Position numbers and translations under genes: made by a program. The notes below the pieces were generated by a model, which did no database searches, was not told the DNA's origin, and saw nothing but the letters and a program-made list of their open reading frames with translations. From assembly GCA_003117195.1 (NCBI GenBank), contig BDSI01000049.1:826501-890500 (forward strand): a stretch of 64,000 nt of DNA. The letters run 5' to 3'. Within the stretch, counting starts at the first letter, position 1. Each line of letters starts with the position of its first letter. The DNA is from Eudorina sp. 2006-703-Eu-15 (Eukaryota > Chlorophyta > Chlorophyceae > Chlamydomonadales > Volvocaceae). Of the stretch, positions 1-64,000 are shown piece by piece.

Positions 1-321
1 TGCTTGCACGGTAGCACTTTGGCAGACGTGAAACTGCCCTGAGACGAGACGGCGCTTAGCTGGGGTCCCCTTGGGCAGGACATGCTCCGGCTCGGCCGTT
101 GCCCGGGTTGGCCTTCGAGGAGTTGGGGGCGGGAGCCAGCATGTTTTGTTTGCCACGGCGCTAGGACCGCCCGTGAGGCATGCCCGTCCATTGACAACTT
201 GGCGTGTGTGTGCCTCTGCACGTGACCACGTCGTGACACCATGGCCTGCAACAAAAGCGCTGCCATAGGCGGTTTAGCCCAATGACTTGATTGCGGGCGT
301 GCCGCTTACCCCCCCCCCCAG
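1..321. other. Upstream intron or 5' flank of the SPRY gene; no exon assigned
   Basis: This stretch precedes the first recognisable SPRY exon and ends in a pyrimidine/C tract followed by AG at 320-321, a normal splice acceptor. It is GC-rich and has several open frames, none with recognisable similarity. The 5' end of the SPRY gene should lie here or before the window. Confidence 0.4.
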
Positions 322-3300
322 GTGGATGGGGCCCGTGTCCGCTACGTGGGGCCCGGGGAGGACGACAGCCAGGCCGCCACCATTCGCGCCAATTACCCTC
401 TGCCATCCGACTGCCCGCTCTATTACTTTGAGGTCAAGATCCTGGACAAGGGCCAGGTGCGCCTGGAGGGCAGGGCAGCGGGGGACGTGTATTGCCTATT
501 GCGGGGAAGATCTGGGCGCTTCGGATTAGGTGGGAGGCCGGACACGCCGCCGGGGGTTGATTAGTCTCTACTTTCCCATACTTTCCCGTGTGGCTTTGCA
601 CCTGTTGCTTGTCACTCTCAAGAGCGCTCTGACACCCTAGGGTCCTCGGCACGTGGCCCCCTGTCCTAGCCCATGTGGACACTGTCGCGCCCCGGGGGAT
701 CCCGCAGGAGGGCTACATCGGCGTCGGTTTCTGTACGGAAGAGGTCTCGCTTTGCCGGCTGCCCGGCTGGGACCTGCACTCGTACGGCTACCACGGGGAC
801 GACGGGTGGGTCTTCAGTACGGAGCGCCGGGGAGGGCAGGGCCGGGCGGGGCGGGGAAATGCTCGGTGCTGCGCCGCTGTGATGGATGGCCCCCGGGGCG
901 TGATTGGAGGGCACAGACTGAAAAGCACGCCCTCGTCGCGGGAGGCGGTGTTGCCGCATATGTCGCGGCCCTAGGAACCGAACCGACCCTACCGACCCGA
1001 CCCTACCGATCCGACCCGACCCAACTCGGCAGTTTGGCGGTGCACCCGCGCGGGTCCCATCAACCCATACAACCCGCAATTCCAGACCGCGGTTTCCAGA
1101 CCGCGGTTCCACCGGGGAGGGTGCCAGGAGGGGACGGGCGATGCGGTACGCTGTGGGTCGCCCTGAGTCGATCGTTCCGGACTGCAGCCACCGCCGAGCG
1201 CAGGCTTTATACCCGCCGCGGCTGCGTGCGAGCTGCCCGCGGATCCCCCCGTCCTCGACGGCGCGAACCGTACCTCGTGGGCGGCGCTTTTGACCCACGG
1301 TCGCCCTGTTTGCACGCGCACGCGCGTCCCCCAGGCACGCCTTCGCGGGCAGCGGCAGCGGCAGGCCGTACGGGCCTCCCTTCACGAGGGGCGACGTTGT
1401 GGGGGCGTTGTACGACAAGGCCGAGCGCACCATCTCGTACTTTAAAAATGGCGAGCCGTTGGGCGTCGCGTTCCGGGACGTGCAGGAGGCCTCGCCGGTG
1501 TACCCGTGTGTCGGGCTGCGAACCAGGTGGGGAGTGGGGAAGCAGTCGCCGGGCTGGAGTGGAACTGGATTACCTCCCGCACGGCGGTCGCCGCCCCACT
1601 GTGTAGGTCGTATGAAAGCTGAAACATGATGCATGCTCTACCCCGACGGGTGTTTGAGAGCTCATCGGCGTGTTGATCTCGCTGATCATTCTCATAGACC
1701 ACGGGCATTCGCAGCGGGTCTCGACGATGCCGCAGTCGTCAAGCATCGCACCGTGCAGGAGCTGTCTTCACTGGCGGGTCCCGCGGGGTTGCGAGGCAGC
1801 TCCCGGCAGTGGGCTGTGCTGCGCGCGGGGCAGCGCTGCTGCCCTGTTCGATGCCTCTGCTCGTGTGTATGTGTTTGTGTGTTGAGCACAGCAACCCGGC
1901 CGACCCCGGTGTGTTCGTCGGCAGGCAGAGCCGGAGTGCGCGACATGCAAGGGGCATAGCAGTGCCCAACAGAAGCCCAGCCGACCCGTCTGTAATCGTG
2001 TGTAATCGTGTGTGCGCGTCTCTTGTCCTTGGCCGCAGGGGCGAGGAGTTGGTGGCCAACTTCGGCTCGGGGCCCTCCAGCGAGCCCTTCCGAACGGACT
2101 TCGCCGCCCTCCGGGTAGGTCGAGGAGCGCTTGCGAAAGAGCAACCAACCGCAACTCACAACCGTTAACAACACCAAGGCAGCAAGCCCAGGCCCCAGGG
2201 TGTGGCGAGAATGCCCCAGGCCCCCCCCCCCGGGCAGCCGGCGTTCAAAGGATCGGTCCCATGTGCCCCCATATAGGGCGCCCCTCGCCGGGCGCTGGGA
2301 GGAGGGCGTCGAGAAGGGCAAGCCACGCGCGCTATGGTCGTGTCCTGATCCGGGCCGTGTGTCAACCGAGTGCCCCGGGTTGCCAGGGCGGACGTCGGCG
2401 TGAACTCCCGACGCCCCGCAAGAAGGATAGGTCACCCGAGTGGTCGCCATGGGCCGATGGGCAGCAGTGACCGGCCGCAGGGGGGCGAGGCGGCAGAGTC
2501 GGCAGAGCTCGGGGCCGACGGGCGGTCGACCGGAAGTCGGGCAGGACGCGCCACACCACGCGGGTTCCTGACCCTATTATTCGGCCTCGCTCCCGGACCC
2601 GCAGGCGGCCTTCCAGCGTCGGATCTTGGCGTCGGTGCGGAAGACGGAGCTGCCGCTGCTGTCCAGCCGCGGTACGGCGCTGCTGCCGCAACTGATGTAC
2701 GACTATTTGATGCACCAGCGGTTCTGGCGCACGGCGGCGGTCCTGGGCCGCGACCTGCTGCGCTCGGAGGGCCGGTTGGACGAGCGGGAGCTGTCCGACA
2801 TTACTGTACGGCAGCAATCGTACGACCTGGTGGCCGCGGGGCGAATCGATGACGCTCTGGAGCTCTTGCGGGACAAGTACCCTCCCGAGGTGCGCAGTCG
2901 GGCGCAGCAGTGCGGGCGCCTCCGGGGGCGCAGCCGCTGCGTACCTGTTAAGACAAACAGGCAGGCAGACAGGTCCTCCTCCCTTTTGTGCAGTCACAAC
3001 TCCATGCGCGACGCTGAGGACGCTATGGCACGTGAAGCGCGCGGTGGCAGTGGGGCAATCCGCGCAGTAGCAATCCTCCACACTCCCGTCTAGGCGTGTT
3101 GCCGTCGGAGGTTCTTGTGGCGACAGAGCCACACCTACGGCCCCCGTCGGTAACCCGGCGGAGGCTTCAGGGAGGCTGCTCCGCAGCCGCGCATCCGGAC
3201 TTCCCCCATGCTGCCTCACGCGACCCCTCTGCGCCCCTGTCTTGGAGGCGGAGCCCATGGCTCCCCTACCCACCCCTGGCAGCAGCGCAGTACATAACAT

Positions 3301-5180
3301 GTCTACCAAATTCCTATACCCTCCCCTCCCCTCCCCGCGCCCTTGACCGCCGCGGTGCAGCTCCTGTCCGAGCGGCCTTCCCTGGACTTCCGGCTCAGGC
3401 TGCAGAAGTTCGTCCAGATGGTGGCGGCGGCGCACGCGGCCGGCGGGGCCACGGCTGGCGCCGGGGCCAGAACTGGCGATGACGGGGCGGCCACTTCGGG
3501 GGCTGAGCAGGCCGCCGACGCGACCGCCGCAGATGCCCCGTCGTCGTCCAAGTCCTTTCCCGGGGGAAGCCGTTCTGCCGGGATCTCGGGTGCGGCCGCC
3601 AGCAGCGCGGATGCAGGGGTAGGGGCGGAGGCAGGGGTGGACGTAGGGAGGCCATCCCCCATGGAGACGTCGGAGGAGGATGGCGCGGCGGCGGCGGGCG
3701 GCGGCGCGGAGCCTACGGACTCGGCCGCGGGGCCGTCCGGCAGGAAAGGGGCGGAGGCAGAACCTGCGGCAGGGGCGGTGGCGGCGGCGGCAGCCGTGCC
3801 GACGACGCGGGAGATCCTGGCGTACGGCACGATCGAGCTGTGGTCTCGCTGCCGGACGCCCGCGGACAGGGAGTTACTCACGGTGCGTGAGGCACGCTTG
3901 CGTGTGATGTGCGGGGGTAAAGGGGGGAGGGAGCCCAGATGTGTAAGCTGGCGTGCCTGCAGCAGGGGAAGGAGCAGATGGTCACGTCAATGAGCTGCGC
4001 CTGATCTTGGGGCGAGCACTTGACGTCGGTGACTTGGATCTTTGGGTGTTGGGAAGCTGCTGGCGCACAGAGATGATCACACAGTATGGGTCGGCCAGGG
4101 CGACGGATGATTGCCTTAGCGGCGGCTGGGCCGGTGCACACGAAGCTCGCGCCCTTTAAACCCCCTGATCATCGCACCTAGTGCCTCATGATGCATTACG
4201 CTGTTTCCCTCCCACCGCCACCACCACTACCGCAGGACGCGCTTTCGCTGCTGGCTTTCACCGACCCAGCAGCCTCTCCTGCGGGCGAAATGCTGAGGCC
4301 TGCCCACCGGGTAAGCGCGGACGTGTCGGCTCCGTTCCCATCACCCCGCACAGACAGAGCGCGCATGTACTGCGCTGATGCCGGAACAAAGGTCCGGTGA
4401 AGGAGGCAGAGCAGAGGGGGTTACGGGAATGGCTGTTGAGGTCAGGATGCGACCGGGACAGGAGCTCAATCATCGTGCCCGTGCCTGCCGTTCGCACAGA
4501 AAAAGGGGCTGTCTTCAGATTCAGTTGGCGGTTTGGGTGCTTGCTCGGCTCTGACCAGCCAACCATTCCGCCGGCTTGTTGCGATGACGGGTGCGATGTG
4601 CCCGCGTCCCGCCTTGTGCAGATTGCACTGGCGGAGGAGCTCAACGGCGCGATGCTCGCGTGCCGCGGCCTGCCCGCCACCTCCCCCCTGGAGCGGATCT
4701 ATCAACAGGCCTCCGCAGTCATGTCGCAGCTCAAGCTGTACGACAACCCTCAGGTACGGCAATGTGTGCCCTGACTGCTGCGTCCGGCCGCGCAGCCCAG
4801 TTGTCCGGCCTGCAAAACCTTAGTTATTTGACACATCGCATGTGTGTGCCTCTTAGGCGGACAGAACAGGAGTGCGTGACATGCGAGGGGCCGAGTAGCG
4901 CCCAAAAATCGCATGTGTGTGTACCGTATCCACACACCCTTCGAAGGTTCCGGCAGCCCCCGTGAAGCGCAGGGCCCGCACCCCGGTGGTAGTGCTATCA
5001 GCAAGTGCCGCATGCCGCTTCACGACTGATCACGGCGTCGCTACTGCGCGTGCTGTCCCGGTGGGGTTCCAGGCTCTGGCGCTGCCCGACGCCCGACAGC
5101 TGGTGATGGAGCCGCCAGCGCTTGCGGCGGGCAGCGGCGGGGCCCCCGACGGCAACGCTTCAGACGCCATGACGGCATGA
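322..5180 (+). CDS. RanBPM-like SPRY / LisH / CTLH-CRA protein (3' part, 9 exons seen)
   Basis: Exons: 322-456, 708-805, 1335-1526, 2039-2114, 2605-2889, 3361-3882, 4236-4310, 4622-4753, 5073-5180. They join in frame to 540 residues plus TGA. The first four encode a SPRY domain: YYFEVKILDKG, EGYIGVGF, GWDLHSYGYHGDDG, the segment up to RPYGPPFTRGDVVG, then YFKNGEPLG and GEELVANFG. The 2605-2889 exon holds a LisH-like segment (LLPQLMYDYLMHQRFW) and the start of CTLH (GRIDDALELLRDKYPPE). Later exons match the CRA part (LQKFVQMV, LLAFTDPAASPAGEML, IALAEELNGAML). In the family, RanBP9/10 are subunits of the CTLH/GID E3 ubiquitin ligase and act as protein-binding scaffolds. Inference: the same role here. 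Oddity: about 130 residues rich in Ala, Gly, Ser and acidic residues (3420-3800) split the CTLH/CRA region. The N-terminus is missing from the window. Confidence 0.88.
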
Positions 5181-6343
5181 CAGCATTGAAGTCAGAGCAG
5201 GCTTGGCGCTCCGGACAGGTCGGCTGGGGCCCTGGGCATGAGTGCGGGGCGGCTGCTCGGTGGTGGAGTGGTGGAGGTCGGGCGCACCCGCAGCCGGAGC
5301 CACATCTCACCTCGGAGCATAGGATGGCGCGGCCGTTCTGGTACCGGGGGGAAGGCATGACATCGCCTAGAGCCAAATTTGGATGATTACTCTCAGGTGG
5401 CGGAAAGGGAGGGGTTGCGAACGGCACGTGACCGGCGGGGAGCTGTGAAAGGCATGGGCGAGATGGGCAAGGCCGCTGGGGCGCCTCGTCGGGACATGCG
5501 CAGAGCGCTCCGGTCAGTTCTACCCCGGTCGATAGCGCTGAGTTCGACCCCGGTCGATAGCGCTGAATGTACAGTTAGGAACTTGGGATGTATGCGAGCC
5601 ATGATCCGGTGATAACATATAGTAGCCTCATGGACGGCATGCGCACATTGTAAGCTACCGAACGACGCAAACGAATCCTTCATGATGATGGCGATCGCGG
5701 AGATTCATCGACAACAGTGGGAACACATGTGTCGCTTGCAATCGCCGCGAAATCCGTCTGTCGTGCACGGTCGTGCGATGGATTGAGCGATGAGCGTTTC
5801 GTCGTACAGCAGAGAGGAAAACTGACCAAAATGCTCGCATCATACACGGGAAATTGTCTACAGCGCTCTGTAAAGGAATTGTAGGTGGGTGCTGTAAAGC
5901 TGACGCGCGTCTTTGCATATGCTTGCGCAGCTCCATTCACTGCAAATCTTTGTCTTTGTGAACATGCATTGAAGATCCATCTAAAACCTGAATTGCATTA
6001 CTTCGTGCAGGCCTCCCACGGCTGGTAGCGCTTTCGTCTGTGCAACACATAATAATTACAGCAAAAATGCAGACGCAAATGCAGATGCGCTCGTCGCGCA
6101 CGGTAGGTGCTTTCTACTCTACGTAGATAGCTCGCTGTTTGAGGGAAGCATTTTGCTGTTGCATTGGTCCTGTGTATGGAGTTCGCTTGCGGTCGACTTT
6201 TTCCTTTGTCATGGCTCAGGGACATTCTTGGGTAACAGCTGTTATCTTACTTAAGGATTTCCTAATCCTGCAAGGTTTCGCTCGCATCCCCGGCCTCCAG
6301 GGCTGACCTTATCCTGAAGAATCGGTTGTAAGACCGTTGTCCG
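5181..6343. other. Intergenic: 3' UTR of RanBPM-like gene and promoter/5' UTR of aldolase gene
   Basis: No gene is supported here. The part after 5560 is clearly less GC-rich than the flanking genes. Several TGTAA motifs, the usual green-algal polyadenylation signal, lie at 5649-5653 and again around 5868-5905; any of them could end the upstream transcript. A short tandem duplication of a TACCCCGGTCGATAGCGCTGA-like unit is visible at about 5520-5563. The aldolase promoter should be in the last few hundred bases, but no clear TATA box was recognised. Confidence 0.4.
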
Positions 6344-9300
6344 ATGACTGTCCAACCCGTTCGAACCACGCAGGCCGCGAATGGCCGCTGTGCGCGCTCG
6401 CGCGTTCAGCAGAAGGTGGTCTGCCGCGCGTTCAACTCTATGGAGGTACGATAGCGGTCTCGCAGTCGCCCGCGTCAGTGAACGTCCGCAACGGAAAACG
6501 GCCATGAAGCCCGCACGGTCGCACGCAGTGCTGAATGGGATCCTGACTAGGAAGACCAGCCTTCCAAAGCTTGTGCAACAGTTCGAGGAACCTCAGGAAC
6601 TGTCCCGGATTGCCACAAAATACCTGCGATTGCCTCAAACCTTTGAAAGTGTATGCTGGGGGCTGGAGCTAGAGCTGTACCATATTTGCCGCGTGGTGGT
6701 GTTAACGCGCTGCAGACCTGATTGCCAGCGTTTCCCTTCGCAAACCCCACGGGTCCGCGACCGAAACGGGCGTTCCGCAGCCAGCGCAACTGTTTCCACC
6801 GTACGCTTTCCGATGTACGCAGAGCGCGCACGCCGAGGAGTTGAAGAAGACCGCCGCCTACATCGCCCAGAAGGGCAAGGGCATCCTGGTGAGCAAGCGC
6901 GCGGGTGACCCGCCGTGACACGCCCCCGCATCCGCGCGGCCCGCGATCCCAAACCGGCCGCCGCTGTGCCCCGAGAGCCTCTTCCTCCCATGTGAATGTA
7001 TCAACGTTACAGCGGACCCTCAAAAGGGATCAACGGTGTATACCAGGGCAAGCTTCAGCAGGCCCATATGCCGCCAACAGATGCGCCCCAGCGCATCACT
7101 GTGCATACAGTGCACATGTGGCTGCCCACTGCCCGCTGTGCGCGCGCCACGACCGGGTTGGACCTTCCTGCCTTGCTGCTGTGCCGCTGTCCTGATCGAT
7201 CGGTGGTTGGGCCCGAGGCGAGGGTCCCTTCAGGGCCGTGTGCGCGGGTGAAACCTCCCCCTCCGCTCCCAATGTCCTGTACCCCCTCCGCTCCCAATGT
7301 CCTGCACCCCCGCTGCTCCCGGGCACCACCCGCCTGGGTGACCCCCGATGGAGTCTGCACCGGTAACTTCACGATCGCGCGGTCTAATACGGCAAACGCC
7401 TTGGCCCCTTCTCCTTCGAGGTCCACTCGTCCTGATCCGCCCCGCATCCCTCCGGCCGGCGGTGCAGCAGCCCTCCCTCGCGCCAGCCCGCGCGACCCGC
7501 GCCACCAACCCTAATCTATTGACTCTACTGTATCCCCCGCGCCTCAGGCCTCCGATGAGTCCAACGCCACCACCGGCAAGCGCCTGGAGAGCGTGGGCGT
7601 CGAGAACACGGAGGATAACCGCCGCGACTGGCGCGAGCTGCTGTACACCGCCCCAGGTGCGCACCTGCACGATTGCCGCCCTTGTTTGTGCCAGCCTGGC
7701 GGGCCAGGGTGGGTGGCCATGCCCGTTGGTGTCGCCCCACACCAAGGATGGGGGACGTGGCGGCACTCAACTGATGGAATCCAAGTGACGAGCCGTACGG
7801 CAATCATGTCTTTGGTGACCCGCAGTCTTTGGTGACCCGCAGGCCTGGGCCAGTACGTCAGCGGCGCGATCATGTTCGAGGAGACTCTGTGAGTACGACA
7901 GCTCGTACCGCGTGTGCGGGTTGCGCGGGAAAGAAACAATATTACATGCCACGTCGCCGCGCAAACGGACAGCTCCACCGCTTCGCCGCACGGTGCCCCC
8001 GGCCTGGCGCGGCCTCCCGGGGTATGCGCCCATCGATGGCCGCCGCCGCCGCACTCACCTCCCCGCGTGCGCACCGTGCCGCGCCCACGCACAACGCACA
8101 CAGAGCGGGCGCGCCCCCGGCTGATCGACCGGGTTCTGAGCTTCTGCTGACACCCCTCTTTGTTTTTTCCTTACACCGAGCGCCCGCGCAGGTACCAGAA
8201 GGCGCGGGACGGCCGCCAGTTCGTTGACATCCTGCTGGCCCAGGGTATCTACCCGGGCATCAAGGTGGACACCGGACTGCAGGTGGGTGCCGGGGCGTGC
8301 GTCGTCGAGAGGTGGGATGCCCGGCGGTGGCGGCCGTTGGAGGAGAGGTACCGGTGTAGAGGCGGGCGCTTAGCAGAGGAGGGATATCGGCTAGGGAGTG
8401 AAGTCGGCGCGGGCACGTTTAATGAGAAAGCCGCCCAGAGCTGCCGTGTGCAAGCGCGGCTGCATGAACCGGGACTTCTCTTCCCGGGGTCAGCGAGGCC
8501 CCTGACGTCCCAACAATGCCCCTCCCGTCGTCTTTACCGCAGCCTGTGCTTCACTTGAGGTGTGGTGTGTTACCTACCCTCCCTCCTCTGTTGCTGTGGC
8601 AGGTGCTGCCCGGCGACAAGGGCGAGACCACCACCCAGGGCCTGGACAACCTGGCGGAGCGCTGCAAGGCCTACCGGTGCGTGCAGTGCGTTGCAGTGTT
8701 TGGGCCCCCCCGGAGGCGCGACTCCGTGCTGTGGGTGGACAGCGGGATGCGCAGCGGCTCCGGCTTGACGGCTCCGGCCGAGGACGGGGCGGTCAGCACT
8801 GCCGGCCCTCGCGCCATGCGGCCACTGGCATCAGCTCCCACCACCACCCGGCATGGCATACGTATGTGTAAACCACTGTCGGATTACGGGGCGTCGTAAC
8901 GCTTCATTCCCAGCACTGCGGATGTGCCGTGCAGATCATCATCGCGGCCCCTCTCCACCAGCTCCCACCTCTAGGCCCCCGAACCATCTTCTCGCTCCCT
9001 GCCTTTCAAAACCCCACACACCACAGCAAGCAGGGTGCTCGCTTCGCCAAGTGGCGCGCCGTGATCAAGATTGGGGAGGCGGGCTGCCCCTCCACCACCG
9101 CCGTCCTGGAGAACGCGCATGGCCTGGCGCGGTACGCCCAGATCTGCCAGGTGCGGCTTGGGAAGCGGGGCTGCGTGGGTGGGGCGGAGTGGGTGGGGGC
9201 TGCGCACTGGGTAGAGAGAGGGTAGGCATAAAGAGGAGACGCGTGGCGGGTGGCTGGCCCCGGCACGGTGAATGCCATGGTTAGGTGCAACTCGCTGCAA

Positions 9301-11452
9301 CTTAGGTTACACATATGGAATGCCAGACATGGGTACACCGCCAACTCTCAGAAGCTCAATCACGTATCACGTTCCTGTTAACTATTCGGATTGTCAAGAG
9401 GATAAGATAGGATAGGAAAGGATCTGACAGGGAAGGATACGATGGACGGCTGGTCGTGTGGCAAGGAGGTGTGCGCTCGTGGTCGGATGCGGCGGCGCAG
9501 GGCATGTCGTGCTCAGCTGCTCGCTTCTCCTCCGCCATCCTCCGCCGCACCAACCCCCGCAGGAGAACGGCCTGGTGCCGATCGTGGAGCCCGAGGTGAC
9601 CCTAGGCCCGGGCGACTACTCGATCGAGGAGACTGCCTTCTGGTCGGAGCGCGTCTACAGCCACGTGATGCGCCTGCTCAACGAGTACGGCGTCGTCATG
9701 GAGGGCATCCTGCTCAAGCCCAACATGTGCCTGCCAGGTGCGGCACGCTGGCCATCGGGTGACCCCATGGGTCAATCACGTCGTCATGCCGCTGAAGACT
9801 GACCCGTCTTACTTGGGTGATGTACCGTATCGCCGAACGGCACTGCGTCCGCGTTACCATGGGTGCATTCAGCCGAAGTGATCGCGTGCAACAGCCCCTC
9901 AACCGTTTGGGTAGTTGGGTTGGATCCGCTGGAGTCGTTGTGTAGGTTTGCAAATGCAGGACCTGATCTTCGCTTGTCCCGACCCCAAACCGGCCCGCTG
10001 TCCTCCTTCCTCGTCCCGCAGGCCTGGACGCGCCGGTGGCCAGCCCCCAGGAGGTGGCTCGCGTGACCGTCCGCACCATGATGCGCACCATCCCCGCCGC
10101 CGTGCCCGGCATCCACTTCCTGTCAGGCGGCATGAGCGAGGAGGAGGCCACCCTCAACCTGCAGGTGGGGCGCAGCGACCCTCCTCCCGCCCGCCCGCAC
10201 GCACGCACGCCTGCTAACGCAGTCCCGGGTCGCAGTCCCGATCGTTTGGCGCGGGGCAGCTCGGCAGTCCCCTTGTCCCTCATGTATGTGATATGGATTG
10301 GGGGACGCGGTGCGGCTGTGCAGCAGGCGGGAAGGCAACAGGCGCTGGCCGTGTTGCGCAGCCTGTAGGGCAGCGTGCCAACAGCGGCTTAACCAAACGC
10401 CGGACAGCCAAGCCGCCTCTCCAGCCTAGCCAGGTATCCCCCGCAAGGGATAGCAGTGAGGATGACGCCGCCCTGATTCCCATCGTGCCTGGCCTGACCC
10501 TCCTCCCCCGAGTGCAGGCGCTGAACGACGAGGCCCCCAACGCGCCGTGGGCCCTCACGTTCTCTTACGGCCGCGCCCTCCAAGCGAGCACCCTCAAGGT
10601 GGGTGGGGCAGTCAGTCGTGCGTCGCGAAACGCGTTGCGTAGTCGCCAACAACTCCGCTTCCAAATTGACGGCAACGGTTGGCGGTCTGGTCGACCCCAG
10701 CCCGGTCGTTTGCTCACGGGCGGTACGGCACATCCGCAGCGGCAGCGTTCTTGTACTCCGCCGCAAAGGCGCACGTGGGGGGGACATAGAGGGCAACAGA
10801 GCCGACGCAGTTCCCGCTCCTTGCCCCCGCCGCGCGGCCGTGCTCCAACCCGCCCCTGCGCCCCGACTCGCCACCGTTTGACCAGACCTGGGCCGGCAAG
10901 GAGTCCAACTGGGCGGCGGCTCAGGACATCCTGGTCAAGCTGGCCAAGGCCAACAGCGAGGCGGCCGCGGGCAAGTTCAAGGGGCCGCACCCGGTGCCGG
11001 GCGGCGGCCGCATCCTGCAGGTGCGTGCGGGCGTGCGGACGTGTTGGACCACCGCCGTTGTGAGGGTTTGGGCGGGCGGTTGGGACCCGGGGCGCACACG
11101 GGCGGCTGGTTCGCGGTGCGTGTTTGTTCGCGGACGTGAGTCCGGGAGCAGAATCTGGTCGTGGGGCGCAGGTCATGGCACCAACCCACCAGTGCCGACC
11201 TGCAACCGCGGCCACCAGTAATAATCGCATTAGTGACGGCAATCGCACCTATCCATAGCTACATGGCACCTGCCCGCGCCGCGGAGGGAGCTCCCCGAGC
11301 CACCTGTCCATGGCTGCGGAGGCGTGACACCGTGACACCGTACCTGAGGTTGGATGTGCCGTCTTGAGCTACCCTGGCAACTCAGTCGTCGTCTCCCAAT
11401 CCCCACCGGCCGCTGTCACCAGGCGCTGCGCACCGGCGGCTCCGGCAAGTAA
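6344..11452 (+). CDS. FBA: Plastid class I fructose-1,6-bisphosphate aldolase (12 exons, 391 aa)
   Basis: Exons: 6344-6445, 6823-6888, 7548-7656, 7843-7888, 8192-8282, 8603-8676, 9027-9150, 9563-9737, 10022-10164, 10518-10598, 10886-11020, 11423-11452. The sum is 1176 nt with all phases consistent. The enzyme splits or forms fructose-1,6-bisphosphate (and sedoheptulose bisphosphate in the Calvin cycle) through a Schiff-base lysine. Visible class I landmarks are [33 protein letters not shown] (Lys177 region), EPEV and GILLKPNM, with the Schiff-base lysine predicted at Lys256. Residues 1-33 are rich in Arg, Gln, Val and Ala, lack acidic residues and end in VVCRAFNSM, as expected of an algal chloroplast transit peptide. 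ATG 6344 was chosen because it is the only upstream ATG in the frame that splices at phase 0 into the [14 protein letters not shown] exon and follows an in-frame stop. Its introns carry a duplicated acceptor (7809-7842) and a dispersed repeat (6991-7066). Confidence 0.95.
6991..7066 (+). repeat. Dispersed repeat, family A2 (aldolase intron 2)
   Basis: Contains AACGTTACAGCGGACC and AAGGGATCAACGGTGTATAC, then CAGGGCAAGC. The same order recurs at 38313-38425; shorter relatives are at 12211-12241, 12544-12602 (inverted), 25109-25145 and 50651-50692. It shares GTTACAGCGGACCCC with family A1. Confidence 0.8.
7809..7842 (+). repeat. Tandemly duplicated splice acceptor, aldolase intron 3
   Basis: The 17-bp unit TCTTTGGTGACCCGCAG is present twice head to tail at the intron's 3' end. 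The frame needs the second AG (7841-7842); the first would add 17 nt. Confidence 0.9.
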
Positions 11453-11693
11453 GGGGCCGCTCACTGCGGCGAGCGGGTCGTCGTCGGTCCTGGGGCCGGC
11501 CCCTTCCCCTTCTGAGGGGAGAGCGGCCAGCAGGGGGCCAAGCGGGCGACCTTCGGAGCCGCTGCAGGCCGCGACCTCCGGGGCGCCGCGAGTCCGCGAC
11601 CAGCGCACAATTTCGTGACACGCCGACCCGACACGCTGATGGCCCGGGTCCAACAACGACTGGGGGACTTCCGCGGGTGATGTCCCTTTCTGG

Positions 11694-11698
11694 TGTAA
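11694..11698 (+). terminator. Candidate polyadenylation signal TGTAA of the aldolase gene
   Basis: TGTAA lies 242 bp after the aldolase stop codon. TGTAA is the common polyadenylation signal of chlorophyte nuclear genes. A later candidate near 12173 cannot be excluded. Confidence 0.35.
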
Positions 11699-12058
11699 GG
11701 TTGGCAGGCTGTGCGCGCACAGCGGTCAGCGGCCTTGCGATGGGGCGAGCGAATACACCCTCACCCCAGTAATCAGCTCAGCCGCTGAAATGAGCTCTTG
11801 GATGGCGCCGAACCCAGAAGCCGCCGGACGGTGGAAGCGCACAGCGCACAAGGCCCTGAGTTCCCTCCCTGGATAGATTTGAGGTGGGGCGCGCGCGCTG
11901 GGGTGCGACTCGCCGCGATGCCCGTCCCGGCGGGGCGCAGACTGCAGGGCGGCCTCTGCACACGGGACACGCACGAAACTCTGCCGTGACGGCCGTGGTG
12001 GCGTCGCCTGGTGCCGGTGCTGCTGCCCCTCACCTCGCGTAATGCTGTGTCCTTAAGC

Positions 12059-12101
12059 AGGCAGAACGGGAGTGCGTGACATGCAAGGGGCAGAGCGGTG
12101 C
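12059..12101 (+). repeat. Dispersed repeat, family B (three copies in the first 12 kb)
   Basis: The core GGAGTGCGTGACATGCAAGG is followed by GGCAGAGCGGTGCCC. Related copies lie at about 1917-1966 and 4853-4905, each in an intron of the RanBPM-like gene and each preceded by a GGC(A/G)GACAGA-like lead. Confidence 0.8.
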
Positions 12102-12543
12102 CCTCGCCGCGCGTAACGGTGTGTGTACCGTATATGTGTGCAGGACGCTGCGCAAATGCCATGTGGGGTTCATGTAATGTACTGTGACTGTGGGTAATAA
12201 ATGATTATGTGAATGTTACAGCGGACTCCGCAAAGGGGGTGGGTGGGGGATGCGGGGTTTCCGATCTCCTTGCTCCTCGCGTCTCCTCGGCAGCGTCTTG
12301 GTGTGGTGTCCCCCTCGTCGGATGGCCCCTGATGGTCTGAGCTCTAGAGTCTGACCCTGTAACAGTTGTTCCGTGTGACAGCCTAATTATTTACCTTAGT
12401 GGCAGCTTTCGCGCGTGCCGTGGGGAGAGGGCGAGAAGCGGCGACAAGCCTCGACAAGCTGCAGGCCTCAGTCGAAACCGCAGCGGCATCGGTTCCCGAC
12501 AAGCCAGGTTGCTGCAACTCACGAAAGAAGGCACACACGGAAA

Positions 12544-12602
12544 CAAGGGTAGCGTGGACAACACAGCGTTAATCCCTTTGGGGTCCGCTGTAACGTTCAT
12601 TC
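12544..12602 (-). repeat. Dispersed repeat, family A2, inverted (intergenic)
   Basis: GGGGTCCGCTGTAACGTTCA is the reverse complement of the A2 core; it is preceded by the inverted continuation. Confidence 0.75.
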
Positions 12603-14418
12603 AAGTGTTTGCACTGCGCAAGACAAATGCTATCTTTTTGCAAAGTGGAGGCAATCGTTGCTGATTGCCCTCAACGTCCACACCTGTCCACATCGTTATG
12701 ACAAGCTGTCAACCGCTGCCCTCCGCTGTCGACGACGGGTTAGTCATCCAGGCTTTTCCGAATCCCGTCAGTGATTACATAATTGCCACAGAAAGGCACA
12801 GAAGATGCCTGGTACGGTTGGCAGGTGCAACAAGCGCGACGAACGGATTGGAAGAACGGCCAGGAACGCCAGGGCGCGCAAGGTTTTCCGGTTGGCATAC
12901 AGGCATACTTTGTAAACTCTGCGATTCGGCCTGGGTTCATCGAGACAAGACTTAACACGAAATTCCCTGCTAGCTAGGGGCAGTATGTCGCGGGATATGC
13001 CGGCTGCCGGGCAGGACGCCCAGGGCCGCCTCGCCGGCAACCGCTGGCGTAGGCATGCGTCATGCCGACAAGCCAGTGGTTTTGTATAGTATGCAAATGG
13101 TTTCATTCATTTGCATGACTATAATATGGATTCGTTCGCTGCAAGGTGCCTGGTGTTCGGCGTGATGTTTCACACTTCTCCAACTGTCAATTGCAGGAGC
13201 TTGCCTGTCTTGCGATATGTCCGTGTCTATCGCAAGATGAACTATAAATAAGTACCTGAGAATCTAAGAATTCAAAGCCGGGGTTGAGTCACCAGAGTCA
13301 CGCACGAGGCACGACGCTAGTCCAGAAGCAACTACCTGAAACCACCTGACTGTCTGTACGAGAGTTGAACCTGGATACTGAAACCTGTGTACATTGACTA
13401 CAAATGCCAATACATTGTTAAACGCATGCTGTTGCAACTTTTCGTTGTGGCTGTAGGGTAGGTTGCCGCTGCGGTGGCTTGCCAAGTTCACAGTCATGGT
13501 AGACGAGCTTTCAATGGTGCAAGTGAGGCCCACCAAAGCATCACCAAGCAATGGAGAGAGCTCGGTGGAGGGTCCTGATACGCCTGTTGGAGCAGCACCG
13601 AGCTTCTCGGCGACCACACAGCGGTCGCACGCCTCTATGAACTTGAGAATTATATTCAAGGTGTGTATATGTCCTGCCACGAGGTTCAGGAACGAAGTAG
13701 GGGCATTCGGACGCCTCGAAGCGCGATGCCTAATAATATGGACCTGAGGCCAAAAGTGCAGCTTCGCAACTCAGCTCCCAGGAAACAAATGCAGGTAGAT
13801 GTGGATATGTCAGTAAAAATGCGCTACAATTTGCGTCCCGGGGCCTCGGCCTCCTTGCGCAGCTAACATCAGAAGCGCGCGAACGGCTCGTTGTTCGTAA
13901 AGCATCGCCTGCCTTTTGGAGCTTGAGGCTCAGCTCGCGGCCTAGGTCAATTACCCTTTACCACGAACGGGCGGTTGTGCCTCAGGCGGACAGATCGGAC
14001 TGGCGGTGCGTTGACTGTCACCGCCGTCAACCGTCAAGCGTCAACGTTGGGGTCCTTCCCATGCACGTTCCCCTCTATGCCTCCTTCCGGCTCCCTCTCT
14101 TGTACAAATATAATCAACTACAAACCTCGGGGAGTATGGTTGTCAAATATATCACATGGCCAGCGAGTTCGGTTTGTTCGCAACCACCTTAACAGCATGC
14201 CTGCAAGTCATCCCTGGGACGCCATTTGCCGGGGCGCACACACGGGAAGGCACTGTCGTACGACAGGTCCGCCAAGCCGGCCATGCCTGCCCATCCCAGA
14301 CCGCCCCCAGCGCTGCTGCCGTTTGCCTACATTCCTTGTTTTACTCCTCAATTACTCAATGTTATCGATATACCCCAGACCGCCCGCGTGCCTCCCCCCC
14401 TAACCCGTGGGACGCCAG

Positions 14419-17084
14419 GACCTGGCTTACACGGTGGAGAGTAACAGTCAAAAAGGCGAGAAGGTGCAGCTGCTGAAAGGCATATCCGGATACTTTGAGC
14501 CCAGCCAGATGACCGCCGTGGTGAGCGAGTCGGGGTGGTATCGTAGTCCGACGTAATACTGATGGCTTGGCAAGCGCCGTGATGTGCCGGAAGGAGGTGT
14601 GCTGTGAAGCTTCCGGAGGTCGCCTTGACACGGAAGGCCGCTCAATCCGCACATCCGGCCCCATTGTTGCCATCTGCCCTGCCTCCCCGCCCCTCCGCGC
14701 CGCGCCGCAGATGGGGCCCAGCGGCAGCGGCAAGACAACCTTTTTGGTAAGTAGTGGCTGACACCGCTTTGATCCCAGCGGATTACCTTCTGGGGGCGTT
14801 TGGTCCCTGCAGCCACGGCGAGCATCCAGGTGTCATTCCCGCCGGGCACCACGGACCGCCTCGCGGGCACTGAGTCCACCCCATCAGCTTTGGGGGGAAG
14901 CCACGTACCGGGTGGGGTCCCGGGTGGGTCGCATCTCGGCCGAGCAGGGCTGACTGAGGGGTCAGGGGTCGACGCACAATTGGGGGGTTTGGGGTTGCGA
15001 CTGCTGCGTCTGTGGTGCTATTGTCGGCGTTGTACATCGTTGCCTGCCATCGGTTTGCTGTATCCCTCCCTCCACCGGTGCCCCCTCCCCATCGCGCTCC
15101 CCGGGCCGCCACAGGACCTGCTCTCCGGTCGCAAGACCCAGGGCACCATCTCCGGGACACTCCTGTTCGGCTCCAACGCGCCCACCAAGTCCTTCCTGAG
15201 GAGGCACACGGGATACGTGGAGCAGTTCGGTGAGCAGCAGCAGCAGCCGGACACCCGCGGGGTTATTAAGAAAATAACAGCCCAGGCACACCACGCCCGC
15301 CGGGTGGTGGATGGGGGGGGTGGAGGGGGGCCCAGAGTTTGCGCGCAACGGCAGACCCCGGCCACCGGGATGCAAGATTACTAATAAGGATGTCGCGCAA
15401 GATTGCGGAAATTAAACCCTTGTGCGCTTGTGCCGGTGCGGTGCGGTGACCGCAGACACGCTGGTGGACACGCTGACGGTGTACGAGATGCTGCTGTACA
15501 CTGCGGAGCTCAAGCGGCCGCTGTCGGAGCCTCTGGCGGCCAAGAGGGAGGCGGTGGAGGTGCTCATATCGCGTCTGGCGCTGGAGAAGTGCAGGTACGG
15601 GGAAGGGGGGTAAGGGGAGCGTGCGGGGGTAAGGAGAGCGTGCTCCACCGCGGCCCCAAAGTTGACGTTCCGACGTACCTCCGTATCGATGGGCACTGAA
15701 GCCGTCTGGGCCCCCCTCCACCCACTACCTCCTCGTGTCCGGGCGCCTCCACCGCCCCGCATCAGCGATCAGTGAGTATCGCTCGGGCCGATGGCTGGCT
15801 GGCGGGGATAGCGTGAGATGCCCCAAACGGGCGGGCGGGCGTTTGTTCTTGAGGGCCCGCCCGCCCGCCATCTGCGCGGCGGCAAGGCATACAAGTGGTG
15901 CTTTGCGGTCGCCGCGTCGCGGTAATGCTGCACACCATTGTTGCCCACAAGTGCCTGGCGCCCCTGTCCCCCCACATGGCGATGAGCCACATGATCCGCC
16001 CGCGGCAGGCCGCCCGCACACCGCACCCTCACTGACGGCACGGAAGGCCGTCAGTGTTTCATCTGCGGCCTGCCCCTCACCCCTCGCCCCTCACCAACCC
16101 CCGGCTGTCTGTCCCTAGAGACGTCCGGATTGGGTCGCCGCTGAAGCGAGGCATCAGCGGAGGGCAAGCCAAGCGGACGAACGTCGGCATCGCGCTGATC
16201 ACGCAGCCGGCCGTGCTCTTCCTGGTGGGTACGACAGGCAGCGACGTGTACGGCAGACAGCCCCGCCCCGGGGCTTGACTGCCGTTGGCCTCGCCAAACA
16301 CCTTTCACCGGCGTTCCTCCTCAGGCACCCCTTTCTCCGGCGTCCCTCCTTCGCAGGCGTTCGGAAAAGGTTTCCCGGCGTCCCCCCGTCACGCCACGCG
16401 CTCGCAAAACCTCTCCCACCGCCTCGACATACCAAGCACTGCCGCTCGCATTCCGCATGTTGCACGTGGGCCCCCCGTCGCAATTACTCCTCCTCACCCC
16501 ACCCCGCCTCACCTCACCTCACCTCGACACAGGACGAGCCCACGAGCGGCCTCGACTCGTTCACCGCCCACGAGGTGATGGAGGTGGTCCACTCGCTCGC
16601 CGCGGACGGCACCACCATCTGCGCCACCATCCACTCGCCCTCCTCCGCCTGCTTCGCGCTCTTCGACCGGGTCATGGTGCTGGCCAGCGGCTGGATCGTC
16701 TACTTTGGTGGTCCAGGTGGGGCTGGGCGCTGGGGGCTCTGTCCCGCAGGAGGAGATGAGGACGCCACCTGTAGCCAGGAGCACACTTCTTAGCCGTGCT
16801 TACCTCGCGGTCTCCCCCACGGGCCACCGCCACCCTTACAGCTCCTCCGGGGTGTTTGGTTCTTCGTCTGGCGGTCTGGGACCCCCTGCGTCCAGCAGCC
16901 ATGCGCCGTATTACCTGTACGGCGCCGTGATGTATGTGACCACAAGGAGGATGTGCATGAACCTGGGTCAGCGCAACCCCTATACGACACACCGTTTCGC
17001 GGGCTTTGGCTCGCTGAGGACGGACGGCCGCGATGGCCCCGCGCCCGCTTGACATACGCATCATCACCAACCCGCACTCCCACC

Positions 17085-17120
<36 letters not shown>

Positions 17121-20100
17121 ACATCGCTTCTCGCGGCTCAGTTTTTCTTATGCACACGCGCACGGATCCTTTTCTTTTTTAAACACACGCGCACACGCGC
17201 AGGTGTCGCCGCCAGTGACTACCTGACCCACACGTGCGGCTGCCGACCCCTGGGTCACGGAGAGAACCTGGCGGAGTGGATGATGGACTTCCTGACGCAG
17301 GCACGTCGGGGGGGGCGCCGACGGGGGGTTGGGTCCCGGCCCTCTAGGGCTCCTCCGGATCTCGGTTGGCTTTCGGCGGCAGTACTTGCAGCCTTGCAAG
17401 TTGCAACCCGTGCTGCACCGCACGCGTAACCAACCCGGACCCCTGGTGGCTCCCCCCCTTCCCTTCCTGTTCAGGCGGACCGCGAGGGGCGCACCTCTGC
17501 GCTCCACGAGGCCTTCGAGAAGAGCGAACTGGCGCAGGTGGGCGTCCTACCCGGGGGACCTGGCAGGGGAACCCCGGGGACGGGGGGGAGGGGTCAGGGA
17601 GGCAGCGGCTGCGCATGCGCGGGTCGGAGCCGATTGCACATGAAGTTTTGATCCCATCTCGAACCCTCCTTCCTCCTCCATCCTCGTGTCCTCTACCCGC
17701 CGGCATCAGCCGCGTTCTGCCATCGCAGCCCATTGTCTTGGCAATCACGGAGCTCTGTGCTCTATTTCGCGAATAAAAGGAACGATCCGTGGCCCCCGCC
17801 CTGCACGGCCGGCCTATTGCAGGCCAGCGCCCGGCAGCTGGAGGCCTACCTGCTGGAGGCTCAGCGCCGAGTGTCGCGGGGGCCATCCCACCTCTCCATC
17901 GCCAACGGCGGCGCCACGAACGGCGCTGCCAAAGGCGGCGCCAGCAACGGCACAGCCAACGGTGGGGGCGGCGATGGTGGGTGCAAGGGCAGCGTCGGTG
18001 CGTTGCTGCAGCAGGACGACTACTCGGAGCCCTGCTGCTGCGGACTGTTCCCCGCCTCCTCCGCGCCTGCACGGCTGGTGACGCGGCTGACGGGCAGCCA
18101 GCAGTACGTGACCCCCTGGTGGTGGAGCCTCAAGGTGCTGCTGCAGGTGCGGATGAGCGCGTCGGGAGGGACCACAGATGGCGGGGGAAAGGGGGGTACG
18201 GGCGGGGTCTGGTCGCGGTTTCGCTGTCTTGTTTGATTTAAGGGGTATAGCCGGGTGCGGCAGGAGGTTCACTTCAGTGGAGGAACGCTTCGTGGAAAAC
18301 GCAGAAATGGAGGATGGCTAATGGACTGGCATAGTACTGGTAGTAGGTTGGGATATGACTCCGAACCTCCGACGCGCCTCACATATGAGCTGGGGAAGCT
18401 GCGGGATGCATGTACGGCACATCGCAGCACAATACAGTACGGCGCCGCACGGGAAGCGCTTGGGTGCGTAAGACTGGCGGCTCGAGCTGAGCTTCGCCTC
18501 CGTGGCGGATGCGCACATGCACTTTCCTGACAACCGACGCGGCCGTCGCCCCGCTCCCGTCTCATGCGCCATTCATTCATTGCTGTTGTACAGTATCGTA
18601 CGGTCCGTAACTACCGGTGCATCGACTACCTGGGCCCACGGCTGTTCGACAAGATCATTTTCGCGATCGTCATCATGACTCTCTATTTGGGCATTGGTGA
18701 CAACTTCAAGCGTGAGTGACGAGGGCTTTCTGACGAAGGCGGCCACTTCTTTTGACTGCCGGGTGCGGGCAGCGCATGCGTTGGGGCATGTATGTGTCGG
18801 GGCTTGTGCCGGGGCATGTGCCGGGTCGTTCCGGTCTGTCGATCCGTCCAGGGACGGAGCCTGGAGAGGAAGGGCCCTGCGGAGAGTCCCCTGAGGAGCC
18901 TCCAGTGGGCTCGCCTGGCGGTCACCCGGAGGTCAGAGCGCAGCTGGCCCCCATCCCTCCTATTACTCCCCCCCCGGCTCCCGTTCGCGCACTGCACTGC
19001 ACGGCTGCCGCTTCATCTGCCCCTGCATCTGCATCCGCACCGTGTACAGCGGCTGCTCCACATGCACGGCCCGCACCACAGTCTTCTATTCTCGAGGCTC
19101 GATGGGCATGCCTGATTGATGTAATATCATGCATGTCATGCATGTCTTATGTATATTTGTATATGTATGCCTGGCACTTGGAACTGTAGCACCTGAACCT
19201 GGACCTGTAGGCGCACGGGTACTTGCACCGCGGGCTGTGGAGCTGCGGTCGTCCATCCGGCCGCTGCCCCCCTGTCCCTGACCCCGCTTGCGCTTTACCC
19301 GCCCGCCGCGCAGCCGAAAACATTCCCTCCATGGCGGCGCTCATGTACCTCTGTGTCGCGCAGCCCGCCTGGGGGGCGGTGGCCTACGTCCCCAACATCA
19401 TGATGGGTGGGTCGTGAGCTAGTGACGTGACCCGTGGGTCGGATGCCAGGCTGATCAGCGGGTCGTGTGTGTTGAGCAGCAAGAGACCCGCGCGACCCAG
19501 CCCATGCCCGGGGTCGTGCGTGTTCTGGAAAAGATAACGCGCCCGACCCAGCCCTGGTGCGGTATGCGTATGTCTGTGTGTGTGTGTGTGTTTGCGAACT
19601 TCGGGGGACCAAACTTCGTGAGAGGTGCGGTGTCGGGATCACGCGGACGTCAACATGTGATGGGCCAAGTCGCAGGAGTGGAGCGGTTGGCAGTTGGTGT
19701 CTAGGGTTCGCATGTCTCCCCCTGGAGCATCTTGGTCCTGGGGCGTCACCATGACGGCCGTCGCTGCCGTGCCGTGCCGTTCCATGTGCTGCGCCTCCCC
19801 TCCTCCCCTGGTGCGGATGGGTTCTGGGTTGCATGCAGAGCGCGGGCTGTATGTGCGCGAGCGGCACGACGGCCTGTACCGGCCGCTGACGTACCTGCTG
19901 TTCAAGATGCTGGAGGAGCTGTCCATCAACTTCGCTGTGGGGCTGGGGTCCACCGCCATCATCTTCTACGGGGTGCAGCTGCGGGGCTCATTCGTCTACT
20001 TTTGGTTGAACTGCATGGTCACCCTCTCCAACGGCATCGGTGAGCTCACTGGGGGGATGACTGGGAATTTCGGAGGAAGATACCTCCTACGGGGGTCACC

Positions 20101-21628
20101 CTCTCTAACGGCATTATTGAGCTCGCAGGAAGGGGGGTGGCTAAATGGGATTGGTGAGCAAATTGGGAGGGGTGGTTACGAGGTTGAGAGAAGGAACAAG
20201 TTCAAAAGGAACCTGGACGAACCGGGAACGCGTTGACGGCGTCGAGTGGTTGCACGACTTGGTGTTGGGGGGTTGGCAAGGGGTGGGGGGGGGTGGCGAG
20301 GAACATCGTTTGTGAGAGGGAAGTCGTGTGGCGATTTCGCAACGAACCGGACTGTTTACCCGTTGGCAACCGCCCTCCGTCTCGCTGCTGTCGTAACCCC
20401 GCCCGCAGCCTTGACTAGCTTGGTCAGGCTGCCTGGCAACGCCCTCCCTGGTCCTCCTCACCGCCCGCTGTTGGTTCCCGCCCTGCGCCGTTTGCGTGCG
20501 CTCTTGCTACGGCCAAACCATCTTTTCCCTAGCGAACTTCCCGTCCCGCTTGCCCTACCGACCGCGGGGCACCCTCCCGCCGGCCCCGCAGTGATCGCCT
20601 ACATGGTGGCGGCCTTCAGCCCCAACCTGGATGTGGCCAACGCATTGGTGCCCACCTTGCTGGCCATCATGCTCTTCCTGTCGGGTTTCCTCATCAGGCA
20701 AGTGGCGCCCTGGCCTGACCGACCCATGGGACACGGCGGCACGCTGTGGAAACGTGCATTATTTTGAGTCCATCAGCCCCGGCGCGCCCGTGGGTTGTGA
20801 GGCATGGTAAAGGGCCCGGCCATAAGCCGCGTGCGGGCGAGTGTGATGAAGGGATTTGAGCTTTTGGGGCCCTCCTTACCGAGCAAGTTTCGGCACGTGG
20901 GAAGGTTCGGGGTTTACAACACGGTTGCTGCCGCATGGGTTTAGATCGCCCCGTGGGGGTACATATAGAACGCGGCATCACAGTGTGGCAGCACAAGCAG
21001 GGCCCTCACGGATGTGCAAGGCACGGGCCTGTTCAGATGCGGACCATGAAAGACTGGGGCAGCGACTGTACTTGTATCCCGTACACGTGCCTTGTCCCTG
21101 TACGACAACAGGATCCAGTCCATCCCGATGTATTGGCGCTGGCTGACCTACGTCGATCTGCTCAAGTACAGCTGGGAGGGCCTTATGATCAACCAGTTCA
21201 AGGCTAACCCCGAGGCGGAGCTGGGTGGGTGCTGCGGGAGAGCACCGGGAAGGGCGAGGGCGAGGGAGGGGTTCATCTTTGTTTATGGCAGTCCCAGGAA
21301 TCGTTGGGATTTGAGACGGAGGTCGGGGCCGCTGCGTGGGGCCTCTGAGCTAGGGCCCTGCCACACCAGGTACGGTGTTGTACGACAGTCGTACCGACGA
21401 CGCCAATAAAGTGCCGCCCAATTATGGAGGTCGTTGAGAGAGGAAGCATCTGCGGCGCCCCGCCTTTCCCCTTCCCTCCCTCCCGCAGCCGGCAACCCCA
21501 TCCTCTCCTACTACGACCTGGACAACGCCGACATGTGGGGCCGACTGGGCATCGTGGTGGCGTTTTTCGGCGGCTGGTCGGTCCTGGCCTGGATCGCCCT
21601 GGCCTTCATGCGCCACCAGAAGCGCTGA
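14419..21628 (+). CDS. ABCG-family (WBC) half-size ABC transporter (15 exons; N-terminus not located)
   Basis: Exons: 14419-14520, 14711-14746, 15115-15229, 15456-15594, 16119-16224, 16533-16716, 17203-17300, 17475-17537, 17823-18146, 18594-18711, 19314-19406, 19839-20039, 20592-20697, 21112-21224, 21489-21628. The sum is 1938 nt, giving 645 aa plus TGA. The nucleotide-binding domain comes first: Walker A GPSGSGKTTF (14711 exon), signature ISGGQAKR (16119 exon), Walker B AVLFLDEPTSGLD across the 16119/16533 junction, then ATIHSPSS with the switch His. After a Gly/Asn/Ala-rich linker (17823 exon) come the C-terminal membrane segments, including IIFAIVIMTLYLGIG, STAIIFYGVQL, LVPTLLAIMLFLSGFLI and GIVVAFFGGWSVLAWIAL. 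NBD-before-TMD order and size are those of ABCG half-transporters, which dimerise to export lipids or other hydrophobic compounds; the substrate is unknown. Two introns appear to use GC donors (17301, 20698). The residues before DLAYTVES are missing. Confidence 0.92.
17087..17115. repeat. (CA)n microsatellite in ABCG intron
   Basis: An uninterrupted run of about 14 CA units lies about 90 bp upstream of the acceptor for the exon starting at 17203. Confidence 0.95.
17301..17302 (+). other. GC splice donor (ABCG intron after exon 7)
   Basis: The reading frame requires phase-0 splicing from CAG at 17298-17300 to GCGGAC at 17475. The bases after the exon are GCACGT, so the intron is GC-AG. A GT five bases later would break the frame. 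Confidence 0.7.
20698..20699 (+). other. GC splice donor (ABCG intron after exon 13)
   Basis: The exon ends CTC ATC AG and is followed by GCAAGT, the classic GC-AG donor consensus. Phase 2 continues in frame at 21112 into IQSIPMYWRWL, matching the family. Confidence 0.85.
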
Positions 21629-21686
21629 ACCGCAGCCAGCGACCAGCCGGCGATCGCAGCCCTGGGTGCCGGGAGACGGACTTGCA

Positions 21687-21755
21687 GTCCAACCCGAACT
21701 GGGTCCAACCCGAACTGGGTCCAACCCGAACTGGGTCCAACCCGAACTGGGTCCG
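21687..21755. repeat. 18-bp minisatellite in ABCG 3' region (about 4 units)
   Basis: The unit GTCCAACCCGAACTGGGT is repeated head to tail almost without change, starting 58 bp after the ABCG stop codon. Confidence 0.95.
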
Positions 21756-24359
21756 ACTCTATCGACAACCGGGTGCCGAGTTACGGAAGGCCGCCGCCCG
21801 GCGATACGCGAACGCGCCCCAGTTGAGGAAGAACGGTAGCAGCGACCGCTGGAACGCGACCGCACCACACCGTGCTGTGCACATTGCCTTCCCTCGGCAC
21901 GAACAATTTCTACCTCCAAACGATGTTTCTCTCAACGGCTGGCGGGGGAGCACGTGGGAAGGCTGAGGAAGGCTTCCTGGAGGGATGCCCAGCAACGTAC
22001 GTGGGGACCGAGGTGCTCTCTCAACTCTGTCAATGGTCCTTTGAGCCGAGCCGTTGTCCAGATTGAGAACCCGATTGCTTACTTATGAATGAGCATGAAA
22101 TTGCTGCAAGACGGCAAAGACCTGGTGTGCGACACCCAAGCGCGCGAGCGGTGAAGAGGGGGATCGCGGTTGTTTTTTGAGGGGAACGAACGCACTTTTT
22201 TTTATCGAGACCCAAGGAATCCCTGACCTTGCGGGGCCGTCGCTGGGAATGGCAGGTGACGTTCGGGATACACGTGGGGGTGGGAGTGGGTGTGGTTAAA
22301 CTGAAAAAAAGGGTGGTGGTGGTGAAGGCGCTTGCCGTGGGTAATTTGTGGCAAATGGTGGCTGGCCCCCGAGCATGCCGTGCGGGGCCACTGCTGCTGC
22401 TGCTGCTGCTGCGTGGCCAATGGATCTCTGGCGCGTCATGGCTTGTGGTGACACCTTGGATTTGGGACTGGCGCGTCATGGCTTTCTTCTCGCAGGGCCC
22501 TTGCATGTCAACACACACTGGTGCGGGTACGGGTGCGCTGTGCGAGAATGGGTACCTTCGCTGCAGCATGCCTGCGCGACCGGCTGGCTGTTTGTGGCAA
22601 TGTTGGGCAGGCTGACAACCCGTAGATTTGCAACCCACGGCCTCGCGACTCTTTGGTTTGTAGCCCGTGGGTTTGCGCGGCGTTTTCCCGGCCCTCGTGA
22701 TGCCTGCGTCTGGGCCGGGGAGGTACGCGAGGGACTCCTGAGTGTATGTGTGTGTGGGGGCCCCGTGTGGGTGGTTGGGGCCGCTTGGGGGAGAGACTTT
22801 TCCGCTCGAAGAACAGGGAGCGATGGAGCGCGTATCCTGGCCCACGGGACAGGGACAGCAGTGTCTCGCAGGACAGGTCTGCAAGGTCCTGTGCAAAGGC
22901 AGCGACAGGCAGCGCAGGTGATTGTCGCTCAGTTGGGTTGGGTTGGTAAAGCGTTTACCAACAGCGTATTACGGAAGTGTTTTTATGTGATTCGCCCTGC
23001 GATATCCATCCGTGGGCCGTGCTGACGGTTCGTGGTTCGTGTGTTGCTGGAATGAACGCTGCACGAGTCCAGCCGTGACTCCTGTGTCGTATTACAGGCC
23101 CCCTTCGCAGGCTTCGGCTGTCCCCAGTGAACCCCTGGGGTCCCACTCTGAATCGATTCATTCACTTCATCGCCCGTGATGCAAGAGCGGTACTCAATCC
23201 GCAAGACGCCATGTCTGCGTCAAATGTTGGTGTGCCTTATCGAGTTATGAGGGCTGGCACCATTGATTCCCATTTGGCGTCCGATGTGTAACCTCCATTC
23301 ATTCAGTGCCCGGCTAGACGTCAGCGTTTCTTCTGCAAGTTCCTTATCCACTTGGCGCCTGGATCGGGTGCGAGCAGCGGTCACGGCCGAGGCTGCAGCC
23401 CCACACGAGCCAGCCACCTACACGGTGGAAGACATCGCCAGCAGGAAGGCAGTCATCGGGGGGCTCCCCCACGTCAGCACGGACGCAGAACCCCTTGTCC
23501 GCGAGCCGCACCCGCAGGTCCCGCCTGCCCTTGCCGCGCCCATCCAAGGCGACGAACGGAAAAGGCAGTATTCAAGCCATCCACTTGAACATAGCGTCGC
23601 TAGGCACGCCGTTCAATTCATGGCCGAAACCAGCAAGCATGCCGCCACGGTGCTCATGTCAAGCCCGGAAGGGCACATACGGGTAGTAGCGGACCGAACT
23701 GCGTTACCCGGACTAATATTAAGATATTACCCGACCCTATATAACATGCTATAGATACTATGACAAGAATCTTACGGGGTTCCCGTATGTTTCGGTCACG
23801 GCAGTGCGCAGTGGCCAGATGGTCACCTGCGCTCTAGTGCAAGGATATTAGGAAGTGCCCCGTAAATTATGGGAAATTTGACGACAAAACATCTTACTTG
23901 AAAATATAATGTAAGGCATGTCAGTCGAGGTTTCATTTGGCTTCGCAGTTTCACGCGTCAGGAGTCAGGACACGCGGTGATGCCATGCAGAGCGAACCTT
24001 GGCCCGTATCATTTGCGAAGTAAAGAAGATGCAGCAACAGAGATTTGTATGATGCACAAGGCTTGCACGGTTGAGATGCCTTCGACGATCTCGTTGCCGT
24101 CATCAGCTGAGTAATACGTCGATACTTTTGGCCTCAGGTACAATTTATATTACCTACCTTTATAACTCTTTTTTACACAAATGAGGCCTGCTCCGTCAGC
24201 CTCCAGCGACACCAATCACCGGTCAACCGTTCCCATGCAATGCCTGAAATGCAGCGGTTCTTTGCGTCTATGAAAGATCATGTATAACAATTTAGCGTTT
24301 ATATTTGTTTTTCATCGACGGTCTTGTTCGCACATGCCCGAATGGTTTCAAAGTGCACG

Positions 24360-24370
24360 CTCCAGGAGGG
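24360..24370 (+). promoter_or_regulatory. Shared upstream motif CTCCAGGAGGG, NOS copy A
   Basis: CTCCAGGAGGG lies 143 bp before the ATG of NOS-A. The same 11-mer lies 213 bp before the NOS-B ATG and 182 bp before the NOS-C ATG. The function (core promoter, 5' UTR element or duplication relic) is unknown. Confidence 0.55.
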
Positions 24371-24512
24371 CGCCACGGTTTTTGGAAGGCCGTAAATTCG
24401 GGGCATTTCAGGTCTGAATATCTGCCAACCGTTAAATATCGTGGTCGGTCATGCCAGGACTGTCTTCCCTTTGCTGGACCACGTGATTCTCAACCGGAGT
24501 AACGCTGGCGAA

Positions 24513-25007
24513 ATGGCGGAGACAGTTGGCCAGCGCGTGCGCCTGTTCGAGCATGGCAGCAGTCCGGACAAGGAGTATTCACGAAACTCGAAGGTATCTG
24601 AAGAAACCAAAGTCAGTCATGATAGCAGCAGTTTCACAAGCAGCGGCAGATCGACCACCATTTCGACACCGGAGAACAGCGAGCCGCTTAAGAAGTTGGG
24701 CGTCTCTGACGTAACAGTGCAGAAGGCAATTGCGTCCATGAATACGTGCCCATTCGCACATGGGTCCGTGGGAGTCGGTGAGTACGAAATCACGCAGCTA
24801 TGTCGACGGTTGGTTCGCGGATGGCCTCGTCAACGCGCAGACGGCCATTTACTAAAATCACGAGTCGATAATTAAAATGAGCTGTCCTATTTTTTCGTCT
24901 CAACTTCCGATGTCGTAGGTCCCTATCCCGGTTACCGTCACGGTCGCAACCCGGAAATCTGCCCGCGTGGTTGCGTTCCGGATGCTGACCTCGAAAGGCA
25001 TGGCAAG
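24513..25007 (+). other. NOS-A exons 1-2: N-terminal Cys cassette
   Basis: Exons 24513-24777 and 24919-25007. A variable Ser-rich leader ends in a conserved block CPFAHGSVGVG, followed by PYPGYRHGR and CPRGC (Cys103, Cys107). All three NOS copies keep this cassette and the same phase-1 junction inside GVG. Animal NOS has an N-terminal CX4C zinc site; the CX3C here may be related, which is inference only. Confidence 0.85.
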
Positions 25008-28000
25008 GTAAGCATTTCGCTTTAAACCGTTCCTCCGGCGCTGACCATTACGTTGAAGTTCCCACACCCGACTCCGGGTCGTGCAGTTGTACGGAACCAT
25101 TGAACGAATGAATGAACGTTACAGTGAATGGTTGGGCATACCGCTGGCGCAGTTATCCACCTTCCAACCCTCTAAATTACTCCAGCTGCCCTATGCAAGT
25201 GGTAGCCGCCCCCGAGTGTTCTCCGAAACCACAACTTGCTCGTGTTGGTAGACTGTTTGAGTTTTGAGGAAAACGTTAAAAAATGGTCACGGAGGCCCTC
25301 CCCCTCCCAACGCATCCCTTTGATGAGTCTCAGAAAGGCGAGACCCCCCACGAGACCCTGATCCGCGAGGCCCTGGAGTACCAGGAGCTGTACCACCATG
25401 AGAAGGGCAGCACCGAGGCGGTCAAGCAGGCGCGCATCGCCGAGATCCTGGCGGAGATCAAGGACACGGGGACCTACACACACACCTTTGACGAGCTGCA
25501 GCACGGGGCGCGGGTGGCGTGGAGGAACGCGCCCAAGTGCGCCAACAGGTCCGTCAGCCGCGAGGGAGGCCCAGCGCCCAGGCCTGCGCCGTCTCAAGCT
25601 TCCAAAAGTGCACTGATGCCATAGTGCACTGATGCTGAAGGCATTGTTTAGCGGTGAGGTGTTTTGGGGCTGATGTGCGGTAATACCGTAACCCACGTCC
25701 GTGCTGCAGTTCTACGCTACACATGAGCTGTGCGCCTGGATTGCCGCGCGCAAAGTAACACAGCTGATCCACCCATACCTGTGCCTGTACGCCCGGCTGT
25801 ACTGGCCCGTCCCATGTGCAGGAAGTTCTGGGAGGTGGGTAGTGGAGAGCGAGTGCGTCCGCCCCATCAGAAGAGCTATAGCAGCCTCCAGGGTGTGGAT
25901 CATCACTAACATAGGGGGAAGCAACCACACGAGGACAGAATCTGTCAAGTCTGGTGGGAACGGGTCGAATCTGATGTTTCGGGCCATTGGAATACGCCTT
26001 CACGTTGGTACGCGGAGGGGTTTGTACACCTGTGTGGATACAGTATGGACTGTGTGGTCAGACAGCCCATAGTGGCCAGTCATGTCTAACCCATGGTGGA
26101 TGCGTACATGTATGCCACCAGCTCCCACTGGCAGCACTGGAAGTCTCGCCCCGTGAGTCCTGTGTCTAGGGGACAGGATGTCCATGTCGCCTTGCTCCCT
26201 GCAGGAGCTCAACCTGCTGGACTACCGGCACGTGGAGACCCCCGAGGGCATGTTCCGCGCCTGCCTGGAGCTGCTGGAGGCCGCCACCCTCAGCTGCGTC
26301 ACCACCGCCAACATCGTGTGCTTCAGGCCGCAGACGCCGGGCACACAGGACGGGCCGCGCGTGTGGAACAGCCAGCTCATTCGGTTCGCAGGGTAAGGAT
26401 GGCGACCCGCGGAGTCCGCTGTAACATCCTTAATAATGATGGCGACATTCTCCTTCGGACAGGCGTGTAGATTTCTCCTTACTTTCATGACCTGGCCTGG
26501 CATAGACGCGATCCTTGGATGTCGGTGCCGTCGCACAGCGTGAGTCGATGCACGTATACAACCGCTTCATGCTCGCATGCACTGCAGCAACCGTGAACCT
26601 TACCATCCGCTCCAAAACTCTGTCCCATACGACTGCAGTTACCAGCAACCCGACAACACAATCATTGGGGACAAAGCTGAGGCAGACTTCACAACCATGA
26701 TCCGGGTACGACAATATTCGGTGTCAGACCGGCGGTCGATGTTTGAATGCTAATTGATGTCCAACCAAATTAGTTATCCTTACTTCCACACATCATTTTA
26801 TTTTTTACCATTATTCTCTACGGCACTTAGGACTTTCGTTTGCAGTGCACCAGCGCAACTTAAAAGTGTACCGATTTGACCTTCTGCAACGACACCTTCG
26901 GCAAACTTATTGATTTAAGTGAAATTGTAATAATAAAGGCTTGAATAACTCGTTGCAGAGTTGCGTTCGAGCTGTTGACCTGCCGCGCTATGCGGACCGG
27001 CACCTCTCTTCCAAACGCCTCGTCCGCGGCGCGACGAACCCCAACACCGCTGTGTAGTGGTTCCTGCGGTTTCATTACCTATCCGCACCGCGCCACAGGA
27101 GGAGTTCGGGTGGGAGCCCCCGGCCAGCCCAACCCGCTTCGATGTCCTGCCGCTGGTGCTTCAAGTGCATCCCGACCAGGAGCCCCAGGTACGGAAGTAC
27201 GTACGTAAGTACGCACGTAGGAGACCAACCAGGCATCCTGTAGTACCCACGTGTACCGCTTTGGGTACCGCCCAGAAGCACCCAGCAAGCCGCATCGTGC
27301 CCAGGAGGAACATTGAAGTGGAGCCGCTGCGCAAGTTCTCGCGCCGTCGTCCGTCTTGCGGCGCGCGAAATTGCTGCCTGATCCTCCCTCTTTTGGACAT
27401 TGAACAACGAACGAAGGGTCGGCTTGCGAAAGGTCGCCGGGGCCACTTACACTCACTCGAGCCTGCGCAGCGCCAGCAGCGCGGCCGTACCGAGCGACGG
27501 GCCGCACACTGACGACCCCGATGCGGGGGATGGGCGAGTATGGGCCGGAGTACCCCGGCGCAGCACTGCTCAGCACAGGGACGCCCGGTCGGGAATAAGG
27601 ATCCACCTTGAAACGGTTACACTATAGTGACCAAGCCAAGGATACGAGGCTTCTTGCGCACGTTTCCTCGTGGCTATCCGCCCAAGCAAGATTTTGGAAA
27701 CCCGAAACACAACGTTCTCGTCGGGGTAGAACTGTAGGGCGCCAGCCCCTACAAAGACAAACATGATCAGCTCTCCGCTACCTTCAGAGCAGCAAGGTCG
27801 TGGCTGTGCATTACGTTCGTTGGCGCCTGGTCGACGCTAACTTCCCGCACTGCACTTGATGATCGGTCGTACGGAACGTGTGGTGCAGTGACACATCGCT
27901 TATCATCCACGGTCGTCAATGCTGGGCGGCCGTTGTCGCTGTAGGCTGCTGAGGATGCATCCACAACCATGCTTCCCAGGTTTGATTCTGACGCACTTGT

Positions 28001-31000
28001 GCGTGTTTGTGCATGTTTGTGTGTTGCGCAGATGTTCAGCGTGCCTCCGCAGTACGTCCCGCGCGTGCCCATCAGCCACCCGGACTACCCTCAAATCGCG
28101 GAGCTGGGTCTGCAGTGGTACGCGGTGCCGGCGGTCAGCAACATCGAGCTCAGCGTCGGGGGCCTGCTCTACACAGCGGCGCCCTTCAACGGTGGGTGAA
28201 GGATGGAGCGCCGGCCGGCCTGTAGAATTTGGCGGCGGTGAGCGAGTAGAGCGACACTGCTGCCGTCCGCCAGGCCCTAGTATCCTCGCAGTCTTGCTTA
28301 GCACCGCTGACTTCTCACCCGTCCATTGTTGCTGATGCGGCAGGCTGGTACGCCGTCACGGAGATCGTGCGCAACCTGTGCGACGAGAACCGGTGAGTGA
28401 GTCTGCCTGTCGCCGATGTGACAGGTCATTGACGCTGGTACAGCTGGTATGGCGACGGGAGTGTGTATCTCCTCGCATGCATTCCTTCGCGTGCATTTCT
28501 CGCTTGCGTCGGTCGGTACTGCTCTCACGGTACTGCTCTCACTCCGTCCCGATAGCCGCTGCTCAGACCTGCTCAGACCTGCTCCTCTTGCTGTCTTCGA
28601 CCGAGCAGTTTCCGCCCGCCGTGGTCTCAATTCGACTGGTGAATTCTATTGGTGAATCCATATCACATACATCTGAGGGATTGGACGCACGCACATACAA
28701 TGTTGCACTCGTGCTTTCCTTGGTTGATGAGAATGCCTACCCGTCCCTGCGCTCGATCGATCGCCAGGTACGACCAGACGTCCGCCGTGGCGACTAAGCT
28801 GGGCCTGGACATGCGCAGCGACGGCAACATGTGGCGCGATCAGGCGATCGTGACCGTCACCCAGGCGGTCATGAGCTCGTTCCGCGCCGCGGGGTACGGC
28901 ATGGTGGACCACCACACCCTCATGAAGAACTTCTGGACCTGGTGCGTGGATGGGGCGGGGGGGACGCGTGTTTACTGCAAGGGTTAGTTGCCAACTTCCG
29001 AATTGGAGTCAGGTTTTATCCTCAGGGCCTGCGTCATTGGAGATAGATGGATACTACTACGATACAGCTACATGTCTATGTAGACGCGGTGTGTAGTGTG
29101 ATCCTATCTGTGCGGCAAGATGTCCCTTCGCTGTCCCTGACAGCTTGACCGCGATGCACAGAGGCAATATCCTATGGCATACTGAAAGGGGTTACCCCTG
29201 CTAGGTGTGGTTGTGGCTCGCGCACGCAGCCGGCAGCCGCGAGTTGAAAATCACGGAGAGGTTCGGGCTCACGGGCAGGGTCAAGAGAGACGCGGCCTGA
29301 AACTGAGACCGCCCACTTTTTCGCCGGCCGGCTGCTTGCTTGCTCGCCCAGGTACAACCGTGAGAAGGAGCGGCGCGGCTTCGCGCCCGGCAACTGGAAG
29401 TGGATCATCCCGCCGGTCAGCCCCACCGCCAACATCAAGTGCTACCTGGAGCTCAACAAAATGACCGACTACACGCTCAAGCCGGGATACTGGTGGGTGC
29501 GAGGGTCACGCTTACCTCGCTTCGGCTAGCCACCTTAATTTCCTTGGCTGGGGCTCCCCGCGTTTCATCGATCACGCACTCGCATCGGCGGGTCCGACGG
29601 CCAAGCTACCTGCACTGCTGAACTGAGGGTCAAAATTTCTGAAAGCTGCCAGCATGTACGGCGGGTCCGCCTTGTATCGGGTTGCAAAACCCACCACGCT
29701 CATTGGTCGTACCCTTGCAGACTCAGTGCTTCCCTGTGGAAGGCAAGCCCATCTATCCAGCAGCCAGCTGCCCTGATTCACAAACCTGCAGTTGGCGGCT
29801 TGATTGACTTGCTACCCAGCAGACACGCGCGTGCAAACATACCTGTGCGGATGTGCTCGTGGCCGCTGCTGGTACTGCTCTCGAGCGCAGGATGTGCCCC
29901 GGATGGAGCAAGTACCGCGCGAGGCTGAACGAGGCGCGCAGAGCGTCCGCTGGCGGTGCGGCGGCGGCCGCGGCGTCCTTGAAGGCAGACATGCAGCGAA
30001 TTGCAACGTGGCGGCGAGCGGCGGCGGGCGGCCAGGCCTTCACCATGATCATCTACGCATCCGTTACTGGCAAGTAATACACACCGCATCCGCTGTTACT
30101 GGCAAGTAATTCATACCGCATCGATCCGCCGTTACTGGCAAGCAGCACCGGCCGGGGCTGTGCGTTACGTACGTAACAGGGGTACTATCGGGAGACAAGT
30201 GAGGAGGACGCCTACATGCGTCCTGCCAGCATGCAGAGATCGAGCGAGTCGCCGCTGCCACACCATGGATGTGTGCATCTTCCTTGTCAACGGTCTCTTG
30301 TTGGCTGTTCAATTCGATCTATCGGTCCCTGATCATCAACGAACTTGGCCTTAGCCATTCCCCTGGGCATCAAGCGAGCGAGGTTTGTGACCGCAAACAG
30401 GGTTGCAAATTTCATCCGCATCGGGAGCACGTGGTTAAGAAGAAGGGAAATCGGCTTGGACAGCCCGGTCGGCAGGTCGATCTAGTCCGCCCTCGCTGTA
30501 AGGTGCTTGCTTGCGCTACGGCCGAAGGAAAAGCCCGAGACGCGTCAAGGATGTTGGACCGAAGGGTCCGGTCACATACCAAGATACCAGCCGACGGACA
30601 TGTAGGGGCCGCCGGCGGATACATGCGTGAGCAAAATCAAACCCTCCAAACCGCCAGATTGGCTGTTCTCTGAATAAATGCTTGTTGGGCTCGGCGGCCC
30701 AGCCAGTAGTATTATTTCTTTCTTTCGGGCCCGGCTTCTTGCTCGTCTCTTTCAAGTCGATCGCTGCTGGTCGCATTTAGAGTCGATCGCTGCTTGCCTG
30801 TTTCTTTCAGTCGGTCTCCTCTTGCCTGCTGAAGTCGGTCCTTATTGCCTTAATGTTTAGTCGATCTTAGCTCGCTTGTCACTTCGAATCGATCTCTTGT
30901 TGCCTGGTCAAGTCGGGCTCTTGTTGCCTATTCAAGCCGGTCTCTTCTTGCTTGCTTGTGTGAGTCGATCTCTGCTTGCCTGTTTCAATCAGTCTCCGCT

Positions 31001-34000
31001 TGCCTGTTTGGGTCAGTCCCTTCTTGCTTGTTTGACGCCAGGTACGACCGCCAAGTACGCTGAGGCCGTGGCGTCGGTTCTTCGCGCCGCCATCCCCGTC
31101 GCGGTCGTGAATGTGGAGGTGAATGGAGGGGAGCGAGGTGATGGAGGCGCGGAGCTTCGGAGCGGGTGATTCATGTATGCACCCTGCCGTTTCCATCCTT
31201 GGTTGGAGTGAACATGTCACACGGTTGTCCCCCGTTGAATTATTATTAGGATGTTACAGCGGACCCCGCGGGTCATCGGTGACAGCCCCGGCGACAGCCG
31301 AGGCTTCCTCACCCGTTGAATGTAGATACCCGCGACAGGATGGACGACATAACACACACGAGACACACCAGCACGTGTGCTGCAGCATGCACTCGCAGCT
31401 GTATGTACGCGTAGTACGTAGCGTGAGGGAATGGTATATGTGCCCATTGAAAGTTTGCAACGGCATGCAAGCAACCATCAAAGTAGTTGCGTCGCATACG
31501 CTGATGACCAAGGTCGGGCGGCACGAGCGCGCAACGTACCGAATTTCGACGCGGTTTCCCGAAGGTACCTTCACAGGTTTATTTCCTTGGCCCATCCACC
31601 CGCCGCCGACAGGACTTCGAGCCCGACGGCTGGTCTGAGATGATCTCCCGAGCGACGTTCGTGGTGCTGATGACGTCGACGTACGGCCCCGGCGCGCCGC
31701 CCAGCTCGGCGGGGAAGTTCCTGTCCTGGGTGCAGAAGGGGCTGGCGCTGGGAGGTGCGTCCGTCCGTGACAGTTATTAGCAAAGCGAAGCGAAGCCGCG
31801 TGCTTGCAGGCTGCAGGGCGCGCTCTGCACCATGCGAGCGACTCGCTCTAATAAGTTCCTTGTCTTTGCGGGTCCTTGCGGGTCCTTGCGAGCTGCTGTG
31901 ATGCCTCCGGCCAGTCAAAGCTCGAACAGGAGCGAGGCTTCCTGACGTACCTTCGCGGCAGACGATTTCGATTGTGCAGCTGGGTCACATAGTCAATGTG
32001 CAGCTGGGTCACATGCATATTCAACGGTCATGCCGCTCCCTCACCTACCGGCAGGCGAGGCCCGTGAGGCGTTTGACGAGAAGCCCTTTGCCGTGCTGGG
32101 CTTTGGCTGCACCAGCTACCCGCGCTTCTGCGCCGCCGCGGACACGGTTCACACGCTGGTGTGTGCCACCGGCGCGCAGCCACTGCTGCCGGTTACCAAG
32201 GTACGGCTGCACTGGCCCGACAGACGTTGCCGCCGTACATACTAAATAGCTAGCTAGCTGCGCTGCCAAAATGAAGTAAATACGTACGTCGCCACCGGGG
32301 CCTATCACACCAGGTCTATCATACAGTTTAGCGGCTATATTTGTTCCATCTGTGTGGAACTCGTGATGCATTACATGTACTGGATGCATGTCAGGTAGGG
32401 TATCAACGAACTCCGCTCACATGCGACCGGCGAGAGCCCTCTCCCCGAGTAATGTGTAATGGATCTGCACTGTACGGTGTGTGGAGGCATACATGCTGTC
32501 AGAGTTCGCCAAAGACACTGAGGGCGGCCTGCTGGTAGATATGTACTCAGCCTTTGTTTGATGCCCTGTTAACACGCGCACTTCCTGCGCCTTCCCTCGC
32601 CTCCCTGCAGGTGGACTGCCTCAGCCACGAGGAGGTGTCGGTCTGGAGCTGGGCGCGCGACCTGCTCTCCGTGGTGGTCCAGAAGGACCTGCTGGAGCCG
32701 CACGTGGCCGAGGCCGCTGCGCCGCGCATCCCCATCACCCTGGACGGCAAGCCCAAGCCCTTCGTGCCCTGCTACACGCTGATCGACCTGGCAGGTGGGT
32801 GTGCGGAGCAAGCGTCGTCATCAGGCGGGGCAGGCACATACACGCACAGCACAGCACAGCACAGTCAGCCTGCTGCGGCTCCGTGCGTGTGCACACTCGC
32901 CACTTCGCTGGGGGTCCTTGTGGGGTATCGCTGTCACACCCACACTCTTGTTCAGTCCAGATACCGTTAAAGGCCTTGCTTGGGGTTGCACACATGCGTG
33001 CTGTGTGATAGCCGCGCGGGTAGGGCGGGGCCGCACAGACGGGAAGGGCGGACCCCCGCTGATGAAGTTGGGGGTGATGACAGCTAGCGGTCTATGCCAT
33101 ACATCCGCAGGTGTGGAGGGCGTGCGGGCGGCCGCGGATCGGTTCAGGAGCGAGGCGACGATAGTGGCGGTCTGCGAGCTGCGACGGGACCTACGGAACG
33201 AGCACGGCGCGGACACTGGGGGCCCGGCCACAAAGCAGGTGCGTCGATCGTACGTCTCCGTCCCATGAATGGTGGTGCGGGGGTTCGTTGCCCGGTTGCT
33301 GGCAGCCAACCCTTGACGTTGCGTGCGGTGCCTGCACATGCAGACACGCTGGCCAGTCTATAGGCTTTTTGTGATGAATGGTACCGTCTAGAGCACAAGA
33401 TCAACCTGCTGCTTTATTTGTTTATTTAGATCGCGTGCATGCAGTCTCACCACATGGGCGTGCATGGTTTCGGGGTGTGACTGCTGCGCCTTCAGACGAG
33501 AGGCCACGAGCGACCCCCGTGCGTTGCTTAATCTGTTTGTGGCCGTGACTTGCTCATCCATCCATCTCTCCTTCCAACCGCTTGGATGTGCGTGACAGGC
33601 GCGATACTGGTCCGGAATGAGTGCGTGCCGCGTTCCTCAGAATAGGTTGCCTCGCAAGATATATACCGGCGTTGTCTCGCGCCTAGTCATTTCTCACCAT
33701 GAGCAGGTCCATCGACCTCGCGCTAGCTTTGGACCCATCGACGGGTTGCAATATCGACGGGTTGTGTATGTGTCACTTATTACACAGGTCGTTCTCGACG
33801 TCAGTAAGCTCCCGGGTGGCGGCTTGTCGTACCTCGCGGGCGACGAGCTGGCCGTGTGGGCCGAGAACCCACCCGAGGCGGTTGCCGCCGTAGCAGCGGC
33901 TCTGGGCCTCCACGGCAGCCACCTGGACGCCATGTTCCTGCTCCAGCGGGTTCCGCTGCGCCAGCCTTCAGTACCTGTGGGGAGCGCCCTTGCGGAAGCT

Positions 34001-37000
34001 GTTGAGACCGCCAAGACCGGACTGGCGGTAGAGGATGACGTGGGGGGCCTGGACTGCGCGCCCTTCCCGCTGCCCAACAGCTACCGGACCATCCTCACCC
34101 GCTATGTCGCCCTGTACGACAAGCCGTCGTACGAGGCCATGCGTGCGCTGCCCCTATACGCGCCCGAGGCAAGCAAGTTGCGAGCGAGCGTGGCGGCACC
34201 CACAGTTCGGGACCGATCCTGATACCTCGTGCTGTTGCAGGCGTGGCAGGGGCCTGGTCACAAGTGTAAGAAGTGCTCTATAATAACTATTGTTGTTATC
34301 GATATTAGTACTACTTTTATTTGATTACTATAATATTAATCCTAAAAATATTTTTTACATATTGTTTTTGTTATTTTATTCCGACATGCATGCAACTTAA
34401 GCGCGTACGGGCGGTGTCGATGCACTTACCGCAACCTCTGACCCTGACGCGCTTTGGTTATTATTAGGATGTTACAGCGGACCCCGCGGGTCATCGGTGA
34501 CAGCCCCGGCTTTGGTTTATGGCCTGCAGGACGAGCGGCTAAAGGCCATCAGCAGGTCGTATGCGTCGTACCAGGACTGGGTGTCCGCCACGGGCATCCG
34601 CTGGTGCGACATGTGGAAGGAGTTCCCCTCCCTGATGGGTGAGTACATAAGAGAAGCCGTGTTCGCTGCCATAGACGTCGTGAGTAGTGCGCTTCAACCA
34701 ACACGATGTCACCCCATGCACGCGTTGTGTACCGCAGGCCGCGTCCCTCCCTCCGTGTTCTTCCAGCTGGCGCCCACCATCAAGCCGCGGCACTACTCCA
34801 TCAGCAGCTCCGCCTCCAAGCACCCGGGGCAGCTGCACCTCACCGTGTCCCGCCTGTCGTACCGACTGCCCTCGGGCGAAGTGCGCGACGGCTTCTGCTC
34901 GTCCTTCCTGGCCACCCGCAAGCCGGGCGACCGCGTCGGTGTCAAGGTGCTGCCCACCCCGGGCTTCCGCATGCCGCTGAACCCTTCGGCGCCGGTCATC
35001 ATGGTTGCGGCCGGAACCGGCATTGCGCCCTTCAAGTGAGTCCGGAACTGCTTGGTGGTAATATTTTCTCCAGCATATACGAGACAAGCGAAATCCACAA
35101 ATCTCAGTGATGTAGGCCGCACTTGACGAGACGCCTGTATGTCTGTGCGTGTATGTGTATGTGTGTGTATGTGTTCGTCAGGCACGGCAGGCGTGTGTGT
35201 GTGTATGCGTGTTTGCGTATGCGCGTGAAGTGCTTAACATGCTGGGCCTCACACGCGCTCTGGCGGCTTTCCGTTCGCGCAGGAGCTTTTGGGAGGAGCG
35301 CCTGGCGCGCAGTGCCGCCCCAGTTGTCGTGCAGAAGCTTGCAGAGCGAGGAGGCGGCGGAGTTGCCATCGACAAAATTACTGTCAAGCAGCAGCTGGGT
35401 CCGGGGTTGTTGATCTTCGGTTGCCGGAACAGTTCCAGCGAGTACATTTACTGCGATACAATCCAGGTACATAGCAGTACGCACTCCCTGATGTACGCGG
35501 AGCAGGCACGCTGCTTCACCGTACGTACATTCATCCCTTTTAGCGCTATCGTCTTCTTATTGGTGAAGACAAAAGGGCAGAATAAACAATGGTTTTTGGG
35601 CCGGTGGACATGGGCCATGTCCCTGACGTGGCCCCTGGTATGTACACACGCGACATGATATCCTCCATCCGTTGTAAGTCGTCCTGCTGCTGCTTACAGC
35701 CCCTCACTTACCGAGGCAGGGAATCGCTGTTGCTGCCAATCCGACGGCATTCCCATGCCGCCGCACATCCATATCTATGTAAGGTATGAACGTTTTCGCC
35801 GCCCGCCCGCCCCGCCCCGCGCTCTGCAATCAACCGCAGGAGGCCCTGTCGGAGGGCGCTCTGAGCCGCGTGCTGACGGCCTTCAGTCGTGAGCCCACGA
35901 CCCGCAAGCAGTACGTCCAGGATGTGGTGGTGTCGCACGCGGACGAGCTGATGCCGCTGTTGGGCGATCCCCACTGCCACGTCTACGTGTGCGGCAGCAG
36001 CAACATGGCGCAGGAGGTCGCGCTGGCCTTCCAAAAGGTGACCCCTGTCCACCCTATCCTTTGATTCCATCCAGCACGTGTAGGGCTGGTGCGCGCATGT
36101 GGCTGGGTTCTTATAGGTACGAGCCAGGTCCGCCGCCCTCCGCATTTGCAGCTTGCTTGATCCGTGCGTGATTCCTGGCCGATCATCACGTACAAATGTA
36201 CAAATGCGGACTTGTCGTACGTGCTGCATACGTCTTGTCTGTGCCGTTGATAATACCGCACCCATAGTACACACCCGAAGAAAAGTTCCAAACCGTGCCC
36301 AAAACAATTTTGCACGTATGTGAGTGAATGAACGTATGTGTGCGTGTGTGTATGTGTGTGGTACTGATCTTCAGGTGATGGGCGCACATAACTTCACAAG
36401 CCTGGTGGACAGTGGCCGCTATCACGAGGTATGCCAACGGTACTCATGCTGGCTGCTGGGAACTCCTAGAAAACCTAAGAAGCCCCCCGCTTCCGTGCGC
36501 CAAGGCCTACACGTTGCCGCCTACCTCCTGCATGTTGACATTCACCAGGACGTCTTCGGTATCGTCATACCCGACTACCGTGCCGCAATCAAGTCCGCGG
36601 CGACCAAGGGCACAATCACGCTGCTGGGCAACGCCAGCGCCTTCGAGGTGAGAGAGAGAGAGAGTCCGACCATGACGTCGCACCGTCTCCAATGCCTTAG
36701 AAAGCTAGGGTCCTCCGCCGGTTGCTGTACGACAGTTTAAACTGCGTTCCGTGGCGCGACGGGCTACGCTGCTGCATGCTGCTGTGTGTTGCATAAACGT
36801 ATATGGCTGTCACCGATGACCCGCGGGGTCCACTGTAACATCATTATTAGTAATAAACGGTACAGAGGGCTCCCACAAGGGATCATCGGCGCTACTATAC
36901 CAGGATGGAGGAACCCCAACAAGACCTAGCCGATCGGACAATGACGCAATACTACTCCCGCACCACAACGCCGCGGAAACCCAACAGGGTCGGAGCATTG

Positions 37001-40000
37001 CTCGCAGCAGCCATCCTAGAACGCCAAGCGAGTACGTGCGAACGTTCTCGCCCCCGATGAGCCCCGAGCTGGTCAATCAATCTAGTGACAAATGGATGCA
37101 AATGCACGAAGGTGGAAGGCTTATATTAATTAATCCGCGAATGTTTTTCGGGATGAATGTTCGTGCAGGTCACCGAGCTGCTGGACAGCGGCGCCTTGAG
37201 CCTCGAGTCTCTGGACCATGCGGGGCGCACGCTGCTGCATGTCGCGGTCCGGGCGCGCAACGCGCAGCTGGTGCGCATGCTGCTGGACCGCGGGGCCGCG
37301 GTCAACGTGCTCGACATGTACGGCTGCACGCCGTTGCAGCTGGCGCGCCTGGTAAGCCGGCCAGCAGCTAATGCACGCAGCAGCAGCGTGTATGCACGCA
37401 GCGGCCCGGAGGCCGGCCGGCCGGCCCGGAGGCATTTCCTGCGCCGGTTTAGACGGATGTATGATGGCTCCGTTCGGAATATAAACGAAGGGTTGCTTCT
37501 ACATACCTACATACGCGGCTGCAGTACATCGCGCCCATTCCCTTTCTGATGGCTTGGGCACCTGGAGTCTATCTATGCCAGTTTGACGAACAGAAGCCAG
37601 CCGAGGAGCGCGATACCTCAATCGCACGTCCGTGCAAATGTACGAATACGCATGTATGTAGGCTTGTAACCCGTGCGTTAAAAAACGTAACGCGCGCGCT
37701 GCCAATCTAGATGGGAAAGATGCTGGCGATCGACTGCAGTGTACTTCGCCGTACCCTGTCTACTGTACTAGCCGCACCCTAAATAGAGCTTGCGTGTTAT
37801 TGCCACTTGCACACGGCCTTTCCAGGCCGGCCAGGAGGAGCTGGCCGCCCTCCTGGAGTCCCACGGCGGCCGCCTGGCCTCCCGGCTGGTGTCCCAGTTC
37901 TACCCGCTTCACGCTGCGGTGATGGAGAATGACCTGGAGGCGGTGCGGGCTGCCCTTGCCAGTGGAGCCAGCCTGGCTGCCACGGAGTATCACGGCCTGA
38001 CGCCGCTGCACGTGGCGTGCTCCTTGGCTGGAAGGGATGTCATCCAGGTAGGTTGATTGTGGCGGGTGGGCTCGAAACGACATACAGGTTAGGTAGAGCG
38101 CATAACTCAATCAACACACGTGCTCGTGATATTGACTATTATTAGTTGTAGTATTAAGAGCAGCAGCAGCCTTTGCACGCTTTACGGAGCCAGATGGGGC
38201 AGGATGCGGCCCAGTGCGGGGTGAGTCCGCCGCTGTAAAGCTTACTGGTGTAGCTGCATTTGACAGGATCCCTCACCCAGGTGCGGCGCTCAGATCACAA
38301 CTTAATTATAATGAATGAATGAATGAACGTTACAGCTCCAAAGTAAGGGATCAACGGTGTATACCATCAACGGAGGGACTCCAAAGTAAGGGATCAACGG
38401 TGTATACCAGGGCAAGCCCCAGCAGGCCCCACCGACAAGGCGGCAAGACACCTCCACACCACACAGTAGTATAATCTGCTGATAACACGGATGCTGGGCC
38501 CCACGCACATCAATGTCCACATACAGGCTCTCATTGACGCGGGCGCGCCCCTGGACGTCACCACGCGAAGGGGCCTGCTGCCACTGCAGCTTGCTCTGGC
38601 TTTGCAGCGTACAGAAGCTGCCGATTTGCTGCAGGTAGGTAGGGGTAGCTGCTACGTATTGCCACGCTAGCAGGAAGGTCGACCTTACAGGGGCAGCGAC
38701 TCGATTCAGTCGCAATGGGGGCCGCTAGTCTCTAGGCCGACCTTACTTGACCTACCTATCTACCAACTGGATAGATGGGCGGGGGCGGGCTAGATGCACA
38801 TACACACAGTTTCGGCGCCCCACTGGAACGAGCCGTGCCAACCATCATGCAGATCCGTATGTCCGTTTGTTATTTGTCCTACGGGTTACCGTAGACAGAC
38901 ATGGTACAGTAATCGGTGACTCATGATATATGTCATGTGAAATGTATCCCCGGCGCCAGGCCGCTGGTGCGCCGCTGGTGGTGAAGCAGATCGTCACTGC
39001 CGGCCACGAGGGCGACGCGGGCAGCAGCAGCCTGGTCGCCTGGTCCCCCCAGAGTGGCGACGACCTGCTGGAGGCGGTGGGACTGACGGAGGAGGAGCTC
39101 GCGACGCTGCACGTGAGCGAGGGGTGCGGTGGCGCGACGCGGGTTAGCGCAGGCAGTGTACATAATAGAGCACCGTGCGTGATTATTGAGCGATCGAGCG
39201 CCGCATGTACTTGGTACTGTAATTGTCATTGCTGCGCATCGTTCGTTAGAGGGGGCAGCTCGCTCGCTTTGGTTGCACGGTCACTGCGAATGGGTTACGA
39301 ATGGAGCAGTTGAAAAATAACGGACCCCGCGTAGAGTCAATCGACTCTGGGACCGAACTCTGCGGAACGGAAATGTTGCGTGCGTTATCAAGTTCAGGGG
39401 CTGGATCCCAGCCACCGGCGCAGTAGGCCATCAGGGGTGGCAGCCGACCGATGCCTCCTCAGTCCGTCCTCACCCACCATCACTGCACGCACTGTACACC
39501 AGCAGTCCAGTCCTTGCCGTGGCATATCTTGACCTACTTCTTCCGGTCCGTGGCCGCTGAGTCAGGGCGAGCGTGTTTTACTTGTCCAACAATGGACGAA
39601 TTTATTAGCTGCTGCGTGCTTGCCCGCTCGGTGCTTGCAGGGCTCCTGGGCGTACCTCAGTGGCATCGCCTTCCCGTCCCAGCGCGCGCGCATGGAGCAG
39701 TTCTCCACCGACTTCTTCCTGAGCCTCTTCGACCAGTGCCCGCACCTGCTGCGGCTCTTCCCGTTCCAGGACGCTGAGGTGCGTGCTTGCGTGCGTGGCT
39801 GGCAAGGTGTCCCACGAACCCAAACCCTTACATACGTCTCATGCTTTTGCCGCGCGAACACGCACGCACGCACAGCGCCCGCACACCACGCACCCCGCCG
39901 CGCGTGCACCGGCGGGCATCCAACTCCCCGCAGACACCGACTTCATGTAAGGCCTTAATTCGGCCATAGGCACATTCTCCATGCGACGCATACATGCATG

Positions 40001-41468
40001 TGAATGCATCACATGGGATGCGTACTGACGGGCATGCCACGTGCTGGCACCGACATACGCCAGCCAGCGGCCGGCCGGCAAAGGTGTCAGTCATCATCGC
40101 ATCGCAACCCCAGCCAGCCATCCAGCGGTCCACCACACACGTGTGTGTGACGCTCGCCCGACTACTGCTGACCCCGATTGAGCGCAGGGCAAACCCATCA
40201 TGGCTGAGGTTCGCGCCCACGGCGTCAAAGTTTTCTCGATGTTGGGCTCCATCCTGATGCTGCTCTCAAACTTCACAGTGCTGTCAAGGTGGGAGGAGTG
40301 AAAGCTAGCTAGCGCACATGCACGTCATGGTTTGTTGGATGTATGTAACTACGTATGTATGTGTGTATGTGCTCACCGCACCTATCTATCTGGTGCGTGC
40401 ATATTGATGCAGGTAACCCATGAGTGCAGGCGCACGCTTCAGAAGCATTGCATGCATGGATGTTCATGCTGAAAGGAAACAGCAGCCGACCTACCTGTGG
40501 TGTGCGTCACCTGTATTACGTATCTCGATAGTGTACGGCGCTCGCGCACAATCAACAGATACAGCGCGAAGCATTACTCTCGCTCTCAGCACCTACCTCG
40601 ACGGAGAGGTCATTGCAGCTCTGATCACGCCTCGCATGAGTAATCAGGCACCATTCTTTGTGGATTTTTGCCCCCCCCTCTCGATCATGAGGCCCAGTCG
40701 TTACCACTACGTGCACAGCCCAAGGCTTGCGAAGTTTCCAGCCCCGATGCATGTTCGGCTGTTGCGCAGTTCTGTCCCAAATACAAGCAAGCCAATAAGC
40801 ACCTGCTCCCAAGGGACATTAAGTGCTGCCCCGCACCCCGCACAGAGACGGATCCGGATGGACTCACAATTGGCATACCGCGGATACCTCCCCAGCTCGC
40901 TGCGCGCACTCACTCGCTCCATCTGTTACGCGCAGGACCACTCAAGAGCTGGTGGAGAGACACATCGGCTACGGGGTTGACCTGGCCCATTACGATATTT
41001 TCCTCAGCCTGAAGGCGGACGTGCTGGCAAAGGTTAGACGTACGCCTGGATATTTGAAACCGTACGAACGGTGCCGTATATACACACAGTGCCGTTCATA
41101 CACATGCGTGAAGGCTTGCATCGACGCGTCCACGTCCACGTGTGTGCGTGCGCGGTTGCTGCGGTTTCCAATATCGCGCGCGCCACAGTTCTCATTCCGT
41201 TCCCGCCACACACATTTATCGCTCGCGCCCGCTACACGCTACGCACGCGCGCCCTCTCTGCAATGTGTGCAAGCAATAGAATAAGCAAGTAAGCCTCGCC
41301 CCTGCGCTGCATCGATCTCACCACCTTCCGCACACACAGACGCTGGGGCCGCGCTGGGACAGCGTTACGGCGTCCGCATGGCGCAAGGTCTTCACACTGG
41401 TGTGCCGGATTGCCAAGTCCGTCTACGACAGGAAGGAACAGCAGCAGCAGGAGGAGGTCCAGCAGTAG
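24513..41468 (+). CDS. NOS: Nitric oxide synthase copy A: NOS oxygenase-FMN-FAD/NADPH-ankyrin-globin (32 exons, 1586 aa)
   Basis: NOS oxidises L-arginine to citrulline and NO, with electrons passing from NADPH through FAD and FMN to heme. Thirty-two exons total 4761 nt with every phase consistent. Order by residue: N-terminal cassette 1-118, oxygenase 119-484, linker 485-535, FMN domain about 536-727, FAD and NADPH domains about 728-1210, ankyrin repeats 1211-1381, linker 1382-1432, globin 1433-1586. Key residues: proximal Trp181 and heme-ligand Cys187 (WRNAPKC), Glu369 (arginine), Trp454 (pterin stacking); reductase motifs HYSISSS, FCSSF, GTGIAPFKSFW, FGCR and VYVCG. ATG 24513 was chosen because it gives MAE..., like MAD... 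in copy B; an in-frame ATG-less extension reaches 24441. The copy looks intact. Two of its introns use GC donors. The soluble composition predicts a cytosolic protein; no transmembrane segment was seen. Confidence 0.96.
25822..25834 (+). other. 13-nt micro-exon of NOS-A
   Basis: GAAGTTCTGGGAG is flanked by a TGCAG acceptor and a GTGGGT donor. It completes the Arg codon opened at the end of exon 3 and adds KFWE. Copy B has the same 13-nt exon at 47009-47021. Confidence 0.85.
26404..26441 (-). repeat. Short dispersed repeat, family A1, inverted and shortened (NOS-A intron 5)
   Basis: GACCCGCGGAGTCCGCTGTA is followed by ACATCCTTAATAATG, the inverted A1 core with changes. It begins 11 bp after exon 5. 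Confidence 0.8.
30057..30152 (+). repeat. Tandem triplication of an exon end with GC splice donor (NOS-A exon 12)
   Basis: A unit of 29-35 bp containing GTTACTGGCAAGT and the last bases of exon 12 is repeated three times (30057-30085, 30086-30117, 30118-30152). Frame fixes the donor at 30070 (ACT G followed by GCAAGT). Using the second donor would add 32 nt and shift the frame. Confidence 0.85.
30705..31040. repeat. Degenerate minisatellite in NOS-A intron 12
   Basis: Units of roughly 25-35 bp built on TCGATCTCTGCTTGCCTG and pyrimidine-rich spacers repeat about ten times with variation. The array runs right up to the acceptor of exon 13 at 31040-31041 and so supplies its pyrimidine tract. 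Confidence 0.85.
31241..31287 (+). repeat. Short dispersed repeat, family A1
   Basis: Core pieces are TTATTATTAGGATGTTACAG, CGGACCCCGCGGGTCATCGG and TGACAGCC. Near-identical copies lie at 34458-34505, 42189-42232 and 54353-54402 (+) and 36805-36856 and 26404-26441 (inverted). Confidence 0.9.
34169..34170 (+). other. GC splice donor (NOS-A intron 18)
   Basis: Exon 18 ends GCGCCCGAG and is followed by GCAAGC. Copy B has GCGCCTGAG followed by GTGCGC at the same point. The acceptor is at 34528-34529, phase 0. Confidence 0.85.
34458..34505 (+). repeat. Short dispersed repeat, family A1 (24 bp before NOS-A exon 19)
   Basis: Almost identical to the copy at 31241-31287. It sits between the branch region and the acceptor of intron 18, the GC-AG intron. 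Confidence 0.9.
36805..36856 (-). repeat. Short dispersed repeat, family A1, inverted (NOS-A intron 24)
   Basis: Reverse complement of the A1 core (GGCTGTCACCGATGACCCG, then GTAACATCATTATTAG). A weaker related segment follows at about 36857-36905. Confidence 0.9.
37169..39112 (+). other. NOS-A exons 25-28: ankyrin repeats and linker
   Basis: Exons: 37169-37351, 37826-38047, 38527-38634, 38960-39112. Ankyrin signatures are GRTLLHVAVRARNAQLVRML, GCTPLQLARL, FYPLHAAVMENDLEAVRAAL, GLTPLHVACSLAG and GLLPLQLALALQRTEAADLL, giving about five repeats over residues 1211-1381. The 38960 exon adds a 51-residue linker that ends in an acidic helix-like stretch (LTEEELATLH). Ankyrin repeats usually bind other proteins; the partner is unknown. 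Confidence 0.93.
38313..38425 (+). repeat. Dispersed repeat, family A2, with internal tandem duplication (NOS-A intron 26)
   Basis: A (GAAT)n run leads into AACGTTACAG, then AAGTAAGGGATCAACGGTG is present twice in tandem and ends in CAGGGCAAGCCCCAGCAGGC, as in the aldolase intron copy. Confidence 0.85.
39641..41468 (+). other. NOS-A exons 29-32: C-terminal globin domain
   Basis: Exons: 39641-39778, 40188-40288, 40936-41032, 41340-41468. The block GSWAYLSG, EQFSTDFFLSLF and PHLLRLFPF covers helices A-C; VRAHGVKVFSMLGS resembles helix E with a distal His (His1489); VERHIGYGVDLAHYDIF resembles helix F with the proximal His (His1521); LGPRWDSVTASAWRKVF covers helices G-H. About 150 residues, a normal globin length with a classical 3-over-3 pattern. 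The protein ends in a Gln/Glu-rich tail. Confidence 0.93.
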
Positions 41469-42188
41469 GGCGGGGGGCTGCCGCGAACCGGAGGGCCGAA
41501 CTTGGGGCTGGGGAAGCTGCGTCCATCTGTCCTTCACAGATCGATGTCTGAAGATAGAGGCGCTCGCTGCAGCATGAGTGCGGCGGCCAGCCTGATGCGG
41601 GGGTCTCCAATCGGATGGGGGAGTTGCGGGAGTCTCTGACCGGATGTGGGAGTCTTGCTTTCTTTTGCTTTCTTTTGATGGGCGCCACCAGCGGATGTCG
41701 ATCCCCTCAATCATTACACGGGCAAACTCCGTCCGAGGGGCTTCTGCGAAATCTTGATGTGTGCCGCTGCGTCATTGCACTCAAGTACGTGCCTGCTGTT
41801 TGGTGTTCGTTCGGCGAGGGCTTTCCGGATGTCGGTAGGCACTATGAGCGGCGGGCTGCCTGGAGACACCTGAACATGTGTGGATGGAACGGCGGGATAC
41901 GCACGTACATACATACACGCCGCGTACTGTAGCAACGCCCAAGCAAATGAATTGTTTGCTTGTGTTTACTCTCATGTACATGTTCAGCCAAGCTCAGTGA
42001 TGAGTTTCTGGTTGTAACGGAGTCAACTGTGTTGATCGCTGATCCCGGACCGAGGCATCGCGGTCCATATCTCTCCGTACATACATTCGTACAGTATGGT
42101 GACCGAGTCGGTCCATTCCTCTCCCGTCACGCGCGCTATGTATACATGCTTTGGCCATGAGATATATACGCCAGCAGCTTATAACTGT

Positions 42189-42232
42189 ATTAAGGTTGTT
42201 ACAGTGGACCCCGCGGGTCATCGGTGACAGCC
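42189..42232 (+). repeat. Short dispersed repeat, family A1 (3' of NOS-A)
   Basis: Same core as the intronic copies. It is followed at 42293-42365 by a fragment shared with the retroelement 3' end at 61013-61080. Confidence 0.88.
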
Positions 42233-42292
42233 ACAGCTCCCTCACCATACACTGCATAATTGCGCCACCATGGCGCACCGGACAGCCTCCAC

Positions 42293-42365
42293 AAGTGCAC
42301 CGAGACACACCCCGTGCCCACGCTACCAGGAAACCACCCATAGCCAGGGGGAGTTAGCCACCAGT
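42293..42365 (-). mobile_element. Fragment of retroelement 3' end, inverted
   Basis: CACCGAGACACACC, CTACCAGGAAACCA and CATAGCCAGGG followed by GAGTTAGCCACCA match a longer piece at 54660-54782 and, reversed, the end of the element at 61013-61080. Confidence 0.65.
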
Positions 42366-42572
42366 GATTCTGCGGCGACGTCTGCAGACCATGTGTAACA
42401 ACTTCCTTTCCCCTCATAGTCTCCCGACGAGGCAACATGTGGCGTCCCATTGCCCTCGCCCCGGCCGAACCGCGCTCGCCGGTTGCGCCCTCCCGCGCGC
42501 TCCCTCTTTACCGTATTATATAAGTAAAACAGCGAAGCCGCGAAAAGTGTCCGGACGGCCGACGTTGCCGTT

Positions 42573-42580
42573 GCAATGTG

Positions 42581-42677
<97 letters not shown>

Positions 42678-42728
42678 ATGTGCAATGTGCAATATATGTG
42701 CAATGTGCAATATATGTGCAATGTGCAA

Positions 42729-42763
<35 letters not shown>

Positions 42764-43077
42764 GTGCAATGTGCAATATATGTGCAATATATGTGCAATG
42801 TGCAATATATGTGCAATATATGTGCAATGTGCAATATATGTGCAATATATATGTGCAATATATGTGCAATGTGCAATATATGTGCAATATATGTGCAATG
42901 TGCAATATATGTGCAATATATGTGCAATGTGCAATATATGTGCAATGTGCAATGTGCATATATGTGCAATGTGCAATATATATATATATATATATATATA
43001 CGGGGGCATTACCAATGTATATATATATATATGTTATATATGTATATATGTTATATATGTATATATATGTATGTATA

Positions 43078-43135
<58 letters not shown>

Positions 43136-43154
43136 CGGGGGCATTACCAATGTA
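42573..43154. repeat. Composite satellite: (AT)n with GTGCAAT minisatellite
   Basis: A long (AT)n run (about 42583-42680) passes into an array of ATATATGTGCAATGTGCA-type units (about 42680-42976), then more (AT)n/(GT)n. The sequence CGGGGGCATTACCAATGTA occurs twice, at about 43002 and 43136, the second joining directly to repeat D. Confidence 0.97.
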
Positions 43155-43383
43155 ACCGTTACAAGGTGGACCCGTATCCCGACCTGGTGTTCCAACGGGC
43201 CCAGATAGCTCGTAGGTGCCTCGTCTCATCAAACCCTACCAAGGACTGCGCACCCATCCGCCATCACCCGCGGGGGGGTCATGCAGCCATACCGGCCACC
43301 ACACCAGGTTACCAGCGCGCCAGGATTGCCTCTCCTCGAAACCGCGCCAGAACCGCCTAATCACACGGCGATGAGGGGACGGG
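43151..43383 (+). repeat. Repeat D, copy 1 (about 233 bp)
   Basis: About 90 percent identical by eye to 48415-48649. It begins TGTAACCGTTACAAGGTGGA and ends in GATGAGGGGACGGG. Both copies hold a roughly 64-codon GTG-started open frame, but its changes do not look like those of a conserved protein. Probably a non-autonomous mobile element or a piece of one. Confidence 0.9.
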
Positions 43384-44988
43384 CATTACTAAGTAAGATG
43401 GTAAAAGCTAGCTAGGTATCCTGATCGTAGTGGCGGAACGAACCCCGCCCAAACGTCGGCTGCGGAAACCTGGCCGTGGCTGATTGACGAGGAGTAGTTT
43501 GACACCTTTTGAAACACGTTCTCTAGACCGTGCAGCCTGGTTCATCCAGGCTGGGCTTCATTAGAAGCGGGCGCACGCAGCGTTGGTCAGAGTAATAAGC
43601 AAACACGGCAACCGATGGAACTGTGTTTGTTCGACGGACGTCATCAAAGCGGAGGCGTCGCTGTAACGCAACAGGCCAGCAATCTGTGCGCACGGAGCTA
43701 GGTCTGTCGCCGGGTCCTTTACAGGGAACCGCGCTGCGCGGCAAACTAACAAGCCATTACGGATACTTCGGTGTACGTGCCTGTATGGAGTTGCCAGCTT
43801 CGCTTGCCGCGTAGGGTGCGGCGGCTGGGTGGGCATCGGTGGGCTGCTTAGGGCCCGTTCCATACCGTCTTGCGAGTTCTTTGTTGGGGAATGCGTCGAA
43901 ATGCGCGCGGCACCCGTGACCGCGGGCCTACGCTCCAAGTTACGGATTGGACCTGACCTTCTAACTGACATGTATGTAGTCAGAAGCAGTTGCATTGCAT
44001 GGCCGTGTTTTTATCTTCGTCCGTTTTCGCGTTTTGCCTAGCATCGCGGTGGTAGCATGTAGGTGCAATGCTTTGTCGTTCCGATTCTTCCTTTTGATAG
44101 TTTTGGGAACTAGCATTTTGTCGCGTTCATTCGCATTTTGTCGCATTTTTTATCACTGTACGGCCTAGTCCGAGTGTCGCATTTTATACCGCTGTACTGC
44201 TCATTTACTGCGCTTTGCGTATGTATGTATTTGTCAGATGCCAAACAAATCCTCTTTTGGTCGTTTGCCCAGTTTGCCACACAACATGAAGCGGCTTTCG
44301 TGTTACTTGGTATTTCAGTTAGCAAGCAGTGCAAAGCACGTTGTTGCGGCGCGGAACAGGATCAACCATCGTAACAAGCGGCGTCGGCGGGTCATGTCCT
44401 GTAGGCCGCGCCACATAGGTATCTCGGTACATTGACATACACAGACGAGCGTGTTTATGGGAGCGCCTGAAGAACTACGGCTCTGCATCGCACGTGGCGG
44501 GCGAAGGTGGGCGCGCGCAAAGGAACCCTTCGGTACTTCGGTATGTTTGTCAAACTAATATACACGGAATGTATATCAATATTATTGGAGAGGTGCAGCA
44601 CATATAAGAAAAAGGAGTTGCCTGTCCAGATCAGGCGTGCGTGTCTTCACAATCTCCGGTGCAAGTCTGCAGCCAATCCACACATGACAGCACCAAAGGA
44701 ATGCTACAACTATTCCAAAAACATGCGCTTCCGATCAATCTTAGTCACCAACGGGCGAAGCACGTCCAATGTGTGATGTACTAGTAGAGACAAACAGACT
44801 ATCTGGACACTGGCAATGCACAAATATGATCTCGCTTAAAATGTACCTATATGGTGGGATCAGGTAACAGGCCGTAATTCAACTTTTGAATCTTTTGGGC
44901 GGACCTTCCTGCCCATGACGCCATTTGGTAACTAATGTGGCATTGTTGTGAATTGATAATTGATACGAATTGATGAACACTAGTTCTA

Positions 44989-45026
44989 CTCCAGGAGGGC
45001 GTTCCGTTTCAGGTGTGCGCTCCAGG
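44989..45026 (+). promoter_or_regulatory. Shared upstream motif, NOS copy B
   Basis: CTCCAGGAGGG is followed 15 bp later by GTGTGCGCTCCAGGG. The same two blocks in the same order occur at 62876-62916 upstream of copy C; copy A keeps only the first. They lie about 190-220 bp before the start codon. Confidence 0.6.
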
Positions 45027-45211
45027 GATCCGGATCGATGCAGTCCTAACTAACACCTAAAATAACATAAAAGCGCATTCACTTCTACAATTTGGGAATT
45101 GAGCAGCTTTTCACTCTGCTCAAACAACTCTTTCGGGGTGCGCCCTGTCCGGCCCTATTTACTTTCTTGTTGTAGTCGAGGCCGACTCTGCGCCGCAAAC
45201 CTCCGGAACTA

Positions 45212-45730
45212 ATGGCAGATTCAGAACCTAATGGTGGTCACAACGGTTGCGTCCATTCGCAGTCGGGTAATGGAGATCTTGTCAGCACCATCTGTTCGGA
45301 TGCCATCGTTCAGAAGGCCAAGGAGGCCGTTCGCACCTGCCCATTCGGGCACGGCTCTGTGGGTGTAGGTGAGCTGTGCCGATAGCGAAGCGTGCCATCA
45401 CTACAAGAGTTGTCGTCGCGATCCCGCTTCCCGTCACTGCACGAGTTGTCGTCGCGAGCCCGTCGGGACAGAGCACATCGCAATGTAATCCTCCGTGATC
45501 CCTCGCGATTTCGCGTTAGCCCGATACTCCGCCGCATGAACGAGAATCTTGCACATCTTATGAGAAACTGTGAAATGGAAGTAAGGTGACTACTTGTGAA
45601 ATTGTAACCGTTGCCTCCGTTGATCTGTATTCATGTCACAGGACCATACCCTGGATACAAGCATGGTCGGCATCCTGCGATTTGCCCTGCGGGTTGCGAG
45701 CCAGACCCGACGTTGGACAGGCATGGCCGG
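45212..45730 (+). other. NOS-B exons 1-2: N-terminal Cys cassette
   Basis: Exons 45212-45368 and 45642-45730. The leader is 36 residues shorter than in copy A but ends in the same CPFGHGSVGVG / PYPGYKHGRHPAICPAGC block (Cys67, Cys71). Confidence 0.85.
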
Positions 45731-48700
45731 GTGAGCAGTGTTAAGGGCGCGCTATTTGTGTGTTTATCTAACTCGAAGATGCTGTAAATAAGGATGGCAG
45801 AACAGTTCTATTTCAGAAAAGTAGTGATGGCTTGCGTCGTTAAGTCAACCGCCGCTTGTGTCGGCATCCTGAGCACTTCTAGACGGGCTGTGGCCGCGGT
45901 TTGATGTTGTGCTATTCTCAAACATGCTTTATATATAGCAGCATCAGTAGCTACTGTGTGTTCGTTCTCCATGGAGCTACGCCACGTGTGTCACGTATGC
46001 TACATACCGTATGGGCTGAACGCCTTGTGTTACTTAAGATAACCGCCGAAATTATATATGTTAACTTATTGTGACAATTGCCCAGCCACCACTTAAACGA
46101 AAGACGCGCTTAAGCTTTACTCAAGCGACCGCCGTCTTCACAATAGTTGCAAAGCTCTTGGGTTAGTGCGTGATGGCACGATTGGAGCCTGCAATTTTGG
46201 GTGTCCCGATTTCGGAACGAAGCAAGCTCCGGCGTTGTCGTAATGCCTCGCCCTCCTGTGTGCTGGGTAAGGTGGTGCGTGGATGCGAAACACGCACACC
46301 GCCGGCGGGGGGGCCGGGCTTCCAATCAACCGCAAGCAAGCTGTAGGGCTTGCCATTCATTGCACGGTACATACACTACTGTGCAGCCTCGTAAAACATT
46401 GATGGCTAAGCCGGACCATAGCTACCGGTAGACTGAATAGTAATGCTGACAGTAACGAACATTATTACAGTGGGCAGAAGTATATCAAATCGACGGTACT
46501 AGCTGAAGGTAGAGTTTATTGCTTGCTTTTCGATACACTGTTTTAATGGAGGCGCTTTCGTTGTTGCCGTACAACTGTCTTACCCACTCGCAGGAGGGCG
46601 AGACCCCCCACGAGACCCTGATCCGCGAGGCCCTCGAGTACCAGGAGCTGTACCACCATGAGAAGGGCAGCACCGAGGCGGTCAAGCAGGCGCGCATCGC
46701 CGAGATCCTGGCGGAGATCAAGAAGACGGGGACCTACACACACACCTTTGACGAGCTGCAGCACGGGGCGCGGGTGGCGTGGCGGAACGCGCCCAAGTGC
46801 GCCAACAGGTCCGTCAGCCACGACATTTGGCGATTGGCTTCATCGTGTGTCTTGCGATGCGGCAGCAGTTCAGCCCATGCATGCTGCCTGCTAGCTCCGT
46901 GCCTGCCTGCACGACAACCTCAAACAAACCCGAACGGCCCCCAAAATCCCCAACGGTCCCAAACAAACCCTGAACCCGTCCCGGCCCCGTGTCCTTCCCG
47001 ATGTGCAGGAAGTTTTGGGAGGTACGTACGCATCGACTGGGCGGCGCGCAGTAGTCCTGGGACGGACTGTCCCTGGCTTCCCGCCAACACGAGGAGATTT
47101 AGCGTCACCACACTGATCTGGCGGGGCGATAGGTTTCGTAGATTCGCCTTCGGAGCGCCAACATGTTCTTGGGCCGGACTGTTTAGATAGAAAGCAGCTG
47201 GCTAGCAATCACGCCCAGTACGTGCCTAGCCTGGGTTTTGACAGTTGGAACCATCACATACACAAGCACCCTGCGCAGCGCAGCAGGGCGCAGCATGTAG
47301 GCTTGGTGGATAAACCAGCAGTAATGTGCCAAATCCAGGAGCTGAACCTGCTGGACTACCGGCACGTGGACACTCCCGAGGGCATGTTCCGCGCCTGCCT
47401 GGAGCTGCTGGAGGCCGCCACCCTCAGCTGCGTCACCACCGCCAACATCGTGTGCTTCAGGCCGCAGACGCCGGGCACACAGGACGGGCCGCGCGTGTGG
47501 AACAGCCAGCTCATCCGGTTCGCGGGGTAAGCGACGGCAGCAAGTAAGGATAGCACGGCGTGGGTGTTCTAACGCGGTCGATGTACGTACTGCTGTTGGG
47601 GTAGCTGTGACACGCATCATCCAAGCAAGCAACTGGATGGGATGCTGAGCTCTCCACCCACTGTGTGGCCCCGAGCGAGCGTTATAGACACGCACCTAAC
47701 GCATACGTACACGAGCAGTTGGAATCACATTACATTATTGGTTCTTGAAATGCACTACATACTTGCAGTTACCGTCAGCCTGATGGAACTATCCTTGGGG
47801 ATAAGGCCGAAGCTGACTTCACGACCATGATCAAGGTACGCAGCTTGGATGTGTCGTGTGTCGAATTGTGTGAGTGCTGATCCGCTGTTGAGGGGCACAC
47901 GCACGCGGCTGTCACGCATCAGCAGCTGCGTGGAACGTCGTCGCAGACGTTACAGTGCACCTACCGCGTACGTGCACGTCCCTGCCGCTGCTTCAGATGT
48001 GTTTACCTCCGTCGTCGATGGCCTTCGCAGGCTTGTGACAAGCTGAGCTAACTACTGCTGGGCGGCACGCACTTTCGGCTCACTCGCTCGCTCATACCAT
48101 TTATTATCTATTACACGCACCGCACTAGCTAACTGCACGCTCTAAGCAGAGCAAACACAGAACAACCATCACAGCCACTTGCATGTATGCGCCACGCACG
48201 TGCCGGGCATGTATCCAGAGGGCGGGTCTCCATGCACCTACTGCATGCGCCCGCGCCGTGGCCCCCTGTTGCTTTGGTACGCCGGCAGGCGGACTTTGGC
48301 TGGGAGCCCCCGTTCGAGAAGTCGCGCTTCGACGTGCTCCCGCTGGTGCTGCAAACGCACCCGAACGACGAGCCCAAGGTCCGTGAGCTGATATGTGACA
48401 TACTGGTGTTTTAATGTAACCGTGACAAGGTGGACCCGTATCCTGACCGGGTGTTCCAATGGGCCCAGATAGCTCGTAGGTGCCTCGTCTCACCAACCCC
48501 TACCAAGGACTGTGCACCCATCCTCCATCACCCGCGGGGGGGTCACGCAGCCATACCGGCCACTACACCACGTTACCGGCGCGCCAGGATTGCCTCTCCT
48601 GGAAACCGCGCCAGACCCGCCTAATCACATGGCGGTGAGGGGACGGGGATTGGGGTGTTGGCGCGCCCGCCACGCAGCCGACTGCCAAGACAAAACATAC

Positions 48701-51700
48701 ACCCTCGGCAAATCGATGTACGGTACCCGCTGCGCCGCCCCCTGCTGACCTGTGCAGATGTTCCACCTGCCAAAGCAGTACGTCCCGCGCGTGCCCATCA
48801 GCCACCCGGACTACCCTCAAATCGCGGAGCTGGGTCTGCAGTGGTACGCGGTGCCGGCGGTCAGCAACATCGAGCTCAGCGTCGGGGGCCTGCTCTACAC
48901 AGCGGCGCCCTTCAACGGTGCGTGGGTCGGTGGAGGAGCTTGCGAGTTAGCAGGCGGCGGCCGGCGGCCTGTTGCTTAGCTTGTGGCGGCGGTTAATGAT
49001 GGCGTACATACACGCATACCGTCCGCCAGGTCCTAGTAGAGGCACCGCCGTCTTCTCAACCTGTCCGTTGGTCTCACCTGTTGTCCGTTGTTGGTGTTTT
49101 CGCGTAGTAGCCTCAGCCTCTGCCTCAGCCTAGCCTTGCTTGCGTGGCACCGCCGCCGACTTCATCCTCACCTGTCCTTTGTTCTTATCACCTGTCCATT
49201 GTTGCTGATGCGGCAGGCTGGTACGCCGTCACGGAGATCGTGCGCAACCTGTGCGACGAGAACCGGTGAGCAGCAGACCTTTGGGACGGGAGCGCTCCAC
49301 CTACTGGTACGCGTAGGGCAGTTGTGTGCTTGGAAGTACGCACGCACACATAACTTTGAACACTCGTTCTCCTCCTTAATGAGAATATACATACACCTAC
49401 CCGCGCCTGTGCTCGATCGACAGGTACGACCAGACGGCGGCCGTGGCGACCAAGCTGGGCCTGGACATGCGCAGCGACGGCAACATGTGGCGCGATCAGG
49501 CGATCGTGACCGTCACCCAGGCGGTCATGAGCTCGTTCCGCGCCGCGGGGTACGGCATGGTGGACCACCACACCCTCATGAAGAACTTCTGGAGCTGGTG
49601 CGTGGATGGGGTGGGGGGCCGGTTAGTTGTGGAGAGGCATGGGCGCGCTAAGTTTGGTGTTTCGTTCGGTGTTTCATCTAGGATAACCCGCTCGCTGCTG
49701 CACCGAGGTTTTCAGCAAAAGGCGGCGTGTGCCGAGGTTCTCAGCAAAAGGCGGCGTGTGCGGGCCAGCGATCAGACGACAGGCAACGAAGACAACAGCC
49801 GCTTACGAAGGCTGGCCTGACCCAATCCTGAAAGCAGGCAGCAACGGTGACCCGAGCATACAACTCGATCCCGCCAGGGGGAGGGCGAGGAACCAGCGTT
49901 CATGGCGCGACTTGACAAATTGTAGATCGCATACACATGGGGGACGAGCGACGAAATGCTGTACGTATGTGCTTGAACGAATGCAGGTATAACCGTGAGA
50001 AGGAGCGGCGCGGCTTCGCGCCCGGCAACTGGAAGTGGATCATCCCGCCGGTCAGCCCCACCGCCAACATCAAGTGCTACCTGGAGCTCAACAAGATGAC
50101 CGACTACACGCTCAAGCCGGGATACTGGTGGGTGGGTGTGACATGAGGGGTGGAGCGAGCGGGTCGGTCATGCTTGGACGGACGCAGCAGCGGCACGGTT
50201 ATGTATGGCGCTGCGACGCTGGGTTGCTGCTGGTTGGAACGGTGCACATCGATGACCAAACACAAAGGCGCTGTTCCCAATCAAGGTGAAGGCAGCATTA
50301 ATGTGTGTGGTTCCATGATGAGCCTGCTGCGTGGTCTTGATTCAGCGATGCGCGGACGGCATATACAGGATGTGCCCGGGTTGGAAGGCCTACCGGGAGC
50401 GGCTCAGGAAGGAGCGCATCTCAACACCCGAGAAGGCCGCGGCGGAGGTCGCCAAGAAGCAGCTGTTCCGGTCCATGTCCACCTGGCGCCGGGCGGCCGC
50501 CGGGGGCGACACGTTCATGCTGATCATCTACGCGTCCGTGACCGGTGAGCGAAGTAAATGAAGGAGATAAAGAACGAAAGAGATGTGCGAACGCCCGTCC
50601 ATCCGTAGCCAGTGCATCGCGTCATCACCCGTACCCTGATGATGAATGTAAAAATGTGTCAGCGGTCCCCAAAGTGGGATACCCCCGGCGGTGGCGCTCC
50701 TGAAAACTCCGGTGTATTTTGATGTATGTGTTTCCAGCAGCAGATGTATGTCGCCCGACACTGTAGTTTCCACTACTGAAAATGTGCGTGCGTGTGTGTC
50801 TGCCGCCCGGCCCAGGCACGACCGCCAAGTACGCCGAGGCGGTGGCGGGTGTGATCCGCAGCATTATTCCCGTCGCAGTGGTTAACGTCGAGGTGCGTCG
50901 CGCAATTTATTAGGGGTCACGCGTGCATTATTTCTTTGGCGTACGTAATTATTTTGTACAGTCCAAGGATCCCATATCCATTCGGCCGCGAATCTGTAGA
51001 GACCCAGGAGAGTTCATCCATCGCCACCAATCCAGCGTGCGAATCTCGATCCATCAACTGTGGTCTTATCTCGACATCTCCAAATATCATCCGCTCGCCA
51101 TCTCTACGCACGCGACTGACCCTATATATATCGCGCTTGACCACACGTTTCCTAGATAGAAGCGTTGCTGCGGCAGATGGGTGATGGGCGGGGTTATGAT
51201 TCTGTACGTCCATCCGGCCCCACGAACCGACAGGACTTCGAGCCCGACGGCTGGTTTGATATGATTGAGCGCGCGACGTTCGTGGTGCTGATGACGTCGA
51301 CGTACGGCCCCGGCGCCCCGCCAAGCTCGGCGGGGAAGTTCCTGTCCTGGGTGCAGAAGGGCGTGTCGCTGGGAGGTACGTCCGCCGTCCAGGGCAGTGA
51401 GTTCGTTGAGGGCATTCGAGTTGTGCTGAAAAGCAAAGAGGTCCCAGGACTACCATGTTCTCACGTGTTGATAGTGCTGCCCGCGCGCACCTCCCTCCAC
51501 TGCACACGCCCCCCTTGCCAGGTGAGGCCCGTGATGTGTTCGACGACAAGCCCTTCGCCGTGCTGGGCTTCGGCTGCACCAGCTACCCGCGCTTCTGCGC
51601 CGCCGCGGACACGTTCCAGACCCTCATGTGCGCCACCGGGGCGGAGGCGATCATGGGCGTCACCAAGGTGCGGGCGGGCAGCAGCCCCTTGCTTGACAGC

Positions 51701-54700
51701 AGCTCCTAGGTTCCTGCTGTGGCTGGGTCCACCCTACCCTTATTATGTTATCTCAGGGAAGGTACAGTGGGTAATTGATAAGTGCATGCCGTGCGAGTCT
51801 GGAATGTGTGCATTTGAGCTAGCTTGATGGCTGTAGCAATAATTCAGAAACACATGCCGCATGCAGGTGGACTGCCTGAGCCACGAGGAGGTGACGGTCT
51901 GGGGCTGGGCGCGCGAGCTGCTGTCCAAGGTGGCCCAGAAGGGCCTTTTGGACCCCCACGTTGCGGACATCGCGGTGGCGAATATCCCCATCACCCTGGA
52001 CGGCAAGCCCAAGCCCTTCGTGCCCTGCTACACGCTGATCGACCTTGCAGGTGGGTGGGTGACGAGGATTCGGGTGGGTGGGTGCGTGTCTTTCACGTGT
52101 TGTCCTGTTGTGCATATGCAAATATGTATATATATGCGCGTTTCCTCACGTACCCTGGCGGGCTCATGTACCAATCAAGGTAATAGGACGGTCTTGAGTA
52201 ACCGCACGCACGCCTGTGCGGATGCTGAGCTGAGATTTTTCCATCAGACGCACAGAAGTGATATGCAAGGGCTTCTGCTGTGGGGAACTCTCTGTCTGTC
52301 CCATTGACCAAAGCTTTTTTTGGCCGCCGGTATAAGCCGGTCCGTCATTACTGTACAGGCGGCGTGTCTGCTGTGGCTTTTTCTGTTTCCTACTGGATCC
52401 GCCGCCTCTTGTCGTCGTACCTGCCTGACGCTTATTATTACACAGGTGTCCAGGGCGTGCGACCAGCAATCGATAGGTTCCGGAGCGAGGCGACCGTTGT
52501 GGAGGTGGTGGAGCTGCGCCGGTGCAGTGGAGATGAGACGGCCAACGGCGGGGAGTCGACCAAGCATGTACGTGTGCGACGGAACACGAGTGAAGGAGAA
52601 CGAATAGGGATGTTCTTCGGTGTATATTATCACGTCCGGTGTATCAAGTGCAATATGAGGTTCATTGGCATCCACGCATATCTTTTCACGTTTCTTGTGG
52701 CCCACTGCTTGCAGGTCATCCTCGATGTCAGCAAGCTCCCCGGCGGCGGCTCGTCCTACCTAGCGGGTGACGAGCTGGCCGTGTGGGCCGAGAACCCGTC
52801 AGAGGCAGTTGCCACCGTTGCGGCGGCTCTGGGCCTCCACGGCAGCCACCTGGACGCCATGTTCCTGCTCCAGGATGCCCGAGACAAGGACGAAGAGGAC
52901 GGGGCAGGTCCCCTAGCCGAGGCCGATGAGGAGGAGGGCCGCCTGGACTGCGCGCCCTTCCCGCTGCCCAACAGCTTCCGAACCATCCTCACCCGTTACA
53001 TCGCCCTATACGACAAGCCGTCGTACGAGGCCGTGTGCGCGCTGCCGCAGTACGCGCCTGAGGTGCGCAAGCCTTGCTAATGGCTTGCCTTTACTCTCCT
53101 TCTACGCGTATTTTTCTTTCTTTACTTTATCCACGCATTTAGGAACTGGCCTGATGCAGGTCAGAACTACCGTTCGTTCTGGCATGTACACGTTCTGGCA
53201 TGTACAGAGAGGACAATATAGATGGATGGCCGAGTTCTGATCCCGGGATTCCGCCTTCCTGATCCGTTCCCATCTCCAGGACGAACGGCTGGCGGCGATT
53301 GCAAAGTCGTACGCGTCGTACCAGGAGTGGGTCTCTGCGACAGGCACTCGCTGGTGCGACATGTGGAAGGAGTTCCCCACTCTGATGGGTAAGGAGAAGA
53401 CATGCATGGTTTACCGTAGCATGATGATATCATGAAAGCAAATACCTAAATGTCTTCATTACGATGCCATCGCAGGCCGCGTCCCTCCCTCCGTGTTCTT
53501 CCAGCTGGCGCCCACCATCAAGCCGCGGCACTACTCCATCAGCAGCTCCGCCTCCAAGCACCCGGGGCAGCTGCACCTCACTGTGTCCCGCCTGTCGTAC
53601 CGGCTGCCCTCGGGCGAAGTGCGCGACGGCTTCTGCTCGTCCTTCCTGGCCACCCGCAAGCCGGGCGACCGCGTCGGTGTCAAGGTGCTGCCCACCCCGG
53701 GCTTCCGCATGCCGCTGAACCCGTCAGCGCCGGTCATCATGGTTGCGGCCGGAACCGGCATTGCGCCCTTCAAGTGAGTCCGGAACGTGTTCGTGCCTAT
53801 ATGTTTCCAGCATGTTCGAGCAACAAAACGCGGCCAGTCCACCCGCGTCATGTGTACGTACGTATGTGTTTTGATTCGCACTAAACTTCCGTTGTCTGTT
53901 GCCATGCTGTGACCTATAAGTATACATGTGAGCGCGCTTTTGTTATTAATAACAGCAGTGATTCTTTTCCAATAACCCCATCTGTCCTCCTGTATGTCCT
54001 GCCTTCACCTCCACGCAGGAGCTTTTGGGAGGAGCGCCAGGCCCGGAGCGTGGAGGCGGTTGAGGCGCAACCGCTGGCCGAGCAGAGCTCCTTGAAGGCC
54101 ACGGGCGGCGACATCAAGCTCAGCCCCAACAAACCTACGAATGGCTCGGTGACGCAGCAGCTGGGACCGGGCGTGCTGATCTTCGGCTGCCGCAACAGCA
54201 CCACCGACTACATCTATTCTAACACGGTGGAGGTAGGTGCGCACCGTGATGCTGTGTGTGGATGTAGCCGGCGGCCAGCCATATGCACGAACATACACTC
54301 TTGCCATGCTGCATTTCATTTCATCGATGCTGCTGCTGTGTGTCGCCATTACTTGTTATTAAGGATGTTACAGCGGACCCCGCGGGTCATCGGTGACAGC
54401 CAAAGCGTTGCCGTGTCGTTTTCGCATGTACACAGGACGCCCTCGCGATGGGCGCTCTGAGCCGCGTGATCACGGCCTTCAGTCGTGAACCTTCCACCCG
54501 CAAGCAGTACGTCCAGGACGCAGTGGTGGCCAACGCAGATGAGCTCAAGCCGCTGCTGGCGGCCCCCGGCTGCCACGTCTACGTGTGCGGCAGCAGCAAC
54601 ATGGCGCAGGAGGTCGCGCTGGCCTTCCAAAAGGTAGGTACCTAAGGACTCTCCTCCCGGGCTCCACACGTGCACCGAAACACACCGCGCACCCACTCTA

Positions 54701-57700
54701 CCAGGGAACCAACCCGTTCCAGAAGACCAACCATAGCCAGGGATAAAGCCCGCTCATGGGGAGTTAGCCACCACCACCCTAGCCAAGACCTGCCGGATCA
54801 CGTCTCGGGCGGTGGCCCATACATAGCCTTGGAAGGCGACGGGAGCTCGCGAGCCACTATCAGGGGCCGGTCCGGCGTATGTAAATAACTACCAGGCGAG
54901 CCACTATCAGGGGCCGGTCAACCTGCGTCGTCCGCTAACGTTCTCGGCAGCGTGTACCGTCTGTAGTGCGGTCTGCTGCGGATGACCATACACATACAAG
55001 TGGGTCAGGGTGGGTCCACACCAACGAACGCCCTTCCTTCCTTCCTTCATGATGCCGTACACGCACCGGACATTACGCTTGCCCACCCGACCATACGCTT
55101 CTGGCTGCTGGAGGGAAGGACAGCTTTATTTATGCGTCTATCGCGACCTTCGTTGTGTGTGGCGTGTTTGACTGGTCCTACCTGCTAACAGGTTATGGGG
55201 CCCCACGAATTCACCAAGATGGTGGACGCTGGGCGCTACCACGAGGTGGGTAAATGTGTCATTTATTGCCGTGCTGAACACCCCGTATGAAATTAGACCT
55301 ATAGACCAAAATCGTGAGCTTGGAAGCATGGCCGTTTCATCAATGTATAATGCAACCTTGCGCACCGATCGAGCACGCACGCGCGCTCTCTCCTGTATGT
55401 GCTCCAGCTGCCCCAGCTGACCATCTGTGTCGTGCCGGTCCCGCCAGGACGTGTTCGGCATCGTCATTCCGGACTACAGCGGGGCCATCAAGGCCGCCGC
55501 CGCGCGGGGTACTCTCGCGCTGCTGGGCAATGCCACCCCCGCCGAGGTACGGAGGAGTCCTACGCTCCTGCCTGCGGGTCTCAAAATTGGCTGTGTAGCG
55601 TAGGCCGTCGAGAAAGGAAGCCTACATCGCTTCGCAAAGCTCAGCGTGTGACCTCGGCATGTATCCCAGCGGCTGAAAAGTAAGCACGTATGCGTGCGTG
55701 GCGTGCTGACCTGCCAGGTGGCCGAGATGCTGGACAGCGGCGCGCTCACCGTGGATGCCCTTGACCACGCGGGCCGTACACTGCTCCACATTGCCGTACA
55801 AGCGTCCAACGCGCCCCTGGTGCAAATGCTCCTGGAGCGGGGCGGCTGCGCTATGAACGTTCTCGATATGTACGGCTACACGCCGCTGCAGCTGGCACGC
55901 GTTGTAAGTTTCTGCGTCATCACCGGGGTTGCCCCGCTGCTCTATCTATCTGTCGGTGGGTGCGTGCCGCAGGGGTTTCTCCTGGGGTGCCCGGGTGACC
56001 TGGGGTACCTTGCTTGGGCCTTCACGAAGGAGGTTGTGCGTGGCTGCGCAGTAAAGCGCGAACGAAGCTAACTGGAAACATGATATATGGTATACGAGCA
56101 TCTGCTGCCGCGCCTTACCTTCTGCATCTGTCTGGATGCCGTCCAGACGGGCCAGCCGGAGCTGGCCGCCCTCCTGGAGTCCCGCGGCGGCCGCCTGGTT
56201 TCCCGGCTGGTGTCCCAGTTCTACCCGCTTCACGCTGCGGTGATGGAGAATGACCTGGAGGCGGTGCGGGCTGCCATTGCCGACGGCGCCAACCTGGCGG
56301 CTGCGGAGTTCCATGGCCTGACGCCGCTGCATGTCGCCTGCTCGGTGGCGGGCGAAGAGATTATCAAGGTGCGTGTATCATCTGATGCGGAGTGTCCGGG
56401 CAGCGAGGTTAGAGCATTAGTGAAAACCAGAGCCCCTACGCCTGTATGTGGGCAACAATTTTGGAAGCAAGAAGAGACCACAGGGTTCGTTGCAAATTTG
56501 CAAATTTGCAATGAAGAGCGAGCGATGCATGCGGCGGCCATAGGCGCCTGATCCTCCCACTCGTGTCAAACATCGCTGTTGCCCGAGCATCTCAACTTCT
56601 GCCGTGTCCTGCCTACCTGCGTGCAGGCCCTTATCGCGGCCGGCGCGCCCCTGGACGCGACGACGAGGCGGGGGCTTCTGCCGCTGCAACAGGCCCTCAT
56701 TCTGCAGAGGACGGAGGCGGCCGACCTGCTGCAGGTGCGCGATGAAAAAAGATAACTCCGCTGCAGTGTGTGCATCTTCCAAAACGGGGAAATAAAATTC
56801 CGCAGGTTTCTGGCCTGTCGCCAGTAGCCAAAAACCCTTCGTCAGGGCAGGTTTTGGGGGCCTTCCTAGGTGCCAGGAAATCAAAACCTCCGTGGCAGGT
56901 CTGGAAATATTTCTGCGTGTTTCAACGGCAAGGCCACTGCTACCACAGCTATGACAGGGATTCACAGTCTTGAAGGGCTGAAGCGCGCTTTCTGTGCGTC
57001 GCGGATGCATATGGGAGGTTTACCAGGAGTCGGGGACACGGCATCAGAGTGTGTTTGGCGGTAGACAGGTGTATGACGCAGGAATTGTCCCTGCGCCTGC
57101 AGATTTCCAGGCCCTTTTGGTAGTCTGGAAAATAGTTGGCAGGGCAGGTTTCCGGCTCTCGCAGGTTTTTGGGGGGTCCGAGAAATACATGCCGGGTTTT
57201 GGCCCGTAAATATTTGTAGCAACACTGCTCCGCTGTGGTAAAGGCAGGCGCGGAAACATACATAAAACTGCCAAGACGTCAACAGGGCAAATTACAACAC
57301 GCCAGCTGCTGCCCGGCAACCTTCCCGCACATGCAGTCATGAACTTATTAGATTGCCCGCTACGCAACCCGTTTTCATTCCATTCGTTCGCCACCGACCG
57401 ACCTGCGCCGAGCGCCGCAGGCCGCCGGTGCGCCGCTGGTGGTGGAGCACGTGGTCAGCGCGGGCCATGAGGGCGACGCGGGCAGCAACAGCAGCGTCGC
57501 CTGGTCGCCCCAGACCAGTGACGGCCTGCTAGCGGCTGTGGGACTGACGGAAGAGGAGCTTGCAGCGCTGCAGGTAGGCAGCAGGACAACTCACTGGCCT
57601 GCATATCTGTTGTCGCACACACGACATATGTGCGGCACAACGTAAAGCACGGAACAGATAGGCGTATAGACCTTGTATACTATGTACTACTGAGCCATGG

Positions 57701-59250
57701 CGGATTTGGGGGACTGCCTGGTTGATAACGAGCCACGGCGGGCCACGGCGGATGCCTGCTTGCTTTTTGCAGGGCTCCTGGGCGTTCCTCAGCGGTGTCG
57801 CCTTCCCACCCCGGCGCGCGCGCATGGAGCAGTTCTCCACCGACTTCTTCCTGAGCCTCTTCGACCAGTGCCCGCACCTGCTGCGGCTCTTCCCCTTCAA
57901 GGACTGCGAGGTGAGTGCGAAGTAGGGGTTGTACATGTATACGCGCTTCCGTCTTGAGAGACACGCACTTCCGTCTTGACGCATACGTGCAGGGTTTCTG
58001 CCGTTGCTCTGCTGCGTGCACGCGGAGGGTATCGATCCCTGGTAGCCAGCACCGATGCTTGATCCCTTTGTGGAGCTCGCTGTGGCACGCATTTCAGCCA
58101 CACCGTAACGGCTTGCACATGTTATTACGTCCGCAGGGCCAGCCGCTCATGGCCGAGATCAAGGCACACGCCATCAAGGTGTTCTCCATGATCGGCTCCT
58201 TCCTCATGCTGCTGTCCAACTACTCCGTTCTGGACAGGTGAGCGATCCGCCGAGCGAGAACGATGGATGCTGCTGGCCCAGCGGCTGTATGCATGTGATC
58301 GTAAATCAAGGCAAACAAGCAAGAATTGGTGCACGCGCGCTCGCTACCTATTGGAGGCTCGTCATAAACCGTTCATCGTTCGTTGTCCCTAGCTACCTCG
58401 CGCTCGTATGTACACCGTACACGTATGGGACTGCATGACTGCACGTTTGCGCCCTGCCTGCTGGCAGTGGACTAGACACGGCCAATAATGGCAAGTGGAC
58501 CAGACACGGCCAATAATGGCAAGTGCGGACCCATGACACACAACCCTATATATACGTGTATTATTATGTATGTACCGGGGATGGCGTGCGTGCGTGCTGC
58601 CCGCCCGGCGTTAGTCTTCAGCAGCTTAAGTCCGTTCGTTCCCGCGGGGTGGGGGCCTTTGATACTCAGTGTTACCTACCGCGTATTACTCTAATAGAAG
58701 TATCGCACGCGTACCCTCCCACCCTGTATGTCGTACATACACAGGATCGCGCGCAGCCTCGTGGCGAGGCACATCGGGTACGGCGTCGAGCAGTCGCACT
58801 ACGAGGTCTTCATCAACCTGCAGCTCGACTTCATTTCCAAGGTACGTATGTGTACGACGTATGTGTACGTCATGTATTGTATCTGATGACCGGGCCTGAC
58901 GCTGGCTTACGTCTCACTAGTAACGTCGCAGGTGTAACGTCTCATTACTAATAACAAGGCTGTTCTAGCCGTTCCCTGTGTAACGCCGGGTTACAGTACA
59001 AGTCCCTACACTGACCCTGCACAGTATCTCGAGAAGCCTTTGGCCGCGCCGTGTCACACCCTGCGTGGATGACACAGTTCAGTTACTCCCGTTGCGACGG
59101 ACTTGCGGCCTTTGGTTGCAGGAGCTGGGGCCCCTGTGGGACGACACCAATGCGTCGGCGTGGCGCAAGGTGTTCGCACTCCTGCGCAAGATCGTGCAGT
59201 CCGTGTACGAACAAAAGCAGCAGGCGCAGGAGCGCGCCAGCGCAGCCTAG
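45212..59250 (+). CDS. NOS: Nitric oxide synthase copy B: NOS oxygenase-FMN-FAD/NADPH-ankyrin-globin (32 exons, 1547 aa)
   Basis: Thirty-two exons add to 4644 nt, all in the same positions and phases as copy A. Order by residue: Cys cassette 1-82, oxygenase 83-448, linker 449-498, FMN about 499-689, FAD and NADPH about 690-1170, ankyrin about 1171-1342, linker 1343-1393, globin 1394-1547. Key residues: proximal Trp145 and heme-ligand Cys151 (WRNAPKC), Glu333, Trp418, globin His1450 and His1482. Differences from A lie mainly in the N-terminal leader, the oxygenase-FMN linker (charged in B, Ala-rich in A), the acidic FAD-domain loop of exon 18 and a 10-residue longer exon 21. All its donors are GT. 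ATG 45212 opens the only frame leading into the CPFGHGSVGVG block. No disabling change was seen; reaction and pathway as for copy A. Confidence 0.96.
46594..50127 (+). other. NOS-B exons 3-11: oxygenase domain
   Basis: Exons: 46594-46808, 47009-47021, 47339-47526, 47769-47835, 48289-48378, 48758-48917, 49217-49265, 49424-49597, 49987-50127. Most of the exon sequence is identical or nearly so to copy A (exon 9 is identical over all 49 nt), while exon 7 and the first bases of exon 8 differ. Confidence 0.95.
48415..48649 (+). repeat. Repeat D, copy 2 (about 235 bp, NOS-B intron 7)
   Basis: Same orientation and extent as 43151-43383; it begins 36 bp after NOS-B exon 7. Copy A lacks it at this position. 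Confidence 0.9.
54353..54402 (+). repeat. Short dispersed repeat, family A1 (33 bp before NOS-B exon 22)
   Basis: Near-identical to the A1 copies in NOS-A. It is in intron 21 of copy B, where copy A has no such element, so the insertions post-date the duplication. Confidence 0.9.
54660..54782 (-). mobile_element. Fragment of retroelement 3' end, inverted (NOS-B intron 22)
   Basis: CCATAGCCAGGGATAAAGCC, then CGCTCATGGGGAGTTAGCCA, is the reverse complement of the end of the element at 61013-61080. Two further copies of a GCGAGCCACTATCAGGGGCC segment follow at about 54846-54916. Confidence 0.75.
55718..57573 (+). other. NOS-B exons 25-28: ankyrin repeats and linker
   Basis: Exons: 55718-55903, 56147-56368, 56627-56734, 57421-57573. 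Signatures are GRTLLHIAVQASNAPLVQML, GYTPLQLARV, FYPLHAAVMENDLEAVRAAI, GLTPLHVACSVAG and GLLPLQQALILQRTEAADLL. Exon 26 is almost identical to copy A, exon 25 is much more diverged. Confidence 0.93.
57773..59250 (+). other. NOS-B exons 29-32: C-terminal globin domain
   Basis: Exons: 57773-57910, 58137-58237, 58745-58841, 59122-59250. Helix-E block IKAHAIKVFSMIGS (distal His1450) and helix-F block VARHIGYGVEQSHYEVF (proximal His1482), then LGPLWDDTNASAWRKVFAL and a Gln/Ala-rich tail. Confidence 0.93.
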
Positions 59251-60179
59251 TCCGGCCGATGTGCAGCAGGGGATTCATTCTCTTGGTCCGTTGGGTGGAC
59301 CAGCTGCACTTTCGCACGTAGGAGCTCAATCGTATCCTGCAGCTCGACGCGAACTTATTAGTCCGCTAGTGGCCATCTCAAGCTCCGGTTGTTTGCAGCT
59401 GTTCCGGTTTCAGCGCAATATTCGGCGGTGTACGCCGTGCGCACACGACTGGGGGCGTAGCTGCGATGGATTGACGTGATCGTATTAGCCATCGTCGGTC
59501 CACTGTATGTTCGCTGGCAGCTAAAATATTATGCCGAACTGCGACATATTTATCCGGGTCCTTACGACGTCTTCTGCATACATATAGCCGTCATATATTC
59601 GGGCAGGCAGGGCGGATGGGCAGCAGGCAGCAGGGCGGCAGCCGAAAGGCCTCTGAATTCCTGCCTATTGGTTGCGTACGGTGTCCTGCACACAGCCGGC
59701 GGTGATGGCTGGGCAGCAGGCAGGGTCGCAGCTCGAAAGGGCTCTGGTTTCCTTCGTTACATTTTGATGATATGCGCGGGCGTTAATAACTTCGTCGATT
59801 GGTTTGTCAGTGGTACGGGTTGGTACGGGTATGGTACGGAACAGGCAACAATAATTCTCCATCGGTTGGCAGTCCGTCAAGCACGCAGATTGGGCTCTAT
59901 GCGAGAGTACCTTAGTTGTCCCAACAAAGCTCCAGGGACTATGACATATACAGCTGTTCTCGCCCCAGTGCAGGAAGGCAGAGCGATACTACGTCATCAA
60001 CTTTGTTGGTCGCGTCGTTTGTCGTACATGCTGTAAATGAGTAATCGATTCAAACCCGCCCTAACCCTGAGCTATCCTGGACGTACGCCTTATTGCGTGC
60101 GTGCGCAGAACGAACGAACTCCTAGAGCTCAACTTGGGATCGATTCGGCGGCTGGGATCAGTCAGCACATAAAGTAAAC

Positions 60180-61080
60180 GAGATGACGCTCTCACCATTC
60201 ACCCCAGCAAGGAGAGGTACCCTGCAGCAGCCTTTGGGGGGGCGGCGGCGGTGGCCCGGGCAGCGGTGGCCTCATGAGGGGGGCGGCGGTGGCCCCATGT
60301 GGACGCTAGGGTTAGGGAAATACCCGGCGCCGGGGCGGTGCGGCCAACGCTTAGGCAGCACCATTTTCGGGGCTGCAGGGTGGTCCAAGCAGTTGTCGCG
60401 CAGATCGAGGCACGGTTAGTGGTGTGCCTTCAAAAGGCAGCAGGTGTGGCTCGCCCCATGCCCCCCGTGGGTGTGCAACAGTGCGTCTGGGACGTCGTCG
60501 TCTTGGCGGCAACCAGTGCCATGGAAACGGGCCGGCGAGCGATGAGGGCCTCCAGGTCCAGGAATGCGGACGGGACCCCTCGGCCGCCAGTGGATGCTGA
60601 AGGGCTAGCCGCCCGGCGGGCAGTGGCGGACATTTGGAGCCGGCTCTACGACTTCGCAGAGCTGGGAATCCCGATGAAGGGGTGGTCGGCGGTGGGGGTT
60701 ACACACCCCATCTTGAAGTAAGGTGCCGGATGGTCGTCTTGTGTGCCGTGGCCCGGTTCCGCAAAGCCAGGGTTCTTAACCGAAGCCCAGTGGGCGTTCA
60801 GTAGTAATGGGCCGCGGGTACGGGACACTGACACGCTCAACGGCCCGGTGGCGCCATCGCTAGGTTTGGGGGGTATTTTCGGCCCGGTGGGACAGTACGG
60901 GCAGGCCCGCGTGGCCTGATGGTGGCTCGCGTGCCCCCGTGCTTCTCCAAGACTACGGGTCACCGCTGGAGAAGTGGTCCTGCCTTGGTTGGGGTGGCGG
61001 CTCGCTAATAGGGGCGCCCTGGTGGCTAACTACCCCTGAGCGGGCTTTATCCCTAACCGTGGTTGGTTCTCTGGAACGTG
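60180..61080 (+). mobile_element. Retroelement remnant (3' part, probably non-LTR type)
   Basis: An open frame (60299-60721) ends in AVADIWSRLYDFAELGIPMKGWSAVGVTHPIL, written here in two parts as AVADIWSRLYDFAELG and IPMKGWSAVGVTHP, which resembles the C-terminal tails of volvocine LINE-like polyproteins as I recall them. A 360-bp 3' region follows and ends CTTTATCCCTAACCGTGGTT; inverted pieces of that end lie at 54660-54782 and 42293-42365. No reverse transcriptase core is present here, so the copy is 5'-truncated. Confidence 0.6.
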
Positions 61081-62868
61081 GTTGAGCTGACCTCTGTGCG
61101 TGGGTACCGCGGCGTTAGTTGTAATTATTCGGAGTCAGGGTGTTCCCGTTGTATATGTCAAAAGCTGGCGCCGTATCATCACCATCCTGTACGGTCACCA
61201 TCCTGTACGGAAATTGTTAGCGGGCACTGGCAGCCGATTAGATAATCCAGTCCTTGATAGCTCTAATGCCCTTGCATGAACGCGGGTCTAGGAGAGACGC
61301 GGTTCTGCGGCTGCTGCGTCCAGTCGAGCCCCTTGCTTCATTCATGTCGAATAAGAACGAAGCTGCTGGTTTTATCTGCGCCATCGAAGCTAGGAAGGTG
61401 CGTCCATCCTTTCTGCAGGGTAATTGAACATTGCACAAAACCGTTCCAATCCAACTCAACTCCTTAAACCAGGTTGTATGTTGTTGTGGCCTATGTATCA
61501 GAGCATACTACACCCTAAGAAGGCCTGACAGGGCACTCGCTCGGATCATGACCTAAAATGGCTATGCGGCTGCAGGAGGGCTGTAGCGTGCTAGCTCTTG
61601 CAGAGCCTTTTTTAGACGACGCCAGACTGCCGTAATGTCTTTTTAGGTCATTCTTCGAGTACGAGGCCTTGTCAGGACTTAGCCTAACTTGATAAAATCC
61701 GTACACGGCTGATCGATCGAACCCGTGCAACCCACATGTGTTCTCGAGTCTGACATGTAGGGTTTGGCATTTGGTAAGAGAGAGGCCAGAGCGCTTACAT
61801 GGCGAGCGTTCACTGATTGTGTACTGAACGCACTGTTAGCGCTTACAACTTTGCAGGGGTACGGGTATCCGTGACTTAATTACAGGCGTAAACGCTCTTA
61901 CCTCTGGGGCTGGGGACACTCCTGAACGCTCCTCTTGTCTGAACACTTTTGCGAATAACATCTTTCGTAAAAGCGTGAGTAAATGGCAAACTATTCATCT
62001 ATGAGGGTTCATTCTTCACAGTCTGACACGTGGCTTTCTTGGGCTTTCCAAAGTAACCGACGCGGCTGCCGATGATAGGCCGATCCATCTATTACAGTGA
62101 TAAGCTTGAATTGTCGTCGCCCATGACAAACAAGGGTACATGCAACAATCAAATCAAAAGAAGGCATGTGCATGCAGCTGTCGGTAGCGCCCGCCTATTC
62201 CTTTCCCTATTCCAATTGTAGTTCAAAATTGGTATGTCTATGCAATTCGAAATCTTTTGTATTTGTTACGTTTATTCAATAAGGCATTGCACGCACGTTG
62301 AGTTTTGGCGACCTTCCTATTAGCCTCTAGAGGTAATATTGAACTGGAAAGACTGGAAATGGCCGATCAACTACTGCTTTTCTCCTAAGCGGACAGCGTG
62401 GGTGGGCACGTGTTCTTTTGACATTTTCACAGACAGCGATCAAATTAGGATAATAGATCGGTGCGTTTGGACGGAACCTCAGGGCATGCAAGTGCGCATC
62501 TATACGTTTCCGGTGCGAGCCGCCTTCCACAGTAAAACTCAACATGATCTTATTGGCATCGTCCTTAGTCATTTCATTGGAAATTGGAAGTCAACAGTCT
62601 CATCCTCGGATGCAATGATGCGTTGTGTTGCCCGGTCCCTCCCGTTCATACTTGTTCAATGAAGGGCACCAGCAACGGGCAGGCATAAAGGCAATCAACT
62701 AAGTTATTCTTATTCTTCTATTTCAATTGTAAACAAGTTGCACGCAGATGACCGACCGATCTGTGACTTTGTGACACCTATTACTTTTTTCCGGTCCGCG
62801 ACGTCATGTACTTCGGTGCGTTCGCGGCATTGAAATGGTGTCAGCAGTGCGGCAATGATTGAATAATC

Positions 62869-62916
62869 TATAAAACTCCAGGAGGGTTTCCTAGTTTGTG
62901 GGTGTGCGCTCCAGGG
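62869..62916 (+). promoter_or_regulatory. TATAAAA and shared upstream motif, NOS copy C
   Basis: TATAAAA at 62869-62875 abuts CTCCAGGAGGG (62876-62886), followed by GTGTGCGCTCCAGGG. The blocks match those upstream of copy B, 182 bp before the copy C ATG. The TATA-like element may be a core promoter. Confidence 0.6.
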
Positions 62917-63067
62917 GCCAGGAATGAGCCATGAATAAATGACGTACGGAAATCGGACCCTTGCGTTTGTTAACATTCTGAACGCTTTGTACACATCTCT
63001 TTCTATTACTCATCCTACCGGCTGTATATAAAATTTTTCGGAGGTCTATTTTGCGGTGTGTTAACTC

Positions 63068-64000
63068 ATGATTGAGTCTGATTCTCCCAAATGCCCATTC
63101 CAAACTTCAATTCCAGACTCACAAGCACATGGAAAATACAACTATTCGACACAGCAGCAGTTGGCCTCTGGACACGGTGTCAGCACCTGTTTGGATGCCG
63201 CCGTTAAGAAGGCCAAAGAGGCTGTGCATACCTGCCCATTTGGGCACGGCTCTGTGGGGGTTGGTGAGTTTAGTTGGGTACAAGAACGCCCTGCCACGAG
63301 CCCTGCCGCATGATCGTCACGCTGCGGCCACGCACGACGTTCACCAGCCTGCTGCATGGATCGCATCCGCCACGTAAGTATTCCACCTTACTGTCACAGG
63401 ACCATACCCTGGATACAAACATGGTCGACATCCTGCAATCTGCCCAGCTGGATGCGTTCCTGACACGACGTTGGACAGGCATGGGCGGGTAAGCAGGGCA
63501 TGCAGGGCTTGATGCACATTGACACGTCGAGATTTCCAACCTTTGCGAAGCCGGTCATTCAGTTGTAGGTGGAATACATTGCGCTAGCTTTCTTCTGTAA
63601 TCCAAGCGCTGAATGATGGATGGATCAGACACGGGCCCGGTTGGTCATCGGTGGCAGCCTATCCATTTGCTGTGGGGGGTATAGCACATACACATCCTTG
63701 CACCTTGACGCCGTGCGCACTTTGGCGCAGTAGGCTTACGCGTTGTAATCATGGTCTCGCGCAGCGAATAACACACGGTCTCGGTTTGTCGTGACGGTCT
63801 CTTGTGAATGCGTTATGCCTCCTGTACGGAAGGCTGTACGGCTACTATCCGCAGCTGAATCAGCGCCCTGGTTGGTACGCCTCATTAGGTTTTAGAACCG
63901 CGCTGGACGGATTTTGAAATACGTATATCCCGATGATTAGCTTGGGTGCCTCGTGACCGCCCGACGGCGCGGCTGCACGTTGTAATGGTTGTTATTCGAT
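63068..64000 (+). CDS. NOS: Nitric oxide synthase copy C, 5' end only (exons 1-2; continues beyond window)
   Basis: Exons 63068-63263 and 63400-63488. They encode a 66-residue N-terminal block ending CPFGHGSVGVG and then PYPGYKHGRHPAICPAGCV, the cassette found at the start of copies A and B, with the same phase-1 junction and the same 89-nt second exon. GTAAGC follows at 63489. No exon 3 (EGETPHETLIREAL block) occurs before 64000; in copies A and B it begins 327 and 864 bp after exon 2, so it may lie just outside. Whether copy C is complete, and whether it also carries ankyrin repeats and a globin, cannot be seen. Function is inferred only from this cassette and the tandem position. Confidence 0.85.
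63489..64000. other. Start of NOS-C intron 2
   Basis: No coding block is recognised in the last 512 bp; it is read as intron sequence of copy C. Confidence 0.5.

Follow-up and report, generated by a model that had tools for sequence, protein, structure and literature searches.

A tandem array of NOS-ankyrin-globin genes in Eudorina: gene structure, origin of the tail and proposed chemistry

The locus analysed here, a 64,000-nt window of Eudorina sp. 2006-703-Eu-15 (GCA_003117195.1, contig BDSI01000049.1, 826,501-890,500 of the forward strand), raises the question of whether a green alga joins a nitric oxide synthase (NOS), ankyrin repeats and a C-terminal globin in one protein, and if so how old that combination is and what it would produce.

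The locus and its modules

Within the 181 Mb assembly, profile PF02898 gave 12 NOS-oxygenase exon matches, four per gene in three adjacent genes, and a translated self-comparison of the window revealed two copies, spaced by approximately 18-21 kb, and, near 63 kb, the opening exons of another. Gene models were built by chaining exons comparatively across the three paralogues under frame, phase and splice-site constraints, with adjustment against protein relatives, and gene 3 was completed using contig DNA downstream of the window. An initial annotation had described two complete one-frame genes of 1586 and 1547 aa; both lengths were reproduced exactly, with 32 exons each, and beyond the stretch that it covered a third complete copy begins at 63068. 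The features within the window are as follows.

24513-41468, + strand: gene 1, start to stop codon, 32 exons, 1586 aa
25334-29492, + strand: gene 1 NOS oxygenase core exons, including a microexon at 25822-25834
25520-25540, + strand: gene 1 heme-Cys motif WRNAPKC
28343-28366, + strand: gene 1 motif GWYAVTEI
29891-32794, + strand: gene 1 linker and FMN (flavodoxin) exons
33111-36428, + strand: gene 1 FAD/NADPH exons, the module ending in RYHEDVFG across exons 23-24
36549-39112, + strand: gene 1 exons 24-28, junction and ankyrin segment
39641-41468, + strand: gene 1 exons 29-32, globin
45212-59250, + strand: gene 2, start to stop codon, 32 exons, 1547 aa
46594-50127, + strand: gene 2 NOS oxygenase core exons, including a microexon at 47009-47021
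50369-52050, + strand: gene 2 linker and FMN exons
52446-55245, + strand: gene 2 FAD/NADPH exons
55448-57573, + strand: gene 2 exons 24-28, junction and ankyrin segment
57773-59250, + strand: gene 2 exons 29-32, globin
63068-64000, + strand: start of gene 3 (exon 1 63068-63263, exon 2 63400-63488)

Gene 3 is complete, running beyond the window to window-equivalent 77328 with 32 exons and 1558 aa. A single uninterrupted frame passes through the oxygenase, FMN, FAD/NADPH, ankyrin and globin modules, with phase and splice sites kept, in all three genes; 91 of their 93 introns are GT-AG and the other two, both in gene 1, are GC-AG. The microexon, 13 nt in genes 1 and 2, encodes KFWE together with its neighbouring exons.

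The claim that all five modules lie in one predicted protein was borne out by a Pfam domain search of genes 1 and 2, in which NOS oxygenase (PF02898) scored 1.1e-113 and 5.5e-114, the FMN, FAD and NADPH modules (PF00258, PF00667, PF00175) were above cut-off in both proteins, ankyrin domains were present and the globin scored 2e-13 and 6e-15; for gene 3, ankyrin and globin after the NADPH module were shown by alignment. The Pfam scan, the first protein search and the oxygenase alignment used models in which as many as 14 residues were added ahead of exon 3 and S replaced KFWE, differences that left the globin part, as used in a single-sequence globin search, unaffected; an alignment with relatives also kept the earlier start of exon 3. 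The previously named NOS, ankyrin and globin motifs were also located in frame where expected, with GTGIAPFKSFW spanning an intron such that only GTGIAP is contiguous in the DNA, and WRNAPKC and GWYAVTEI are kept in all three genes. The oxygenase could be aligned with a NOS of 1468 residues, consistent in length and domain order with SyNOS of Synechococcus PCC 7335, and with bovine-type eNOS structures. An N-terminal zinc Cys pair in the algal CX3C form is present in the three genes and in 11 of 12 relatives checked (P0008 being without CX3C), which fits the atypical zinc region mentioned in the available text of PMC8728061.

Purifying selection acts on all four module groups, the three pairwise comparisons giving dN/dS values of 0.12-0.31 for the NOS modules, 0.20-0.21 for ankyrin and 0.35-0.39 for globin, the fastest-evolving module. 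Together with the same domain order in relatives, this makes a chance origin of the arrangement very unlikely.

Relatives and other NOS and globin systems

A first protein search, in which 7995 candidates were scored, gave 52 matches, 10 of them with NOS and ankyrin; in a second, 12 proteins among the best 120 of 321 matches carried both, 11 of these also with a globin match. Apart from P0006, which groups with Chlorella in the NOS tree, the carriers among those 120 are named green algae; this search for the same module order, proposed earlier as a check, found it in other green algae. In the NOS tree the window genes group with Gonium, Chlamydomonas incerta, C. schloesseri and Edaphochlamys (support 100/100), in agreement with the earlier reading of a NOS-ankyrin-globin fusion in a green alga.

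The fusion is real, and the architecture is already in print from other green algae. The initial annotation knew of no described NOS with an ankyrin-globin C-terminus; however, the available text of Chatelain et al. 2021 (PMC8728061) describes such an extension in KnNOS2 of Klebsormidium and C-terminal NOS-globins in Gonium, where the case is credited to Santolini 2019, and in C. incerta, C. schloesseri, Edaphochlamys, Chlorokybus and Mesostigma, and the architecture is thus not new. Section 10 of the same paper notes that the biological functions of green NOS-globins need further study. The protein searches add Chlorella vulgaris, Micractinium tetrahymenae and P0006 as new members, and Apatococcus with a truncated globin, and the remaining value of the finding lies in the origin argument and the proposed chemistry.

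Compared with the described green algal proteins (KnNOS2 KFL_006460015, EdNOS, CiNOS and those of Gonium, Mesostigma and Chlorokybus), the Eudorina genes share module order, junction and homologous ankyrin and globin parts: ankyrin then globin follow the NADPH module, and homology of the tail to described members is indicated by a globin branch (99/97) and an ankyrin profile. Unlike them, Eudorina has three tandem copies, Edaphochlamys having two adjacent locus tags. SyNOS likewise combines NOS with a globin, described in the accessible portions of its literature as an NO dioxygenase, but there the globin is N-terminal and is accompanied by a pseudoglobin and a C2 domain, whereas the Eudorina globin is C-terminal. 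Two SyNOS-type globin rows fell outside the green group in the globin tree and have different heme-pocket residues; the Eudorina globin is neither N-terminal of the oxygenase nor in the SyNOS globin group. The oxygenase-FMN-FAD/NADPH body is shared with Ostreococcus-type and animal NOS; the animal NOS rows sampled have no ankyrin-globin tail, and Ostreococcus NOS itself was not identified among the rows. In the flavohemoglobin Hmp, a globin comes first and is paired with an FNR-type reductase, with no NOS. The Eudorina proteins resemble Hmp in pairing a globin with an FNR-type reductase but differ in that the globin is last and NOS is present, the order of NOS oxygenase, reductase, ankyrin and globin placing them outside the flavohemoglobins.

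Globin pocket, proposed chemistry and origin of the tail

At the globin alignment columns that we take to be B10, CD1, E7 and F8, all 16 green globin rows have Phe, Phe, His and His; in the two SyNOS-type rows B10 is Tyr and E7 is Leu or Gln. A fragment from a relative comprising the ankyrin end and globin (P0053, Apatococcus) has a predicted globin fold that resembles those of Hell's Gate globin I and neuroglobin, with neuroglobins ranking next after Hell's Gate globin I in Foldseek. As reported in the available parts of the set PMC7554344, PMC12922734 and PMC4620153, the SyNOS globin turns NO into nitrate, with products at approximately 1:3 NO to nitrate, and is reduced by the SyNOS FNR at 0.22-0.25 per s, although this FNR would need a 90-degree rotation and a 28 A move to act like Hmp; Chlamydomonas THB1, also an NO dioxygenase, draws electrons from the FAD of nitrate reductase.

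By analogy with these systems, there is about an even chance that each tandem gene yields one polypeptide that makes NO from arginine and whose C-terminal globin oxidises that NO to nitrate via its own reductase. The oxygenase half would make NO from arginine, the protein's own flavin reductase would supply electrons, with the FAD/NADPH module reducing the globin heme much as THB1 is served by the FAD of nitrate reductase, and the globin would oxidise NO to nitrate, with the ankyrin segment possibly acting as a spacer and docking surface that keeps the globin near the reductase. The result, by analogy with SyNOS, could be a self-limiting NO source or an arginine-to-nitrate enzyme for nitrogen salvage from arginine. 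This proposal builds on the continuous frame in three copies, the module order that relatives share, the conserved motifs for heme ligands and cofactors and the purifying selection on each module group, and it would further entail one transcript, heme at both sites, reduction of the globin heme by the FAD/NADPH module and an output of NO plus nitrate. Several observations count against it: the Phe B10/His E7 pocket is unlike that of SyNOS-type globins, the movement needed by the SyNOS FNR is large and the modules here come in another order, the globin evolves faster than any other module, and the tail is absent from 7 of 22 green NOS-group rows, such that it is dispensable or the models are incomplete.

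A serious rival, although on balance an unlikely one, is that the globin acts as a sensor rather than an NO dioxygenase, its heme binding O2 or NO and throttling electron flow to the oxygenase via the ankyrin segment. The pairing of His E7 with Phe B10, as in rice and barley and not the Tyr/Gln or Tyr/Leu of the two SyNOS-type rows, would suit such a role, as would the Foldseek rank of the neuroglobins and the FMN module, which has no long insert (44 residues from ST(Y/F)G to GFG/GLG, compared with 37 in an iNOS and 73 in an nNOS-like protein), implying that control may lie elsewhere. However, there is no sensor output domain besides NOS itself, and the precedents, SyNOS and THB1, are NO dioxygenases in the portions of their literature available.

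With respect to the origin of the tail, the available text of PMC8728061 states that the NOS-globin fusion "could have independent origins". A globin tree of 29 rows was inferred, 16 of them green (14 from NOS proteins plus the fragments P0053 and P0054, whose NOS linkage was not seen), with P0010 omitted because its record ends within the globin. The 16 green rows lie on one side of the 99/97 branch, with SyNOS-type, plant and stand-alone globins outside. An ankyrin profile built from the tails of Mesostigma, two Chlorokybus, Klebsormidium and Apatococcus was matched end to end, as one domain at 144-165 bits, by 10 of 10 chlorophyte-side tails; the best domains of 12 of 12 generic ankyrin proteins reached 33-79 bits, although only this best-domain score separates the two: when all their many repeats are added up, 7 of the 12 generic proteins outscore the window tails. 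In green relatives the tail begins at one shared point, directly after RYHEDVFG. In a NOS-body tree of 40 rows all 15 tailed proteins fall within one 22-row group, at support of 85/93, which is not decisive, and the seven untailed rows of that group mean that a single fusion needs losses or incomplete gene models.

The globin branch, the end-to-end ankyrin matches and the tailed NOS group (the last at 85/93 only) most probably reflect a single fusion of the tail early in green-lineage history, followed by several losses. Independent addition in several green lineages, the possibility raised in print, would accommodate the interleaving of tailed and untailed proteins in the NOS tree (fewest changes, 5), the sister placement of the untailed KnNOS1 and the tailed KnNOS2 (99/98), and the discordant position of Mesostigma, among streptophyte rows by NOS (99/96) and among chlorophyte rows by globin (95/86). 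It is nevertheless improbable given that the green globins are all on one side of a single branch, the ankyrin tails on either side of the split correspond over their full length at scores above any generic best domain, and the tail start is common. Apatococcus P0010, by name a chlorophyte (trebouxiophyte), falls in the NOS tree beside rows of Chlorokybus and Klebsormidium (100/100), and fragment P0053 sits with streptophyte rows in the globin tree, weakly (81/38); the NOS placement hints at transfer or old paralogy, and there may have been transfer between green lineages.

Combining the single early fusion with the proposed chemistry, it is possible, though less likely than not, that NOS-ankyrin-globin is the ancestral green-plant NOS, arising from one fusion before the chlorophyte/streptophyte split and converting arginine to nitrate by using its reductase to oxidise the NO that it makes. 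If so, the enzyme lost by land plants did not simply synthesise NO but turned arginine into nitrate, with control of NO built in. With three complete copies maintained by purifying selection and a tail that seems to have been fused once, a long-standing question would become testable: the role of NOS in the green lineage before its loss in land plants, and whether it yielded NO or nitrate.

Descent of plant phytoglobins from the NOS-globin was considered and rejected. A single-sequence globin search ranked rice hemoglobin first, and rice and barley hemoglobins share Phe B10 and His E7 with the Eudorina globins; however, with the family profile the top rank goes to Hell's Gate globin I, and in the tree the green NOS-globin group excludes rice and barley, a weak placement with two plant rows only, on a long branch. 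Of the stand-alone globins, Clim_evm7s227 (P0058), which we take to be from the animal relative Corallochytrium, is one of the closest matches to the NOS-globin profile, yet lies outside the group in the tree. Searching the Eudorina genome with PF00042 gave no matches despite the three globins there; this search misses exon-split globins and so says nothing on others in the genome. PF01152 gave three truncated-globin exon matches in the assembly outside these genes.

Gene integrity and the tandem copies

Two further readings concern the genes themselves. It is very unlikely that they encode a NOS-like enzyme with other chemistry that makes no NO: the oxygenase does depart from mammalian NOS in places, for example KFW for IQW after the heme Cys, but PF02898 matches at approximately 1e-113 and the motifs are kept in all three copies. 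That separate transcripts come from two genes, one for NOS and one for ankyrin-globin, is scarcely credible, as the one TGTAA (the polyadenylation signal of this algal group) found between exons 22 and 25 in each copy is set against a TGTAA density within the genes of 0.64-0.77 per kb that equals the background of 0.71 per kb, phase and splice sites kept in all three copies, and 11 relatives annotated or assembled as single all-domain proteins.

Genes 2 and 3 are the closest pair (90.7% amino acid identity), with genes 1 and 2 at 79.4%. Haplotype or assembly duplication was rejected, dS between copies being 0.15-0.68 and only 1.2-8.4% of intron bases aligning. The triplication is local to the Eudorina lineage: in the NOS tree the three copies form their own group (100/100), apart from an Edaphochlamys pair (100/100), so that the arrays appear to have arisen separately, provided that conversion has not obscured their relationship. 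That pair, HYH03_006385 and HYH03_006386 (P0001, P0005), has adjacent locus tags, one copy being annotated without the ankyrin-globin tail, which suggests a second, separate tandem NOS array in Edaphochlamys.

Exons of genes 1 and 2 are 97-100% identical in DNA, fourfold sites included, at 25334-25548/46594-46808, 26205-26392/47339-47526, within 28032-29492/48758-50127 and at 34738-35035/53476-53773. Across exons c3, c4, c7-c10 and c19, chosen after the data were seen, 207 of 217 fourfold sites agree, compared with 288 of 482 in the remaining exons and a codon-usage expectation of 49% in those seven exons, and 1.2% of intron bases align; between genes 2 and 3 the values are 86% of fourfold sites and 8.4% of intron bases. 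Homogenisation among the copies thus seems to be confined to exons, and either short-patch gene conversion or conversion via cDNA would explain such a pattern.

Rfam and tRNA scans of the window gave no matches, and 17 of 20 flanking open frames scanned with Pfam had none. Upstream, on the + strand at 10218-11060 and 19661-20764, are an exon with a match to class-I fructose-bisphosphate aldolase and exons with matches to an ABC-2 transporter membrane domain, one below cut-off. A 239-base piece occurs at 43149-43387, between genes 1 and 2, and, 93% identical, at 48413-48651 in a gene 2 intron, and a dense array of ATATATGTGCAATGTGCAAT-like repeats occupies 42645-42975, directly 3' of gene 1.
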